The notes beneath the pieces were generated by a model. It was not told the origin of the DNA. It did not search any database and saw only the letters and a program-made list of their open reading frames with translations. Positions 1 through 64,000 of a DNA stretch of 64,000 bases are shown piece by piece. The DNA comes from Pontibacter sp. G13 (GTDB lineage: Bacteria > Bacteroidota > Bacteroidia > J057). The stretch's first letter is position 1. Each line of letters opens with the position of its first letter. The stretch spans positions 1,845,001 through 1,909,000 of the forward strand of contig NZ_CP134696.1 in the NCBI RefSeq assembly GCF_031851795.1, in the 5' to 3' direction. The translations under genes and the position numbers were made by a program.

Positions 1-1107
<1,107 letters not shown>

Positions 1108-1124
1108 TCGTCTCTTGCTTGCCC

Positions 1125-1143
1125 GGCACAGTTAAACTGTGCC
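1125..1143. repeat. Perfect 9-bp palindrome in the 16S-23S spacer
   Basis: GGCACAGTT and AACTGTGCC flank a single central base, just upstream of the 23S 5' end on the minus-strand transcript. In RNA it would form a hairpin of about 7 bp with a small loop. It may be a processing signal or a local spacer fold. Its role is unknown. Confidence 0.6.
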
Positions 1144-1253
1144 GCTGCTGTGCATTCCTCACGCAACATGTCAAATATCTCTGATCCTCCGCATCTTCGC
1201 GCCGGGGCCGGAATGCCCGCGTCGTCCGACGTTCTTCGATACGGTATCTCTTG

Positions 1254-1327
1254 TGGAGAATATCGGATTCGAACCGATGACCCCCTGCTTGCAAAGCAGG
1301 TGCTCTAGCCAACTGAGCTAATCCCCC
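1254..1327 (-). tRNA. tRNA-Ala (anticodon TGC)
   Basis: The minus strand folds as a 74-nt tRNA. The acceptor is GGGGGAT paired with ATTCTCC, with discriminator A at 1254, and the anticodon loop contains TGC. The acceptor carries the G3:U70 wobble pair that identifies alanine tRNAs. The 3' CCA is not encoded, because the CCA-like bases belong to the acceptor and discriminator. It sits in the 16S-23S spacer. Confidence 0.96.
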
Positions 1328-1345
1328 AGCTATTCCCTAAATCTG

Positions 1346-1419
1346 TAGTCTCGCCCGGATTTGAACCGGGGACCTCTACATTATCAGTGTAGCGCTCTAA
1401 CCAACTGAGCTACGAGACT
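1346..1419 (-). tRNA. tRNA-Ile (anticodon GAT)
   Basis: The minus strand gives a 74-nt cloverleaf: acceptor AGTCTCG paired with CGAGACT, D-arm TAGCTCAGTTGGTTAGAGC, anticodon GAT, and T-arm GGTTCAAATCC. It lies between 16S and tRNA-Ala in the usual 16S-Ile-Ala-23S order. CCA is not encoded. Confidence 0.96.
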
Positions 1420-1502
1420 CTATTGGCCGAAGCCACATAGATTTGAATTTCTCGGATGCAGTGTGGACGGTAGGCGTCCACCTTGCCGCTCGCGCGGCTC
1501 CA

Positions 1503-3018
<1,516 letters not shown>

Positions 3019-3421
3019 TTCTTGATTCTTGACTATTGTCAAGGAAAATTTTCTCTGACAGGTGGTTAGAACTGATTTCTCGCGTTCGTTTTACTTACCG
3101 TCCCGATCAATAAATTGACCGGCACTGCATCCTCGAAATGTCAAATAACTCTTTATACTCGGCCCCTTCAAGGGCGTCGTTTGCTTTCCTTTTTCGGAAA
3201 CGCTCGGCAAATGTCGCAGGTTGATTTCTAATTTCCAAATTTGAAGCGATATTTTTTTGAATTTCTTTCAATGAAAGTTAAACCCAAAACAAAAACCACC
3301 AAGACCTAAAAAGTCTTCAAATCTGGATTTTGCGACACTTTTAAAGAACGTTCCCTTTGTTTGGGATGACAAAAGTGCGACGCTTTTGGTATTAATGCAA
3401 GCCCTAACCGATAATTTTTCA
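3019..3421 (-). other. rRNA operon leader and promoter region, no gene
   Basis: About 400 bp lie between 16S and the terminator of the next gene, AT-rich towards 3240-3420. The stretch must hold the rRNA promoter and leader on the minus strand, but I found no clear TAnnTTTG box to anchor it. A 6-bp hairpin (CTTGAC, loop TATT, GTCAAG) at 3028-3043 lies just upstream of 16S and may take part in processing. No coding potential is seen. Confidence 0.5.
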
Positions 3422-3456
3422 ATAAAAAAATCGGACTTCACAGGAAGTCCGATTTA
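3422..3456 (-). terminator. Rho-independent terminator of the nucleotide-sugar dehydrogenase operon
   Basis: A perfect 12-bp stem (AAATCGGACTTC with GAAGTCCGATTT, loop of 4) is followed on the minus strand by a run of seven T. It starts about 20 nt after the stop codon at 3477. Confidence 0.9.
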
Positions 3457-3476
3457 ACTATTTCATTTTCAACCTA

Positions 3477-4871
3477 TCAGTGTTCGAGAACTAATTTGGG
3501 CTTAGGCAAGGCCTCCCCCAACAGCACAATCTTCTCCCTCCCTTCTTCGACATCCTTGGTCATATTGCGGGTATCAACCACACATTTTGCATGCTTGACC
3601 ACAAATGGAATATCGAAATCATCATGATCGGTTACCAAAATCACACAGTCATATTCCGCAAGTGACTCCTCTGTCAAATCTACAGAGTAGAACACTCGAT
3701 TCGCGGCATTATAGGTTGGCGCCCACGGATCAGAGACCTCAATGTTGTGAATGCCCGACTCAATCAACCGAAGGATAATGGCTTCAGATGGAGAATGACG
3801 TAGGTCCTTGACATTTTTCTTGAAGGAGGCCCCCAAAATCAGAATCTTGGCATCTCCCAAAGTCACGGGTTGCTTGGCGATCTCTCGGATAACCAGATTC
3901 ACCACATGATAAGGCATACTCTCATTCACATTCGCAGCCAACGTGATAAACTTCGTCTCAAAGTCATGCTCACGCGCTAGCCAAGAAAGGTAGTATGGAT
4001 CAATTGGAATACAGTGCCCCCCGACACCTGGACCGGGAGTGAATTTCATGTACCCAAAAGGCTTGGTACTGGCGGCCTCTATCACTTCCCAGACATTGAT
4101 CCCCCCCATCCTTTCGCAAAGCAGGGCCATCTCGTTGACAAGGGCGATATTGACAGAACGAAAGATATTTTCAAGCAATTTCTCCAACTCCGCTACCTTG
4201 GGATTATCGACCAAGTATACCTGTTCAATAATTTGGCGATTGGTCCAACCCGCCAAGGTAGAGCTGATAGAATCAATCCCTCCCACTACAATGGGGGTAT
4301 TGCCTGTATGATAAACCTTGTTGCCTGGATCGACACGCTCAGGACTAAATGCTACAAAGAAATCTCCCCCAGCCTTCAAGCCGCTCTTTTCGAGTTCTGG
4401 AATCAGATAATCTTCCGTAGTTCCGGGAAAGGTGGTACTCTTAAGAATCACCAATTGTCCCGGCTTCAATACTCCAGAGATTCCAGCACCAGCAGCCAAA
4501 ATGAATTCCAGATCTGGATCTTTATTGGCGTTGAAAGGGGTAGGAACAGCGATGAAGATTACATCGGCATCTGCCAAGACACTGTAATCGGTGTGTGCAG
4601 TCATCAATCCCGCTGCGACCACATCCGCCACCTCCTCATCCTTGAGATCCTCGATAAAATTTTTCCCTGCATTGAGGGACTCCACTTTCTTTTCAGAAAC
4701 GTCCACCCCTACACACTTGAATCCTTTCTTGCAGAATTCGAGGGCGATGGGCATTCCTACGTATCCCAACCCGATCACACCGATCAGGGCATCTTTCGAT
4801 TGTATTTGATTGGCAAGGTCTTTAGCGTTTCCAGTGAGTTGATCGAGGAGCGCTTCTTGGAATAGCTTCAT
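3477..4871 (-). CDS. Nucleotide-sugar dehydrogenase (UDP-N-acetylglucosamine 6-dehydrogenase / UDP-glucose dehydrogenase superfamily)
   Basis: This cytoplasmic NAD-dependent enzyme oxidises C6 of a UDP-sugar to the uronic acid for surface polysaccharide synthesis. The 464-residue protein has the Rossmann motif GLGYVG at 34-39, the STTFPGTT and FSPERVDPGN blocks near 145-184, and the catalytic cysteine 287 in GGHCIPIDP. The overall pattern fits the WbpA/TviB branch (UDP-HexNAc substrate) better than plain UDP-glucose dehydrogenases, but the substrate cannot be fixed from sequence alone. I chose the ATG at 4871 (MKLFQEAL), since the 14 residues upstream of it look non-native. It is the last gene of the 9762-3477 minus-strand run, 68 nt after the phosphatase gene, and ends at a strong terminator. 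Confidence 0.9.
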   Translation of the reverse strand: MKLFQEALLDQLTGNAKDLANQIQSKDALIGVIGLGYVGMPIALEFCKKGFKCVGVDVSEKKVESLNAGKNFIEDLKDEEVADVVAAGLMTAHTDYSVLADADVIFIAVPTPFNANKDPDLEFILAAGAGISGVLKPGQLVILKSTTFPGTTEDYLIPELEKSGLKAGGDFFVAFSPERVDPGNKVYHTGNTPIVVGGIDSISSTLAGWTNRQIIEQVYLVDNPKVAELEKLLENIFRSVNIALVNEMALLCERMGGINVWEVIEAASTKPFGYMKFTPGPGVGGHCIPIDPYYLSWLAREHDFETKFITLAANVNESMPYHVVNLVIREIAKQPVTLGDAKILILGASFKKNVKDLRHSPSEAIILRLIESGIHNIEVSDPWAPTYNAANRVFYSVDLTEESLAEYDCVILVTDHDDFDIPFVVKHAKCVVDTRNMTKDVEEGREKIVLLGEALPKPKLVLEH

Positions 4872-4939
4872 GTTGAAATAGGTTGAGATCTTATGAGACC
4901 TTAAAATTACCAAGCCTCAGAGCAGATAAATTTCGATTT

Positions 4940-6163
4940 TCACAAAAATTTTACACACATGATCGTGATATCATCGGCAGAGGGAGCTGATCCCCGAAAT
5001 GCCTCCAAATCCTCAATCATGGTGTGATACAATTCCTTCGCAGATTGTTGCCAGCTTTTGCCAACCATCGATTCGATTCGGTCCTCTCCATACATTTCGT
5101 CTGAAGCATTGGCCTGCTCAAGCAATCCATCGGTATACAAAAACAGCAAATCACCCTTCTGAAACGGCACGGTAGCCTGATCTATTTCGAGTGATTCGAA
5201 AACTCCCAAAATAGGACTTCCCACTTGCAATTCCTCCAAGCCTTTCTCCGAAACCAACAACGGGTGATTATGCCCTGCATTGGTGTAGGTTAGTGAATAC
5301 TTGGAAGAATCTATCCTTGCCAGAAATAGCGTAACGAACTTTTCGCCACCCGTAATCTGGAAAAGTATCTTATTTAGTTCACGGACGATATCCTTGGGCT
5401 CCTCCCAAAGCGTACATAGTGTCCGGAGATTTGCCTGCAGATTGGACATCAGCAGAGCAGCGCTAATCCCCTTACCGGCCACATCGGCGATACAGATAAA
5501 GGTTGTCCCCTTACCGCGCTTGACAATATCATAGAAATCACCTCCGACTCCCCGATGAGGCTCATTGAAGCCAAACACGTCAATTTCGCGAAATCTTTGG
5601 AAGTCTGATATCAGCAACTGCTGCTGGATGGTACTCGCCACTTCCAGATCCCGCTTGATCACTTCCTGCTCTAGCTTCTCTTCGAAGAGAGCCTGATTTC
5701 GAATTGCAACCGCCAGCACATTACCCAAAGTCTCGATAAAAATGAGGTCGTTTTGCGCCTCCATTTCCGAGTCGGCAAATTCAGCGATGACAAAATAGGC
5801 AGTCTCGTCTTCCTTAAGCTTCAGAGGCATGACATATTCTGCGCCGATCTGCTGAAGCAAAGTCTGGCCATTCCCCACCTTATGGAGTTCTTTGACGGCT
5901 CTCACTTCATCCAGTAAGCCTTCAGAGGCGTTGGGGAATCCAATATCAATGCCAAGCTCCCAATTTCCTTTCCATTCATAGAAAAAAAGGATCTTCTTGA
6001 CCCCTAGCTGTGCTAGCATCACATTACGCGCAATCATGCACATTTGGGAGACCTTCAGGTCCTGTAAATTGATGGATCTCAGCACATCCAATAGCGATTC
6101 TGCTTCTAGCCTTTTGAGCTGAAGCAGTTTCATGGGATCGGTAGTGTTGTAGACATTATCCAT
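4940..6163 (-). CDS. SpoIIE/RsbU-type PP2C protein serine phosphatase with N-terminal sensory region
   Basis: A 407-residue soluble protein. Residues 1-155 resemble a GAF-like sensory domain. A helical linker at 158-185 contains the ASTIQQQLL signature common before this catalytic domain. The PP2C/SpoIIE domain runs from about 195 to 407, with metal-binding GGDFYD (207-212), ADVAGKG (226-232), a YTNAGHNHP block, LFLYTDGL and a C-terminal ADD motif. Such enzymes dephosphorylate anti-sigma-factor antagonists or similar regulators. No partner kinase or STAS gene lies nearby, so the target is unknown. It sits 9 nt downstream of the permease gene, so the two are probably cotranscribed. Confidence 0.88.
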   Translation of the reverse strand: MDNVYNTTDPMKLLQLKRLEAESLLDVLRSINLQDLKVSQMCMIARNVMLAQLGVKKILFFYEWKGNWELGIDIGFPNASEGLLDEVRAVKELHKVGNGQTLLQQIGAEYVMPLKLKEDETAYFVIAEFADSEMEAQNDLIFIETLGNVLAVAIRNQALFEEKLEQEVIKRDLEVASTIQQQLLISDFQRFREIDVFGFNEPHRGVGGDFYDIVKRGKGTTFICIADVAGKGISAALLMSNLQANLRTLCTLWEEPKDIVRELNKILFQITGGEKFVTLFLARIDSSKYSLTYTNAGHNHPLLVSEKGLEELQVGSPILGVFESLEIDQATVPFQKGDLLFLYTDGLLEQANASDEMYGEDRIESMVGKSWQQSAKELYHTMIEDLEAFRGSAPSADDITIMCVKFL

Positions 6164-6172
6164 TGCCCGCTA

Positions 6173-7270
6173 TCATTTCATCTTCACGTCCCAAGCATCT
6201 CGGAGCCCAATTCCAATCAGATTGATAGACACAATCAGGAGAATCAGGGCAATTCCAGGGAAAAACGCTAGCCATTTTCCATGCTCAAAGACAATGTAGG
6301 TATAACCTTCATAAATCATTCGTCCCCATGATGGAATAGGCACTTCTACGCCAATGCCCAAAAAGGACAACCCCGACTCAATCAGCACAGCAGCACCGAA
6401 ATTGGCCACTGCAACGACGATAATCGGATTGATCACATTAGGCAAAATGTGCCTAAACATGATTCTGGGGTGAGAAAATCCCATAGATCTGGCGGCCTCC
6501 GAAAAGGTCATTTCCCTCACACTCATCATTTGCCCACGTACCAAACGAGCCACCTCAACCCACATGGATATACCAATGGCTACGAATAGTTGCCAAAATC
6601 CCTTGCCGAGCCAAAAAGTAATAGCCAAAGCCATCAACAAAGTGGGAATTGACCACATGACGGATACTAGCCACATGATGGACTGATCTACCCAGCCCCC
6701 AAAGTATCCGGCCAATGTTCCCAACAAAACGCCTACGACAAGCGATATCAAAACCGCCAACAAGCCCACAGACAGGCTGACTCGGGTTCCCAACAGAATT
6801 CGGCTCAATAGATCTCGACCATAAGGATCGGTACCCAACCAATAATGTCGTTTCTCCACGAATCCGTCCATGAATGTAGTTCTCGCGGGAGCTTCCACCA
6901 GGCCAAAATCAGAAAGCCTAAGGCTATCTTTCACCCCACTAAGTCTGGTGAAACTTACAAAAGCCTGTGTCAATTGTACCGATTGCGTGTCCTGAAGGGC
7001 AAAAGGAATGCCCGGATGGGAATTTCCTCGCAACCAACTGACGGGACCGGAATCTGGAATTCCCGAGGGCTGGATCAACAGCCAAGCCTCTGCGCCGGGA
7101 GGTTGTTTGGCGAGTTCCAGCACCTGCAAATTGGCGTGGGTGGAATTGTCCGGCGATAGCACATAGCCAAACAATGCGACAAACAGGCACAAGATGACAT
7201 AGCCCAACCCCAGCACTGCCGGGATATGCCTGAAAAATTTCTCCTTGGCTAATTGATTAGGGCTACTCAT
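6173..7270 (-). CDS. ABC transporter permease, DppC/OppC family
   Basis: An inner-membrane permease of the peptide/nickel importer type, 365 residues from the ATG at 7270. TM1 (about residues 15-40) is followed by an unusually long periplasmic insert of roughly 110 residues. The five-helix BPD_transp_1 domain comes next, with the GTDPYGRDLLSR block typical of DppC and the EAA loop (EAARSMGFSHPRIMFRHILP) that contacts the ATPase. The partner permease DppB, the ATPases and a binding protein are absent from the window, which is odd for an importer. It lies 39 nt after a small gene and 9 nt before the phosphatase gene. Confidence 0.88.
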   Translation of the reverse strand: MSSPNQLAKEKFFRHIPAVLGLGYVILCLFVALFGYVLSPDNSTHANLQVLELAKQPPGAEAWLLIQPSGIPDSGPVSWLRGNSHPGIPFALQDTQSVQLTQAFVSFTRLSGVKDSLRLSDFGLVEAPARTTFMDGFVEKRHYWLGTDPYGRDLLSRILLGTRVSLSVGLLAVLISLVVGVLLGTLAGYFGGWVDQSIMWLVSVMWSIPTLLMALAITFWLGKGFWQLFVAIGISMWVEVARLVRGQMMSVREMTFSEAARSMGFSHPRIMFRHILPNVINPIIVVAVANFGAAVLIESGLSFLGIGVEVPIPSWGRMIYEGYTYIVFEHGKWLAFFPGIALILLIVSINLIGIGLRDAWDVKMK

Positions 7271-7309
7271 CTGATTTCTGCGATGCAAAGTTTGGAAGTC
7301 GGGCGTGGA

Positions 7310-7585
7310 TTAACCCTGACCGTTGTGTAGCATAAGTCCTTGCTTGGTCGCGAGGAAATGGTACTGGTTGAGGTTGTCTGTGTCGAAGATGCTGCTACGG
7401 ACATAATCCTGTACAGAATCATCGAAGCTCATGACTTGAACCAGTCCTTTGTCGATGAGTGTGCGGAGCTCATCCACCACATGTGGGATAGGCTCTCCGG
7501 CCTCTTCCACTACATGATCGAATGATTCCACAAAATATAGGGAATCCAGTATTTGAAACTGGAGATCATTCAATTGAAAACTCAT
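7310..7585 (-). CDS. Small acidic protein of unknown function
   Basis: 91 residues, acidic, with no signal peptide or membrane segment. The N-terminal part (ILDSLYFVESFDHVVEEAG...VVDELRTLIDKGLV) has the helix pattern of a small winged-helix fold, but no family is recognised. Its ATG overlaps the stop of the upstream glycosyltransferase gene by 4 nt (ATGA), implying translational coupling and supporting it as a real gene. Confidence 0.7.
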   Translation of the reverse strand: MSFQLNDLQFQILDSLYFVESFDHVVEEAGEPIPHVVDELRTLIDKGLVQVMSFDDSVQDYVRSSIFDTDNLNQYHFLATKQGLMLHNGQG

Positions 7586-8712
7586 TGCACCTTTCTTCCT
7601 TTCCAGTAGTAACTCTTCGAAAAATTCCCCGCAATCCCAATCCAGATCACATAGGGAACATAGACTAGCTGCAACAAGGCAAAATGGCGCAGCAGGTGCA
7701 ATTTATGAAAAAATTTCGCGGACTGATACATTAGGGCATAATCAGCCAATCCCTTTACCAAGGCAATTCCAGCTGTCCAAACCCACGCTTGGGGCCACCA
7801 AAAGCCCAATAGGAAACCAATGGGAAAACTCCAAAAGCCCAGATAGGACAACATCTGAATGCGATTCACTTTGCGATCTACATAATGCCGGGCCTTGCTT
7901 ACCCACCTGATCCGCTGGCGCTTCAATCCTTCCCAAGAGTCAAGTGCCCCCGTGCGGACAATGGCCTTGCGATGCCGAGCATATCGAATTTCATATTTCC
8001 CCAAGCGATGAATCTTTTGGAGCAGCAACTCATCATCCCCAGAAGCTACATGATCAATTCCTTCAAAGCCATTTACTTCCTTGAAAACCGACTTGCGATA
8101 TCCCAAATTGGCCCCATTGCACATATTGGGCTTACCGGCTGCCATGGAACCACCAGCAATCGCAGTCAAGCCTATCAACTCCAAGGCCTGAAGGATCTCG
8201 AACATCCGATACTCATAGGTCAACTGAACAGGTCCGGCAACGAAGGCAGTATTAGCGCCGAAATAGGCCACCATACTCCTTACCCAACTGGGGCCCATTA
8301 CACAATCCGCATCTGTTTGCAGAATGATTTCCCCATTAGCAAAGCTGATCCCTCTGGTAATCGCATTCTTTTTAGAAGACCTCCCCTCCTCTGGGAGAAT
8401 TTGAATCAACCGGAGATTGGGATGCTTGGTGGACATGAGCTTGGCAATTCCGGAAGTGGCATCTTCTGATTGATCATCCACCACCAGAATTTCAAGTCGA
8501 TCGCTGGGATAGTTTTGATTGACGACCGCATTCAGCAAAGTCGGCAATCTGCGCTCTTCATTTCGAGCCGGAATAATAACCGATACTTTGGGTAGCCACT
8601 CATCGGAACGAAGGGTCTCGGCAGGGATTTTGGCAAAGAAATAGGCATTTCGCCAGATAAACGCCGAATAAATCAGCATGCAAATTCCCGGAATCGCGAT
8701 CAACCATCCCAT
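7582..8712 (-). CDS. Membrane glycosyltransferase, family GT2
   Basis: A processive-type GT2 enzyme of 376 residues. TM1 covers about 3-22. The GT-A domain follows with SVIIPARNEE (44-53), VVDDQSEDA (78-86), the DxD motif in TDADC (133-137), the acceptor-side GDDELL (225-230) and the QRIRW motif (266-270). Two or three C-terminal TM helices come after that. It probably transfers sugars from a nucleotide-sugar donor to a lipid carrier or polymer at the inner membrane. It is coupled to its neighbours, with 3 nt after the flippase-like gene and a 4-nt overlap with the small gene that follows. Donor and product are unknown. Confidence 0.87.
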   Translation of the reverse strand: MGWLIAIPGICMLIYSAFIWRNAYFFAKIPAETLRSDEWLPKVSVIIPARNEERRLPTLLNAVVNQNYPSDRLEILVVDDQSEDATSGIAKLMSTKHPNLRLIQILPEEGRSSKKNAITRGISFANGEIILQTDADCVMGPSWVRSMVAYFGANTAFVAGPVQLTYEYRMFEILQALELIGLTAIAGGSMAAGKPNMCNGANLGYRKSVFKEVNGFEGIDHVASGDDELLLQKIHRLGKYEIRYARHRKAIVRTGALDSWEGLKRQRIRWVSKARHYVDRKVNRIQMLSYLGFWSFPIGFLLGFWWPQAWVWTAGIALVKGLADYALMYQSAKFFHKLHLLRHFALLQLVYVPYVIWIGIAGNFSKSYYWKGRKVQ

Positions 8713-8715
8713 ACC

Positions 8716-9762
8716 CTACTCTGATTCTGATTTTCGAAGTGATTGAATAGGTTTGACAAACAAGAGACCGATGGCAGAGGGCAACATCATATTGATGACG
8801 TAGAGAATAAATGTACTGGAGAAGGCGACAAATGGAGAAACAAAGAACCCACCCATAATGGTCAGCGCAACTGACTCCCGAATCCCCAATTCACTCAAGG
8901 CAATGGCAGGAGAGGTCGATTTGAACAGGAACACCAGACCAATCATGGTATAAGCCGCCAGCGGCGTTCCATCAAATCCAAAACCGACCATCAAGAGATA
9001 GTACTGGAAAGAGAATACCACGTAGCGGGCAAATGCCAGGACGATAACCTTCAAGGAAATACGGCTTGGCAATGCCTGAATCGCCCTGATCATCTTGTAC
9101 ACCATTCCGCCCTTTCGGACTTGGGGCTTCATCCAGAAGCCGATCCAATGATTGGCACCCAGAAATGCTGTCAACATGATCAAGGTAATTCCCCAAAGTG
9201 CCAGGCGACCTATTTGGACAAATCCCGGGGGAAAATCGGCAATTTCATATACATGTTGGGGATATACAGCGAGGAGGACTTCGAAGGCTAGGCATCCCAC
9301 TACCAAGGTGATGATAAGCTGGGATACTCGCATTAAGAAGGTATAGCAAACAGCTTCCCATCTCCAGCCAGGAGGGAGGTGCATGACTCTTCCGGCATAT
9401 TCCCCTAATCTGCTAGGCGTAAAAATTCCTGCGGAAATTCCAGAGAATATGGCTTTGTAGGCAGTTTGGATGGAGGTTTGGGGATAAAAGATCCTTACAG
9501 CCATCAGCCACTTCATGGATTCAAAGCCGAGATTGAGGACCATAAGGGCCAAAGCGATTCCTACAAAAATAGCCGCCTGAGCATCCAACGCCTCGTAGCT
9601 CTGGACCATCAGGTGTCGTTCGCCCCAAAGTCGCCATGCGATATATCCCAAGGCTCCTCCAGAAACGATTCCTCTGAATGCCCACACCAACCACTTGTTG
9701 GGCTTTCCGATCTCCGCCGTCGGGAAGATTTTTTTATAGAGAATTGTGAGATCCCAATGCAT
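8716..9762 (-). CDS. Flippase-like membrane protein (MprF/AglD transmembrane family, UPF0104)
   Basis: 348 residues with about eight hydrophobic helices, matching the lysylphosphatidylglycerol-synthase transmembrane family. Signature stretches are SGISAGIFTPSRLGEYAGR (near 129-147) and the late IALSELGIRES block. Members flip lipid-linked substrates or lipids. There is no aminoacyl-transfer domain, so it is not a full MprF. As first gene of the run to 3477 and next to a GT2 enzyme, a role in moving a glycolipid is likely, though this is inference. Confidence 0.8.
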   Translation of the reverse strand: MHWDLTILYKKIFPTAEIGKPNKWLVWAFRGIVSGGALGYIAWRLWGERHLMVQSYEALDAQAAIFVGIALALMVLNLGFESMKWLMAVRIFYPQTSIQTAYKAIFSGISAGIFTPSRLGEYAGRVMHLPPGWRWEAVCYTFLMRVSQLIITLVVGCLAFEVLLAVYPQHVYEIADFPPGFVQIGRLALWGITLIMLTAFLGANHWIGFWMKPQVRKGGMVYKMIRAIQALPSRISLKVIVLAFARYVVFSFQYYLLMVGFGFDGTPLAAYTMIGLVFLFKSTSPAIALSELGIRESVALTIMGGFFVSPFVAFSSTFILYVINMMLPSAIGLLFVKPIQSLRKSESE

Positions 9763-9904
9763 AACCTGATTCCAAAACTAATGGAAGTCTCTGTCTGATA
9801 AAAGTCCTCCTTACGCCATTCGTTACTTCCGAAGAATTCGACGATTCATCCAATCATTCATTTCCCAAACAACCAATCATCGAAATTCCCGCCAAAACTC
9901 CTCG

Positions 9905-9912
9905 TATATTTG
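9905..9912 (+). promoter_or_regulatory. -7 promoter box (TATATTTG) of ruvC
   Basis: It matches the Bacteroidota -7 consensus TAnnTTTG exactly and ends 15 nt before the ATG of ruvC. The TTG that could serve as an earlier start lies inside this box, which argues for the ATG at 9928. No good -33 TTTG is seen. Confidence 0.6.
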
Positions 9913-9927
9913 TACAAACGCCAAAAC

Positions 9928-10548
9928 ATGCCCCAAGAACTCCCCAGCATACATCATCGTGTCATCATCGGGATAGATCCCGGAACCACAGTCACCGGCT
10001 ATGGGATCATCAGTTGTGAGGGGAAGCGGATGGAATTATTGGCATGTGGAGCTATTCAATTGGGCAAGTCGGGCGACCCTCATCCAGAGCGATTGAGCAA
10101 AATCTTCCGGAGAGTTCAGGGACTTGTCCGAGAATTCAAGGCCACAGAAATGGCCCTAGAAGCCCCATTCTTCGGAAAGAATCCGCAATCCATGCTCAAG
10201 CTAGGCCGAGCACAGGGAGTAGCAATGGCTGCAGGATTGTCTGAGGGATTGGAGATTTTCGAATATGCTCCAAGAAAGGTAAAAATGGCTGTCACGGGCA
10301 ATGGATCTGCCAGTAAAGACATGGTGGCAGGCATGCTCCGGACTTTGCTCAAATTTGAGGAAACCCCTAAGTTTTTGGATGCCACAGATGGATTGGCAGT
10401 GGCCGTTTGCCACTTTTTCCAAGGACGCGCTACTCAGACTGGTCCCAAAGCCAATAATTGGCAGGCATTCCTCAAACAGAATCCGGATCGCGTCAAGCGA
10501 CGTCCAACCCCCAAGCGGAATCCACCTTCCAAGGACTCGCTTACCTAG
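9928..10548 (+). CDS. ruvC: Crossover junction endodeoxyribonuclease RuvC
   Basis: RuvC resolves Holliday junctions together with RuvAB. The 206-residue protein carries the RNase H-like acidic site: D17 in GIDPGTT, E78 in LEAPFFGKNP, and D151 and D154 in DATDGLAVAVCH. The C-terminus after about 168 is a basic tail (KRRPTPKRNPPSK), longer than in E. coli. The start is the ATG at 9928, because an upstream TTG falls in the promoter box. Its 3' end overlaps the stop of the convergent HIT gene by 4 nt. Confidence 0.95.
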   Translation: MPQELPSIHHRVIIGIDPGTTVTGYGIISCEGKRMELLACGAIQLGKSGDPHPERLSKIFRRVQGLVREFKATEMALEAPFFGKNPQSMLKLGRAQGVAMAAGLSEGLEIFEYAPRKVKMAVTGNGSASKDMVAGMLRTLLKFEETPKFLDATDGLAVAVCHFFQGRATQTGPKANNWQAFLKQNPDRVKRRPTPKRNPPSKDSLT

Positions 10549-10940
10549 GCGAGATTACGCTGGATTTCAGCAGCCAATTCCTTCATCTCATTTTCGGGAA
10601 TCGACACAGGCGGCTTGGCGAAGCTAAGATCTCCCACTTCGTTGATCGGGACCAGATGAAGATGCGCGTGTGGGACTTCTAGGCCCACCACAGCTGTTCC
10701 GATTCGCTTACAAGGCACCGTCTTTTCGATCGCAGAAGCAACTTCTTTGGCAAACACATGCAATCCAATATAAATCGGCTCGGGTAGGTCGAAGATATAA
10801 TCGACTTCCAGTTTTGGGATCACGAGCGTATGGCCTTTGGCGAGGGGCCTGATATCAAGAAATGCAAGGAAATCATCGGTTTCGGCAACCTTGTAGCAAG
10901 GAATTTCCCCTTTGACAATCTTGGTAAAGATGGAAGCCAT
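10545..10940 (-). CDS. HIT-family nucleotide hydrolase (HinT-like)
   Basis: 131 residues covering the whole histidine-triad fold. The H-x-H-x-H motif is PHAHLHLVP (H91, H93, H95) and the N-terminal SIFTKIVKGEIPCYKV signature is typical. HinT enzymes hydrolyse phosphoramidates such as AMP-lysine; the physiological substrate is unclear. It lies 126 nt downstream of greA with a terminator between them, so it is probably a separate transcript. It converges with ruvC. Confidence 0.93.
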   Translation of the reverse strand: MASIFTKIVKGEIPCYKVAETDDFLAFLDIRPLAKGHTLVIPKLEVDYIFDLPEPIYIGLHVFAKEVASAIEKTVPCKRIGTAVVGLEVPHAHLHLVPINEVGDLSFAKPPVSIPENEMKELAAEIQRNLA

Positions 10941-11011
10941 GTATAGCTAAAATTGAGGTGTTGATGTAGCGAATGAAGCTCAAGTATACCGAAGCGGAAA
11001 CTAGATAGCCT

Positions 11012-11042
11012 CAAAAAAAATGTCCGCCACGAGGGCGGACAT
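11012..11042 (-). terminator. Rho-independent terminator of greA
   Basis: A 9-bp GC-rich stem (ATGTCCGCC with GGCGGACAT, loop ACGAG) is followed on the minus strand by eight T. It starts 24 nt after the greA stop. Confidence 0.92.
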
Positions 11043-11066
11043 AAAGTTAGCATTTTTTTGTGCGAA

Positions 11067-11543
11067 TTATCCTCTGGAGATATCGAGAAGCTCAAATTCC
11101 ATTTTTCCGGCAGGCACATCGATACTGATCACATCTCCAATAGACTTGCCGAGGACGGCTTTACCGACTGGAGATTTGACGGAAATCTTGTTTTCCTTGA
11201 TGTTTGCCTCTTCTTCTGCGACCAAGGTGTATTTGAACTCCTTGTTCATCTTAAGATTCTTCAGCGTAACAGTAGAGAGGATATAGGCTTTGGAGAGGTC
11301 GATTTCGCTCTCATCAATCACCCGGGAATTAGCCAAGGTAGTCTCCATTTTAGAGATTTTCATTTCTAGCAGACCTTGAGCATCCTTCGCAGCATCATAC
11401 TCGGCATTCTCACTCAAGTCTCCCATTTCACGAGCTTTCTGGATTTGGGAAGCAATTTCGCTTCTTCCTTTGGTCTTCAGGTGGTTTAGCTCGTCAAGAA
11501 GTTTTTCATACCCTTCCTTGGTCAAATAAGTCACATCACTCAT
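11067..11543 (-). CDS. greA: Transcription elongation factor GreA
   Basis: GreA rescues backtracked RNA polymerase by stimulating transcript cleavage. The protein has the usual 158 residues: an N-terminal antiparallel coiled coil (1-75) with the acidic tip in AREMGDLSENAEYDAAK, and a C-terminal FKBP-like domain ending in SPVGKAVLGKSIGD...FELLDI. The gene is monocistronic, with its own terminator at 11012-11042. Confidence 0.96.
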   Translation of the reverse strand: MSDVTYLTKEGYEKLLDELNHLKTKGRSEIASQIQKAREMGDLSENAEYDAAKDAQGLLEMKISKMETTLANSRVIDESEIDLSKAYILSTVTLKNLKMNKEFKYTLVAEEEANIKENKISVKSPVGKAVLGKSIGDVISIDVPAGKMEFELLDISRG

Positions 11544-11573
11544 AGCAACAAATGTTTACTTCAGAACCAACAT

Positions 11574-11608
11574 AAAAAAAATAACTGGGTTGACAAGGTG
11601 CCAACCCA
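11574..11608 (-). terminator. Probable terminator of the porV-like gene
   Basis: A 7-bp stem (TGGGTTG with CAACCCA) about 40 nt after the stop at 11648 is followed on the minus strand by a run of eight T. It also insulates the greA promoter region. Confidence 0.7.
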
Positions 11609-11647
11609 ATTATAGGTATACGATATGTATGTGTGTCGGTCCGTTTA

Positions 11648-12727
11648 TTAAATGTCAATACGGGCGCCAATCACATAGGTTCCTCCAAATGGGTTGGTGG
11701 AACGGTAACTAAAGTCTAGTGATAATTTGGAATACGATGGGTAACCGCTAGCGTCAAGCTTTCCGTCTTGGAAAGGAACTTGGAGGGATGCTCCAGCAGC
11801 TAGACCGGTATGCGCATTGTAGCGTCCATCACCCAACTGATCATTAAATATACCGTTTTCATACAAAAAAGAGCCTCTCAACACGAGAATTTTTTTGAAT
11901 TGGTATGCAAGACCAGCCCCACCTTGGTTTTGGTAGAAGGCATTGGAGATGAAAGAACCCATCGTAGTGACTGTATGATCAGATCCTACGAAGAAATCCA
12001 AAGAAGCTCCCATTGAAAGAGTTGCTGGAATTTCGAAGGATTCAGCAGGCAACAAAGAGCTGCTGTTGTAAGGATTGTCTGGCTCAACTGGCACACGGAA
12101 AGACAGACCGTCCCCCGCATACTGCATTTTTGGCCCCACGTTGCGCAGGGAGATTCCCAACTTCAAACGGTCGCGCTCACCTGTACGGTACTGGATACCT
12201 GCGTCAAATGCAACCCCAGTGGCATTGACAGAAGGATCGGACTCAGAGATCACCCGAACGGTCGTTCCTACATAGATGTGATCGGTGAACTTACGAGCGA
12301 AGGTCAAACCGATGTTCAAATAAGTAGGAGAAAAAGTACCCAAAGTTCCATCTGGGTTATCTTCAGTAGTTCTGACGAATTCGCCCAAATCGAACGCATT
12401 CACCAACAATCCGACAGTTCCAGATTCACCTCCCAATGATTGAGAAATCCCGAAGCTATTGACAGCGATTCCGGAACCTTGAAGCCAGATAGTATGACCG
12501 AACATCAATTCTGTTCCGGTAGTCCGAGCCATTCCGCCTGGGTTTACCATAGAAGATTCGATGCCGTCTACACTGGCAATATCGAGCCCGTTGAATGCAG
12601 AGCTCCGTGGCATGGAGTTAATCAGCAATTGAGTCGCTCCCGCCTGACCGTTTCTTTCTGACTGGGCATAGAGTCCGTTTGTGCAGACTGCCAGCATCAG
12701 CGCGATGATTGGATATATGTTCTTCAT
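11648..12727 (-). CDS. PorV/PorQ-family outer-membrane beta-barrel protein
   Basis: 359 residues from the ATG at 12727: signal peptide (MKNIYPIIALMLAVCTNGLYAQ), then a FadL-like barrel. The early block RSSAFNGLDIASVDGIESSMVNPGG is the typical PorV/PorQ N-terminus, and the chain ends in a barrel strand with aromatic and small residues (GTYVIGARIDI). In T9SS, PorV shuttles cargo from the translocon to the attachment complex. This copy lies next to a large secreted protein and a TonB receptor rather than T9SS core genes, so it may be a dedicated PorV paralogue for its neighbour (inference). A strong hairpin at 12757-12791 precedes it. Confidence 0.8.
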   Translation of the reverse strand: MKNIYPIIALMLAVCTNGLYAQSERNGQAGATQLLINSMPRSSAFNGLDIASVDGIESSMVNPGGMARTTGTELMFGHTIWLQGSGIAVNSFGISQSLGGESGTVGLLVNAFDLGEFVRTTEDNPDGTLGTFSPTYLNIGLTFARKFTDHIYVGTTVRVISESDPSVNATGVAFDAGIQYRTGERDRLKLGISLRNVGPKMQYAGDGLSFRVPVEPDNPYNSSSLLPAESFEIPATLSMGASLDFFVGSDHTVTTMGSFISNAFYQNQGGAGLAYQFKKILVLRGSFLYENGIFNDQLGDGRYNAHTGLAAGASLQVPFQDGKLDASGYPSYSKLSLDFSYRSTNPFGGTYVIGARIDI

Positions 12728-12756
12728 ATTCCGATTGCTCAAGATTGATGGAAAGG

Positions 12757-12791
12757 GAGATGGCACAAGCTGGCAGCTTCTGCCATCTCCA
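12757..12791 (-). terminator. Intercistronic hairpin between the large secreted protein and the porV-like gene
   Basis: A 10-bp stem (GGAGATGGCA with TGCCATCTCC) is extended by a 5-bp inner stem (AAGCT/AGCTT) over a GGC loop. The T-tract after it on the minus strand is weak (CCCTTTCC), so it may only attenuate read-through or protect the upstream mRNA 3' end. Confidence 0.65.
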
Positions 12792-12798
12792 AGAAAAT

Positions 12799-15700
12799 CT
12801 AGAAGTTGTCGAGGTCAGTTTGTCTCATCACAGCAAACAGCTTGATGATCTTCTCACCCAACTGCTGATCGCCCACATTGGCGTCAACATGGATGATATA
12901 CACGCCAGAAGCTACCGGCACACCGTCTTTGTTCTTCAAGTCCCACTCTTGTTCGGGAGAATCAGAATCTTTGGTGTACTGGCGCACCATCATCCCGTTC
13001 AAGGTGAAGATGCTGATCTTGGCCTTCTGGGGCAGGTTGGTAAACTTCACTCGGTTTTCCAGCTGTCCACCCTCGTAAGAAGAATATGCATAGTATGGGT
13101 TTGGAACCACCAACACTTTCTCCAAAGCCTCCTCGGCAACAGAAGTAACTCCGATTTCCACAGCCTCTTCGATGGTATTGAAGGTAAACTCTGGGACATC
13201 GTTGAGACCTGTGCGAGAACGGAAAGGCTGGTTGACGCGAAGAGAAACGCGTGCATCAGTCGGGATATCCAATGGGTTGTTGAAGTCAAATCCATTGGCC
13301 AACATTGGGATACCTACCCAAGCAACATGCTTGTAGACGTCCTTCAAGTTGTGTCCAGTGCGGTCAAAGAAGATCGCCTGAGCAAATCCAGAGGTACCAG
13401 CATCGTCTGCGTTCATCAAGGTGTCCTTGATAGACTCACAGCCATCGTAAGGCAAGTTGGTTACATATACATAGTGGCGTCCACCCGCTCTGGTCAAGTT
13501 GTTTCCAAAGTCAGAAGTCGGGTTGAAGATCATGTCGTTACCATTGTTGACTTGGTCCCAATCACTCTCTCCGAAGAAGATATTCAGACGCTCACCTGTG
13601 TTCACGTTGATTGCATACCCAGGGAACCAGCTCATACCGTAAGGTCCGCCTTCAGTTGGAGACATTCCAGACTCAGGGTTTCCGTCGATATCCAAGCTTG
13701 TGCGGTACTTGGCAGACATCGGCCATGCACCAGATCCCAAGCTAGAGTTCGGGCTAGTTTCGATGACCATACAACGAGACCATTTGGAAGGATCGTTGGT
13801 GAATACAATATCCACGTCAGGCAACTCGCTCAAGTCGATCAATTCGAATGGAGAAACCTGTCTGTTGGAAGAAGGAGACTTCACTGGCAAGGTCGGAGCA
13901 ATATCACCACCATTGGATGCATTGGAGAAGGAACGACCCAAGATGTAAGGCGCCCAACGTCCGCTATTCACTGTCTGGTAATCTCCCCACTTGTCCCATA
14001 CGAACAATCCAGTGGAGTCCAACTGACGATCTTCACCGTCGGTAATCCAGTTCCAGATACCGCCACCGAACTCTTCGTTGTCTGGCAGACCTGTCAACCA
14101 TGGAGCAGTAATGTCCTCGAAAGAAGTTTCACCGCCAATCAATCCCATGCGACCTTCGATATCCAAAGTATCACCAGCAGGGTTAATATCGCCAATCAGG
14201 ATGGAGATACCACGATCGCGGATGACTACATCGTTCTTGGTCAATGGAGCAGGACGTGGAGCAGTACCGTCGTTACGCTTCTTGTAAGTAGAAGTGTAAA
14301 CAGGCGTTCCTGAGATAGACACATTTGGAGAAGAGCTTTCGAACAGCATCCAGTCTGTGAATACAGAGTCGATCACAGTTCCATCAGCAGTAACTTCTTC
14401 CAGTTCCAAGAGGGAATCTTGAGGGATTACCAATCGGTAGTAAAGAGGCTTCACTTGCTTAGGATCTACCACTCTTACAGAAATAGGCGCAGCACCTGAT
14501 TGGTACTGGATTCCTTCTGCGGTAGTATTTTCAAGAATGTCAGCTTCGGTTTCTTCTGTGATGCGTACGAAGTTTCCTCCGTTACCAACACCACCGATTT
14601 GCGTGATCAACAAGCCATCGCTGTAGCTAGAGTTGGTCACCATACCACCTGCTTCTTGCTCGATCGGGTGAGGGAGTGCCTCGATCACTTCGAAGAATCT
14701 GTTGCCCGGTACAAACTTGCGACCATCAGAAGTCACATCGTTGTAGGCATAAGCGATCACTGCAAAGTAATAAGGGGTGTAGTTCTTCAAACCAGTCTCG
14801 GAACCCTGAGCGAAGAGGTCGCGGGTGATCCGTACTGAGTGGAAGATTCCATCATCAGCACCTTCAACCATTACCTCGTCAGCAATAACTGGCTGGCTCA
14901 GTCCTTCAACGGCTCTTTCTACACGGTTGACGATAGAAGAAACACCGTCTTTCACGTCACACTGAGCAACGACACGTGCGCGGTCTGGATCATTCAATTC
15001 GTTTGGACCTACAGTCGCATCCTGCAATTGGTATACGATGTACCCTTGGAATTCGAACAATGAATCCGGCTCGCCTTGCGCCTTCAATACTGGGTCAGCC
15101 TGAAGGTAGCTTTCGTTGAAGTTGTTACGGACAGTTTTCACTTCCTCTCCATATCCCCAGCTCAACATCAATTCGCGATCGTATTCGCTCATGGAAGCTT
15201 GAGGGGCATCAGGACCATCGAGCAACTGGAAGTTGGCATCAAACAAAGCCTGGGCAATGTCATCTGCAGCCAACAATTCGCAGACAGAACCAAACTGGTC
15301 ATTATAGTATCCACGTGCCCAAACAACCCCTGTTACGATCTCATTGACCGCACCTGGCTGGAGGGTAAATGGACCTGCAGATTGCAAGAAACGGCGGTCC
15401 TCGTTACGTGGGTTGTCGGCATTCTCCTCAGTCCAACCTGTAGCCGCACATGCATCACCAGGGAACATGTAGTTGGTTACAGGACCGGGGCTAGATGGGC
15501 CATATCCGTTACCGTCTCCACCGTTGGTGAAGTTGTCTACGATTGGAGAGCCATCTTTCCAGAATCCAGTCAGGTATCCGTAGAAGTGCTGAGCAACCTC
15601 TGGGTTACCAATCAAGGAGAAGTCGTTGTTGTAGTATACAAACTTGGACATGATGATGGTCTCACCGGGTTCGTCGATGATTCCATCTTTGTCGTTGTCA

Positions 15701-16752
15701 ATTCCGTCGAATGGATCCGCCAATGGGCCTTGGAAGAAGTCAACCCCAACAGCTGGAGGGTTTTGACCATAACCGGTAGGACCATCATCGTCGTCATCCG
15801 CATTGTAGGAGTAACCCAATCCGCGAAGGGTGTCACAACCTACGTAGTCATCGTTGAACTTACCGACGTCGGAGTCAACCCACTGACCAATGTAAGTCTG
15901 GTTCAGGACTTGGCTGGAGCGGTTGATAACAGTCTGACGGTAGAAGGTCATGTCGTTTACCGCATTCGCAGTGGTGAAGGCAAATGCCATCATGTGGATC
16001 TCGATACCGATCGCCTGTCCACCTGTTTCGGTGTGTTGGTTACCACGGTCGTTGATCACCCACCAGATTGCTTGGTCACCATCGATATCAGGATAGTCAC
16101 CCCCGCTTGGGTTATAGTTGAACGGGTCTCCGTCAACGTCTACGAATGGAGCCGCAGATACCATGGAACCGTCTGGACGGAAAGCACGCAATGGCACACC
16201 GTCAGCATCGGAAGCATTGCCAGGCCACTCCATCACGTTGGGGTAGTTTTCGGCATTGTCCAAAGTTCCATCAGACCAGTCAGCACGGAAAGCATCGATT
16301 TCCGCCTTGTTGATCTTGTACATCTTGTTCCATTTCTCACAGGTTTCGGCATCAGTAGCGGCATCGCCACCAGTTTCGCCACCTGTCAAAGGCCCTGGCC
16401 AGAAGTCGTTACCAGACTGGCGGTAAGTTTGAGCGGCAATCCGAAGGTTACCGGAATCATCGTATCCACCGATCCACAAGGAGCTAGCGAACATAGAGTG
16501 ACGCTGACTTCCTTTAGGTACTTCATATCGTGGGTTCCCTACGAGGTCCCACCACATATCCCCTCCATTGTGAAGAAGGGCGCGGACATTGTTGATGTCC
16601 AACTGGGCAGATTCGCTTGGTGCTTCACAGTCATTAGAGACCCGGTAACCATTCAAAGTCCGGGGCTGCACTCCTACGGGCTCTTTCGCCACCAGCACCT
16701 GCACGTCAGCCAACAAAAAGGCGATAAAGCCAAACAGCAGAATCCTTTTCAT
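12799..16752 (-). CDS. Very large secreted protein with T9SS-type C-terminal domain
   Basis: 1317 residues with an N-terminal signal peptide (about 1-22). The body is rich in Asp, Gly and Trp and contains calcium-loop-like DxDxDG segments (DVDGDPFNYNPSGGDYPDIDGD; DGIDNDKDGIIDE near 340), as in adhesins and Ca-stabilised beta domains. The last 110 residues (VVPNPYYAYSSYEGG...IFTLNGMMVR...WDLKNKDGVPVASGVYIIHVDA) form the FlgD/T9SS-type beta-sandwich used for sorting or anchoring. The chain then runs 15-20 residues past the usual end. No enzyme domain is recognised. It sits 23 nt downstream of the TonB receptor gene and upstream of the porV-like gene, as one unit. Confidence 0.8.
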   Translation of the reverse strand: MKRILLFGFIAFLLADVQVLVAKEPVGVQPRTLNGYRVSNDCEAPSESAQLDINNVRALLHNGGDMWWDLVGNPRYEVPKGSQRHSMFASSLWIGGYDDSGNLRIAAQTYRQSGNDFWPGPLTGGETGGDAATDAETCEKWNKMYKINKAEIDAFRADWSDGTLDNAENYPNVMEWPGNASDADGVPLRAFRPDGSMVSAAPFVDVDGDPFNYNPSGGDYPDIDGDQAIWWVINDRGNQHTETGGQAIGIEIHMMAFAFTTANAVNDMTFYRQTVINRSSQVLNQTYIGQWVDSDVGKFNDDYVGCDTLRGLGYSYNADDDDDGPTGYGQNPPAVGVDFFQGPLADPFDGIDNDKDGIIDEPGETIIMSKFVYYNNDFSLIGNPEVAQHFYGYLTGFWKDGSPIVDNFTNGGDGNGYGPSSPGPVTNYMFPGDACAATGWTEENADNPRNEDRRFLQSAGPFTLQPGAVNEIVTGVVWARGYYNDQFGSVCELLAADDIAQALFDANFQLLDGPDAPQASMSEYDRELMLSWGYGEEVKTVRNNFNESYLQADPVLKAQGEPDSLFEFQGYIVYQLQDATVGPNELNDPDRARVVAQCDVKDGVSSIVNRVERAVEGLSQPVIADEVMVEGADDGIFHSVRITRDLFAQGSETGLKNYTPYYFAVIAYAYNDVTSDGRKFVPGNRFFEVIEALPHPIEQEAGGMVTNSSYSDGLLITQIGGVGNGGNFVRITEETEADILENTTAEGIQYQSGAAPISVRVVDPKQVKPLYYRLVIPQDSLLELEEVTADGTVIDSVFTDWMLFESSSPNVSISGTPVYTSTYKKRNDGTAPRPAPLTKNDVVIRDRGISILIGDINPAGDTLDIEGRMGLIGGETSFEDITAPWLTGLPDNEEFGGGIWNWITDGEDRQLDSTGLFVWDKWGDYQTVNSGRWAPYILGRSFSNASNGGDIAPTLPVKSPSSNRQVSPFELIDLSELPDVDIVFTNDPSKWSRCMVIETSPNSSLGSGAWPMSAKYRTSLDIDGNPESGMSPTEGGPYGMSWFPGYAINVNTGERLNIFFGESDWDQVNNGNDMIFNPTSDFGNNLTRAGGRHYVYVTNLPYDGCESIKDTLMNADDAGTSGFAQAIFFDRTGHNLKDVYKHVAWVGIPMLANGFDFNNPLDIPTDARVSLRVNQPFRSRTGLNDVPEFTFNTIEEAVEIGVTSVAEEALEKVLVVPNPYYAYSSYEGGQLENRVKFTNLPQKAKISIFTLNGMMVRQYTKDSDSPEQEWDLKNKDGVPVASGVYIIHVDANVGDQQLGEKIIKLFAVMRQTDLDNF

Positions 16753-16775
16753 ATTCTGTTCTCGCTTTTGCTTGA

Positions 16776-19700
16776 TTAAAAGTTAAACAGTACCCCCAGA
16801 CGAATTCTTCGTGGCAAGCTATAGTTGCCGGGATTGATCAGCAGAGTTGTGTATTGATCCACGAAAGCTTCAGGATCGATTTGGCGCAATGTAAAGAGCT
16901 CTCCACTAGCACTTGTCAAGTAGCCATCGTCATCAGGCAGACCAGTGAATCGGTATACATTCGTGATATTCTGGATATCCAAAACGTTCAGCATCTCTGC
17001 GAATACATTGAAGCTGTATACACGTCCTCTTTTTTCATTCTTCACTTTGCCTCCGAAGTCGAAGCTCTTGTCGAGACGCAAGTCAACACGGAACTGCCAA
17101 GGCTTGCGGGCACCGTTTGGAGTACCTTGAAGCTGGTTGGTGATGTTGACACCAGACAGGATAGATGGAGCAGGAGCTGCAGATGCAGAGTATGGTGTAC
17201 CTGATCCCATGTAGAGAACCATGTTCGCACCAGCATTTTTCAATGGGTAGATGGTCTTGCCTCCGATGTCGAAGCCAGGTCCCATGGCACTTCCTACGAA
17301 GCGGTAGTCCATGTTCACATTGATCGCATGACGTTGGTCTGAGCCAGTTGGGAATGCAGAACGCAATACCCCTACCCCGTCAAGGGAGTTTACTACTGCT
17401 CGTGCAGAGTTGAAGCTAGAACCAGTCGCGTCAGAGAACTGGAGGGTATAGTTGGCACTGAAGCGAAGGTTGTTCCAACGGCGCATGTCTGCGATGAAGT
17501 TGAAACCTTTGACAGTACCAAAGTCCAAGTTGTCGTAAGTATCGTAAGTATATGGATACGCATTGTTGTAGCGGCGGTAGCGGATCATGTTCTTCATGTC
17601 GCGATAGAACGCGGAGATCGTGATCGCCATACGCTCACCCACACGCTGCTTGAAACCAGCCTCGTAGTCGATGGTGATTTCTGGTTGCAGGTTAGGGTTG
17701 GTAACTGCTACAGTAGGACGGTTTTCCAAGAATGCATACTGGGAAATCTGACCTGCCAACAAAGAAGAAGTAGTTGGAGAAGCCTGCCCCGGACGCTGAG
17801 CCAATACATCGTAGTGAGCGAAGAAGGAAGCCTGATCCGTAATCGGGAAGGAGAACGAGATACGTGGCATGAATACCGTCTGTGGCTCGTAGTCCTTGAA
17901 GGAGTTGATGCTCACAGTGTCAGCTTCGCGGATGTATGGCAATGGACGACCGTTTGGAGATCCATTGGCAATTTCGTTGGAAGAAATAGGCGCACCGTTG
18001 CGATCATACCATACCTCACCGTCGCGATATCCGATAATGTCAGCTTCGGTTGGGTCTACATTCGATACATAAGGAACGTAGGTCCCGCCTACACCTTCTG
18101 GCAATTCGTAATCGTCCCACAATGCGGAAAGATCAGAAGCCGTATAGGTATCTACCAAAGAATATGGGTCCTTCAATACCTTTTGGTTGGCATCGAAACG
18201 GTCAACACGCAAACCGATGTTGAAGATGATATCTTCAAACTCAAACTTGTCCTGGATAAATGCAGACACATAAGTAGGTGCATAAGCATTCTGAGGACGG
18301 TTGATAGGATCGGTGAAGAAACGCTCATCCGCTACAGGAGTGGCTTTGTTACCGAGGTAGTCATAGCCATAGTAGTTGATGTATCCCAATCCACCTTGCA
18401 ACAGTTCGTCAGCCGTGAACATGTCGAGGGAGAAATCTTCAGGAGCCAAAGCGTCAATGTTGATTCGCTGAGTTCCGTCAATTTCCAGACCCAACTTCTC
18501 ACGCAACTTGATGTCGAATGCTGTCTGGTCTTGAGCGTTGTATGCAAATGGTACAGAGATCGTATCGTTCCACTCTCCTCCTGCATTCATCATGTAAGAG
18601 TACAAGGCAGGATCATCCTCCAAGTTGTTCAAGTGGAAGTTGGTCAACTGGCGCATCAATCCCCAAAGGCTACGAGCGGAGATCGCGTAGTAACGCTCCA
18701 CACGTTGCTCGAACTCAAATCCCAACTTCAAGTTGTGAGGACCAATCTCCGCAGTTGCCTGTCCAGAGAATCCATAACGCTCGAAGTCAAACTTGGTGTA
18801 AGAACCAGCAGTAGCGCCTACCCCACTCTGGAGAGAGTATACCGCACGAGGACCACCACCATTCAAGATACCTTGGCGGAAAGCCAATTCTTGCAAGTTG
18901 GAGATACCGTAGGTAATTGGATCTTGTGCGAGGAAGCTGAAGGAAGGAAGTCCGTTCTGCTCCGCGTAATCAAAGATCACATTGTTGTAGGCAGCCAACT
19001 CAGGGTTGCGGGTATCGGAATCGTCGAACGTCAAGTTCTGATCCAAGTATCCCAGCGTACGCCAGTATGGAGAAGAAGAGAGATCGTCTCCAGTTGGATT
19101 GTTGAAGTATCCATAAACAGGCACTTGGTCAAATTCAAACTTTCCGACATATCCATAGTCGAAGAAATTCTCACGGTGCTGTGAGTTCATGAATCGACGC
19201 TCATACAATGAGTAGTCAGCCTGCAAAGAATAGAAGAGGTTACGCACCAGCGCGTTTTTGCTCTTGGTGTTGAAGCTCTGTTGGAAGCGCGCCCAGCCTC
19301 GGTATTGGTTTCCGTAAAATTTGCTTCTCACATCTGGAGAGAACAACATGTTGGTCGTTCCCCATTGATCGATGTCGATACGCTCGTAGTTACCACCGAC
19401 CTTCAGGATAATGTTATCCGTAGGTTGGAAGTCGATACGTGCCAACGCACGGAAACGCAACTGAGAGTTGTTTTGCTTGGCCTTGATCTCCTCGATGTCA
19501 TCTGCACCGACAAAGTTGGCACGGCTCCGGAAGGTGTTTCCATCTTCGGAGATCTCCACTGGTACAGCCTGCAAGTCAGCCAACACAGAGTCGTTGAGCT
19601 TGTAGATACCAGCAGCAGAAGGACCGCCGTCTTCGTTGTAGAAGAGCTCGCCATTGATAAAGAAGCCCAATACGGAAGACTTGAACGTCTGTCCGTCTTC

Positions 19701-20486
19701 CAAGGTAGTCTTCTTGAATGCCAATGGTCCTGTCAAGGTTACAGAAGCCTGATTGTGGTTGTATGCATCCGTCAATCTAGAGGAGTATCCCTCTACCGTT
19801 CCGGAGAACGAGGAAGCAGGATTTCGGGAGGTCAAGGCAATGACCCCACCGGTAAAGTCACCAAACTCGGCGGGTGTACCACCGGTGAATACCTGAACCG
19901 ACTGGATACTGGCCTGTGGAAGGTTGGAAAGTCCACGAACCCGGACACCATCGATGTAGTAAGTGGTGGCACTAGCACGTGCACCCCGAATGGAAGGCAA
20001 TCCACCATCGACCCCGGCGTTTACACCAGCGGTCATACCCGCAATGGCGTTCACGTTTCGGATGGCTGACTGGCGAATCTCATCACCACTCATTTGAGAA
20101 CCTACCACAGGGTCGTTCTGGATGGGATCTTCCGCCACGATTTCTACGGTATCCATCGCCGCAGCAGCATCGCCGGAAAACTTGATCTCGATCCGTCTGG
20201 TCTGTCCAGATACGACCGAAACCCCGTCCACGGCTTTCACATTCCCAAGGTATCTCGCCTGCACCCGATAAGTACCGGCAGCCACAGGGTTGAAACTGAA
20301 TGTTCCTTCGGCGTCCGTCTGACCACCGTGTTTGACCAGCTCTCCATCAAACACCACAACTGTGGCGAAGGAGACCGGCAAACCGTCCTTGTCCAGGACT
20401 TTACCTGCCAGTTTACCATCCTGGGCAACGGCCCAATGGCAAATCATCAGCAGGAACAATGAGAGGGTACTAAATCTTCGTAGCAT
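16776..20486 (-). CDS. TonB-dependent outer-membrane receptor with N-terminal carboxypeptidase-regulatory-like domain
   Basis: 1236 residues from the ATG at 20486. After a signal peptide (about 1-21) comes a CarboxypepD_reg-like domain (KLAGKVLDKDGLPVSFATVVVFDG..., about 25-105). The plug domain follows (IRQSAIRNVNAIAGMTAGVNAGVDGGLPSIRGARASATTYYIDG, about 130-230), then a long 22-strand-type barrel ending in IRLGVLFNF with the C-terminal aromatic. No SusD partner follows; instead come the large secreted protein and the PorV-like protein. The ligand is unknown. A link to the export or display of the secreted protein is inference from gene order. Confidence 0.88.
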   Translation of the reverse strand: MLRRFSTLSLFLLMICHWAVAQDGKLAGKVLDKDGLPVSFATVVVFDGELVKHGGQTDAEGTFSFNPVAAGTYRVQARYLGNVKAVDGVSVVSGQTRRIEIKFSGDAAAAMDTVEIVAEDPIQNDPVVGSQMSGDEIRQSAIRNVNAIAGMTAGVNAGVDGGLPSIRGARASATTYYIDGVRVRGLSNLPQASIQSVQVFTGGTPAEFGDFTGGVIALTSRNPASSFSGTVEGYSSRLTDAYNHNQASVTLTGPLAFKKTTLEDGQTFKSSVLGFFINGELFYNEDGGPSAAGIYKLNDSVLADLQAVPVEISEDGNTFRSRANFVGADDIEEIKAKQNNSQLRFRALARIDFQPTDNIILKVGGNYERIDIDQWGTTNMLFSPDVRSKFYGNQYRGWARFQQSFNTKSKNALVRNLFYSLQADYSLYERRFMNSQHRENFFDYGYVGKFEFDQVPVYGYFNNPTGDDLSSSPYWRTLGYLDQNLTFDDSDTRNPELAAYNNVIFDYAEQNGLPSFSFLAQDPITYGISNLQELAFRQGILNGGGPRAVYSLQSGVGATAGSYTKFDFERYGFSGQATAEIGPHNLKLGFEFEQRVERYYAISARSLWGLMRQLTNFHLNNLEDDPALYSYMMNAGGEWNDTISVPFAYNAQDQTAFDIKLREKLGLEIDGTQRINIDALAPEDFSLDMFTADELLQGGLGYINYYGYDYLGNKATPVADERFFTDPINRPQNAYAPTYVSAFIQDKFEFEDIIFNIGLRVDRFDANQKVLKDPYSLVDTYTASDLSALWDDYELPEGVGGTYVPYVSNVDPTEADIIGYRDGEVWYDRNGAPISSNEIANGSPNGRPLPYIREADTVSINSFKDYEPQTVFMPRISFSFPITDQASFFAHYDVLAQRPGQASPTTSSLLAGQISQYAFLENRPTVAVTNPNLQPEITIDYEAGFKQRVGERMAITISAFYRDMKNMIRYRRYNNAYPYTYDTYDNLDFGTVKGFNFIADMRRWNNLRFSANYTLQFSDATGSSFNSARAVVNSLDGVGVLRSAFPTGSDQRHAINVNMDYRFVGSAMGPGFDIGGKTIYPLKNAGANMVLYMGSGTPYSASAAPAPSILSGVNITNQLQGTPNGARKPWQFRVDLRLDKSFDFGGKVKNEKRGRVYSFNVFAEMLNVLDIQNITNVYRFTGLPDDDGYLTSASGELFTLRQIDPEAFVDQYTTLLINPGNYSLPRRIRLGVLFNF

Positions 20487-20723
20487 ATTTCCTATAGGCT
20501 GTAGTTTTTGGGTGCATAAGTCCGAATAATAGGGAATAAAATAGCTCACGAACTTTCAGAATTCCAAATATCCTGAATGAAGGAGTCTCCCCAATTCCGA
20601 GTCGATGCAGTTTGCGCTCATTCAAAGGTATTTATTCGATTCTCTGGACACATCCAGAAAATTGCTTTTGGATTACACATTTTTTCCGCATTTTACCTGT
20701 GTCATCCTGAATGTAGCCCCCCT

Positions 20724-22184
20724 ATGCAACTGATCTACGACATCGTTAAAAAGCTGAAAAAGCAGGAGATACGTCAAATCCGGCACCAAATCAAGCATGC
20801 TTCCTTCGAATATGAGAAAATGGGAAAACTCTTTGAATTGGTTACACGATATGATCAGCGTGATGAAGGGTTTTACTCTCAAAAACTCTATGGAAAGGAG
20901 CCAGATAACACCTTCCGAGTCACCAAATCTCGGCTTAAACGGATGCTCGAAAACGCTATCCTCAATGACAAAAGCTTGACGGTATATCCGCCTGCCATCA
21001 ACGCCAGATTGCAGGTTCAGAAGAAATTGCTCCAAGGGGAAATCCTCTTGGGCAGAGGGGCTTATCTCGCTTCCAAAAACCTCCTGCTTCAGGTCATTTC
21101 TTCCGCCCAAAAATATGACCTCTACCAAGAGTTGTTCGAAGCGGAATTGCTCCTTTATCGGAACATGAGCATCCGATCGTCTGTCAAGGAATTTGAAAAG
21201 AAGACCGCCAAGCTCCTTGCATACAATCAGCTCAACGCCTCTATCAATGAGGCCATGATCCTCTATTACTCGATCTCAAACCTCATCCTGAACAAAAAGA
21301 CCCTCAAACAGGAACAGATCGAAGAGGTCAGGGAGACCATCGACCGCATGAAGGAGATTTGCGAAACCACCAAGCATCCGCAAGTCCAGAATCTCTATTT
21401 CCTCAGCGAAATCTATTACCTCCAGATCGTCCGCAAATACAAAGAGGCGCTCACCTTCTGCCAGCAATACCTGGAATTGGTTTCAGAAAACAACATCCTC
21501 CGGTCCGACCAAAGACTTGCCACAGCCTATGGCCAATTGACCACCGTCAACCTCCATCTCGGCAATCTCGAGGAAGCACGAAAAAACGCGGAGTTGACCA
21601 TGGAGCTATTCTCAAAAGAGGAAATGAATTACCTCCAAAGTATGGAAGTGGCTTTCGTGATCGAGTTCCATGCTGGAAATTTTGAACAGGCGCAAACCCT
21701 GATCAATGAAGCACGGGAACATCCCGAAATGCAGTCCTACAAACTCCTTGAGGCCAAGTGGAGCTACTTTCAGGCATGTGTCTACTTCAAGATGGAGGAA
21801 TACCAGAAGGCTTATCTCGAACTCAACCATACCACGCCCCTACTCGCCGATAAATACGGGTTCAATTTGAGCGTTCGATTACTGGAAATCATGCTGTTAT
21901 TCGAACTTGGGCACCTCGATATGATGGAAACCAAGATCCTCAACATGCGCCAGTTCATCAAAAGGACACAAAAAGGGGAGGAATTTGTGAGACCCAGCAC
22001 CCTCATCCGGATTCTAATCAAGTGGTACAAAAACAGCTACGACTTCAACCAGACTTTCGAGGACTCTTCGGATTTTCTGGAAAAGGCCAGTCAGACGCTT
22101 CCTTCGCCGTACATGCCCGGCAATTCTGAATTCATCAGGCTGGAGGAATGGATGCGAGACAAACGGGAAACCCAAAATGCCTGA
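20724..22184 (+). CDS. TPR-like helical repeat protein of unknown function
   Basis: 486 residues from the ATG at 20724 (MQLIYDIVKKLKK), with no signal peptide. The protein is almost all helical with repeated 34-40-residue helix pairs (for example QNLYFLSEIYYLQIVRKYKEALTFCQQYLEL and AYGQLTTVNLHLGNLEEARKNAELTMELF), typical of TPR folds. The N-terminal about 120 residues are basic. It is probably a cytoplasmic scaffold. The upstream extension of the frame is not credible coding sequence. It is divergent from the TonB receptor gene and ends at a strong terminator. Confidence 0.8.
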   Translation: MQLIYDIVKKLKKQEIRQIRHQIKHASFEYEKMGKLFELVTRYDQRDEGFYSQKLYGKEPDNTFRVTKSRLKRMLENAILNDKSLTVYPPAINARLQVQKKLLQGEILLGRGAYLASKNLLLQVISSAQKYDLYQELFEAELLLYRNMSIRSSVKEFEKKTAKLLAYNQLNASINEAMILYYSISNLILNKKTLKQEQIEEVRETIDRMKEICETTKHPQVQNLYFLSEIYYLQIVRKYKEALTFCQQYLELVSENNILRSDQRLATAYGQLTTVNLHLGNLEEARKNAELTMELFSKEEMNYLQSMEVAFVIEFHAGNFEQAQTLINEAREHPEMQSYKLLEAKWSYFQACVYFKMEEYQKAYLELNHTTPLLADKYGFNLSVRLLEIMLLFELGHLDMMETKILNMRQFIKRTQKGEEFVRPSTLIRILIKWYKNSYDFNQTFEDSSDFLEKASQTLPSPYMPGNSEFIRLEEWMRDKRETQNA

Positions 22185-22202
22185 ACAGGCTGACACCATC
22201 TA

Positions 22203-22237
22203 AAATGGGCAAGATCTCTAGCAGATCTTGCCCATTT
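22203..22237 (+). terminator. Strong bidirectional-looking terminator after the TPR gene
   Basis: A perfect 15-bp stem (AAATGGGCAAGATCT with AGATCTTGCCCATTT) with loop CTAGC, followed by a T-rich tail, 18 nt after the stop codon. The bases from 22238 to 22399 show nothing else recognisable. Confidence 0.9.
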
Positions 22238-22399
22238 CCTTTTGGAAGTAAAAACCTCCAAACTCAGGGGTTAGGCCGAGGCCTATGCGAGGTGCTTGAA
22301 ATGACTTGTGGCCGGGACGATCAAAAGCAGTCCCTTCGGCAAGTCTCCAAAGAACATTCGCAGAAAACGCCCCCAATCTCCAGCCCCCCAAAAATGAAC

Positions 22400-22425
22400 G
22401 GAGGCTGTCCGAATAGACAGCCTCC
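22400..22425 (-). terminator. Terminator of the small gene at 22474
   Basis: A perfect 10-bp stem (GGAGGCTGTC with GACAGCCTCC), loop CGAATA, followed on the minus strand by GTTCATTTTT. Confidence 0.75.
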
Positions 22426-22473
22426 ATTGTTTCTCGTCTTGCAATTAGGAAGGAAGTAGGATCAGGGATATGC

Positions 22474-22710
22474 CTAGTTGGAACCCTTCTTGTTTTTGCG
22501 GAAGTGTGTGTCTTCAAAAATGATGATGGTGTGTGGCGTGCGGATGCGGGTGTTGCCAGCAGTTGCCACGCGACGGGAGCGTTCAGCCGAATTTTGGGAA
22601 ACCGTCTGGGTTTGTTGAACGGTTGCAGGAGATACAGTCACTTGATGAATAGGACCTTGCTGTGCGGGAGATCCGATCATCCAAAGGAGAAAAGTCAACA
22701 AAAAATCCAT
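22474..22710 (-). CDS. Small membrane-anchored or exported protein, unknown
   Basis: 78 residues: a short hydrophobic N-terminus (MDFLLTFLLWMIGSP), then a Gln/Thr/Val-rich stretch and a basic C-terminus (FRKNKKGSN). No family is recognised. The clean terminator about 50 nt downstream at 22400-22425 on the same strand supports an expressed gene, but it could also end a non-coding RNA. Confidence 0.45.
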   Translation of the reverse strand: MDFLLTFLLWMIGSPAQQGPIHQVTVSPATVQQTQTVSQNSAERSRRVATAGNTRIRTPHTIIIFEDTHFRKNKKGSN

Positions 22711-23243
22711 AGCTACTCGTTTAGGTTAAACACTACATATACCCGGATAATATGAAACTAAAATCACCAACGCTCCAATTCCAACACAAATCATCGCTGA
22801 AATTACCGCCAATGCTATCGTTTCACACTTCTAATATAACACAAATCACTGAAACACAGAAATATACACCCATTTCCCCATTACACGACAAACCGTGTCT
22901 GAAGCGTTTCGAGCGTCTCAACCTTTCAGTTCAGCGAGCGTTCTTGGGAGATTATCTACAGATTAAGAACAGCTGAGATGACCAAATCCCCCCAAATTGA
23001 TTGTCGGAGCAATTAAATGACTTTCAAAATATCTGCCGCTCCAATGCAATTTGCCCATAGTACGAATCCAAGGACAATCCCTCTCCACTGATCAATTGGT
23101 CCGAAATCTCAAATCAACACAAGTAGAAGTAGTCGAAATTTTGGAAATTTCTCAATGATCGCCCAAGATTTCCCTCCGAACAAGGAATCTGGAAGCCTTA
23201 ATCTCCAATTATTTGCCACAAGCGTTCATCGCCCCCCCGACAA
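22711..23243. other. AT-rich gap of about 530 bp, no gene seen
   Basis: It lies between the small minus-strand gene and the 3' end of the Crp-like gene. Short frames on both strands lack any family signal. No terminator-grade hairpin, repeat or promoter match stands out. Confidence 0.5.
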
Positions 23244-23906
23244 TCAAGTCAATTTCAGGATGGTGATCTTGTTGCGCGAAAGTTGGATCAACCCATCGCG
23301 TTCCAAGCGTTTCAACAGCCTGGAAATCACCACACGGGAGGAGTTTAGATCCTGTGCAATCTCCTGATGGGTACTCGTGATGTCCATCGAACCCGTCACA
23401 TAGGCTTTATCCTTGAGGTATTTCAACAATCGCTGGTCCATGTTGAGGAAACTGACCGTATCGACTGATTCCAGCAATTCGTCTAGCCGCAGATTATAGC
23501 TTTCAAACACAAAGCTCCGCCAAGAGGGATACTTGACAATCCAGCTATCCATTACCGTCGCAGGAATCAGCATGACCTCGGTAGGGCCTTCGGTGGTGAC
23601 CCGAACCTCGCTGAGTTTGTGATTCATGCAGCAAGTCAGCGACATCGCACACGTATCTCCTCCCTCCAAAAAGTACAGCAAAAGCTCTTCTCCATCCTTC
23701 CCTTCCCGAGAAATCTTGAGCGCGCCTTTGAGGACAAGCGGAATTTGCGTGACCGGATTGCCCGGCTCCATGAAGACATAGTCATCCGGCAAAGTCCGAT
23801 GAGTCCCTACTTGCGCCATTTCGTGGATCAGGCCCTCCTCAAAGGAAAAGCGCCCGTTGGAGGTCAGGAGCCGAATCCTATCTTCGATCTGTTCGCCTTG
23901 TTTCAT
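23244..23906 (-). CDS. Crp/Fnr-family transcriptional regulator
   Basis: 220 residues: a cNMP-binding beta-roll (about 20-135, with GDTCAMSLTCCMNHKLSEVRV), a dimerisation helix (about 138-160) and a C-terminal winged helix (TSTHQEIAQDLNSSRVVISRLLKRLERDGLIQLSRNKITIL). The CAMSLTCCMNH block, found in many Bacteroidota Crp paralogues, replaces the canonical cAMP phosphate-binding RxS motif, so cAMP binding is doubtful. The start is the ATG at 23906; the TTG two codons earlier falls inside a TATTTTTG promoter-like box (23910-23917), implying a very short leader. It is divergent from sulP, so it may control it (inference). Confidence 0.9.
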   Translation of the reverse strand: MKQGEQIEDRIRLLTSNGRFSFEEGLIHEMAQVGTHRTLPDDYVFMEPGNPVTQIPLVLKGALKISREGKDGEELLLYFLEGGDTCAMSLTCCMNHKLSEVRVTTEGPTEVMLIPATVMDSWIVKYPSWRSFVFESYNLRLDELLESVDTVSFLNMDQRLLKYLKDKAYVTGSMDITSTHQEIAQDLNSSRVVISRLLKRLERDGLIQLSRNKITILKLT

Positions 23907-23986
23907 AACCAAAAATACACCGACAGAACCGCAATCGCCAATGCATGAGTGTAACTCGTGTTACCCACACCGCCGACTCCTTTCGA

Positions 23987-23994
23987 TATGTTTG
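23987..23994 (+). promoter_or_regulatory. -7 promoter box (TATGTTTG) of sulP
   Basis: An exact match to TAnnTTTG. It predicts a transcript start near 24000, just where the folded leader begins, giving a 5' UTR of about 160 nt. Confidence 0.55.
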
Positions 23995-24001
23995 TAAAAA
24001 T

Positions 24002-24137
24002 CCCGCTGCAGACTTTGTGATTCGCACAAGGCTTTGCATCTTCCAAGTTATCGCATCCCCCTGCCCAGGCCCTGCCCCCGGCGAACGTGTGGTTTCTCGA
24101 AGACTTGGAAGTCGCTTCGCTTTGACCTGCCAGCGGG
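24002..24137 (+). promoter_or_regulatory. Structured 5' leader of sulP, possible riboswitch-like element
   Basis: An outer helix CCCGCTG (24002-24008) with CAGCGGG (24131-24137) encloses a hairpin CTTTGTG/CACAAGG (24013-24031, loop ATTCG) and a helix CTTCCAAG (24040-24047) with CTTGGAAG (24104-24111) that closes a GC-rich inner part. This nested multi-branch layout starts at the predicted transcript start and ends 25 nt before the ATG. The stretch before the last strand faintly recalls the B12-box, but the cobalamin core is not found, so no class is assigned. Confidence 0.4.
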
Positions 24138-24162
24138 AACTTACGAAGAAACATCAGGTGAT

Positions 24163-25878
24163 ATGCAGATTCGGAAATTCCTACCCATTACGGATTGGAT
24201 CAAGACTTATGATCGAAGCATGCTATCCGGCGATCTCTCCGCCGGATTGACTGTCGGGGTCATGCTGATCCCACAAGGCATGGCGTACTCCATGCTCGCG
24301 GGCCTCCCCCCCATTTATGGTCTTTACGCATCCATTGTACCACTGATCCTATACGCGCTATTCGGCACCTCCCGCCAATTGGCAGTTGGGCCCGTGGCGA
24401 TGGTTGCCTTGCTGATTGCCACCGGGGTCGGCGCGATTGTTCCCGCGGATAGTGTGGAATTCATCGCCTATGCCATCCTGCTAGCGTTGATGGTGGGGAT
24501 CATCCAATTGCTGATGGGCATGCTGAGGCTGGGGTTTCTGGTAGATTTCCTTTCTCATCCAGTGATCAGTGGATTCACCTCGGCTGCGGCATTGATCATC
24601 GGACTCAGCCAGCTCAAGCACCTACTCGGGTTGGATATCCCGCGCAGTAGTCATATCCATGAGATCATCGGGCATGTCGCTGCGAATATCTCGGACATTC
24701 ACCTCCCCACCATCTTGCTGGGCCTCGGAGCAATTGCCGTCCTGCTGGCCATCAAGAAATTCAAGATCCGAATCCCCGGGGCGCTGGTAGTCGTGATCCT
24801 CGGAACGCTGGCCGTGTATCTGGGCAAATTGGATGGAATGGGCATGAAGATCGTCGGCGATGTCCCCAGTGGATTGCCGAGTTTTGGCATTCCGCTGATG
24901 GAATGGAGTGCCATCCAAGCGCTTTTCCCGATGGCATTGACCATCTCGCTGGTGGGCTTCATGGAATCTTTTGCCGTAGCGAAGTCCATTCAAGCCAAGC
25001 ACAAAAACTACGAAGTGGATGCCAACCAAGAGCTGATCGCTTTGGGCGTGGCCAATATCGGAGGCTCCTTCTTTCAGGCGTTTCCCACTACTGGAGGATT
25101 TTCACGGACAGCTGTCAATGACCAAGCTGGCGCCCAATCAGGCATGGCTTCCCTCATCTCTGCCGCGCTGATCATGGTGACTCTACTCTTTTTGACACCG
25201 CTATTCTACTATCTCCCCAAAGCCGTATTGGCGGCGATCATCATGGTGGCGGTTTTCGGACTGATCGACATCAAGGAAGTCAAGCACCTCTGGCATGCGG
25301 ATCGGCAGGACCTGATGATGTTGTTGGCCACATTCGCGGCGACCTTGACACTCGGAATCGAAGAAGGAATCGCAGTGGGAGTCGGACTTTCCCTGCTGAT
25401 GGTAATCATCCGCACGGCCTACCCACACATGGCCCGCATGGGCAAAATGCCCGAAGCAGACATCTTCCGGAATGTAGGGCGATTTGAGGAAGCCGAGGAG
25501 CACCCTGAATATCTCGTCGTCCGCCTTGACGCACCGTTGTACTTCGCCAATGCCAACAGGGTCCGGAGCTTCATCGAAAAGCAGCAAAAGGACAAACACG
25601 GAACGCTCAAGGGAATCCTGTTCAACATGGAAGCCGTCAATGGTCTGGATTCCAGCGGCGCTCACATGCTGGCGGAATTGGCAGAGGACCTTCAGCGGGA
25701 TGGCATTGCGCTGTATCTCACCGATATCAAAGGCCCGATCCGCGATATCATGCACCGTCATCATCTTCCGGAGGCATTGGGGTCCGGCAGGATCTACACC
25801 ACCTTGGAAGAGGCGTGGCATTGCCTCAATGGCCGCGATCCCAAATTGGCGACGAGCTACTGGAAGCAAATCGGGTAA
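24163..25878 (+). CDS. SulP-family anion transporter with STAS domain
   Basis: An inner-membrane SLC26/SulP permease for sulfate, bicarbonate or a related anion, 571 residues from the ATG at 24163 (AGGTGAT lies just upstream). The signature SLSAGLTVGVMLIPQGMAYSMLAGLPPIYGLY covers about 26-60, followed by about 12 hydrophobic segments including VGFMESFAVAKSIQAKH. The C-terminal STAS domain spans about 440-560 and keeps a VNGLDSSGAHMLAEL block whose Ser is often phosphorylated in relatives. No sulfur-assimilation genes adjoin, so the substrate is open. Neighbours are a divergent Crp-like gene and the repeat pair at 25952-26431. Confidence 0.92.
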   Translation: MQIRKFLPITDWIKTYDRSMLSGDLSAGLTVGVMLIPQGMAYSMLAGLPPIYGLYASIVPLILYALFGTSRQLAVGPVAMVALLIATGVGAIVPADSVEFIAYAILLALMVGIIQLLMGMLRLGFLVDFLSHPVISGFTSAAALIIGLSQLKHLLGLDIPRSSHIHEIIGHVAANISDIHLPTILLGLGAIAVLLAIKKFKIRIPGALVVVILGTLAVYLGKLDGMGMKIVGDVPSGLPSFGIPLMEWSAIQALFPMALTISLVGFMESFAVAKSIQAKHKNYEVDANQELIALGVANIGGSFFQAFPTTGGFSRTAVNDQAGAQSGMASLISAALIMVTLLFLTPLFYYLPKAVLAAIIMVAVFGLIDIKEVKHLWHADRQDLMMLLATFAATLTLGIEEGIAVGVGLSLLMVIIRTAYPHMARMGKMPEADIFRNVGRFEEAEEHPEYLVVRLDAPLYFANANRVRSFIEKQQKDKHGTLKGILFNMEAVNGLDSSGAHMLAELAEDLQRDGIALYLTDIKGPIRDIMHRHHLPEALGSGRIYTTLEEAWHCLNGRDPKLATSYWKQIG

Positions 25879-25951
25879 GTGCATATCTCTTCAAAAAATG
25901 AGGGGCTGACCTTTCGGGGTTGGCCCTTCATGTTTTGGAGTCTGCGCATTT

Positions 25952-26143
25952 GGGCGTGCCCCTGCGATCTGGAGATGTCGTTCCTTCCCAAAGATGAGCG
26001 TCGCAGGGTCGCTCCCTTCCGGTCTCCGCTGTCGCTCCGGTCGGTGGTCAATGGACAGCTGTGCATGGGGGTGGTGACTTCTCCAACGGTTGGACTGACA
26101 TGCATGAGGCTCCACCGACTACACCTTCAGGCAGCTCACGCTC
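25952..26143 (+). repeat. Dispersed structured element, subfamily 2, copy C
   Basis: 192 bp. The closing helix is GGGCGTG (25952-25958) with CACGCTC (26137-26143). The first hairpin stem is CCCTGCGA (25960-25967) with TCGCAGGG (26001-26008), followed by GTCGCTCCCTT. It has the same length as the copy at 31353-31544 and near-identical ends, with a variable middle. It fills the first part of the sulP to bamA-like gap (25879-26444), which holds no gene. Confidence 0.85.
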
Positions 26144-26226
26144 ACACCTACCAGCCGCACCCATCAAAAATCCACGACCACACTCGCTTGGAATGGACAC
26201 TCTACAAATGTGTGGATGGCCAGCGC

Positions 26227-26431
26227 GGCGTAAGGGATAGAAAGGACGAGCGTCAGCGAGGTCCGAGGGATTGGGGATTATGATGGAGTTACAAAGTCAC
26301 CTGAGAGAGGAACTTGAGCACATATCCGATAGATGCCCGAGGACGGGAGCGCCAGCGTACTCCTGAATAGCCCGGCCACGCGTCCATGCAGTCAAGCGTC
26401 ATCGATCATGCCAGCACGCGGGGATACGCCC
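26227..26431 (-). repeat. Dispersed structured element, subfamily 1, copy E
   Basis: 205 bp, read on the minus strand. The closing helix is GGGCGTA (26431-26425) with TACGCC (26232-26227). The first hairpin is CCCCGCG with CGCGTGG (one mismatch), followed by CCGGGCT and GTACGC. It ends ATCCCTTACGCC like the copy at 45711-45913. It converges with copy C, 83 nt apart, and ends 13 nt from the stop of the BamA-like gene. Confidence 0.85.
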
Positions 26432-26444
26432 AAATCATCCCCCA

Positions 26445-27626
26445 TCAAAAAGCCTCGCCCACCATGAAATAGATGCCGCTATTGCCGGGTCTTCCCCACG
26501 CAAAATCTAGCCGTAGGGTGACATTTTCCTGTTGATTGAGGAGGAATCGGATGCCCGACCCAAAGGAGTATTTGATCTCGTCGATGGTGAAGGTCCTGAT
26601 CTCGCGGGAGACATTGGCCAGTGCGCCAAAGAAGTTGATGCCAAATCTGCGACCGATGGGCAGGCGTCCCGTGACATCCCCCCGAAAGAGCGGAATGCGG
26701 TACTCGGCCTGAATCGCCCCCATCATCTGATCGCGAAACCGGCCCTCGAAATATCCGCGATTGATGGTCTGGTGCCCCAACAGGGCTATATTTTCAAATG
26801 GAGCATCTCCCAAGGTGGCGATCCCCCGCCCCTGAAAGGCAAACACCTGACGGCCAAAAGTCTGGATATAGTGCCGGCCGTCAAATTCCCACCGCAAGAA
26901 TCGAAAATCGCTGCCCATCCAGGGATGAAACAGCACCATCGAAGTTTCTAGGTACGGCCCAGTGGTCGGCGCAAAAGAGTTGTCGCGGCGGTCGTAATTG
27001 AAGATCACCCCCAAGCCGACACTTCGTCCGCCCTCGCTTCCCAGAATATCCCCAGACGCCAATTGGCCATCCGGTTCGGCGGGCTCCACATCGAAGAATT
27101 CGTGGTATCGCAAGACCAGTCCAGACCGGAACATCGGGGTGATGCGCGTGAGATAATCGCCTCGAATCCGGATGTAGTTGGAGGAATAGTTCTCATCACC
27201 CGCTTGAGGCGTGTAGGGACCAATCCCCCAAAATCTCCTGATCCTCCGAAAGAAATCCACTGAACCTTTGACGACATGCTTGGAGTCCTGAAATCGGAGT
27301 TCGTAGGGAGCGTTGATGGCAAACTGATTGTTGAGGGAATAATATCCGACAAACTGGATGAAAGAAGGGCGTGCTTCTGGGCCATTGCCCCGAGGCACAA
27401 ACAGATACATACCTGTCACCCCAAATGCGAGCTCCGTCTCCGGCGTGTAGAAGATTACGGGGAGGGCTACGAGCTGATTGCGATTGCCCGTGACGACCTT
27501 GAGGGTATCCTCGATGGGGATGGGATCTTGGGCAAACAGCGATTCCGGACAGCCAAAAGCCATCAGGAGCAGTAAACAGCAGTATTTGACACCGGATGGA
27601 GCACCATCCTTCAGCTCTTTCAACAT
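26445..27626 (-). CDS. BamA/TamA-family outer-membrane barrel protein without POTRA domains
   Basis: 393 residues: a signal peptide (cleaved near AQ33), a short linker, then a 16-strand-type Omp85 barrel (bacterial surface antigen domain). FNYDRRDNSFAPTTGPYLETS (about 210-230) is the conserved first-strand repeat seen in TamA and BamA relatives, and LGHQTINRGYFEGRFRDQMMGAIQAEYRIPL matches the strand that carries the lid-lock-type RGY/F-RD motif. POTRA domains are missing, so a direct BamA role is unlikely. Small barrels like this occur in Bacteroidota beside enzymes or transporters. Function unknown. Confidence 0.82.
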   Translation of the reverse strand: MLKELKDGAPSGVKYCCLLLLMAFGCPESLFAQDPIPIEDTLKVVTGNRNQLVALPVIFYTPETELAFGVTGMYLFVPRGNGPEARPSFIQFVGYYSLNNQFAINAPYELRFQDSKHVVKGSVDFFRRIRRFWGIGPYTPQAGDENYSSNYIRIRGDYLTRITPMFRSGLVLRYHEFFDVEPAEPDGQLASGDILGSEGGRSVGLGVIFNYDRRDNSFAPTTGPYLETSMVLFHPWMGSDFRFLRWEFDGRHYIQTFGRQVFAFQGRGIATLGDAPFENIALLGHQTINRGYFEGRFRDQMMGAIQAEYRIPLFRGDVTGRLPIGRRFGINFFGALANVSREIRTFTIDEIKYSFGSGIRFLLNQQENVTLRLDFAWGRPGNSGIYFMVGEAF

Positions 27627-27855
27627 CTGGTAAACGTAGCGGGAAGTGCTTCGAATTTACAGGTTATTGGCTAAATCAAAAATCCAAATCATCCATATTT
27701 AACATTCACAAAATGGTCTAGATGAGAGGCTGTCGGATTTCTGGCTGACAATCATGCATTTGATATATTCTGATGCGCAGTTTTGGGGCAGAGATTGTGT
27801 AACATTCTCCTTGACAAGTGCCCTGACATTTCCCCGTTTCGAATGAAATTTTGGC

Positions 27856-27863
27856 TATATTTG
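27856..27863 (+). promoter_or_regulatory. -7 promoter box (TATATTTG) of pruA
   Basis: An exact TAnnTTTG match ending 34 nt before the pruA ATG. A weak TTTC lies 15 nt upstream of the box. Confidence 0.6.
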
Positions 27864-27897
27864 CGGATTGTCGTAACCAGTGGCAAATCAAACCATC

Positions 27898-29529
27898 ATG
27901 CAAAAAGCTTTTTTTCAGGTCCCCGTTCCCGAGAACGAACCGGTATTGAACTATGCGCCCGGAAGTACCGAGCGTGCCGAGGTTAAGCGCGTGTTGGCTG
28001 ACCTCTCCGAGCAGGAATTGGATATCCCTATGTATATCGGCTCCGAGGAAGTCCGCACCGAGGACAAACGTCCCCTGAGCCCCCCTCACAATCACCAGCA
28101 TGTGATCGGCCATTACTCTCGTGGTACTGCCGCTCATGTGCAACAGGCGATCGATGCTGCCCTTGAGGCCAAGCCAGCATGGGAAGCCATGTCTTGGGAG
28201 CACCGTGCCGCCATCTTCCTGAAAGCTGCCGACTTGCTTTCCGGTCCATGGCGTGCCCAAATGAACGCGGGTACGATGTTGGCGCAGTCCAAAAACATCT
28301 ACCAAGCGGAGATCGATGCAGTAGCCGAGTTGTGCGATTTCTTCCGCTTCAACGTAGCCTACATGCAGCAGATCTACGAAGATCAGCCTTACTCTCCACC
28401 CGGACAGTGGAACCGCATGGAGTACCGTGCGCTGGAGGGATTCGTATTCTGCATCACTCCCTTCAACTTCACCTCCATCGCTGCCAACCTGCCAGCTGCT
28501 GCTGCACTGATGGGCAATGTGTGTGTATGGAAGCCCGCTGACAGCCAGATCTACTCCGCGCACTTCATCATGGAGTTGCTCAAAGAGGCTGGATTGCCAG
28601 ATGGCGTCATCAACATGGTCTATGTAGATGGTCCTGACGCAGGTGACGTCGTATTCAAACACCCTGAATTTGCAGGTTTGCACTTCACAGGTTCCACCAA
28701 AGTATTCCAGCACCTCTGGAAAACCATTGGTGAGAACATCCACATGTACAAATCCTATCCTCGGATCGTAGGTGAAACCGGCGGTAAAGACTTCATTGTC
28801 ATCCACCCAAGTGCTGATGCAGATGCAGCAGCCACTGCGATTTCCCGTGGTGCATTTGAGTTCCAAGGGCAGAAATGTTCTGCTGCGAGCCGTGTATACC
28901 TTCCGGCTTCTCTGGCCGACCACATCATGGAGAAGGTTCAGGCTGAAGTTGAGAGCTTCAAAATGGGCGATCCTGCAGATTTCCGCAACTTCATCAATGC
29001 GGTTATCGACGAGCGCGCATTCGATAAAATCTCCAACTTCATCGATCGGGTGAAGGAGGCAGACGATGCCGAAATCGCCATCGGTGGCAACTACGACAAG
29101 TCCAAAGGCTACTTCATCGAGCCTACCGTCGTCATGACCAGCAACCCCAAGTTCCTGACCATGTGCGAGGAGATCTTCGGACCTGTGGTTACGATCTTCA
29201 CTTACGAAGATGACAAATGGGAAGAGACGCTGGAATTGGTGAATACCACCAGCCCATACGCACTGACGGGTGCTATCTTCTCCCAAGATCGCCACGTGAT
29301 CGATCAGGCTTCCCGTTACTTGCAACACGCTGCCGGTAACTACTACATCAACGACAAGCCTACCGGCGCAGTCGTAGGTCAGCAACCATTTGGTGGTGGA
29401 CGTGCTTCCGGTACCAATGACAAAGCAGGTTCTTACCTGAACTTGTTGCGTTGGGTATCTCCACGAACCATCAAGGAGACCTTCGTACCAGCGAAAGATT
29501 ATCGTTACCCATTCCTCGACGAGGAATAG
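27898..29529 (+). CDS. pruA: L-glutamate gamma-semialdehyde dehydrogenase (1-pyrroline-5-carboxylate dehydrogenase)
   Basis: It oxidises glutamate semialdehyde, from proline, to glutamate with NAD. The length of 543 residues fits the stand-alone P5C dehydrogenase of eukaryotic and Bacteroidota type, not the bifunctional PutA. Visible features are VFCITPFNFTSIAANLPAAAALMGN (183-207), the general-base glutamate E293 in GETGGKDF and the catalytic cysteine C327 in FQGQKCSAASR. The late PFGGGRASGTNDKAGS block is typical of P5CDH. The ATG at 27898 follows a promoter box and the gene ends at a terminator. Proline dehydrogenase is not in the window. Confidence 0.95.
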   Translation: MQKAFFQVPVPENEPVLNYAPGSTERAEVKRVLADLSEQELDIPMYIGSEEVRTEDKRPLSPPHNHQHVIGHYSRGTAAHVQQAIDAALEAKPAWEAMSWEHRAAIFLKAADLLSGPWRAQMNAGTMLAQSKNIYQAEIDAVAELCDFFRFNVAYMQQIYEDQPYSPPGQWNRMEYRALEGFVFCITPFNFTSIAANLPAAAALMGNVCVWKPADSQIYSAHFIMELLKEAGLPDGVINMVYVDGPDAGDVVFKHPEFAGLHFTGSTKVFQHLWKTIGENIHMYKSYPRIVGETGGKDFIVIHPSADADAAATAISRGAFEFQGQKCSAASRVYLPASLADHIMEKVQAEVESFKMGDPADFRNFINAVIDERAFDKISNFIDRVKEADDAEIAIGGNYDKSKGYFIEPTVVMTSNPKFLTMCEEIFGPVVTIFTYEDDKWEETLELVNTTSPYALTGAIFSQDRHVIDQASRYLQHAAGNYYINDKPTGAVVGQQPFGGGRASGTNDKAGSYLNLLRWVSPRTIKETFVPAKDYRYPFLDEE

Positions 29530-29556
29530 GTGAAAAGTTGTTCATACATTCAGAAG

Positions 29557-29587
29557 TGCCTGCCCCATTGGGGTGGGCATTTTTTTT
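29557..29587 (+). terminator. Terminator of pruA
   Basis: A 10-bp stem TGCCTGCCCC with GGGGTGGGCA (two wobble pairs), loop ATT, followed by eight T. Confidence 0.88.
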
Positions 29588-29758
29588 GAAGCTGCTAAGA
29601 GGAGTTCTTCATTCAGCTACAAACGCCCATCTTTAGGCCCTCAGTTGGCTTACATTTGGCAATTTCAACGTCCTGTGTGTGGATTGATTGAAGCGTTTCT
29701 GCTTCCTTTTCCAAATGCGAATGAACCTTCCCTCGATGGTCGTCATCTCAAGATTCGG

Positions 29759-29766
29759 TATCTTTG
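29759..29766 (+). promoter_or_regulatory. -7 promoter box (TATCTTTG) before the TIGR02757 gene
   Basis: An exact TAnnTTTG match only 4 nt before the ATG at 29771. The transcript would be leaderless or nearly so. Confidence 0.5.
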
Positions 29767-29770
29767 CTAC

Positions 29771-30538
29771 ATGGAATTGAAAGCCCTGCTGGACGAAAAA
29801 TACGCCGAATACAACCAACCCACATTCATCGAGGAAGATCCCATCCGGATTCCGCATCAGTTTGACCGCAAGGAGGATATCGAGATTTCGGGATTCCTCT
29901 CAGCCCTAATTGCCTGGGGGCGCCGAAGCATGATCATCCAGAATGCAGAGCGTCTCATGGAACGAATGGATTGGGCGCCGCACCAATTCGTGATGCATGC
30001 CAATGAGGACGAATTGGGGAGATTGTCAGGCTTTGTGCACAGAACATTCAATGAAGTGGATGCCCGTGGATTGGTGCTTTCGCTTCGCTCGGTCTATGAG
30101 CAACATGGCGGCCTCAACCAGATTTTCGCGGCGGGCATATCTCCTGATGATGAGGATGTTTATCATGGTATCATCCATGCCCGAGAGATCTTGCTGAGTC
30201 ATCCAAAGCTACAAGGTCGCACCCACAAGCATGTCGCCAACCCCGCCAAAGGCTCCTCTGCCAAGCGCATCAATATGTATTTGCGGTGGATGGTTCGCCC
30301 TAATTCGGCAGGGGTGGATTTCGGAATTTGGGAAGGCATCTCCCCGAGTCAATTGATCTGCCCATTGGATGTCCATACCGGCAATGTCGCGCGGGCATTG
30401 GGGCTCCTGACCCGGAAGCAAAACGATTGGAAGGCCGCCTCGGAACTCACCCAAAATCTCCGTGCCTTTCATCCCGAAGATCCTGTGAGATACGATTTCA
30501 GCTTATTTGCGCTGGGGGTGTATGAGGGTGTGAAGTAG
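29771..30538 (+). CDS. TIGR02757-family protein
   Basis: 255 residues, soluble. It matches the Bacteroidota-enriched TIGR02757 family in its landmarks: DPIRIPHQFDRKEDIEISGFLSALIAWGRRSMI (about 28-58), SAKRINMYLRWMVRPNSAGVDFGIWEGISPSQLICPLDVHTGNVARALGLL (about 158-210) and an HPEDPVRYDFSLFALGV ending. The helix-hairpin region with conserved K-R-x-x-M-Y and P-L-D-V-H-x-G resembles DNA glycosylase/HhH folds, but no activity is established. The start at 29771 is preferred over an in-frame start far upstream, because the pruA terminator and promoter box lie between. Confidence 0.85.
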   Translation: MELKALLDEKYAEYNQPTFIEEDPIRIPHQFDRKEDIEISGFLSALIAWGRRSMIIQNAERLMERMDWAPHQFVMHANEDELGRLSGFVHRTFNEVDARGLVLSLRSVYEQHGGLNQIFAAGISPDDEDVYHGIIHAREILLSHPKLQGRTHKHVANPAKGSSAKRINMYLRWMVRPNSAGVDFGIWEGISPSQLICPLDVHTGNVARALGLLTRKQNDWKAASELTQNLRAFHPEDPVRYDFSLFALGVYEGVK

Positions 30539-30549
30539 ATGTTTTCAAG

Positions 30550-31134
30550 TCACAAGGCAATCTGGATGGCGGTCAACCTTGCCTCGGTTCTGAAGGGGAG
30601 CTCTTCAAGGAATTGAATATCACGGGTGAGCAGATACTGCTCGTAATCATCCGAGCCATAGAATCCCCCCACATCCATCAAGTCGTCAAACCAGAAACGG
30701 ACCTTGAGCTTGGGGTCTACGAATTCGAGATCGTAAAATTCTGATTCTGGGACGATATCCTTGCCATAGTGCTCCAGAAAATCTGTGAGCAGCACACCCG
30801 GTTTGATTCCGTTGGGGAGTTCGAAGCAACTACTGGTGGCCGTCATTTCAAAGATGGCGGAATCCTCATCCCTCAATTGCAAGAGCAGATAATCGGTCCC
30901 TAGATTGATCTTGAGGCCCAACCAAGTATCGTCGGCATCGTCTCCCATCTCGATCTGTTCAATTTCCAGATCCAGGCTTTCCACCCAAGTATCGTCATAT
31001 TGTTCTCCGAGGCGAAAGGGTCCCATCCCCTGTGGGGTAATCATGAAAGGGCCCAAATGGGCGATCGGACAGGGCTTGTGACCGGAGGGGGATTCCACGG
31101 ACTCAGGGACTTCGGGTGAATGATCGATTGTCAT
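30550..31134 (-). CDS. Hypothetical protein, acidic, unknown function
   Basis: 194 residues from the ATG at 31134 (MTIDHSPEV); an earlier in-frame start at 31200 would add 22 poorer residues. It is very acidic, with a beta-rich middle (GPFMITPQGMGPFRLGEQYDDTWVESL, LGTDYLLLQLRDEDSAIFEMTATSSCFELPNGIKPGVLLTDFLEHYG). That layout recalls small lipoprotein-like or regulatory domains, but no signal peptide is visible and no family is recognised. Convergent with the TIGR02757 gene, 11 nt apart. Confidence 0.7.
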   Translation of the reverse strand: MTIDHSPEVPESVESPSGHKPCPIAHLGPFMITPQGMGPFRLGEQYDDTWVESLDLEIEQIEMGDDADDTWLGLKINLGTDYLLLQLRDEDSAIFEMTATSSCFELPNGIKPGVLLTDFLEHYGKDIVPESEFYDLEFVDPKLKVRFWFDDLMDVGGFYGSDDYEQYLLTRDIQFLEELPFRTEARLTAIQIAL

Positions 31135-31352
31135 GTGCAAAGGCAATGATACTTCGGGGCATTGCAGGGAATAGATGCAATGCTGGAGGATGAAGGCCAC
31201 TAGTTATCGTCTGCACGAAGTAATGAAGAAATTGGGGGATACGCACGATGGATGCCTGAAAAATCAAACAATCGTAGAGCGGAATAGGGCAATAGGTCCG
31301 CACCCCCAGATATTTCTATCGCCCATCGACTCAAGGTGCGGCAGGCTGGTGC

Positions 31353-31544
31353 GAGCGTGAGCTGCCTGAAGGTGTAGTCGGTGGAGCCTGATGCCTGTCT
31401 GGCAAACCGTTGGAGTAGCCTTCACCAACATGTTCAGTTGCCCAATGGCTACCGACCGCAGCGTCAGCGAAGACCGAAAGGGAGCGACCCTGCGACGCTC
31501 ATGCTCAGGAAGGACCCTCATGCCAAGATCGCAGGGGCACGCCC
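31353..31544 (-). repeat. Dispersed structured element, subfamily 2, copy D
   Basis: 192 bp on the minus strand. The closing helix is GGGCGTG (31544-31538) with CACGCTC (31359-31353), and the first stem is CCCTGCGA with TCGCAGGG as in copy C. Its middle differs from C but contains its own helix GTAGCC/GGCTAC. The gap 31201-31638 holds this element, a terminator and no gene. Confidence 0.85.
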
Positions 31545-31570
31545 AAATGCTCATCATGATCCCAAGCCCT

Positions 31571-31607
31571 AAAAGCAATCAGCCGGCACCCAAAAGGATG
31601 CCGGCTG
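31571..31607 (-). terminator. Terminator of the first SusC/SusD operon
   Basis: A 9-bp stem CAGCCGGCA with TGCCGGCTG, followed on the minus strand by ATTGCTTTT, about 30 nt after the SusD stop. Confidence 0.75.
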
Positions 31608-31638
31608 AAAAAATATCTAATGCCTAAGTGGGAACGGA

Positions 31639-32970
31639 CTAGTAGCACTCGTTCTGTCCCAAGTTAGGGTTGCGGTCGAGATCACGCTGAGGGATTGGCC
31701 ACAGACCGTCACAAGGATCTTCGTACCCAACAGGAACCAGGTAGTCAGCTTCCATGCCACGACGACGGATATCCCAAGTACGCAATGGAGTCTCCATCGC
31801 CAACTCGACGAACTTCTCTTGGAAGATTACTTCGACGTAGTTGCTTGCATCAAGCGTCACTTCACCCAATCCAGCACGCGCACGAACTTCGTTCACGTAG
31901 CTGGAAGCGGCAGCATAATCACCACCTTCAGCAGCAGCCTCAGCAGCGATCAACAAGATCTCTGCATAGCGGATCATATAGATTGGGTCAGTACCAGCAG
32001 CAATGTCATTGTACTTGATACCGTGAGGGATCGCAGTGGAAGTGTCGATAGAAGCGGCAAAGCGCACATCACCATCTTCGTAAGCAGCGATCAACTCAGG
32101 AGAAGGGGAGATAGACTGACGTCCACCCTTGGTGTCGCTGAAGTAGAAGAACGCGTTGGTGTTGGCATCGATAGAGTTGAAATCCAAGTACCAGATCACC
32201 TCGGACAAATCACCAGCAAAGATACCAGCGTAGTCAGCGGACAAAGCGTAAACATCGATCAAGGACTCAGCTTCAGCCAAAGCTTCTGCATAGTTTCCAT
32301 TCATCAAGTGGCAACGAGCCAAGACCGCAGTAGCTGCATCCGGAGTTGCATAGGCAGAACCGTTAGATGCGCTCAAGTTGTCCTTAGCGTAGTTCAAATC
32401 ATCGAAGATCTGGGTGTAGATCGCTGCCTTGGTAGAGTTTGGCACGTTCAGCACGTCCCCAACCTCTGCAGTAGCGTCGAGTACCAGTGGAGCGGTGCCC
32501 CAGTTTTCAGCGATGTACATGTACATGTAAGCACGCACGAAACGAGCTTGCGCTACGAAGTTGTCGCGATCTTCTTGCGTGAAGGACTCATCCTCAACAG
32601 CAGGCACGAGTTCGATGATGTTGTTGGCGATATTGATGACATCATAGAAGTCAGAGAATACCGCTGCCATCGTCGTATTCGCTGGGAATACGTTGAAAGA
32701 GCCAAACTCCAAACGAGTTGGGAAAGTACCTGTGTGGATACACTCGTCAGAGAACATTTGGTTCAATGCGATCAATCCATCGAACGCCAAAGTTGGGTCC
32801 TGAACGTCGCTGTAGAGACCGTTGATAGCCGCAGCCGCGGAAGCGCGGTTGTTGATGGCATTGGAGGAAGGCACAGAGTCCTTCGGAGAGATGTCCAAGC
32901 GATCAGCACACCCAGTAAGAAGGGCGCCGGACAGCAAGGCAATATATGCTGATTTGAAAAAAGTTTTCAT
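31639..32970 (-). CDS. SusD/RagB-family outer-membrane lipoprotein (pair 1)
   Basis: A nutrient-binding lid of a SusC/SusD complex, 443 residues. The lipoprotein signal peptide ends LLTGC (lipid on C21). The N-terminal SusD block is LDISPKDSVPSSNAINNRASAAAAINGLYSDVQ. TPR-like helices are visible (DNFVAQARFVRAYMYMYIAENWGTAPLVLD, TPDAATAVLARCHLMNGNYAEALAEAESLI), and the SusD_RagB end has MIRYAEILLIAAEAAAEGG and RTWDIRRRGM. It follows its SusC by 23 nt. The ligand is unknown. Confidence 0.93.
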   Translation of the reverse strand: MKTFFKSAYIALLSGALLTGCADRLDISPKDSVPSSNAINNRASAAAAINGLYSDVQDPTLAFDGLIALNQMFSDECIHTGTFPTRLEFGSFNVFPANTTMAAVFSDFYDVINIANNIIELVPAVEDESFTQEDRDNFVAQARFVRAYMYMYIAENWGTAPLVLDATAEVGDVLNVPNSTKAAIYTQIFDDLNYAKDNLSASNGSAYATPDAATAVLARCHLMNGNYAEALAEAESLIDVYALSADYAGIFAGDLSEVIWYLDFNSIDANTNAFFYFSDTKGGRQSISPSPELIAAYEDGDVRFAASIDTSTAIPHGIKYNDIAAGTDPIYMIRYAEILLIAAEAAAEGGDYAAASSYVNEVRARAGLGEVTLDASNYVEVIFQEKFVELAMETPLRTWDIRRRGMEADYLVPVGYEDPCDGLWPIPQRDLDRNPNLGQNECY

Positions 32971-32993
32971 TGTAAGTCTTTTTGAAGCCGGGA

Positions 32994-35969
32994 TTAGAAG
33001 GAGATGTTAGCACCCAAGGTCACCGTACGAGCTTGTGGGTAGGTCAAGAAGTCAGTACCCAAGGCAGCGTTGCTACCGTCGAAGGTGTTTACTTCTGGAT
33101 CAAACCAGCTGTAGTTGGTGAAGGTCAACAAGTTCTGACCAGCTGCAAAGATCTTCACGCGAGCCAAGCCCAATTTGGAAACAACGTCCGCAGGGAGTGT
33201 GTAACCCAAAGAAGCATTCTTCAGACGCAGGTAAGATCCATCCTCTACGAAACGGTCGGAATCACGACGGTTGGCGTTCGGGTCACCCCATACTGCGCGA
33301 GGCATGTCAGTATCTGTATTCTCAGGAGTCCACGCGTCCAGTGTACGAGTAGTCTGGTTGAACACAGAGTTCATTCCTTCTGCGAATACAGCGTTGTTGT
33401 TGTAGATCTCGTTACCAACGGAGAATTGGAAGAAGATGCTCAACTCAAGTCCTTTGTAGGACAAAGTGTTGGTCAAACCACCCATCAGATCTGGCTGAGC
33501 AGAACCGATGAAGTCACGGTCTTCATCATTGATTACCCCATCATCGTTCAAGTCTTTGAAGCGAACGTCGCCAGGAGCAGTTCCGGAAGTTTGAGTAGCT
33601 GCAGCGTCAATCTCTTCCTGAGATTGGAAGATACCGTCAGTTACGTATCCGTAGAAAGTACCGATTGGCTGACCAACTGCAACACGAGAACCAAATCCGA
33701 AGTCAAGTGGCTGATCGTCGAACAACTCAGTGATTTCGTTTTGTACACGAGCAACAGTCAAAGTGGTCTCCCAACGCAAGTCAGAATTGACGTTTACGGA
33801 GTTCAAAGACAACTCATATCCGATGTTACGCATGGAACCGATGTTCGCGATAACAGTGGTGAAACCAGAAGTAGTTGGGATCGGACGATCCAACAACAGG
33901 TCGTTGGTATTCTTGATAAAGAAGTCGATGTTGGCGCTCAAACGGTTGTTGAGGACAGTTACGTCCAAACCAGTATTGAACTGAGTAGTGGTCTCCCAAC
34001 GCAAGTCAGGGTTACCCAATTGAGAAGGAGCAATACCGGAAGAACCGAAGTAGTTGGCACCACCACCCCACAATTGCTGAGCTTCGAAAGCACCAATTCC
34101 ATCTTGGTTACCAGTTACACCGTATCCAACACGCAATTTCAAGTCATTTACTTGAGACACGCTAGACATGAAGTCCATGTTGGAGATACGCCATGCAGCA
34201 GAAGCACCTGGGAAGAAACCGTTACGGTTGTCGCCCAAGAAACGGCTAGAACGATCCAAACGAACTACCCCAGTGAAGAAGTAGGTCTCATTATAGTTAT
34301 ATGCGGCATTCGCGAAGTAGGACTCGATGCCCCAGCGGGTGAAGTCTGCACTCGCTTCCACAACGTTTGCACCTGCATTCAAGGTTGTGAAGTCAGGAGT
34401 TGGGAAGTCAGTTACGTCAGCAGAAACACGCTCACGTGTGAAGTCTTGGTAAGAAGTACCAACTACAGCAGAAACTGCGTGCAAATCGAAAGTCTTCTGG
34501 TAGTTCAAAGTCAAGTCAGAGATCCAAGACTGAGTAGTAGACTGCCCCACAAACCCACGACCGTTGGTACCGGCAGCAGACTGAAGAGTGTTAGGCTCGT
34601 AGATTTCCTCACGGAAGCCCAGAACGTCCATACCCAAAGAACCACGAAGGAACAATCCATCGATGATGTCCAACTTACCGAATGCATTACCAGTCACACG
34701 GTTAGATACCGCCAAGTTGTGGTAGTTAACTGCACCATTGATTGGGTTTTCCAAACCGTACTTGGTTTGGTAAGAACCGTCGTCATTGAAGATAGCGAAG
34801 TTGGAAGGCAACAAGATTGCAGTAGATACAACCCCGTAGATGTTGTTGTCATTCTGTACACGATCAGCTTCAGAGTGGGTGTATCCAACGTTCATTCCGA
34901 ACTTGAAGATGTCACTCGCATTGTTTTCGAGGTTCAAGCGACCAGAGATCCGGTTGAAAGCAGATCCAACAACGATACCCTCGTTTCCATAGTAGGAAAG
35001 AGACGCATAGTAGTTAGATTTTGTATCGCCACCGGAGATAGACAAGTTGTTGTCAGTGATCACACCACGCTGGAAGATCTCGTCTTGCCAGTTGACGTTG
35101 CCAGTTTGTGGTCCCAAAGCCTCTGGGTTGCCCAATACAGTACCGATGTATTCCATGTACTGATCACCGTCGAGCATCTCGACACGGTTCCAAGCCTCCT
35201 GGAAACCGATAGTAGAATTCAAAGTAACCTTAGGAGCACCAGCTTTACCTTTTTTGGTGGTAATCAAGACTACCCCGTTTGCACCACGTGCACCGTAGAT
35301 TGCAGTGGAAGCAGCGTCTTTCAATACCTCGATGTTTTGGATATCGTTAGGGTTGATATCGGACAACGGGTTGGTCAAAGCATTACCTACTCCATTCTGA
35401 GACTGGTTTCCGCGAATAACAGGCACACCGTCAATCACATACAGTGGCTGGTTGGAAGCGGAGATGGAGGTTGATCCACGTACACGCACATCCATACCAC
35501 CACCAGGAGTACCGGAGTTGGAGGTTACCATAACACCAGCAGTACGACCTTGGAGGACGTTCTGTACAGTTGGTGCAGGCATGGTAGCAATGTCATCTGC
35601 GCTCACAGAAGATACTGCACCAGTCAAGTCCTTACGCTTGGTTGTCAGGTAACCAGTTACCACAACTTCGTCGAGTTCCATGAGGTCCTCTTCCAAGGTA
35701 AAGTCAATGGTGGAACGGCCACCGATCTCAACTTCTTGAGAAGTGTAGCCAACAAATTTTACAACGAGGCGGTCATAGCCATCAGGAACTGAAATCGCGT
35801 ACTTACCAGTTTCGTCGGTAGCGACTCCGATGGTGGTACCTTTTACGGTTACCACGGCAAAGTGCAAGGGGCCGGCTTCATCTGAAACCGTTCCTGACAC
35901 CATGGTCTGGGCCATAGCCCAAGGTGCTGACAGGAGCGTCACAAAAAGAAGCGTCAATAGACTTCTCAT
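32994..35969 (-). CDS. SusC/RagA-family TonB-linked outer-membrane transporter (pair 1)
   Basis: 991 residues: signal peptide (1-20, ending AMAQ), CarboxypepD_reg-like domain (about 22-95), the DELDEVVVTGY TonB-box-like stretch (about 96-106), plug (AVSSVSADDIATMPAPTVQNVLQGRTAGV...RVRGSTSI, then LYVIDGVPVIRG) and a 22-strand barrel ending VTLGANISF. It forms a complex with the SusD gene 23 nt downstream and imports oligosaccharides or peptides using TonB energy. The first about 100 residues closely resemble those of the second SusC (38232-41426), while the barrels differ. A full promoter lies at 36215-36245. Confidence 0.94.
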   Translation of the reverse strand: MRSLLTLLFVTLLSAPWAMAQTMVSGTVSDEAGPLHFAVVTVKGTTIGVATDETGKYAISVPDGYDRLVVKFVGYTSQEVEIGGRSTIDFTLEEDLMELDEVVVTGYLTTKRKDLTGAVSSVSADDIATMPAPTVQNVLQGRTAGVMVTSNSGTPGGGMDVRVRGSTSISASNQPLYVIDGVPVIRGNQSQNGVGNALTNPLSDINPNDIQNIEVLKDAASTAIYGARGANGVVLITTKKGKAGAPKVTLNSTIGFQEAWNRVEMLDGDQYMEYIGTVLGNPEALGPQTGNVNWQDEIFQRGVITDNNLSISGGDTKSNYYASLSYYGNEGIVVGSAFNRISGRLNLENNASDIFKFGMNVGYTHSEADRVQNDNNIYGVVSTAILLPSNFAIFNDDGSYQTKYGLENPINGAVNYHNLAVSNRVTGNAFGKLDIIDGLFLRGSLGMDVLGFREEIYEPNTLQSAAGTNGRGFVGQSTTQSWISDLTLNYQKTFDLHAVSAVVGTSYQDFTRERVSADVTDFPTPDFTTLNAGANVVEASADFTRWGIESYFANAAYNYNETYFFTGVVRLDRSSRFLGDNRNGFFPGASAAWRISNMDFMSSVSQVNDLKLRVGYGVTGNQDGIGAFEAQQLWGGGANYFGSSGIAPSQLGNPDLRWETTTQFNTGLDVTVLNNRLSANIDFFIKNTNDLLLDRPIPTTSGFTTVIANIGSMRNIGYELSLNSVNVNSDLRWETTLTVARVQNEITELFDDQPLDFGFGSRVAVGQPIGTFYGYVTDGIFQSQEEIDAAATQTSGTAPGDVRFKDLNDDGVINDEDRDFIGSAQPDLMGGLTNTLSYKGLELSIFFQFSVGNEIYNNNAVFAEGMNSVFNQTTRTLDAWTPENTDTDMPRAVWGDPNANRRDSDRFVEDGSYLRLKNASLGYTLPADVVSKLGLARVKIFAAGQNLLTFTNYSWFDPEVNTFDGSNAALGTDFLTYPQARTVTLGANISF

Positions 35970-36214
35970 AAAAACAAAGCGTTAGAGTTGTGAATTGTCT
36001 GAGTAACAATATGAATGGTACATCAACAAATCTCAGAAGGTGCGAGAAACGCAAATACTGAAATTCACGATCCATTCACATAACCCTCATCTATAAGAAA
36101 TAAAAGCGTTCAAAAGTTTGTTCGAATCTCCAATCTTCTACCATCATTAAGAAATTATTGCACTGACAATCAACGGCTAAACATAGATCACATCAAAAAA
36201 AATTCGCTTTTCGA

Positions 36215-36245
36215 CAAATCTATAATCCACTGATAATCAGGCAAA
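36215..36245 (-). promoter_or_regulatory. Bacteroidota promoter of the first SusC/SusD operon
   Basis: On the minus strand TTTG (36245-36242), 19 nt, then TAGATTTG (36222-36215) match the -33 and -7 consensus exactly. This gives a leader of about 240 nt before the ATG at 35969. The end of that leader, ACTCTAACGCTTT followed by a short AT stretch and ATG, is repeated upstream of the second SusC. The gap 35970-36792 contains this, the hairpin at 36437-36458 and the terminator at 36713-36745, and no convincing gene. Confidence 0.7.
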
Positions 36246-36436
36246 AACTTCTCAAATCTCCCCTGATCCGTTTCACTATTCCTGTGAAAGAATAGGTAAT
36301 ATAAAGCGGTTTTTTGAAAAAACTAATTGATATGTCAAATACTCTCGCCCCTCGTTAACAATTTCTTCACATAAATACTTCCTCAAAACGCAGGGTTTTT
36401 TGCAACCGTTGCCTACGTTTTGCTGTCCCGCGAAAA

Positions 36437-36458
36437 AAAGCTAACGACCATTAGCTTT
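36437..36458 (-). terminator. Orphan terminator-like hairpin between the two SusC/SusD pairs
   Basis: An 8-bp stem AAAGCTAA with TTAGCTTT (loop CGACCA) is followed on the minus strand by a run of seven T. It lies about 300 nt beyond the terminator of pair 2 and about 190 nt upstream of the pair 1 promoter. It may end a short RNA made from 36460-36700 or block read-through. Confidence 0.6.
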
Positions 36459-36712
36459 CCAGCCTGATTGTCAATCCATTCTGCTCCCGCAAAAAGGTTA
36501 GCTATACCGATCTTCTTCTAGGAGGGAATAACCAATTACTTCGAAAAAAAAGGCGAAAAATGTCGCTTTGGATACAGTTCCATATAGATGAAAGCCAAGC
36601 AAATAGTTTTTTTCAAAAAAATGGACCGGGACTATTCGGAGTTTCTTGATAAAAAGTGGAGAGAAATAAAGGGTAATACTTGACACATCAACGAAGCTTC
36701 CCATAAGCCACA

Positions 36713-36745
36713 CAAAAAATGGCCGCCCCGTACGGAACGACCATT
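36713..36745 (-). terminator. Terminator of the second SusC/SusD operon
   Basis: On the minus-strand RNA, AATGGTCG pairs with CGGCCATT (one G-U) and is followed by six T, about 48 nt after the SusD stop. Confidence 0.75.
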
Positions 36746-36792
36746 CAGCTTTGATTCATGAGCGCTTAGGCGCTGGGACAACGAGTAAGTGT

Positions 36793-38190
36793 CTATTTAA
36801 ATGCCCAAGTACCATCATCCAACAATCCGGCGCTCCATCCCTGAGCGGAAATAGCGGCATTCAAGTTGGCAGAGTTGGTCTGAGCCTCAGAAACAGGATA
36901 GAGGAACCTCGTAGGAATTACGCCAGAAGGATTCAACCCATTGACTCCCACAGGATTGGGAGTCAAATCTGGATATCCTGTCCGTCGGTAGTTGGTCCAA
37001 ATCTGCTGGAAGGCAAATCCGAAGTAGGCATAATAAGCCTCCTCCATAATATGCTCCAACGCTTCTTCCTCAGACAATCCTTCCATGGACATCGCTGTAG
37101 AAACATAATCAGCGTAGTCCTCGGGGGCCATTCCCATCTGATCCATGCTCGCTTCTATGCCCATTTCAAGCTGGGCTTCCACATCTGCAATTGGAGAACC
37201 AGTCGCCAACATGGCTTCAGCTTTCAGGAATGCTACCTCCACATAGGAGATCAATGGAATCACCGAGTTGTTCTGAGCCCAGAACAGATCCGCAGTACCC
37301 CAGTATTTGAAGTCTTCTGTGGAATAGAAAGAAGCACGAGGATCAGCATTGGCATCCATCGCCATCTTGAAGGCTGAATTGATCAACAAGGTATTGGGAC
37401 GCTCTTGACCAAACTTCGCCAATGGGCTGTTGGACAAGGTGTTGTTTTCCCAAGCAAAATCAGGCTGCTCTGCCAAACTCCCGAAGGTTTTGCTCAATTC
37501 TGCCAATGCTTTAGTCGCGGCTTCTCCATCGCGTTTGCTCAAATGCATATAGTATCGAGCCTTCAAGGCATGTGCTACGGCAATCCAAGATGCGGCATCT
37601 CCACCGTAAATCAGATCGTCAGATCCTGGCCCTCCTGGAACTGGGTCCATTCCCAAAAGGCTGATCGCCTCGTCCAGCATCGTTTGGGCAGTTTCGTAGA
37701 TGAATGCCTGCGAATCGTAAGCAGGCTGCAAGTTGTCATTCCCCTGAAGGGCTTCAGTCAAAGGAATATCTCCAAAGAAGGAGGCGGCAGTAGCATATTC
37801 ACTAGCCATCAAGATCTTGGCGATCCCTTCGTAGTATGGCTGACCTTCCTCCTGGGCTTGTTTGATCAAAACATCACAGTCTTTCAAAACCCCTGCATAG
37901 AGGCCCGTTCTCCAATAGTTGTTGAACGTGACGTCTCCAATCACATAATTGGTATAATCGACCTGCTGGGCATCAAACCCTTCAAACTGCTGCATCACGA
38001 TCCCTGCTACACGCGCAGGATTCGCTGATTGATTGAAGGCAGTATGGGTCAATGCACTCGGAAGGATCAGACTCAGTTCAGATCCAGTTTGGCGAGTCGG
38101 ATCGATATTCGTCTCCGACAGATTACACGCTTGCAGGGAGATCAATGCCAAGATCGCCCAAGTGTATGTATACAATTTGAATTTCTTCAT
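36793..38190 (-). CDS. SusD-like outer-membrane lipoprotein, SusD-like_2 type (pair 2)
   Basis: 465 residues from the ATG at 38190. The lipoprotein signal is MKKFKLYTYTWAILALISLQAC. The N-terminal NIDPTRQTGSELSLILPSALTHTAFN and the VAGIVMQQFEG block mark the SusD-like_2 branch rather than classical SusD_RagB. Helical repeats follow (SWIAVAHALKARYYMHLSKRDGEAATKALAEL) and the C-terminus has AYFGFAFQQIWTNYRRTGYPDL. It lies 41 nt after its SusC. Ligand unknown. Confidence 0.9.
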   Translation of the reverse strand: MKKFKLYTYTWAILALISLQACNLSETNIDPTRQTGSELSLILPSALTHTAFNQSANPARVAGIVMQQFEGFDAQQVDYTNYVIGDVTFNNYWRTGLYAGVLKDCDVLIKQAQEEGQPYYEGIAKILMASEYATAASFFGDIPLTEALQGNDNLQPAYDSQAFIYETAQTMLDEAISLLGMDPVPGGPGSDDLIYGGDAASWIAVAHALKARYYMHLSKRDGEAATKALAELSKTFGSLAEQPDFAWENNTLSNSPLAKFGQERPNTLLINSAFKMAMDANADPRASFYSTEDFKYWGTADLFWAQNNSVIPLISYVEVAFLKAEAMLATGSPIADVEAQLEMGIEASMDQMGMAPEDYADYVSTAMSMEGLSEEEALEHIMEEAYYAYFGFAFQQIWTNYRRTGYPDLTPNPVGVNGLNPSGVIPTRFLYPVSEAQTNSANLNAAISAQGWSAGLLDDGTWAFK

Positions 38191-38231
38191 CTTCCAATAA
38201 TTGGGTGAGTGAAACATGGGATCTTGGGGTC

Positions 38232-41200
38232 CTAAAACTTGACATTAATGGCTCCACCGAAGCTTTTGGTGTTGGGCATGTTGAAATAGTCCAACCCAAA
38301 TCCATTGGATGCACCAGTCAAGTTGGTTTCTGGGTCAATCCCCGGATAGTCGGTATTCAACCACAAGTTTCTACCAGAGAATGAAACGGAAAGCGCTTCG
38401 AATGGCAGATTCTTCAACACGCTGGCCGGCAAGGAATAGCGAACGGTAAGCTCACGAAGACGCTGCCAAGAAGTGTCGTGGATGTTCATCTCGGTGATCC
38501 CACCAAATCCGTAGCGTACCCAATAGTTTCCACCTAGACCCGCTTCGGTAGCAGCATATGGTACAGGCATCTCATTGGGAGATCCATCAGCCATCACCCC
38601 ATCAAAGACAACCGTCTGATCGCGCATTTCACCTGACACGTCGGAAGTTCCGAAGTAGTTCATGATGCCGCAGGTACCACACCACATATCACCACCTTGA
38701 CGGATATCAAAGAGAACGGAGAGACTCAGTCCTTTGTAGGAGAAGGTATTTCGGATACCGGCAACCCAGTCTGGGTTGGGATCACCAAATACTTTGGAAG
38801 TCGGATCGGTAATTGGGAATCCATTTTCGCCAATCAGTAGATCACCTGCCTCGGTACGCTGGAACCCTTGCCCGAAGATGGCTCCATAAGGTTGTCCTGC
38901 AACGACACGAGATGAAGTTGAAGTAAATCCATTCAATCCGATCTCCTCAATTCCAGGGGCAAGGCTATCCACAGTATTCTCCATGGCAGTGAAGTTCACA
39001 CTGATATCCCATGAGAAATCGCGATTCTCGATAGGCGTACCGCTCAATACCATTTCTACCCCTTTGTTGGTGATAGATCCAGCATTGTCGACGATGGAAG
39101 TATACCCAGCAGCTCCGGAGATCTGAACAGCCAATACCTGATCGACGGATTTTTGGTCGAAATAGGTAACATCAACTCCCATGCGGCCTTTGAAAAGCTT
39201 CAATTCAGCTCCAACCTCGAAGGTGGTCGTTTTCTCAGGACGAAGGTTGCTATTCCCCAAGATGGTGCTACGCTCGAACGAGTTCAGCCCAAATGCTGGG
39301 AAGGACGCAACGGTGATAAAGCCATCCCCACCGGCAGCTGCACTTTCGTAATAGCTGGTGGTCGAAAAGATCGGTGCGTCGTTACCGACTTTACCATAGC
39401 TCAAACGAATCTTACCATAAGGAAGAATTGGATTTTCCTGCATGCCCAAAGCCTCTGTAAAGGCAAAACCCAAACTGGCGGAGTAGGAAGTAAAGTTGTT
39501 GGCTTCTTCAGGCAACGTAGATGACCAGTCATTGCGTCCAGTCAAATTCAAGAACAAGTAATCCTTATACCCCAAGTCAACCGTAGCGTAGGCGGCAGTG
39601 ATTTCTTTTTGGGAGACATCTTCGAATCCCTGAACATCCGTTGCATTGGAGATGTGGTAGAAATTGGGAGAGGAAAGGGTCGATCCTTCTGTCTCTTGGG
39701 TAATCACTCGGGTGGAGTAATAGTTGTGTCCCAATACTGCATTCAAGCTCAAATCGTCACCCAAATTAGGATCGAGCATCACCAAGAAATCTGAATTCAG
39801 GTCCGAAGAAGAGCGATAGGACTGGAAAACAGATCCGACACTTCTACCCGGATTGATATCGATACCCCCATTCCGGCGATCTCCAAAGTGGTCAATCCCC
39901 AATTTGTAGGAGAACTTCAACCAATCGGTGGCTTTGTATGCCAAGGTCGCATATCCGATCAGGCGATTCACATCATCCCAAGAAGGGTTCTTGTTGACGG
40001 TCCAAAATGGGTTGTCGTAGATACCTGCTCGGTAAGATCGCTGAGTACCATCTGCAGCAACATAAGTGTCTACATCGTCAGCACCTGCTTGGCCGACCAA
40101 TCCATTTCCGTTGTCAAAGGATGGCGTAGTACGAAGCAATCCCAGCATCACCCCACGGATATTGGAACCCCGTTGGATACGAGAACCTCCGGAATTCACA
40201 AAGTTCGCAGAGATACCGGCAGTCAGGCGATCCGTGATGGTCGCATCAATTTTCGTTTTGAAGGTATTCCGGATGAACGTAGAATTTGGAACAATCCCCG
40301 CTTGATCCAATCGACCTCCTGAGAGGTAGTAGGAAATCCGGTTGGTACCACCAGAGACGCTGGCATTCATATCCAAGGTGCGTCCAGTCTTGAAGAAGGT
40401 GTATGGATCATAGGCATTAGCCGGAACCCCGTTGCCTGTACCTTTGGGAACCAAACGACCATTGAGGTCATATTGATAGCTCTCATCGCCATCGTACTCC
40501 AACTCAGACAAAGCTGGTCCCCATGAGAAGCCTTCACCCGTTTCAGGGCCATTGTGCACCAACTGCAGATTGACCACATCTGGATCTGGATCAATATCTG
40601 TCGGACGGCCTTGCGAATAGGAGAATTGACGCCCAGGGAGCTTGTTGACCTGATCGGCCGTGTAGGCAAATGAGACATTGATTTGCTGCTTGCCGCTCTG
40701 ACCGGACTTGGTCGTGATGATCACCGCTCCGTTTGCGGCGCGAACCCCGTACAGAGCAGACGCTGCGGCGCCTTTCAGAATGGTGATATCTTCAATATCG
40801 TTGGGATTGATATCAATGGCACGGTTGGATTGATCCACACCGCCTACTCCATTTCCGTCGGTAGAGTTGTCGATAGGCACTCCATCTACGACAAACAGCG
40901 GAGAATTGGACCCATTGATAGAGGTAGATCCACGAACACGAATGCTAGAGGAAGCCCCTGGGGATCCAGATGCGCTGACGACAGTTACACCAGCGACTTT
41001 GCCATTCAATCCATCCACCAAATTGACCTCACGAGCGTCGATCACTTCGGAGGCATCTACGTTTTGGATCGAGTAACCCAATGCACGTCGATTGGTTTCC
41101 AGACCTACAGCCGTTACCACGACTTCGTCCAGTTCGAGATTGTCTTCTTCGAGGGTAATGTTGAAGGTTGATCGGTCGCCGATTTCGAGTTCCTGAGATA

Positions 41201-41426
41201 CGTATCCCACAAATCTGACAACCAGAAATTTTGCCGACTCGGGAATTTCCATGGAAAATTTCCCTTCTTCGTCGGTTGCCACGCCAATGGTAGTTCCTTT
41301 GACTGTGACTGATGCAAAGACCAAGGGGCCGGTTTCATCCGACACTGTTCCGGTCACCGTCCGCTGAGCCAATGCCCAAGGAGATGCCAACAGCATCAGA
41401 CAAAGAAGCGTAAACAGACTTCTCAT
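38232..41426 (-). CDS. SusC/RagA-family TonB-linked outer-membrane transporter (pair 2)
   Basis: 1064 residues from the ATG at 41426: signal peptide (ending ALAQ), CarboxypepD_reg-like domain (about 22-95), DELDEVVVTAVG, plug with VNLVDGLNGKVAGVTVVSASGSPGASSSIRVRGSTSI and LFVVDGVPIDN, and a barrel ending KSFGGAINVKF. The start is set by a shared leader (ACTCTAACGCTTT just upstream) and by the N-terminal match to the pair 1 SusC. It probably works with the SusD-like lipoprotein 41 nt downstream. GH97 lies 1.9 kb upstream on the same strand. Confidence 0.94.
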   Translation of the reverse strand: MRSLFTLLCLMLLASPWALAQRTVTGTVSDETGPLVFASVTVKGTTIGVATDEEGKFSMEIPESAKFLVVRFVGYVSQELEIGDRSTFNITLEEDNLELDEVVVTAVGLETNRRALGYSIQNVDASEVIDAREVNLVDGLNGKVAGVTVVSASGSPGASSSIRVRGSTSINGSNSPLFVVDGVPIDNSTDGNGVGGVDQSNRAIDINPNDIEDITILKGAAASALYGVRAANGAVIITTKSGQSGKQQINVSFAYTADQVNKLPGRQFSYSQGRPTDIDPDPDVVNLQLVHNGPETGEGFSWGPALSELEYDGDESYQYDLNGRLVPKGTGNGVPANAYDPYTFFKTGRTLDMNASVSGGTNRISYYLSGGRLDQAGIVPNSTFIRNTFKTKIDATITDRLTAGISANFVNSGGSRIQRGSNIRGVMLGLLRTTPSFDNGNGLVGQAGADDVDTYVAADGTQRSYRAGIYDNPFWTVNKNPSWDDVNRLIGYATLAYKATDWLKFSYKLGIDHFGDRRNGGIDINPGRSVGSVFQSYRSSSDLNSDFLVMLDPNLGDDLSLNAVLGHNYYSTRVITQETEGSTLSSPNFYHISNATDVQGFEDVSQKEITAAYATVDLGYKDYLFLNLTGRNDWSSTLPEEANNFTSYSASLGFAFTEALGMQENPILPYGKIRLSYGKVGNDAPIFSTTSYYESAAAGGDGFITVASFPAFGLNSFERSTILGNSNLRPEKTTTFEVGAELKLFKGRMGVDVTYFDQKSVDQVLAVQISGAAGYTSIVDNAGSITNKGVEMVLSGTPIENRDFSWDISVNFTAMENTVDSLAPGIEEIGLNGFTSTSSRVVAGQPYGAIFGQGFQRTEAGDLLIGENGFPITDPTSKVFGDPNPDWVAGIRNTFSYKGLSLSVLFDIRQGGDMWCGTCGIMNYFGTSDVSGEMRDQTVVFDGVMADGSPNEMPVPYAATEAGLGGNYWVRYGFGGITEMNIHDTSWQRLRELTVRYSLPASVLKNLPFEALSVSFSGRNLWLNTDYPGIDPETNLTGASNGFGLDYFNMPNTKSFGGAINVKF

Positions 41427-42049
41427 AAAATAAAGCGTTAGAGTTGTGTAAAATCGAGAACAATCGCATGAATCATCCATGCCCTAATCCTATTTCTTTT
41501 CAGAAAAAGATCAGTTCAAATCATCAAAGCGAGAAAGTCCTCTGTATTCAAGTAGAAAAAGCGTGCAATACCTCAAACGACTCCAAATCCACACAAAATC
41601 AACCCAATACAACTATCAACTCATTTCAGGAGTGTTCATCCAACGCCACAAAATCACATGATATAACAAATAATAAGCATGTTCAGTGAAACATTATTTG
41701 CTTCAACAAAGTATACAATATATTTCAGAATTATTTAATAAACTCATGACACATCAATCACAAATCATGGATTAACCGTTAAAATTAAGCATCTTTTATT
41801 CATTCCCCCGCAGGCAATCTCCAGCCAAAATGTATTCCCACTAAACGTAACAAGCAATTTTCACCCATTACATTGAAAGACGAACCCTGAATTGTTCAGA
41901 CTTGGAAGAAATGGTAAAAATTGCCCAAATATTTTTTCCACATACTTTCCCGGGCTATAAAAAGCGGGACTTCTTTGAATTCAAAACACAAAAAATCCGA
42001 GTCATTTGGTACTCCCAAACGGCTCGGACGACAATCAGAATACGTATGT
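41427..42049 (-). other. AT-rich upstream region of the second SusC, no gene
   Basis: About 620 bp. It carries the conserved ACTCTAACGCTTT motif right before the SusC start (about 41433-41450). No full TTTG-N19-TAnnTTTG promoter is found, though AT-rich candidates with altered spacing exist. Short frames have no family signal. Confidence 0.5.
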
Positions 42050-42520
42050 CTATAGACCCAGTGATTTTTCGAAAGTAGCCTTCGCAATCCCGAAGACCGG
42101 ATCGATGGATTCCTTGGTTTTGAGATACCCCTGATCCTCCAAAAACTCGGTTTTATCTTTGAGATCGGCGAAGCACTCGTATTTGAGATGATGCTTTCCC
42201 CGATTCATCATTTCGGATTCCAAGCGGGTAAGGAGCATGCGCTCAATCCCCCTTCCTTCGAATTCCTTAGCTGTCCACAAGTAGGCGATTCCCTTTTCAT
42301 TCGCAGCAATCGCCCCGATGACCTTGCCATCCCATTCCGCTAGCGTAGTATCGGGAAGGGTTTCTTCAATGGATCGCCCCAAAGCTTCAGGAGCCATCCA
42401 TTGGGCCATTTGCTGTTGTGAAAATATCGTTCCGAATGTCTGCTGCATCGCATGGGTTCCAAAGGTCACCAGCGTGTCTACATCCTTTTCTTGTGCTTTC
42501 CTGAGGGTTAGTTGTGCCAT
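42050..42520 (-). CDS. GNAT-family N-acetyltransferase
   Basis: 156 residues from the ATG at 42520 (MAQLTLRKAQEKDVDTLV). The GNAT fold is visible as the opening beta strand and helix, the AEWDGKVIGAIAANEKGIAYLWTAKEFEGRGIERMLLTRLESEM block with the acetyl-CoA loop (EGRGIER, a variant of Q/RxxGxG/A), and the late FLEDQGYLKTKESID. The substrate is unknown. It is 48 nt downstream of ccmB on the same strand and may be cotranscribed. Confidence 0.85.
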   Translation of the reverse strand: MAQLTLRKAQEKDVDTLVTFGTHAMQQTFGTIFSQQQMAQWMAPEALGRSIEETLPDTTLAEWDGKVIGAIAANEKGIAYLWTAKEFEGRGIERMLLTRLESEMMNRGKHHLKYECFADLKDKTEFLEDQGYLKTKESIDPVFGIAKATFEKSLGL

Positions 42521-42568
42521 ACCCAAATCTTTGCCTATCAACCCACTACCTGCACATTTGTTTCTTCC

Positions 42569-43225
42569 CTAGTCTCTCCAAACAAATGGAAATAGCAGCA
42601 CAGACAAGGCAGTCATCACCACAGTCATTCCCCCCAATAATTGCACATAATCCGTGCTGAGATCGGCGTCAAGGCCTTCGATGGGGAATCGAGAAATTCG
42701 GATGAGCAACAATAAGGTGGGTACAATCAACGGAAAACTCAGTACGGCTAGGAGCGTGTTACGATTCTCTGCCTTCGAGGCGATGGCCGTCACGAGTGTC
42801 AAATTGGAGGCTAGCGCAAAACTCCCCAAAACCACCATTCCCATCAATTGTAAGGGGTTTTCGATGGGCTGATCTGTCAGGAAAACGAATGCTCCCAATG
42901 CCAACAAGGACATCACAGACAGCAAAAGTAGGTTATAGATGATCTTGGCAATGATAATCGAGGCAGGTGCTGCCACCCCATAAAGATATCTGAGATGCCC
43001 CGGCTTTTCTGACATGAAGCTCTTGGCTACCGCATTGATTGCGACAAACAGGATGATGATCCAATAGATGATATTCCACGTGACGGAATTGAGCTTGTCC
43101 AGCAAGGCCAGAGAAATGACCACCACCATACTCAGGACATACAGCAAAAGTCCATTGATGGCGTATCGCTGCTTCCATTCGAGCATGAATTCCTTGCGCA
43201 ACAGGGTCCAGATTTCCTTGATCAT
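42569..43225 (-). CDS. ccmB: Cytochrome c biogenesis (heme exporter) permease CcmB
   Basis: 218 residues with six membrane helices. The N-terminal WTLLRKEFMLEWKQRYAINGLLLYVLS signature is that of CcmB, the permease of the CcmABC complex that helps load heme onto CcmE. In many genomes it is clustered with ccmA and ccmC; neither is in the window. It is flanked by GH97 upstream and a GNAT gene downstream, which share no obvious pathway with it. The start is placed at 43225. Confidence 0.9.
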   Translation of the reverse strand: MIKEIWTLLRKEFMLEWKQRYAINGLLLYVLSMVVVISLALLDKLNSVTWNIIYWIIILFVAINAVAKSFMSEKPGHLRYLYGVAAPASIIIAKIIYNLLLLSVMSLLALGAFVFLTDQPIENPLQLMGMVVLGSFALASNLTLVTAIASKAENRNTLLAVLSFPLIVPTLLLLIRISRFPIEGLDADLSTDYVQLLGGMTVVMTALSVLLFPFVWRD

Positions 43226-43274
43226 GCGGCAAAGATACACATTCTCCCAGCAGAGGGATGTGCCAGATACAACA

Positions 43275-43304
43275 AATCCGGACGAGAGGTTTCCCGTCCG
43301 GATT
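43275..43304 (-). terminator. Hairpin downstream of the GH97 gene
   Basis: A perfect 10-bp stem AATCCGGACG with CGTCCGGATT and a 10-nt loop, about 30 nt after the GH97 stop. The T-tract on the minus strand is short (TTTGTTG). Confidence 0.65.
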
Positions 43305-43332
43305 GTTTCATTGAAGCAAAAAGCGATATCGC

Positions 43333-45426
43333 TTATTTAGGCATGATGCTGACTGCCGTTCCTCCACCGGGAGCGAGATTCAACTCCATGACGGTATTGG
43401 CATCGACCTCTTGCTTGCGAATGTTGTAAGCGGTGGGATTTTCCTTCCAATGCGCATCTTTGGCATCTTCATAGATGATCGCCTCATACGCCTTTCCTTT
43501 ATCCAAGAAGTCCAACGGAAAGGTCAGGGTCTTGGCATCATATCCCGTGATTGATCCAATAAACCAATTATCGGAACCCTTCTGCTTCCGGGCGATGGTC
43601 ACAAAGTCTCCGGGCTCGCCATTGAGGACTTTCGTCGCATCCCAATCCACTGCCACGTCACGGATGAACTGCAACGCAGGATGTCCGGCATAGTGCTCAG
43701 GCAAATCAGGCACCATCTGAATCGGGCTGTAGATCACCACGTAAAGCGCCAGTTGCTGTCCAAGCGTGGTATTAATGTTGTTTTCATCTCCCTTGAACGG
43801 CTCCATCGTCAGGTTGAAGATCCCAGGCGTATAATCAATTGGCCCAGCCAACATCCGAGTAAATGCCACGGTAGGAAGGTGGTCAGGCATGTTTCCGCCG
43901 TCACTCGCCCAAGCATTGTACTCCTGCCCTCTCAATCCTTCTCGTGAAATGATGTTCGGATAAGTTCGACGAAGCCCTGTAGCCTTGATCGGCTCGTGGG
44001 CGTTTACTGCCACTTCGTATTCGGCAGCATGTAGGATGACCTTCCGATAATGGTTGACCATCCATTGACCGTGGTGATACTCCCCTTCGGGAATCAATGG
44101 TCCGACATATCCTGTCTTGACTGCATGTATCCCGTGCTTCTGCATGAGCGCATAGGCAGTATCAAGCTGTTGCTCGTAAGTTCTTGGTGCCGCGGAGGTC
44201 TCATGGTGCATGATGATCTGCACCCCCTTTTCCTTGGCATATCTTGCCACCTCGTCAAAATCATAATCCGGATACGGCGTGATGAAATCGAATACTCCCT
44301 CACGATCAGGAATGCCGAACCAGCGCTCCCAACCGGTGTTCCAACCCTCAATCAAGATTCCTCCGATATTGTTTTCCGCAGCAAAGTCAATATGACGCTT
44401 GGCATTGGCAGTGGTAGCACCGTGCTTGCCAGACGCCAATTCCCAAGCCTTGGTTCCGAGGTGCATTTCCCACCATACGCCCACGTATTTCATCGGGGTA
44501 AACCAAGACACATCGCCCAATTTGTCAGGTTCGTTTAGATTGTTGACCAATCGAGATTCGATCAGATCTCCAGCACGATCGGCAACTTGCACCATTCGCC
44601 AAGGGGTATTGAACGGAAGGTCGCGCTTGACCTTGTAGGGATTCGGACCACCTACGATGCCGCTTTCCATGGAAAAATTGTTCTGATCCAGAACGAGAGT
44701 CATACCAGAGTAGTCCGTCAAATTCGCCTCGTGAAAGGACAGGTAGGTCCCTGCCTCGGTCTTCATCGTGACTGGCGTGTTGAATGCATTGGTGTGGACA
44801 TAGGTCGCTGCGATATTGGGGTGATCGCGCTTGGAGATGGCATCTACCTCCGAGAACTTGGAGCGATTGTATAGATGCTCATAGCTGTCCCAGTCTCCGG
44901 GCTGCCACCAGACTTCGTGATCACCCGTCAGGTTAAATTGCGTGCGCTCCTCGGTGATTTCTGCCGTTTCGAATCCTGCCTGTTTTGGGAATTCGTACCG
45001 AAAGCCGAGACCATCATCATAGACTTTGAAGACCACATCAAACTTCCGCTTGGGAGCTTTTTGCTCCTGAAATGAGACCCGGAGTTGTTCGAAGTGATTA
45101 CGCACTTTAGCCTGCTCCCCCCAAGGCATATCCCAGGTTTCGTCCACGGACTCCTTGGCAGATCCGGTAGAGACCAAATCAGTGCCGAGTGGTTCTGCTC
45201 CTAAAAATTCAAACCCCAACGTAGAGGTATCCAAAATGACTTCCGATCCTTTGGCGAGCGTGTATGCGGGTTGACCTGCATCTGTCAGGAAAACCTCCAA
45301 TTTGAGATTTCCACTGGGAGATTGGGCACGAAGGTCCATCTCTTGAGGTGCCGATTGGCATCCTGCAAGTAGTCCCAATCCCACGAAAATCGCCCAAATG
45401 AAGCGAGTAGGATTCATCGAGTTCAT
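43333..45426 (-). CDS. Glycoside hydrolase family 97 (SusB-like alpha-glucosidase), lipoprotein
   Basis: 697 residues from the ATG at 45426 (45417 is possible). The lipoprotein signal is FVGLGLLAGC. An N-terminal beta-supersandwich (about 30-300, SPSGNLKLEVFLTDAGQPAYTL) precedes a TIM barrel (GVWWEMHLGTKAWELASGKHGATTANAKRHIDFAAENNIGGILIEGWNTGW). The barrel motifs VKTGYVGPL, VNAHEPIKATGLRRTYPN and ISREGLRGQEYNAW are GH97. The KTGYVG position carries Gly where retaining members have an Asp nucleophile, and the two downstream Glu are kept, so an inverting SusB-type alpha-glucosidase is likely. It probably acts in the periplasm on sugars taken up by the nearby SusC/SusD pairs (inference). Confidence 0.92.
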   Translation of the reverse strand: MNSMNPTRFIWAIFVGLGLLAGCQSAPQEMDLRAQSPSGNLKLEVFLTDAGQPAYTLAKGSEVILDTSTLGFEFLGAEPLGTDLVSTGSAKESVDETWDMPWGEQAKVRNHFEQLRVSFQEQKAPKRKFDVVFKVYDDGLGFRYEFPKQAGFETAEITEERTQFNLTGDHEVWWQPGDWDSYEHLYNRSKFSEVDAISKRDHPNIAATYVHTNAFNTPVTMKTEAGTYLSFHEANLTDYSGMTLVLDQNNFSMESGIVGGPNPYKVKRDLPFNTPWRMVQVADRAGDLIESRLVNNLNEPDKLGDVSWFTPMKYVGVWWEMHLGTKAWELASGKHGATTANAKRHIDFAAENNIGGILIEGWNTGWERWFGIPDREGVFDFITPYPDYDFDEVARYAKEKGVQIIMHHETSAAPRTYEQQLDTAYALMQKHGIHAVKTGYVGPLIPEGEYHHGQWMVNHYRKVILHAAEYEVAVNAHEPIKATGLRRTYPNIISREGLRGQEYNAWASDGGNMPDHLPTVAFTRMLAGPIDYTPGIFNLTMEPFKGDENNINTTLGQQLALYVVIYSPIQMVPDLPEHYAGHPALQFIRDVAVDWDATKVLNGEPGDFVTIARKQKGSDNWFIGSITGYDAKTLTFPLDFLDKGKAYEAIIYEDAKDAHWKENPTAYNIRKQEVDANTVMELNLAPGGGTAVSIMPK

Positions 45427-45710
45427 ATCGAGTATTTCTTTTTTCCGAAAAGGCCGTCTATTGCGCAACGGCCCGCGATTGCATGTTGAGCGAATGTACC
45501 CAACCATGCCGAGTATTCCCTAACAACCACTTGGACAGTCAGGGGTTTCAGGGAACCACCTGATCAATCGGTGCCTTTTTTCAAGAAATGACCCACTGGG
45601 ACGCATTAGAACGGGTTATCGTCGGTTCAGACCTCTTGTGCCATTTGAAGAAAATATGTAAAAACTAGCCAAAAGGCAGGCATCCTTACTTGGGATGATG
45701 TGGATGATCA

Positions 45711-45913
45711 GGGCGTATCCCCGCGTGCTAGACAGCAGTTTTCTGCTTGGCAGCTGCGTCGCGGGGCCGGGCTTTTCGGGGGTACGCGATCGCTTCCGTC
45801 CTCGCCTGATCGATCCTTGCTCGATGTATTAGGCATCCATACCAGTTGGCCTCCTTTGGCACGAATTCCAACTCGGACCTCGCCAAGGGCTCGCCCCTAC
45901 TATCCCTTACGCC
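45711..45913 (+). repeat. Dispersed structured element, subfamily 1, copy B
   Basis: 203 bp. The closing helix is GGCGTA (45712-45717) with TACGCC (45908-45913). The first stem is CCCCGCG (45719-45725) with CGCGGGG (45760-45766), followed by CCGGGCT and GGGTACGC(G)ATCGCTTCC. It lies about 170 bp before the Rpn gene. The rest of the 45427-46087 gap shows no gene. Confidence 0.85.
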
Positions 45914-46087
45914 GCACCTTCCAACCGCACATGAGGAACTGGGCACCCCCGTATAGATACCATCGTCCCCGTACAAACACCCTCGTTTTGAGATTTTGAG
46001 AAAGCAGGAGTTAATACCCGATTTGAAAATTAATCCACTCCTTCTCTGGCATTTTTCGGAGGTTGGCCCCCCTATTTCAACAAACAC

Positions 46088-47056
46088 ATGCAGGATAAAT
46101 ATCTCAACTTCATGACAGATTTCGCCTTCAAGCGAATTCTGGGGGAAGGAGCACACTCGCATTTATTGGTCCATCTATTGAATGCGTTGCTTCCGCACCA
46201 GCCCCCCAGCATTTCCGTCACCATTCATTCATCGGAACACCGGATGGATTCCCCCGAAGATCGGATTGCTATATTTGACATCTTCCTCTCCAATGAACGA
46301 GATGCCAAATTCATCTTCGAAGCACAACGCAACCCGCAAGAATTCTATGTGAAAAGGGCCATCTTCTATGCCCTTCGCCCGATAGTCGATCAAGGCAGGA
46401 AAGGAAGACAGTGGAATTTCGACTTCCAGCCCGTCAGCCTATTGAGTATCTTGGATTTCGAATATGAATTTAGATTGCCGGACAAGTATTATCACCGGGC
46501 ACATATTCGGTATTTCGATTCAGATTTTGTACTTTCTGATGATCTCGCTCTGGTGATGGTGGAACTCCCAAAGTTCACCAAACACTTGGCAGAACTTGAA
46601 ACAGATCTCGACCATTGGTTGTATCTGTTTAGGCATTTGCACACGCTTACGGAAATTCCCGAAACCTTCAAACGCGAACCATTCATGCAAATCTTCGAAA
46701 TTGCCGAGATGATCAACATGACCGAGGAGGAACGCCGTGCATACCAAGCAAGCCTCAAGCGATACCGCGATTACCACAATCAGATGGATTACAATCGCAA
46801 AAAGGCCTTAAAGGAAGGCGTTCAACAAGGGATCGAGCAGGGAATCGAGCAGGGAATCGAGCAGGGCAAAGTGCTTGGTATTGAAGAAGGAATGCTTCAT
46901 TCAGCTGAGAACAGCTTCAAAATAGGCCTGACTCTGGAGATTATTCAAGCGGTAACAGCTATTCCCCGCGAGGAGCTTTTGGCACTTCGAGAAACGTGGC
47001 TAGAAGCTCGGATGGGACAATCTAGCAGGGTAGATGAACCATCAGGAAAAGCGTAG
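46088..47056 (+). CDS. Rpn-family recombination-promoting nuclease / putative transposase (PD-(D/E)XK)
   Basis: 322 residues. The N-terminus YLNFMTDFAFKRILG (5-19) is the family signature. The PD-(D/E)XK-like site has D64 in IFDIFLSNE and E78-A-Q80 in FIFEAQRNP. The second half (about 130-322) is helical, with a tandem GIEQ repeat near 248-259 and the usual LTLEIIQAVTAIPREEL ending. Rpn proteins are DNases first linked to RecA-independent recombination; in several bacteria they are toxic anti-phage factors restrained by a product of their own C-terminal half. Residues 142-309 are duplicated in the next gene. Confidence 0.9.
   Translation: MQDKYLNFMTDFAFKRILGEGAHSHLLVHLLNALLPHQPPSISVTIHSSEHRMDSPEDRIAIFDIFLSNERDAKFIFEAQRNPQEFYVKRAIFYALRPIVDQGRKGRQWNFDFQPVSLLSILDFEYEFRLPDKYYHRAHIRYFDSDFVLSDDLALVMVELPKFTKHLAELETDLDHWLYLFRHLHTLTEIPETFKREPFMQIFEIAEMINMTEEERRAYQASLKRYRDYHNQMDYNRKKALKEGVQQGIEQGIEQGIEQGKVLGIEEGMLHSAENSFKIGLTLEIIQAVTAIPREELLALRETWLEARMGQSSRVDEPSGKA
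46511..47023 (+). repeat. 513-bp direct repeat, first copy (3' half of the Rpn gene)
   Basis: Bases 46511-47016 are identical to 47134-47639 as far as I can compare by eye. One mismatch follows, then six more shared bases to 47023. The offset is 623 bp and the reading frame is kept. A 12-bp tandem triplication (46829-46864) is included in both copies. Confidence 0.93.
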
Positions 47057-47082
47057 CACACCTCTTCCCTCAGATAGCTAAG

Positions 47083-47130
47083 AGGGACCGAAAACGGATG
47101 CCTCCCGTGAGACAGCCACTTTCGGTCCTT
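47083..47130 (+). terminator. Hairpin between the Rpn gene and its duplicate
   Basis: An 11-bp stem (47083-47093 with 47120-47130, one wobble) over a 26-nt region that contains an imperfect inner stem and the ATG of the duplicate gene (47098). The inner bases (GGATGCCTC ... GAGACAGCC) resemble those of the terminator at 47696-47733, so this may be the original terminator carried along. There is no clear T-tract. Confidence 0.45.
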
Positions 47131-47679
47131 CAATATTTCGATTCAGATTTTGTACTTTCTGATGATCTCGCTCTGGTGATGGTGGAACTCCCAAAGTTCA
47201 CCAAACACTTGGCAGAACTTGAAACAGATCTCGACCATTGGTTGTATCTGTTTAGGCATTTGCACACGCTTACGGAAATTCCCGAAACCTTCAAACGCGA
47301 ACCATTCATGCAAATCTTCGAAATTGCCGAGATGATCAACATGACCGAGGAGGAACGCCGTGCATACCAAGCAAGCCTCAAGCGATACCGCGATTACCAC
47401 AATCAGATGGATTACAATCGCAAAAAGGCCTTAAAGGAAGGCGTTCAACAAGGGATCGAGCAGGGAATCGAGCAGGGAATCGAGCAGGGCAAAGTGCTTG
47501 GTATTGAAGAAGGAATGCTTCATTCAGCTGAGAACAGCTTCAAAATAGGCCTGACTCTGGAGATTATTCAAGCGGTAACAGCTATTCCCCGCGAGGAGCT
47601 TTTGGCACTTCGAGAAACGTGGCTAGAAGCTCGGATGGGTCAATCTTCCCCTCTGGCCAAGCCACCGGGAGCGCACTAG
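47098..47679 (+). CDS. Truncated Rpn paralogue: C-terminal half without nuclease domain
   Basis: 193 residues. The first 12 (MPPVRQPLSVLQ) are new, the next about 169 equal residues 142-309 of the upstream Rpn protein, and the last 9 differ (PLAKPPGAH). The PD-(D/E)XK core is absent. It may be a decaying fragment, but the frame is fully open and it ends 17 nt before a strong terminator. In studied Rpn genes an internally started small product (RpnS) neutralises the full nuclease, so this could be a separately encoded antitoxin (inference). Internal ATG codons also exist, the first at the equivalent of Rpn residue 157. Confidence 0.65.
   Translation: MPPVRQPLSVLQYFDSDFVLSDDLALVMVELPKFTKHLAELETDLDHWLYLFRHLHTLTEIPETFKREPFMQIFEIAEMINMTEEERRAYQASLKRYRDYHNQMDYNRKKALKEGVQQGIEQGIEQGIEQGKVLGIEEGMLHSAENSFKIGLTLEIIQAVTAIPREELLALRETWLEARMGQSSPLAKPPGAH
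47134..47646 (+). repeat. 513-bp direct repeat, second copy
   Basis: The second copy of 46511-47023, with a single mismatch at 47640. Near-identity implies a recent duplication or ongoing gene conversion. Confidence 0.93.
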
Positions 47680-47695
47680 TCTCTTTGGATTCCAT

Positions 47696-47733
47696 AAAAA
47701 AAGCGGCTGCCTCTACCGAGACAGTCGCTTTTT
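47696..47733. terminator. Bidirectional terminator between the truncated Rpn gene and prfB
   Basis: A 12-bp stem (AGCGGCTGCCTC with GAGACAGTCGCT, one mismatch and one wobble) flanked by A7 on the left and T5 on the right, so it can end transcripts from both convergent genes. Confidence 0.85.
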
Positions 47734-47751
47734 GGCAAGTATGTGGGAATA

Positions 47752-48850
47752 CTAGATCGTCTCTTTGTCAGATCCAGTCTGCATCAGATAAGCCTTGATA
47801 AACTCATCCAAATCCCCATCCATGACATGTTGTACCTGAGAAGTCTTCACTTCCGTCCGCACGTCCTTGATCTGTTTGTAGGGATGGAAGACATAATTGC
47901 GGATCTGTGAGCCCCATTCAATTGCAGCTTTGTCGGCCTCAGTATCGGCACGGGCCTCGTTTCGGCGCTGAATCTCCAAATCATACAGCTTGGACTTCAG
48001 CAATTGCATCGCCTTTTCCTTGTTCCGAAGCTGACTACGCTCGGTCTGCGAGAAGATGGTAATGCCGGTAGGCTTGTGAACCAAACGCACGGCAGTTTCC
48101 ACCTTGTTGACATTCTGCCCTCCCTTTCCAGATGAGTGCGTCGTGGTCAATTCGATGTCCTTCTTGTCGATTTCGATATCGATGGTATCGTCGATCAACG
48201 GTCTCACATCCACAGATGCAAAGGTGGTCTGGCGTTTTCCCTGCGCATTGAACGGAGAAATCCGGACCATCCGATGGACGCCCCTTTCCCCTTTCAAGTA
48301 CCCATAGGCAAAAGAGCCATCGATTTCCATTTCCACGGATTTGTAGCCAGCGGTATCGCCCGGCACCTCGTCGAGGATAGTGACTTTGTATCCGTGCTTT
48401 TCGCCGTACATGATGTACATCCGGCGCATCATGGATACCCAATCTTGGCTTTCGGTTCCACCCGCCCCAGAGTTGATCTCCAATGTGCAGGACAGACGAT
48501 CCTCTTCCTTGTCGAGCATTTTGCGGAATTCGAGATCCTCGATAGCCTGTTCGGCACCTTTCCCTGCTTCCTCGACATCGGATTCTTCCGCCTCCCCTTC
48601 CTTCATGAATTCGAATAGGACTTCCAGCTCCCCTAGCAGATCCTCCACCTTTTGGTAGGCATCTGTCCAGACTTTGAGGTTGGAAATTTCCTTGAGGACC
48701 TTTTGCGCATCTTCAGGATGCTCCCAGAAATCCGGCTGCTGGGTGATGGCTTCTTTTTCTTCTATGACGGCTAATTTCTGAGCCACGTCAAAGATAGCCC
48801 TTCAGCGCATGGGCGCGCTCGCGAAGGCCTCTTATTTGTTCCTGAGTCAT
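47752..48850 (-). CDS. prfB: Peptide chain release factor 2, with +1 programmed frameshift
   Basis: RF2 terminates translation at UGA and UAA. The main frame encodes 344 residues with the stop-codon tripeptide SPF in RISPFNAQG and the catalytic GGQ in [11 protein letters not shown]. Upstream, an ATG at 48850 opens a 20-codon frame ([20 protein letters not shown]) that ends in TGA at 48790. The site is CTT TGA C; a +1 shift reads CTT then GAC and enters the main frame, giving 20+1+344 = 365 residues, the normal RF2 length. This is the classic autoregulatory frameshift, with an AAGGG Shine-Dalgarno-like element just upstream. A start at the GTG at 48786 would lose the conserved N-terminus. A terminator follows at 47696-47733. 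Confidence 0.95.
48787..48803 (-). promoter_or_regulatory. prfB +1 frameshift site
   Basis: On the minus strand AAGGGCTATCTTTGAC: the slippery CTT codon (48793-48791), the in-frame TGA (48790-48788) and C (48787), with AAGGG a few bases upstream as the pairing site for the 16S 3' end. It senses RF2 level. Confidence 0.92.
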
Positions 48851-48948
48851 GCGTATTGACAGGTTGTAGTTGGATCTCAGCTGGAGTAAAAACCCATACT
48901 CCTAGCTAGATGCGACAGTTCTTGAGTAAATATCACCGCAAATCGCGG

Positions 48949-48956
48949 CAAAAGTA
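48949..48956 (-). promoter_or_regulatory. -7 promoter box (TACTTTTG) of prfB
   Basis: An exact TAnnTTTG match on the minus strand, about 100 nt upstream of the prfB ATG. In the rest of the 48851-49211 gap, a weaker TAGATTGC at 49097-49104 could serve transketolase. Nothing else is seen there. Confidence 0.5.
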
Positions 48957-49211
48957 GAGCGAATTTACAGTCAGTCCTGCCCACACACAAATTCGTTTGC
49001 AATCCGCTACGTACGACAGACTTTCCGCAACGTGCAAAACACCCCAACATTCATACATTCAGCTTGCTCACATTAACTTTTCGGGGGTTTACTTGTTAGA
49101 TTGCAGCTGAAAACTTGCGTGGAATCTAGGGAAATCCGATACTTGTAGTCAAAATGACAATAAGACCCCGGAAGGATTCCACCACCAAACAACGAATCAA
49201 CTGGACACATC

Positions 49212-51272
49212 ATGTCTGATCAAACGCTAACTCAAGGAAACAACGCATTGGCGACCCAAGCTGCTGACAACATCCGCATCTTGAGCGCGGCCATGGTCGA
49301 GAAAGCCAAATCCGGCCACCCTGGCGGCGCTATGGGCGGTGCGGACTACGTGAACATCCTGTTCTCTGAATTCCTAGAATTCGACCCCTCTGACCCAACT
49401 TGGCCATTCCGCGATCGATTCTTCCTTGATCCCGGCCACATGTCCCCCATGCTCTACTCTCAACTCGCTCTGACTGGTCACTTCACCTTGGATGAGTTGA
49501 AAGAATTTCGCCAATGGGGAAGCCCAACCCCCGGCCACCCAGAACTCGATGTAAAACGCGGGGTGGAAAACACCTCCGGTCCATTGGGTCAAGGACATGC
49601 CTTTGGGGTAGGTGCAGCCATCGCCGAGCGTTTTCTCGCGGCTCGATTCGGTGAGTGGACTTCCCACAAGACCTATATCTACATTTCTGATGGTGGGGTT
49701 CAGGAGGAAATCTCCCAAGGGGTTGCTCGTGTAGCAGGGTTCCTTGGATTGGGCAATGTGATCATGTTCTATGATTCCAACGACATCCAACTTTCTTCCA
49801 AAGTGGATGACGTCATGAACGAGGACACCGGCGCCAAATATGCCGCCATGGGATGGCACGTCCAGACCATCGAGGGGAATAACCCTGACGAAATCCGCAA
49901 GGCCATCCAAAATGCCAAAGCAGAGACAGGCAAACCATCCTTGATCATCGGCAAGACGATCATGGGCAAAGGCGCTCGTACCGAATCAGGCGGTAGCTTC
50001 GAAGGGGAGGTGGAAACACACGGTATGCCTTTGAGCAAAGCAGGGGCTTCTTTCGAGGCAACTATGGCCAACTTGGGGGGCGATCCAGAAAACCCATTCG
50101 TGATCTTCCCAGAGGTACAGGCATACTATGACCAGGCTTTGACTGCCAAAAAGGCTGCAGCAGAAACCAAAAAAGCCGCTCAGGCCGAATGGGCCACCGC
50201 CAACCCTGAACTGGCTGCCAAACTGGATTTCTTCCTCTCCGGAAACTTGCCCGAGATCGATTGGGCTTCCATCGAGCAGAAACCCAACAATGCAACTCGT
50301 AACTCCGGCGGTGCTGTATTGGCATACCTCCACGATCATGTAGAGAACATCGTCGTTTCATCTGCTGACTTGTCCAATTCAGACAAGACTCAAGCATTCC
50401 TCAAGAAAACCACCATTTTCCGCAAAGGAGACTTCCACGGTCGATTCCTCCAAGCTGGGGTATCCGAGATGACCATGGCTGCATTGTGTGTGGGAATGTC
50501 CTTGCATGGGGGGGTTGTGCCTGTATGTGCCACCTTCTTCGCATTCTCTGACTTCATGAAGCCGACCTTGCGTTTGGCGGCATTGATGGAGCAGCCTGTG
50601 AAATTCGTCTGGACACACGATGCCTTCCGCGTCGGGGAAGATGGACCTACCCACCAGCCGATTGAGCAGGAAGCACAGTTGCGCTTGTTGGAGCAATTGC
50701 AGAACCACAGCCACAAGAATAGCTTCTTGGCACTTCGCCCAGCAGATGCAAATGAGGCGACCATCGCTTGGAAAATGGCCATCGAAAATGTCGATACGCC
50801 ATCCGGAATGATCCTTTCTCGCCAGAATATCAATGATCTTCCGGGTTCTAGCTACGAGTTCGCCCTTCAGGCTGAAAAAGGCGCATACATCGTTGAGGAT
50901 TCCGAAGGCACCCCAGATCTGATCTTGGTCGCCAACGGTTCCGAAGTAGCCACGTTGGTAGAAGGTGCCGCCAAGCTTCGTGCAGAGAAAGGATTGAAAG
51001 TACGCGTTGTTTCTGCCATCTCCGAAGGCCGTTTCCGCGATCAATCTGCGGAGTATCAGGCTTCTGTACTCCCAACTTCTGTTCCTACGGTAGGCTTGAC
51101 AGCTGGCTTGCCTGTCACACTCCGTGGCTTGGTAGGACCATTGGGAATGGTGATCGGATTGAACCACTTTGGATTCTCAGCACCTTACAAAGTGCTGGAC
51201 GAGAAATTTGGATATACCGCGGAGAACGTATTCAACAAGTCTGTTGAGTTCTTGGCGAGTTTGAATCAATAA
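49212..51272 (+). CDS. tkt: Transketolase
   Basis: It transfers two-carbon ketol units in the pentose phosphate pathway using thiamine diphosphate. It is full length at 686 residues with all three domains. Early motifs are KSGHPGGAMGGADY (about 34-47), GHMSPMLYS (about 76-84) and GPLGQG (about 120). The ThDP/Mg motif is SDGGVQEE...DSNDIQLSS (about 158-196) and the pyrimidine-domain block is FVWTHDAFRVGEDGPTHQPIEQ. The C-terminal domain ends GYTAENVFNKSVEFLASL. An insert of about 20 Ala/Lys-rich residues (LTAKKAAAETKKAAQAEWATANPELAAK, about 310-338) is visible. It ends at a terminator and stands upstream of xylulokinase; the products of the two genes meet in xylulose 5-phosphate metabolism. 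Confidence 0.96.
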   Translation: MSDQTLTQGNNALATQAADNIRILSAAMVEKAKSGHPGGAMGGADYVNILFSEFLEFDPSDPTWPFRDRFFLDPGHMSPMLYSQLALTGHFTLDELKEFRQWGSPTPGHPELDVKRGVENTSGPLGQGHAFGVGAAIAERFLAARFGEWTSHKTYIYISDGGVQEEISQGVARVAGFLGLGNVIMFYDSNDIQLSSKVDDVMNEDTGAKYAAMGWHVQTIEGNNPDEIRKAIQNAKAETGKPSLIIGKTIMGKGARTESGGSFEGEVETHGMPLSKAGASFEATMANLGGDPENPFVIFPEVQAYYDQALTAKKAAAETKKAAQAEWATANPELAAKLDFFLSGNLPEIDWASIEQKPNNATRNSGGAVLAYLHDHVENIVVSSADLSNSDKTQAFLKKTTIFRKGDFHGRFLQAGVSEMTMAALCVGMSLHGGVVPVCATFFAFSDFMKPTLRLAALMEQPVKFVWTHDAFRVGEDGPTHQPIEQEAQLRLLEQLQNHSHKNSFLALRPADANEATIAWKMAIENVDTPSGMILSRQNINDLPGSSYEFALQAEKGAYIVEDSEGTPDLILVANGSEVATLVEGAAKLRAEKGLKVRVVSAISEGRFRDQSAEYQASVLPTSVPTVGLTAGLPVTLRGLVGPLGMVIGLNHFGFSAPYKVLDEKFGYTAENVFNKSVEFLASLNQ

Positions 51273-51279
51273 TCATACT

Positions 51280-51312
51280 CGGGAGACTTCTCTGGAAGTC
51301 TCCCGCTTTTTC
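51280..51312 (+). terminator. Terminator of transketolase
   Basis: An 11-bp stem CGGGAGACTTC with GAAGTCTCCCG followed by T5, 8 nt after the stop. Confidence 0.92.
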
Positions 51313-51452
51313 TTCCCTATTGGGAACAAACGCTATCGTGTAGGCCCAGGTCATCTTTTTTGAAGCTATAGAAGCTGCATTCGTCAGCATACATCCATAG
51401 CCATTTTCTCTCATTTCCCCCGGACAGCGGGGTAACCTCAACATTGTACTAC

Positions 51453-52934
51453 ATGCTTCTGCTTGGATACGATATAGGCTCCTCTTCCGTCAAAGCCGCT
51501 CTGGTGGACGGACATTCAGGCAAAACCTTGGCCTCGACTTTCTATCCCAAATCCGAACTGGAAATATCTGCCCCACATCAAGGTTGGGCAGAGCAGTCCC
51601 CTGAAACCTGGTGGTCATGTATTCAAGCTGCCACCCAAGAATTGCTGGCGAATCCCGATATCGACGCTTCCGCCATTGGAGCTATTGGGATATCCTACCA
51701 AATGCACGGTTTGGTAGTTGTGGACAAAGCAGGAGAAGTGATTCGCCCTTCTATCATCTGGTGCGATAGTCGAGCGGTCGAAATTGGTGAACAAGCCTTT
51801 CAAGAAATGGGGGAAGCCCATTGCCTTTCCCATTTTTTGAATTCTCCCGGAAACTTCACAGCCTCCAAGCTCAAGTGGGTCAAGGAGAATGAGCCCGAGC
51901 AATATGCACGCATCCACAAAATGATGCTGCCAGGAGACTACATCGCCTACCAATTGACAGGTGAAATCCGAACGACTATCTCGGGCCTTTCTGAAGGAAT
52001 CCTCTGGGACTTCGAGGAAGATACTCCCGCCAAGGCGCTATTGGCTCACTATGGGATCGAGGAATCCTTGCTTCCCGAGATTGTCCCTACTTTTGGAGAA
52101 CAGGGACGGGTATCCGCCGATGCAGCCCAATTGCTGGGCATTCCCGCGGGTATCCCCGTCTCGTATCGAGCAGGAGACCAACCCAACAACGCATTTTCCC
52201 TAAACGTCCTCAACCCCGGAGAAATCGCCGCGACTGCCGGCACCTCCGGGGTGGTATATGGCGTCAGTGGCACGGTAAAGTACGATGCACAATCTCGCGT
52301 CAACTCTTTCGCTCACGTCAACCACGGCGAAGAAACGCGCTTAGGAGTTCTGCTCTGCATCAATGGAACAGGCATTCTGAACAACTGGCTCCGCAAAAAT
52401 GTCGGAGGTGGAATCGACTACGTGGGAATGAATCAAGCCGCCGAACAAGTGGCAATCGGTTCTGATGGATTGGTGGTCCTGCCATTTGGAAATGGCGCGG
52501 AGCGGGTATTGGGCAACAGAGATTTCGGGAGCCAAGTGAATGGCCTTGATTTCAATCGACATGGCCAAGGACACCTTTTCAGGGCAGCACAAGAAGGAAT
52601 CGTCTATGCCTTCCACTATGGCATGGACATCATGGAACAAATGGGAATTAAACCGGCAGTAATTCGGGCGGGGCAGGCGAACATGTTCCTCAGCCCGATC
52701 TTCCGGCAAACTTTGGCCGATGTCACGCAAGTGCCGATCGAATTATACGACACAGACGGAGCCGTGGGAGCAGCCAGAGGAGCTGGCGTCGGTGCTGGCT
52801 TCTACCCTAGCCCAGCGTCTGCATTCGAACGGCTAGAACTCCTAGAACGCATCGAACCACAGACAGTCCATCAAGCAGCCCAGCAAGACGCCTATGAACG
52901 CTGGCAAACCTGTCTGGAAAATTATTTGACCTGA
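51453..52934 (+). CDS. xylB: Xylulokinase (FGGY carbohydrate kinase)
   Basis: It phosphorylates D-xylulose to xylulose 5-phosphate, which transketolase then uses. The protein has 493 residues from the ATG at 51453. The N-terminal ATPase motif is LLLGYDIGSSSVKAALVDG, the substrate loop SYQMHGLVVVDKAGEVIRPSIIWCDSRA, and the second-domain blocks GDQPNNAFSLNVLNPGEIAATAGTSGVVYG and the FGGY-like AVIRAGQANMFLSPIFRQTLADV. The length and the MHG motif favour xylulokinase over glycerol or gluconate kinases. Xylose isomerase is not in the window. Separated from tkt by a terminator. Confidence 0.9.
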   Translation: MLLLGYDIGSSSVKAALVDGHSGKTLASTFYPKSELEISAPHQGWAEQSPETWWSCIQAATQELLANPDIDASAIGAIGISYQMHGLVVVDKAGEVIRPSIIWCDSRAVEIGEQAFQEMGEAHCLSHFLNSPGNFTASKLKWVKENEPEQYARIHKMMLPGDYIAYQLTGEIRTTISGLSEGILWDFEEDTPAKALLAHYGIEESLLPEIVPTFGEQGRVSADAAQLLGIPAGIPVSYRAGDQPNNAFSLNVLNPGEIAATAGTSGVVYGVSGTVKYDAQSRVNSFAHVNHGEETRLGVLLCINGTGILNNWLRKNVGGGIDYVGMNQAAEQVAIGSDGLVVLPFGNGAERVLGNRDFGSQVNGLDFNRHGQGHLFRAAQEGIVYAFHYGMDIMEQMGIKPAVIRAGQANMFLSPIFRQTLADVTQVPIELYDTDGAVGAARGAGVGAGFYPSPASAFERLELLERIEPQTVHQAAQQDAYERWQTCLENYLT

Positions 52935-52944
52935 ACATGTATGT

Positions 52945-52975
52945 AAGGGTGTCCAAATTTGGGCACCCTTTTTTT
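52945..52975 (+). terminator. Terminator of xylB
   Basis: A 10-bp stem AAGGGTGTCC with GGGCACCCTT (one wobble), loop AAATTT, followed by T5. Confidence 0.9.
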
Positions 52976-53277
52976 GTCATCTGGATCGAAGATTGGAGCG
53001 CAACCAAAAGGGGCATTCGCGCAGGTTCATTCATCCCGTATTTCTATCATTCCCGAGCCAATCCGCACCATTCAAGAGGCATTGCAAACATTCCCTGAAA
53101 TTTCCTTCGCGAAAGCCGAATAAATTCCAGTTATTCCATACGAATTCATCATCTGGAAAAAGGAATATTTCCACTACCAGCATCAGCAGACTCGATCCAA
53201 TTTGCAGGTAGTCAAACCAATTTTCCCAGCAGATCAATTCCTTTCATCACACTGTCATCTAATTTCAAAATACCTGC
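52976..53277. other. Gap of about 300 bp, no convincing gene
   Basis: Between the xylB terminator and the DUF4301 gene. Short frames on both strands (a hydrophobic 68-residue frame on the minus strand at 53031-53237 among them) lack any support. No repeat or promoter consensus is found. Confidence 0.45.
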
Positions 53278-54810
53278 ATGTTCACCGATCAAGACCTCGA
53301 TCAAATTCGCGAGCGGGGAAGTGACCTTGCCGAAGTCAATCAGCAAATCCAGAACTTCGTTGAAGGCTTTCCCTTCATGGATCTCCAAAAAGCAGCCACC
53401 GTGGACGACGGGATTATCCGGTTGTCCCAGGAGGAAGTAGATTCATATCTTCAGCAGTACCAAACTGCGTTGGCTGACAAGAAGATCGTCAAGTTCGTAC
53501 CCGCTTCTGGCGCGGCCTCCCGCATGTTCAAGGCGCTATTCGCGTTCATGAACACCTATTCGCCTGAGCAGCGTGCAGAATTTGAGGAAAAGCAAGCCCC
53601 AAAAGATGCTTTCACATTCATCGATCGCATCGAGGACTTCGCTTTTACCCCTTCCCTGAAAAAGACCTTCCAAAATGGCGATTTCGGCCATGTCATCGAA
53701 TCTGGACACTATGGAACTGTCATCGATCATCTGTTGACTTCTGCCGGACTCAATTATGGACAACTGCCCAAAGGCCTGCTGGAATTTCATAGCTACGGAG
53801 CAGCTACCCGAACTCCCGTAGAAGAACATCTTGTCGAAGCCGCCAATTACGCCACCCAACAAGGGGGAACTGCCTGGTTGCACTTCACCGTGAGTCCTGA
53901 GCACCGCAGTCGCTTCGAGGCACACTTGGCTGAAGTGATGCCCAAGTACCAAGAAGAATTCGGAGTGAAGTTTGACGTAACTTTCTCCGAGCAAAAATCT
54001 TCTACCGACACCATCGCGGTCGACATGGAGAATCAGCCATTTCGTCTCGATGATGGCTCTATCTTGTTCCGCCCGGGAGGTCATGGCGCTTTGCTGGAAA
54101 ACCTCGATGACTTGGAAGGGGATATCTTCTTCATCAAAAACATCGACAACGTCGTCCCAGACCGAATCAAGGAAGAGACCTACCGATACAAGCAAGCGCT
54201 CGGAGGATTGCTACTGGAAGTGCAGGCACAGGTATTCACCTATCTCGAAAAACTCGAAGCAGGTGAGACGAGCCTCAAAAGCGAAATCGAGGAATTCCTC
54301 AAAACCAAGCTTTACACCCTTCCTCCAGCGGGATATGCCGATTGGAGCGAGGAGGACCAAATCGCATTCCTCAAGTCCAAGCTGGATCGCCCCATGCGTA
54401 TTTGCGGCATGGTGAAAAACGAAGGAGAGCCGGGAGGTGGACCATTCTGGACCCAGAATTCCGATGGAACCGTTTCCCTCCAAATCGTGGAAAGCGCCCA
54501 GATCGACAAGGACAATGCCGACCAAATGGCCCTGATGCAAAATGCGACCCACTTCAACCCTGTGGATCTCGTATGCGCAACCAAGGACCGCCACGGGAAG
54601 GATTATGAACTCCTGAACTTCCGTGATCCCCAAACCGGATTCATCGCCTACAAATCCAAGGATGGCCGCGAGCTCAAAGCGCAGGAACTTCCCGGACTGT
54701 GGAACGGTGCAATGGCTAATTGGAGCACCATCTTTGTGGAAGTGCCGATCATCACTTTCAACCCGGTCAAAACTGTGAACGACCTGTTGCGCGATCAGCA
54801 CCAAGGATAG
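53278..54810 (+). CDS. DUF4301 family protein
   Basis: 510 residues, soluble. It matches the Bacteroidota family DUF4301 along its length, including the KFVPASGAASRMFKALF segment (about 70-86) that resembles the nucleotide-binding start of sugar nucleotidyltransferases, PKGLLEFHSY (about 160-170), DDGSILFRPGGHGALLENL (about 256-275) and MRICGMVKNEGEPGGGPFW (about 372-390). These blocks suggest a GT-A-like nucleotidyltransferase activity, but no reaction is established. Monocistronic, ending at a strong terminator. Confidence 0.85.
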   Translation: MFTDQDLDQIRERGSDLAEVNQQIQNFVEGFPFMDLQKAATVDDGIIRLSQEEVDSYLQQYQTALADKKIVKFVPASGAASRMFKALFAFMNTYSPEQRAEFEEKQAPKDAFTFIDRIEDFAFTPSLKKTFQNGDFGHVIESGHYGTVIDHLLTSAGLNYGQLPKGLLEFHSYGAATRTPVEEHLVEAANYATQQGGTAWLHFTVSPEHRSRFEAHLAEVMPKYQEEFGVKFDVTFSEQKSSTDTIAVDMENQPFRLDDGSILFRPGGHGALLENLDDLEGDIFFIKNIDNVVPDRIKEETYRYKQALGGLLLEVQAQVFTYLEKLEAGETSLKSEIEEFLKTKLYTLPPAGYADWSEEDQIAFLKSKLDRPMRICGMVKNEGEPGGGPFWTQNSDGTVSLQIVESAQIDKDNADQMALMQNATHFNPVDLVCATKDRHGKDYELLNFRDPQTGFIAYKSKDGRELKAQELPGLWNGAMANWSTIFVEVPIITFNPVKTVNDLLRDQHQG

Positions 54811-54828
54811 TTCTACCAAAGGAATCGA

Positions 54829-54864
54829 AAAAGGGCTCACATCTCGCTGGATGTGGGCCCTTTT
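54829..54864 (+). terminator. Terminator of the DUF4301 gene
   Basis: A stem of about 15 bp, AAAAGGGCTCACATC with GATGTGGGCCCTTTT (one wobble), 18 nt after the stop. Confidence 0.88.
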
Positions 54865-55057
54865 AGGTTGCAGAAGATTGCCAAACAGGTAGCATCACCA
54901 GACGCTCCCACAGCGCGTTGAGTACGCGAATTCGCAGAGCCCTATACCAAGTATCCAAAAATTTCGACATATACATTTATTCAACTATAAGGACCATGTG
55001 ATTGTTTTTTTAACATATTGCATATTCCGAAAAATTAACCTTACCAAAACAGCTATT

Positions 55058-55693
55058 ATGAGAAAATGTACATTTTTCCTAATCTTACCTTTCTTACTGA
55101 CCCTCGCCTGCCATGCTCAGACGAGATTCCCAAATTGTGGGGAACTTACGGTTACCGAAATCAATTTCACATCCGATAGCACCCTGAGTGTCACAGTTTA
55201 CAATGATTGCGACACCTGCTACCAGCATGTGTACACCGGACTCGAAATCTATGATGAATCGGACTCGTTGATCGCAGAAAGCACAATTCCCAATTCTTCT
55301 CCCTCTCCGCTCGGCAAAGATGATCATACCTATGAGATGATCTCTGATCAGGCGTTCACTTTGGCAAACATCCGCCGAATCGTGATGACCGATCAGCTCT
55401 GCGATTCCATGACGATTGACCTGAATTCCTCTTTGGGACTTGGGGATGATTTCGCGGACAATCGCATCAACTTGGAGATCTACCCAAATCCCGCCTCGGG
55501 CCAAGTTCATCTCCTCAATCCAGACCAGCACCTAATTTCAAAAGCCACAGTCTTCAATCTTCAAGGACAAAATCTCGGGACCATTCGCCCGATCGCGGAA
55601 TCATTGAGCGTCCGGCATTTACCCGCTGGCACCTACCTACTGGTCCTCGACCTTAGGACTACCCAACTGATCAAGCGATTGACCATCCAATAA
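55058..55693 (+). CDS. Small secreted protein with T9SS type A sorting domain
   Basis: 211 residues from the ATG at 55058: signal peptide MRKCTFFLILPFLLTLACHAQ, then a beta-rich mature region of about 110 residues with a Cys pair (NDCDTCYQH). The C-terminal sorting domain (about 137-211) has the hallmark EIYPNPASGQVHL, the central VFNLQGQNLGTI and the ending LPAGTYLLVLDLRTTQLIKRLTIQ. Type A domains direct export through T9SS and removal or attachment at the cell surface. The function of the mature part is unknown. Confidence 0.88.
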   Translation: MRKCTFFLILPFLLTLACHAQTRFPNCGELTVTEINFTSDSTLSVTVYNDCDTCYQHVYTGLEIYDESDSLIAESTIPNSSPSPLGKDDHTYEMISDQAFTLANIRRIVMTDQLCDSMTIDLNSSLGLGDDFADNRINLEIYPNPASGQVHLLNPDQHLISKATVFNLQGQNLGTIRPIAESLSVRHLPAGTYLLVLDLRTTQLIKRLTIQ

Positions 55694-55745
55694 GGTTTTC
55701 TGCTAGCAATTAGAAGATTTCCTGAAAGGATTGGAAGGCGAATTT

Positions 55746-55952
55746 GGGCGTGCCCTCGCGAGTTGGATATGAGGTTCCCGTCTGACAAATGGGCGCGAGG
55801 TCGGGCTCTGCGCGGGTACGCTATCGCTTCCGTCCTTCAGGATACATAGGGAGCTGAGTCATTTGGCCATTCACATCAGACCTACTAGCCAATCAGGACA
55901 TCTCCACCCCTTCGGACTGCTCCCAAGGTCGCACCGCTCCGATCCCTCACGC
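55746..55952 (+). repeat. Dispersed structured element, subfamily 1, copy A
   Basis: 207 bp. The closing helix is GCGTG (55748-55752) with CACGC (55948-55952). The first stem is CCTCGCG (55754-55760) with CGCGAGG (55794-55800), followed by GTCGGGCT and GGGTACGC(T)ATCGCTTCC. It lies between the T9SS cargo gene and a broken PD-(D/E)XK gene end; the gap 55694-56050 holds nothing else. Confidence 0.85.
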
Positions 55953-56050
55953 GGAAACAATCCCTTTCATTTCAGCAAGAGAAGCTGCTCATTATCTATT
56001 CCCCAATGTATTCCATGGGACCACTTGGTCTCCGTCCGACCTGATTTGGG

Positions 56051-56221
56051 ATTCATTCCCGCCATAAATCAGCCAATCAGGCGCTAGACCAAATTCATCA
56101 GCGAAAATACTACGAGCAGTTTTTCTCGAAAGGAAAAGAGATCTACTTGCTTGGCATTTCCTTCTCCAGCAAAACCCGAAATGTCTCCGACTGGAAGCTA
56201 GAACCCCTCCCCTACCGATAG
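56051..56221 (+). pseudogene. 3' remnant of an AAA-ATPase / PD-(D/E)XK nuclease (PDDEXK_9, DUF1703-like) gene
   Basis: The frame ending in TAG at 56219-56221 encodes ALDQIHQRKYYEQF, then GKEIYLLGISFSSKTRNVSDWKLEPL. This is the typical C-terminus of Bacteroidota AAA-like ATPases fused to a PD-(D/E)XK domain (compare the usual pattern AxxQIxxxKYxxxF-GKxIxLIGxxFxxxxRNIxxWxxExL). A stop at 56042-56044 and loss of everything upstream show it is a fragment. It overlaps the end of the next gene by 10 nt. Confidence 0.6.
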
Positions 56222-57249
56222 TAATTCCGCCAAAAACTACTCAGCTGGTTGGAGCGGATCAATCCGATCGGGCCTTCGTAGATCCCGCCATCAATGGTGA
56301 AATCATAGACCCGCACATGGATGACATTGGGGGCATTGGTACGGAGCAGGCCAGCGGGTACTTGATAGGTACGCATCTGGGTGTAGGCCCAATCTGAGGG
56401 TGCGATAGGCTCTCCATTGGCATGAAAACCAGTGGAACCGATGAGACTCCCATTGAGGTAGACTTGGTCGTAGTCATCGATTTTGCCCATGAGCAAAAAA
56501 TAAGATTCTGCATCCATGTCTTCCGGTAGCTCGAAGGCGAGACGATACCACCCAAAGCCATCGTAGTCATTTAGACCGATTTCCGCCCAATAATTGGGCA
56601 CCATCACGGATTTCCAGCCCCAACTTCCTTGGTTATCTTCACACCATTCGAGATTGTCTCCGAGCCGAAATTCCCAGATACCGCTCAAATCCATGTCCAA
56701 GGATTTACCCGGAGAATGTGCATAGATGCCAAGCGGCCCCTTCACAATTCCGCCCTGCAAATGGAAATCATACACGCGTACTGCGATGGTATTCACTTGG
56801 TCATATCGGATGAATTCTCGGGGAATCCGATACAGGCGAAACTTGTTGTAAGCAGTCTGCACATGAGGGGGCATTCCGCCCGAGAATCCCACCAGATGGC
56901 CATTGACAAAGACCTCGTCGGCATCGTCGATCATCCCTAGCGCTAAAAACAGGTCTTGACCCTTGGGAAGGATCTTGCCGTTGAACTGCTTCCGGTACCA
57001 CGCATACCCGTCATATCCATTGAATCCTGCATCCTCCCAATAGCCAGGCACGCGAATCTGTTCCCAGTTTCGGTCATCGTACTCAGGCAGCGCCCATTCA
57101 GTCCGATCGCCAATGGAGAATCGCCAATAGCCGGACAAATCCAGCAATTTTTGATCAGGAAGTTTGGGGATATGTCCCTCCGGTGCATCACCGAGGGGCT
57201 TTGCCATTCCCAACAGGCAGATTGCGAGTATGATCGTCCAGATTCTCAT
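56212..57249 (-). CDS. Secreted protein of two GH2-type sugar-binding jelly-roll modules
   Basis: 345 residues from the ATG at 57249, with a signal peptide (MRIWTIILAICLLGMAKP). The rest is two copies of one module of about 140 residues (about 35-190 and 191-345), each following W-x-F-x-x-GD, W-x-x-I/V-x-VPxYW, G-x-x-x-YDG-x-xWYR, L-x-x-G-x-IDDxDxVxxNG, then VRVYDF-x-x-x-GGI-x-x-GP-x-G. This is the N-terminal beta-sandwich fold of GH2 enzymes. No catalytic domain is present, so it probably binds glycans or acts as a sensor or structural protein. It follows a paralogue (57488-58546) with the same layout. Confidence 0.8.
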   Translation of the reverse strand: MRIWTIILAICLLGMAKPLGDAPEGHIPKLPDQKLLDLSGYWRFSIGDRTEWALPEYDDRNWEQIRVPGYWEDAGFNGYDGYAWYRKQFNGKILPKGQDLFLALGMIDDADEVFVNGHLVGFSGGMPPHVQTAYNKFRLYRIPREFIRYDQVNTIAVRVYDFHLQGGIVKGPLGIYAHSPGKSLDMDLSGIWEFRLGDNLEWCEDNQGSWGWKSVMVPNYWAEIGLNDYDGFGWYRLAFELPEDMDAESYFLLMGKIDDYDQVYLNGSLIGSTGFHANGEPIAPSDWAYTQMRTYQVPAGLLRTNAPNVIHVRVYDFTIDGGIYEGPIGLIRSNQLSSFWRNYYR

Positions 57250-57290
57250 CTTGTCCAGATAAAAGCGTTTCCTATGGATTGAGTACGGAA

Positions 57291-57318
57291 AAACGATTGC
57301 CCTCTTGCGAAGGCAATC
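57291..57318 (-). terminator. Terminator between the two jelly-roll genes
   Basis: A 7-bp stem GATTGCC with GGCAATC, loop of 10, followed on the minus strand by GTTTTTCC. It would separate the paralogues transcriptionally. Confidence 0.65.
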
Positions 57319-57487
57319 CCCCGAATTACGAACTTTTCCTGCTTTGTATCCATGCTGTCCCGATGGTTGGAGCATTGCAGGGCACGTTTCCCACCGCGCC
57401 TTGCATATCCTGCTCGAAAGCCGGATGACCACCTGTTCAGACATGGAACAAGTATTCCAAGTTCCTTCCAAAACTACTATAAAAACA

Positions 57488-58546
57488 CTACCAGTTACTT
57501 GTTTGGATGTGGCTCCGATTTCCCTGAATCAGTCCGACCTCACCTTCGAATATTCCGCCTTCACCACTCAGGTCAAATACACGGACAGCCACGACATTTT
57601 CTCCTTCCTTGATCAGCTCGGCGGGAATGGGGTAGGAACGAATCTCCTGCCACTTGCCCGGGTCGATCTCTGTCAAGGATTCCCAACCTCCTGAAGTCCC
57701 GATCATCTGACCGTTGAAATAGACTTCATCGAGATCGTCAATTTTTCCAAGGACCAATTGCCAGCCCTCTTTTTGCTCTACATTCGGCATCGGGAATGCC
57801 TTTCGGTACCAAGCAATTCCATCATAGCCACCGAATCCCTGTGCTTCCCAGATTCCGGGGACTTGGATATCGTTCCATCCACTGTCGTCCCATTCTACCT
57901 CGCGATACTGTGGAGAATCACCGGGGGTGAATTTCCAGCGACCTGCTAGATCGACCGGCAACACCTTGAGGCTTGGATCGGGATACATGCGGATGTCCCC
58001 TTCCATGATTCCGCCTTCCTGCTCAGCATCGAATACGCGAATGGCCAGTACATTTCCGCTTTCTTTCCAGAGGCTGGGGGATATTTGATACCGACGGTGC
58101 TGATCGTACGCCGTCTGGTATCGCGGAGGAAAATTTCCGGTAGCCCCGATTTCAACCCCGTTGAGGAAGACCTGATCGACATCGTCAATTCGCCCGAGTT
58201 CGAGTATCCAGACATTCTGCTGATTCTGATCAGGCTTGTTGAGATGCTTCCGATACCAAGCGTAACCATCGTATTCGTGAAACCCCGCCTCTTCCCATGA
58301 TCCGGGGACATGGATGGATTCCCATTCGGAATCGTCCAATTTGGGGTCAGACCATTCGGCCACATCTCCCAGTGAAAACTTCCACGTGCCTTGAAGGGAA
58401 ATCGAGGCTGGAGGGGTATGTTCTTTCTTTTCGTCCGCAAACATGGAGGTATCTAGCATACCTGTCAAGTAGGCGCAGAAGACTCCAACAATGAGGTAGA
58501 CAACTGCTGAGAATGCGCGACTTGCGATGGTGGGTGATTGATTCAT
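57488..58546 (-). CDS. Membrane-anchored or secreted protein of two GH2-type sugar-binding jelly-roll modules
   Basis: 352 residues. The N-terminus has a hydrophobic segment (about 12-31, FSAVVYLIVGVFCAYLTGML) that may remain as an anchor. Two modules follow (about 48-195 and 196-340) with the same pattern as the downstream paralogue, including HVPGSWEEAGFHEYDGYAWYRK, ELGRIDDVDQVFLNG and AVRVFDLSGEGGIFEG. All four modules of the two genes align with each other, so the pair arose by duplication of a double-module gene. No active-site domain is present. It lies 20 nt downstream of the retropepsin-like gene, so they may be cotranscribed. Confidence 0.8.
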   Translation of the reverse strand: MNQSPTIASRAFSAVVYLIVGVFCAYLTGMLDTSMFADEKKEHTPPASISLQGTWKFSLGDVAEWSDPKLDDSEWESIHVPGSWEEAGFHEYDGYAWYRKHLNKPDQNQQNVWILELGRIDDVDQVFLNGVEIGATGNFPPRYQTAYDQHRRYQISPSLWKESGNVLAIRVFDAEQEGGIMEGDIRMYPDPSLKVLPVDLAGRWKFTPGDSPQYREVEWDDSGWNDIQVPGIWEAQGFGGYDGIAWYRKAFPMPNVEQKEGWQLVLGKIDDLDEVYFNGQMIGTSGGWESLTEIDPGKWQEIRSYPIPAELIKEGENVVAVRVFDLSGEGGIFEGEVGLIQGNRSHIQTSNW

Positions 58547-58566
58547 GACGATGCGAGTTGGCGTGA

Positions 58567-59070
58567 TTAGAGTCGAGAAATGGTCATCTGTTTCTGGAAA
58601 AAATCGAGGTTGAATCCATACCGTTTCATCAGATCGGTACCAATGACTCCTGCGATTTCGATTCCGGTGTCTTGCATGATGTGTGCTGAAATGTGCGCAA
58701 GGTCCATTCCGTAGAATTTCGTTTCGATCGGAAGCGTGCCCAAGCTCATATCCACTCGGTAGACCTTGGTCATGGACGCTGCTCCACCGATCCCCCTAGC
58801 GATAGCGCAATTGGAGGATTCGTATGAAGCCTGAAACCGATACTTCTTTTTGACGGAAAGATCCAGCAAGGAAATGGTCGCTCCCGTGTCCACGAGGAAA
58901 TAGGCTTTCTTGCCATTCAACGTTCCCTCCACAATCGGCTGAGGATGGAACCGGACTACCCGGATGGGCACAGGCGCATGTTTTTGCTGGGCTAATGATG
59001 GGCCCCAAGCAAACAAGCAAATAATCACAACGAGGATACAACGAGAAATCATGACGAACGCTTTGATCAA
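58567..59070 (-). CDS. Retropepsin-like aspartyl protease family protein
   Basis: 167 residues with a signal peptide (MIKAFVMISRCILVVIICLFAWGPSLAQ; a start at 59052 is also possible). It is a single-lobe aspartic protease fold: flap-side strand IVEGTLNGKKAYFLVDTGATISLLD with the catalytic D61-T62-G63, and a later hydrophobic EIAGVIGTDLMKRYGFNLDF that matches the psi-loop Ile-Gly motif. Such proteins act as homodimers. It is exported, probably periplasmic. The target is unknown. It lies between a response regulator gene and the jelly-roll pair. Confidence 0.82.
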   Translation of the reverse strand: MIKAFVMISRCILVVIICLFAWGPSLAQQKHAPVPIRVVRFHPQPIVEGTLNGKKAYFLVDTGATISLLDLSVKKKYRFQASYESSNCAIARGIGGAASMTKVYRVDMSLGTLPIETKFYGMDLAHISAHIMQDTGIEIAGVIGTDLMKRYGFNLDFFQKQMTISRL

Positions 59071-59174
59071 ATGTACGCTCGCCTCCTCGGGCAGATGTCA
59101 TGGGGTAGTCAGGAGATGTAAAAAAATGTCATCGCTGGTCAGAGACATGGTGACATTTGGCAAAAATGGCCGAT

Positions 59175-59876
59175 TTAGGCCACTACGAGCTTATATCCGA
59201 TGCCGTGAACGGTGAGAATCATGCGGGGATCACGACTGTCTTGCTCGATTTTCTGGCGGAGTTTCAACATGAAATTGTCGACGGTACGCGTCGTTGGAGC
59301 TTCAGCGTACCCCCACACTCCTTCGAGCAGCTGGTCTCTGGAGACGGGCTCGTTGCGATGCTGCCAGAGAAATTGAAGAATCTCGAATTCCTTGTGGGAC
59401 ATTCGGATTTCCTGGTCCGCTTCCCACGCCTGAAACTTGGAAAACTCCACGGACAGTCTCCCAATTTGTACACGCTCATCCGATGAAGCCCCAGATGATA
59501 CGGGCTGGACACGTCTCAGCACAGCTTTGACCCGAGCCAACAGCTCTCTCAATCCAAAAGGTTTGGTGAGATAATCATCAGCGCCAAGTTCCAGCCCCAG
59601 CACCTTGTCAATCTCCTCCCCTTTCGCAGATAGCATGATGACCGGTACTTCCATACCGGCCCCCCTGATCAATTTGCAGACTTCATAGCCGGACATTTGA
59701 GGCAGCATGATGTCCAACAGGATCAAATCAAAGGTTCCCGCTTGCGCCTTTTCCCAGCCCTGTCGACCATCCATCGCGGTTTCCACCCGATAGCCCTCAA
59801 ATTCCAAGTTGTCTCTGAGGCCCATAGACATGGAGGGTTCATCTTCGATGATCAAAATATGCGGGGTCATATCCAT
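59175..59876 (-). CDS. Two-component response regulator, OmpR/PhoB family
   Basis: 233 residues. Receiver domain 5-120 with E11/D12, phospho-acceptor D55 in LILLDIML, S83 and K105 in YLTKPF. The DNA-binding winged helix covers about 135-231 (FEILQFLWQHRNEPVSRDQLLEGVWGYAEAPTTRTVDNFMLKLRQKIE...ILTVHGIGYKLV). It follows its histidine kinase gene by 81 nt on the same strand and should be phosphorylated by it. Target genes are unknown; the adjacent retropepsin and jelly-roll genes are candidates (inference). Confidence 0.94.
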   Translation of the reverse strand: MDMTPHILIIEDEPSMSMGLRDNLEFEGYRVETAMDGRQGWEKAQAGTFDLILLDIMLPQMSGYEVCKLIRGAGMEVPVIMLSAKGEEIDKVLGLELGADDYLTKPFGLRELLARVKAVLRRVQPVSSGASSDERVQIGRLSVEFSKFQAWEADQEIRMSHKEFEILQFLWQHRNEPVSRDQLLEGVWGYAEAPTTRTVDNFMLKLRQKIEQDSRDPRMILTVHGIGYKLVVA

Positions 59877-59957
59877 AGGGAAAGGTAGATTTTTGGGAGA
59901 AGGTCAAATTTCTGCAATCGATTTCGGATTGTCCAAGGAGTTGTCAAATTTCCTCGT

Positions 59958-61526
59958 TCAACCTGTGCTTTTTTCTGATTTGAGCGGGAACCAACAGGTA
60001 AAGGTACTTCCCTTGCCCAATTCGCTCGCAACCGCTACCGAGCCTCCATGATCTTCCACAATTTGGCGAACAATAGACAATCCCAAGCCGGTTCCCTTGA
60101 CATTGTGGACGCCTTGCGTGGGTACCCGGAAGAACTGATCGAAGACGGAGTGCTGATTTTCGAGGGAAATGCCGATTCCGTGATCCGAAACCGAGAACCC
60201 TATTTTGCCGGGCTGCGAAATCGTCCGGAAGGTCAATTCCTTGTTGTCTTCGCTGTACTTCACGGCATTGTCGAGCAGGTTAATCAAGACCTCCGAGATC
60301 GCGTCTTCATCTCCGAAAATGGTATCAGGTCCATCAGCATGCTCCACCGTCCAAGTAAAGCCCTTCTGCTTGAGGTGGAAATTGTATGCATATAACGTCT
60401 GATTCATCAGTTCTCGTAATGCAAGTTCCTTGCGATGATACACGCGCTTGCCTTTGTCCATCTTGGAAAAGTTCAGAATCTTGCCCACTACCCCACTCAG
60501 GCGCCTTGTTTCCTGCGAAATGATCTGATAGTATTCATGCTTCTTTTCCTCCGTGGGTACGCGGTTCATTTCCAACGTTTCAGCAAACATCCGAATCAAG
60601 GCCAGTGGGGTCCGGATCTCATGAGACACATTGGATACAAATTCCGACTTCAATTCTGATAACCTCAATTCCTTCCGAATACTTCTAAAAACGGTCCAGA
60701 GTGCCAAAATCAGAATCGCATCCATCACCAAAAGCATCCCGAGATTCCACCGAAACCGACGTTTGACGACCTCTCCGATGCTTCCTGCCGAATTGTGAAT
60801 GGCAATTTTGAGTTTGGGAAATAGCCACAGGTAATCTGATGCCTCCACTTCGGTAGCAGGAGGCTCTCCAGAGGGAGGAAATAGACAAGACGCACTAGCC
60901 TCATCCACCAATGACATCTCGAAGTTTTCATTGCCTGTAGCGTCCAACTTGGGGGAAAGCCAGCTATCCACGAAATCGGAGACGTCGATCAAGATCCCAC
61001 AGAAATCCACCCATTCGACCTTCTCGGGTAGGAGAAACCCCAACATGACTTGCTGCGAATCCGGTGAAAAGGCAAAGGGAGCGATCTTAGGGAATCCATT
61101 TTCGCGATAGGCATAAAACTTCTCAAATGCCTCCTGTTTGGCTTGTAGGGCAGGTCTCCAATGCGCTTCTGTCATGGAAGATGAATCCCAGCGACCGCCG
61201 TCCATCCATAGGAATTGAGACACCTCTACAGAGTCCATCAGCAGTAATCCTGAAACTCCCGGATGTTTGCCGATGAATTCCTGACCGCCGGTTTCGAGGC
61301 CGTTTTGAAGGTTCTGATAGACCTTTTGGCGCCAGGAACCTACAAGATCCTGCGCATACGAATTGACAGAATAGAGGACCGTCTCCAACTGTTGGTCATA
61401 GATATCCTCCAGCACTTCTTCCTGCTGGCTGAGATTGGTCAGCTCATAGGCAGAGAAAAAGAGGGCTGGAAGTAGAAATGCCAACAATAGGATCAGACCG
61501 ATCCGGCGAATGGGATGCTTGGACAT
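59958..61526 (-). CDS. Membrane sensor histidine kinase
   Basis: 522 residues. TM1 (about 8-28), an extracytoplasmic sensor of about 230 residues with no recognised domain, and TM2 (about 262-283). HisKA has the H-box NVSHEIRTPLAL (phospho-His 302). The ATPase carries the N-box LLDNAVKYS (417-425), G1 SDHGIGI (447-453), an F-box-like VFDQFFRV and G2 GTGLGLS (478-484). It is cotranscribed with the response regulator. A repeat-like hairpin at 61546-61580 sits 20 nt upstream of its start. Confidence 0.94.
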   Translation of the reverse strand: MSKHPIRRIGLILLLAFLLPALFFSAYELTNLSQQEEVLEDIYDQQLETVLYSVNSYAQDLVGSWRQKVYQNLQNGLETGGQEFIGKHPGVSGLLLMDSVEVSQFLWMDGGRWDSSSMTEAHWRPALQAKQEAFEKFYAYRENGFPKIAPFAFSPDSQQVMLGFLLPEKVEWVDFCGILIDVSDFVDSWLSPKLDATGNENFEMSLVDEASASCLFPPSGEPPATEVEASDYLWLFPKLKIAIHNSAGSIGEVVKRRFRWNLGMLLVMDAILILALWTVFRSIRKELRLSELKSEFVSNVSHEIRTPLALIRMFAETLEMNRVPTEEKKHEYYQIISQETRRLSGVVGKILNFSKMDKGKRVYHRKELALRELMNQTLYAYNFHLKQKGFTWTVEHADGPDTIFGDEDAISEVLINLLDNAVKYSEDNKELTFRTISQPGKIGFSVSDHGIGISLENQHSVFDQFFRVPTQGVHNVKGTGLGLSIVRQIVEDHGGSVAVASELGKGSTFTCWFPLKSEKSTG

Positions 61527-61545
61527 ATCCCAAGGATTGAAAGTT

Positions 61546-61580
61546 CCCGCCTGGGTAGTACGCTATCGCGATCAGGCGGG
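61546..61580. repeat. REP-like hairpin sharing a core with the dispersed elements
   Basis: A perfect 8-bp stem CCCGCCTG with CAGGCGGG; its 19-nt loop contains GTACGCTATCGC. The same 12 bases occur in the conserved core of copy A (about 55817-55828). There is no T-tract, so it is not a plain terminator. Confidence 0.55.
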
Positions 61581-61594
61581 ATGAAAAGATGAGT

Positions 61595-62584
61595 TTATGC
61601 AGTAGTGGTGGAAGTCGTATAACTCAACCAAGTAGCGAGGTCGATGTTGGAACCACAAGCGACCAGGCCTACACGTTTGCCTTTGCACTCGTCATGCAAA
61701 GGCCCCAACAGGGCGGCCAGTGCAGCGGCGGCAGCGGGTTCGACTGCGAGCTTCAGCTCCTCGAAGCTCAGACACATGGCTTGGGCCATCTGATTGTCGG
61801 TCACGGTTACGACCTTGTCGAGAGTTTGTTGAACCAAGCCAAAAGAGTACGGCAAGGCGAAGGGTGCTCCCAAACTGTCTGCGATGGTATTCACAGCCTC
61901 GATGGACTCAGGACCGCCTTTTTTCAAGCTGAGGGACATGGAATTGGCGCCTTCGGGCTCCACGCCGATGACTTTGGCATTGGGAAGCATCTGTTTCACA
62001 GCGCTACCAATCCCTGCTGCCAATCCGCCTCCTCCAATCGGGACGATCACTACATCCAGATCCGGAGCCTGCTCACACATTTCCAGACCGACCGTGGCCG
62101 TACCCAAAGCAGTCAGCGGGCCTTCGAAAGGATGCACAAAAAAGCGTCCTTCTTCTGAACGAATACGCTCAACCTCATCAAAAGCTTTGGCTACATCATC
62201 CACCAGCACCACCTCGGTACCTTGGCGACGACATGCCTCCACGCGATAGGGATTGGCGGTTTTGGGCATGACCACCTTGGCGGTCGTACCACATGCCTTG
62301 GCGGCATATCCCACTGCAATGGCATGATTACCTGCTGAAACAGCCGTAACTCCTTGTGCCAAAGCAACTTTATCTAGCGAATCCATGACGAGCAATGCGC
62401 CACGCGGCTTGAAGCTTCCTGCATATTGCAAGAGCTCCAACTTGAGATAAACTTCAGTTTGGTCCCCGAGTAGTTCGTTCTTGACATGAGAACTCCAAAA
62501 AGTGGTGGGGGTAGTCTTCACCCGATCTCCCAACTGGGTCCGGGCTGCACGAATTTCGTCGAGCGTAGGAACCGAAACACGCAT
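61595..62584 (-). CDS. Threonine/serine dehydratase-like PLP enzyme (fold type II)
   Basis: 329 residues, the length of catabolic threonine ammonia-lyase or serine racemase, without a regulatory ACT domain. The PLP lysine is K59 in GSFKPRGAL. The substrate loop is SAGNHAIAVGYAAK (about 83-96), the phosphate-binding glycine loop PIGGGGLAAGIG (about 177-188) and the late VEPAAAAALAAL (about 283-294). The reaction is probably deamination of Thr/Ser to 2-oxoacids, or racemisation. The C-terminus is Thr-rich. No biosynthetic ilv genes adjoin. Confidence 0.9.
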   Translation of the reverse strand: MRVSVPTLDEIRAARTQLGDRVKTTPTTFWSSHVKNELLGDQTEVYLKLELLQYAGSFKPRGALLVMDSLDKVALAQGVTAVSAGNHAIAVGYAAKACGTTAKVVMPKTANPYRVEACRRQGTEVVLVDDVAKAFDEVERIRSEEGRFFVHPFEGPLTALGTATVGLEMCEQAPDLDVVIVPIGGGGLAAGIGSAVKQMLPNAKVIGVEPEGANSMSLSLKKGGPESIEAVNTIADSLGAPFALPYSFGLVQQTLDKVVTVTDNQMAQAMCLSFEELKLAVEPAAAAALAALLGPLHDECKGKRVGLVACGSNIDLATWLSYTTSTTTA

Positions 62585-62694
62585 ATAGGTTGTTCAATTT
62601 CTCCAATGATGATCCGCCAATATACAGAATGTGCCCGTTAGTTCTCGTATTTCCCGAATCTATGGACAAATCCGAACCCTGTAAGGCAGGCTGA

Positions 62695-63675
62695 TTAATT
62701 CTGCAAAATCGGCATCCAAGGGGACGTGTTGGGGAGTTGATTCAGGGGAATAGCCTGAAAATCAGATTGAGGCACCATGACTGTCCAGGAGGAATCATTT
62801 AGGAAGAATCGCGTATCGGATGCCCATCCGTTTATCTGCCCAGTCTGTTGGGGAGTGAAGACAATGGGGCCATATTGGAGCGCAAATTGATCTGACTGGG
62901 TCTCTGAGCGGACCTTTCGAAGTGAAGTCGGAATGCTCAGCGAGATCTCATCTCCGGCAATCCACTTACGGGTGATGTACCCAATTCCATCCACAATCTC
63001 AGGATACACCCACTGTCCATTGACATCGAGGACGAGTTTGCGATTGGTTTTGGATTGGTAGCGAAATGAAGAATCCGGGTCGGGGAGATTGTCGCTCCAG
63101 CATGGGATTCGAACGCCCAGTGTAAAGGATTGTACTTTTTCGGGGCTGAGGTATAGTTTCCACTCGATGCGCTGGGGAAATGGGCTTTCGAGATGTGCCG
63201 AAACGGAAGTCTGAGAAAGCTCGATCTTCCGGTGGGTCGTGGCAAATTGATTCACCCAGATCGTATCTCCCTGCGCTGGCAACGCCCATTCGGGGAGCTT
63301 TTGCGCAATCTGGTCGGTGGGCACCACGCCCAACAACCCATTGAGCCACAATTTTTCCATTCGATCTCCCCATCGCCCAGATTTTTCCTGGGCCAATCGC
63401 TGACCGAGCTTGTCCATCAACGCGAGTCGATCACAAGGCTTCCACTGTTCGGCATCGGCAGGCAATCCACTCAGCATCCATTCGGCTGGAACTGCAAGCT
63501 GCGAAGCTGACGTGCAATTGAGCGGATCAACCGCAGCATTCCCCCTGATAGCCAACCAGTTTGGCGATTCAACGGCGGATGGGGGAGTTGAAGGAGCATC
63601 TGTTTGGCAACCCAGTAGCGATGAGGCCATGAGGAGAAACAAGATGCCTAGGTGTGAGTTGTGAAGGCGGATCAT
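62695..63675 (-). CDS. Lipoprotein with GH127-like C-terminal beta-sandwich
   Basis: 326 residues. The lipoprotein signal ends ASSLLGC (lipid on C23). Residues about 165-325 follow the beta-sandwich of GH127 (DUF1680) enzymes: RIEWKLYLSPEKVQSFTLGVRIPCWSDN, KLVLDVNGQWVYPEIVDGIGYITRKWIAGDEISLSIPTSLRKV, FALQYGPIVFTPQ. The (alpha/alpha)6 catalytic barrel of about 400 residues expected before it is absent; only about 140 residues without recognised motifs stand there. It is either a reduced binding protein or a coincidental fold match. Confidence 0.6.
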   Translation of the reverse strand: MIRLHNSHLGILFLLMASSLLGCQTDAPSTPPSAVESPNWLAIRGNAAVDPLNCTSASQLAVPAEWMLSGLPADAEQWKPCDRLALMDKLGQRLAQEKSGRWGDRMEKLWLNGLLGVVPTDQIAQKLPEWALPAQGDTIWVNQFATTHRKIELSQTSVSAHLESPFPQRIEWKLYLSPEKVQSFTLGVRIPCWSDNLPDPDSSFRYQSKTNRKLVLDVNGQWVYPEIVDGIGYITRKWIAGDEISLSIPTSLRKVRSETQSDQFALQYGPIVFTPQQTGQINGWASDTRFFLNDSSWTVMVPQSDFQAIPLNQLPNTSPWMPILQN

Positions 63676-63743
63676 TGGGTAGTAATCGCAGATTATCGGT
63701 CCTGCGAAAATAAGAGATTCACCGGAATTTGGTAACTTGCATT

Positions 63744-64000
63744 ATGGAAGTCGTGGAAGTCTTGGGTATTTCCCTCTCCCCGGTCGTGTTTATCTTCACC
63801 TACGTGTACCTGCTCGACAAATACGAGCGGGAACCCTTGATCTATTTGTTCATCACATTTGGATTTGGGGTGCTGATTGCATGGCCAGTGCTCTACATCG
63901 GGGGAGAGTTGCAAGCGCTGACGGGCGTTTTTCCCGCGCCGGAATACCCATTCCGCACCTTGATCTATGCCTTCATCGTCGTGGCGTTGGTCGAGGAATC
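63744..64000 (+). CDS. PrsW-family intramembrane metalloprotease, N-terminal part (cut by window edge)
   Basis: 85 complete codons from the ATG at 63744. The start has LSPVVFIFTYVYLLDKYEREPLIYLFITFGFGVLIAWPVLY, the typical PrsW opening (membrane helix, then D-K-Y-E-R-E-P), and it stops at YAFIVVALVEE, the beginning of the conserved Glu-Glu zinc motif in the next helix. PrsW-type proteases cut membrane anti-sigma factors in some bacteria. The rest of the gene is outside. A TAACTTGC box (about 63732-63739), one base off the -7 consensus, precedes the start. Confidence 0.8.
   Translation, partial: MEVVEVLGISLSPVVFIFTYVYLLDKYEREPLIYLFITFGFGVLIAWPVLYIGGELQALTGVFPAPEYPFRTLIYAFIVVALVEE

Follow-up and report, generated by a model that had tools for sequence, protein, structure and literature searches.

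Five similar elements lie between the genes of this stretch of DNA, and the question they raise is what kind of molecule acts through them. The initial annotation of the window (the whole stretch of 64,000 nucleotides from Pontibacter sp. G13 analysed here) noted that the two strands of their helices change together, and argued for selection on a fold, in RNA or in single-stranded DNA, and not on a protein. A covariance model search of the window gives exactly five matches, which are these elements. Element A (core 55746-55952, model match 55744-55969, plus strand; 138.5 bits, E 5.5e-33) and element B (model match 45709-45929, plus strand; 138.4 bits) are the long form of subfamily 1, to which element E (26211-26433, minus strand; 120.6 bits) also belongs. 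The second subfamily in the window consists of element C (25950-26159, plus strand; 65.7 bits, E 1.3e-14) and element D (31337-31546, minus strand; 65.8 bits, E 1.3e-14). In these model-match coordinates the closing helix is extended by 2 bases on its upstream side and by about 17 on its downstream side. C and E form a tail-to-tail pair, C first and E second, with a spacing of 51 bases.

All five elements are present where the annotation had placed them, except that its coordinates for C and D overshoot the closing CACGC by two bases. It had read the closing helix correctly (GCGTG/CACGC in A, C and D; GCGTA/TACGC in B and E), and also the changes in the first hairpin (CCTCGCG/CGCGAGG in A, CCCCGCG/CGCGGGG in B), where E has one unpaired position. 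The limits, which had been set at GGGCGT(A/G) and its complement, are too narrow: an ATTT ahead of GGGCGT opens the unit, and the 3' end of most copies lies about 18 bases past the closing helix, in ..CCAGCCGCAC. Element A is without this conserved 3' tail. The short motif GGGCGTR alone occurs 12 times in the window against 10.7 expected, which is chance level, whereas the whole element is above chance.

Four mechanical open reading frames of 99-144 amino acids overlap B, C/E and D; no Pfam family was found in these four at E values up to 0.1, while the neighbouring genes do match. The gene adjoining B is a PD-(D/E)XK nuclease-type transposase in the Pfam search. Of 99 element loci in the genome only 3 contain a relative of it, and it is therefore rejected as a general partner of the elements.

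The genome contains at least 150 copies, as the covariance model, built from 27 copies (L008 was left out of the original 28), matches all 150 of the best-scored candidates. Contig C1 holds 148 of these 150 matches, and copies are present on both small contigs too. Along C1 no strand bias was seen, the best two-part split of the 148 matches being 92 against a 95th percentile of 94 in shuffles. The initial annotation had suggested that similar sequences occur in other Bacteroidota, and the search of other genomes bears this out: relatives are present in Fibrobacterota and two further MAGs as well as in other Bacteroidota, well beyond the host genome. Element sequence strings searched in the literature returned papers that look unrelated by title.

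The predicted fold is a three-way junction in which P1 closes the structure. The first arm is P2, the second P3-P4 with P5 and P6 attached. In element A, on the plus strand, the P1 strands are GCGTG at 55748-55752 and CACGC at 55948-55952, and the P2 strands are CCTCGCG at 55754-55760 and CGCGAGG at 55794-55800; the first three pairs of P3 join GGG of TCGGGCT (55803-55805) to CCC of ATCCCT (55944-55946). Copies in Pontibacter sp. G13 are mostly 160-230 bases long. A suspected pairing of the P2 loop (TTGGCA) with the 3' tail (TGCCAG) is absent from the 70 strongest covarying column pairs.

Pair counts were made on all 137 aligned copies and energies on 110; alignment A3 is a sample of the copies drawn from 100 sources. 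In the model helices 93.3% of 4,087 cells pair, and this drops to 35-52% when the helices are slid. P2 is paired in 98.9% and P6 in only 68.4%. Double changes are seen at 25 of the 31 pairs and in 609 cells, where shuffling gives 151 on average; the covariation score is 0.401 compared to at most 0.101 in the slid controls. At the four variable P1 pairs every cell is paired, with 128 double-changed cells and 0 one-sided changes. The strongest covarying columns, in a scan of the best 110 of the 137 rows, are mostly the helix pairs. A set of 113 elements in 107 loci was taken from the named scan, whose search pattern left just one closing pair free, and this pair is Watson-Crick in 109 of the 113; 2,000 shuffles gave a mean of 49.9 and a maximum of 71. 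Where an inner P2 pair has Watson-Crick neighbours, it is itself Watson-Crick in 205 of 233 cases and G.T in 2, and the 113 elements have 103 distinct P2 sequences. The expanded alignment thus upholds the claim that the compensatory changes reflect a fold. The arms may be kept paired by selection on that fold, or else by copying in which one arm serves to rewrite the other, to which we return below.

Structured RNAs tolerate G.U pairs in their helices, and these elements hardly do. In P1-P5 there are 7 G.T cells and 15 C.A cells among 3,346, so wobble is near-absent on either strand, whereas 23 of 364 pairs wobble in a small control of 17 tRNAs. At columns 10/73 the mismatch is C.T or T.C in 103 of 121 copies (shuffled mean 69, maximum 83 of 1,000 shuffles), and at columns 79/406 in 116 of 136 (mean 89, maximum 98). 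These swapped mismatches are G.A on the complementary strand. Columns 84/402 and 86/400 are nearly invariant and hence uninformative on swapping, and at 85/401 the behaviour of the two swapping pairs was not seen. The energy of the model structure is lower for the complement in 110 of 110 copies, whether DNA or RNA parameters are used; at the free minimum this is so in 103 of 110 with DNA parameters and 73 of 110 with RNA parameters. Taken together, the near-absence of wobble and the C.T/T.C swapping speak for folding at the DNA level, probably by the complementary strand; the folding strand is most likely the complement of the one written in the initial annotation.

A known family is also modelled on the complementary strand. 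Flavo-1 (RF01705) was described in 2010 (Weinberg et al., PMC2864571), and a passage on it in an account of the F. psychrophilum transcriptome (PMC9723704) gives no function. The Flavo-1 model has no match in the window at its gathering score of 42 bits, no match to element A at E values up to 5, nothing relevant at E up to 1 in six loci of Pontibacter sp. G13, and 0 matches at E up to 0.001 among the best 134 candidates of the whole genome. Smaller three-armed relatives from other organisms do coincide with Flavo-1 matches lying on the complementary strand: such an overlap was seen in all 10 loci scanned with E values up to 1, of which five are above the gathering score and one, L181, reaches only E 0.47. 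Among further loci, 4 of 16 overlap at the gathering score. Model R1 matches all 12 three-armed loci given to it from the named scan and none of 8 best-scoring Flavo-1 loci. The inner arm is thus shared with Flavo-1 through intermediate members, seen in the R1 matches and the Flavo-1 overlaps. The Flavo-1 model consists of this inner arm, 76 positions, and lacks P1 and P2, and its best-scoring matches have other ends, typically a GAGC or GAAGC start and ..GGGCTA. Judged from these sequence matches, the five elements look like a divergent three-armed branch of this known, unexplained family.

The reading that we somewhat favour is that the elements are a dispersed non-coding repeat which acts as folded DNA rather than through any protein or stable RNA. 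Opening of the duplex would let one strand, most likely the complement, fold into the three-way junction with its conserved G.A mismatches. A trans-acting enzyme might then recognise the shape more than the sequence and insert the unit between genes by copying or pasting, frequently after ATTT and without duplicating the target. Later the arms would be exchanged between copies as hairpin modules and be kept almost perfectly paired. The ends of the elements are sharp and similarity is mostly confined to the element; an ATTT-like left flank is found in a set of 156 elements, at most one of them from Pontibacter sp. G13. Target-site duplication showed no convincing excess over permuted flanks in the best 110 of the 137 rows. 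Arms differ between copies at orthologous sites, which suggests that hairpin arms are swapped as modules, and tips with no conserved sequence are still near-perfect palindromes. At 8 of 15 sites, where both flanks of a relative were available, an element is present in 16 of 17 relatives and one is unclear. At one further orthologous site the pattern detects it in 8 loci out of 31, one of the 8 being doubtful, and the flanks are too diverged to define an empty site. As no clean empty site was found among these, recent movement is something we infer. Against a mobile DNA fold it counts that the elements could be tied to no enzyme, transposase or otherwise, that strand bias is missing along the chromosome, that P6 is so often unpaired and that the tRNA control is small. 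A phage vehicle gained little from the 3 contigs found with the exact pattern in IMG/VR, and for a plasmid vehicle one 141-base query from another organism had no match in PLSDB.

It seems unlikely to us that the elements are small RNAs or mRNA structures, with the RNA fold probably on the complement where the G.A mismatches would be stable. Rfam files RF01705 as a gene, sRNA, the complement is favoured in the model structure with RNA parameters too, and the upstream open reading frame is codirectional in 80 of 128 copies according to a crude ORF caller. In PMC9723704 several 5' transcribed regions of F. psychrophilum coincide with Flavo-1 matches; the same account describes the matches as seemingly indistinctly sense or antisense, with many outside transcribed regions. 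The scarcity of wobble compared to tRNA, and at least 150 copies per genome with unlike arms, also speak against an RNA, as do the tail-to-tail doublets: 22 of 23 pairs of copies less than 500 bases apart have this arrangement.

We regard it as rather improbable that a mutational process, template switching or hairpin-primed copying, perfects imperfect palindromes with no selection on the fold. Such a process would agree with one-sided changes being almost absent beside the 609 double-changed cells, with arms of arbitrary sequence being nearly perfect and with the palindromic tips, and template-switch correction could make perfect arms without selection, which is a point against the DNA-fold reading. 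Against it stands that distant genomes still share a recognisable junction sequence, recognisable mismatch positions and a recognisable closing helix, the two strands of which are about 75-200 bases apart; this suggests either selection or an enzyme able to read the fold.

Mobilisation of REP sequences or REPINs by RAYT (TnpA-REP) HUH transposases has much in common with the present case: the copies are many, dispersed between genes, palindromic and often in inverted doublets, without target duplication. PMC6006769 describes atypical structures flanking the Bacteroidetes RAYTs of subclass 2.6. Y1 matches occur in 8 of the 11 genomes that carry elements and in 7 of the other 14, and in two genomes three RAYT genes have elements no more than about 4 kb away, two of these genes representing a single orthologous site. 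REPs are however 21-65 nt hairpins with a GT[AG]G foot (PMC6006769), while the elements are about 75-230 bases with a three-way junction and no such foot. Both Y1 genes of the genome are flanked by their own, different repeats, as are 7 of 8 RAYT genes elsewhere (judged by eye), and no Y1 match was found in the element-bearing genomes G248, G232 and G029. The family search and the gene flanks make RAYT/Y1 mobilisation very improbable.

That the elements are transcription terminators or 3'-end gene elements spread with their neighbours is scarcely credible: they start a median of about 80 bases past the upstream stop in codirectional cases and one orthologous site has the element directly 3' of a terminator, but as a general rule this was not upheld, since hairpins or T-runs show no clear enrichment upstream of 156 elements, the ends are precise with similarity mostly limited to the element, and the upstream frame is opposite in 48 of 128 copies.

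The folded-DNA reading can be compared with two further systems. MITEs of DDE transposons, such as MITECca01 of Cardinium (PMC9769881), are likewise short, non-coding and numerous with inverted ends; the inverted ends of our elements vary in sequence yet stay paired, and target duplication is missing. No parent element with the same ends was found in the loci read. Integron attC sites are folded single strands of DNA that are recognised by their shape; they contain mismatches and have a tip that varies. By analogy the elements may be read in a similar way, although their core sequences differ from attC and they are dispersed singly or as inverted pairs.

It is quite possible, if somewhat short of probable, that Flavo-1 and its three-armed relatives together are a widespread, shape-defined mobile DNA and not an RNA: folded single strands moved or rewritten by an unrecognised enzyme, with arms as interchangeable hairpin modules and an identity that would be set less by sequence than by the G.A mismatches and the geometry of the junction. 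The divergent branch, with its closing helix and extra arm, strong covariation lacking wobble, sharp ends and exchange of arms, turns it into a testable proposal that a family counted as small RNA is folded DNA. The copies also form a large natural set of sequence variants on one shape, which can be used to seek the enzyme that reads it. Flavo-1 itself is abundant in one genus, where five of six genomes have at least 74-109 matches and the sixth at least 25 among the best 134 candidates of each.

The initial annotation had described five intergenic elements in the window, A (55746-55952), B (45711-45913) and C (25952-26143) on the plus strand and D (31353-31544) and E (26227-26431) on the minus strand. 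Reading of the sequence confirmed all five, and a covariance model search of the window returned these five and no others. Two subfamilies can be distinguished, A/B/E (subfamily 1) and C/D (subfamily 2). The genes around them encode ordinary Pfam families (sulfate permease, Omp85-like, nuclease-type transposase, and a Por_Secre_tail domain beside element A), and mechanical ORFs overlapping the elements matched no Pfam family. A gene for a PD-(D/E)XK nuclease-family transposase adjoins element B (46088-47056, plus strand) and is followed by a second frame (47098-47679, plus strand) whose product is ~92% identical to it over 192 residues. Positions 1-3013 hold, on the minus strand, an rRNA operon that includes tRNA-Ile and tRNA-Ala; the window start truncates its large-subunit gene.

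The initial finding stands, on a larger scale than had been claimed, and it is not categorically new, since smaller relatives are catalogued as Flavo-1 (Rfam RF01705, an sRNA entry). As far as our literature search reached, three things are new: the branch with three arms, the many copies of it in this genome, and the evidence that favours a DNA-level interpretation. When the genome (7.67 Mb, three contigs) was searched by BLAST, element A found 40 places and element C 58. From an alignment of 28 copies RNAalifold proposed 24 pairs, 15 of them with double changes. Six helices were named: the closing helix P1, the first hairpin P2, and a second arm with P3 and P4 at its base and P5 and P6 inside it. 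The covariance model R1, built on 27 copies with the variable middle stretch taken out, matched each of the 150 candidates scored in this genome at E 2.1e-9 or better, so that the genome has at least 150 copies; extra copies beside the listed matches were seen in a further model search. Copy lengths group near 163 and near 220 bases, the difference being the variable stretch inside P5. Both small contigs carry copies (G000:C2:38900-39108 and G000:C3:78377-78538, G000 being this genome), the former within a 632-base stretch that matches the chromosome at locus L245 with ~91% identity. In the subfamily 2 copies at loci L272, L313, L300, L257, L252, L269 and L041 the tip hairpin has a conserved GGCGA(G/T)..TCGCC core flanked by arms which co-vary, e.g. 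GATCTGGGGG../..CCCCCAGATC and GAATCTGTGGG../..CCCACAGATTC.

The covariation analysis covered 137 copies, drawn from the window together with 99 loci. Pairing was found in 93.3% of 4,087 cells, double-sided changes in 609 cells against a shuffled mean of 151, and 25 of the 31 pairs showed such changes. When the partner was slid by 1-3 columns, 35-52% of cells still paired and the covariation score, 0.401 before, was at most 0.101. In P1 every cell was paired with zero one-sided changes; P6 was paired in 68.4% only, which we put down to two registers. For one measure, further pair types, 34 of 500 shuffles attained the observed value. In an unsupervised scan of the best 110 of the 137 rows the top ranks were mostly helix pairs. 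It should be noted that the copies are paralogues in an alignment fitted to the structure, so that shuffles and counts are biased towards the structure. Other lineages provide a partial answer: of 113 elements at 107 loci, found by an exact-pattern scan of named records, 109 have a Watson-Crick pair at the closing position that the pattern left free (shuffled mean 49.9).

RNA helices tolerate G.U pairs, and in a comparison of 17 tRNAs G.U made up 23 of 364 pairs. In P1-P5 of the elements 3,298 of 3,346 cells are Watson-Crick, the rest being 7 G.T, 15 C.A, 16 C.T and 10 others. At two inter-helix positions C.T mismatches switch jointly to T.C, and two further inter-helix mismatches are nearly invariant, T.C or C.T; columns 85/401 do not follow the swap pattern. 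On the complement strand these mismatches become G.A pairs, a type that both DNA and RNA can accommodate stably. With the model structure the complement was lower in energy in 110 of 110 copies under DNA and RNA parameters alike, and this therefore bears on the strand and not on the material. We infer both: folded DNA rather than RNA, on the complement strand.

The best account would be a dispersed DNA element which is read by its shape. Similarity between copies mostly breaks off sharply, the left boundary being ATTTGGGC and the right one CCGCAC; there are also some larger duplications. No convincing target duplication was found at the copy flanks. An ATTT-like left flank (A 0.50, then T 0.76, 0.73 and 0.69) is seen in other genomes as well, and the right flank there has a purine preference, nothing more. 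Copies less than 500 bases apart are arranged tail-to-tail in 22 of 23 pairs, the upstream ORF is codirectional in 80 of 128 cases by crude ORF calls, and no chromosome-arm strand bias of the copies was found. One orthologous site was compared across a large genus of the same class, taken to be Flavobacterium: of its 31 loci, 8 contain an element by the pattern, one of them doubtful, and a few others look decayed. Two loci of this site, L348 and L353, have flanks 97-98% identical and a tip hairpin replaced wholesale. At L398, a second such site, the P2 and the tip of the element differ between relatives whose flanks are 80-97% identical, and at L385, the third, one P2 pair is changed from C:G to G:C between orthologues. 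For 8 of 15 sites a relative with both flanks was available, and in these the element is present in 16 of 17 relatives, one being ambiguous. Arms are thus replaced as modules at sites that keep their element. That template switching alone keeps the arms perfect is a real rival account. The RAYT transposases (HUH-type, Y1) are the obvious candidate for a mobilising enzyme, with Y1 matches in 8 of 11 element-bearing genomes versus 7 of 14 others and an element within ~4 kb of three RAYT genes, which represent two independent sites, but they fit badly: both Y1 genes of this genome and, by eye, 7 of 8 RAYT genes elsewhere lie amid their own, different repeats, and three element-bearing genomes are without a Y1 match. 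The two genes here are at G000:C1 ~1435526 (L327) and ~5488564 (L342), surrounded by repeats of the GTCAGGGAATGAAATTCCCTG.. and CGCGGACT..AGTCCGCG types.

An Rfam scan of relatives gave a Flavo-1 match overlapping the element on the complementary strand in 10 of 10 loci, 5 above the gathering score and 5 below, one of the latter at E 0.47 only; at 16 further loci 4 elements were matched at gathering score. In three alignments the Flavo-1 model spans the second arm and excludes P2 and both strands of P1. It has no match in this genome (searches of the window, element A and six loci, and of the whole genome with 134 candidates scored). The high-scoring Flavo-1 copies have ends that differ from those of the three-armed elements, and R1 matches 0 of 8 such loci supplied versus 12 of 12 three-armed ones, so that there are at least two branches, the classical Flavo-1 and a three-armed GGGCGT..ACGC branch; the copies of Pontibacter sp. 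G13 are a long, divergent form of the latter. In F. psychrophilum, one report describes Flavo-1 matches as seemingly in sense or antisense without distinction, many outside transcribed regions (PMC9723704).

Among relatives, R1 matched 6 of the 30 other genomes searched; the exact pattern is present in 44 of 296 genomes across the phylum, a figure which includes this one, with at most 34 per genome. Some pattern matches are without the 3' end (e.g. L086, L087) and look chance-like. The scan of named records matched at least 120 stretches; among the 80 records listed, 73 titles read as Bacteroidota, four as Fibrobacter(ales) from two genomes, and one each as a Spirochaetales MAG, a Schlesneria MAG and an unplaced bacterium. 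Four genomes outside Bacteroidota have 8, 4, 15 and 3 pattern matches and no match to the reversed pattern; these occurrences are therefore not single strays, though binning error is possible. The tips seem to acquire sequences from elsewhere: at L203, L209, L210 and L218 a stretch within the tip resembles what we take to be another dispersed repeat, of the ATTGCGAGGA..GGCAATC kind.
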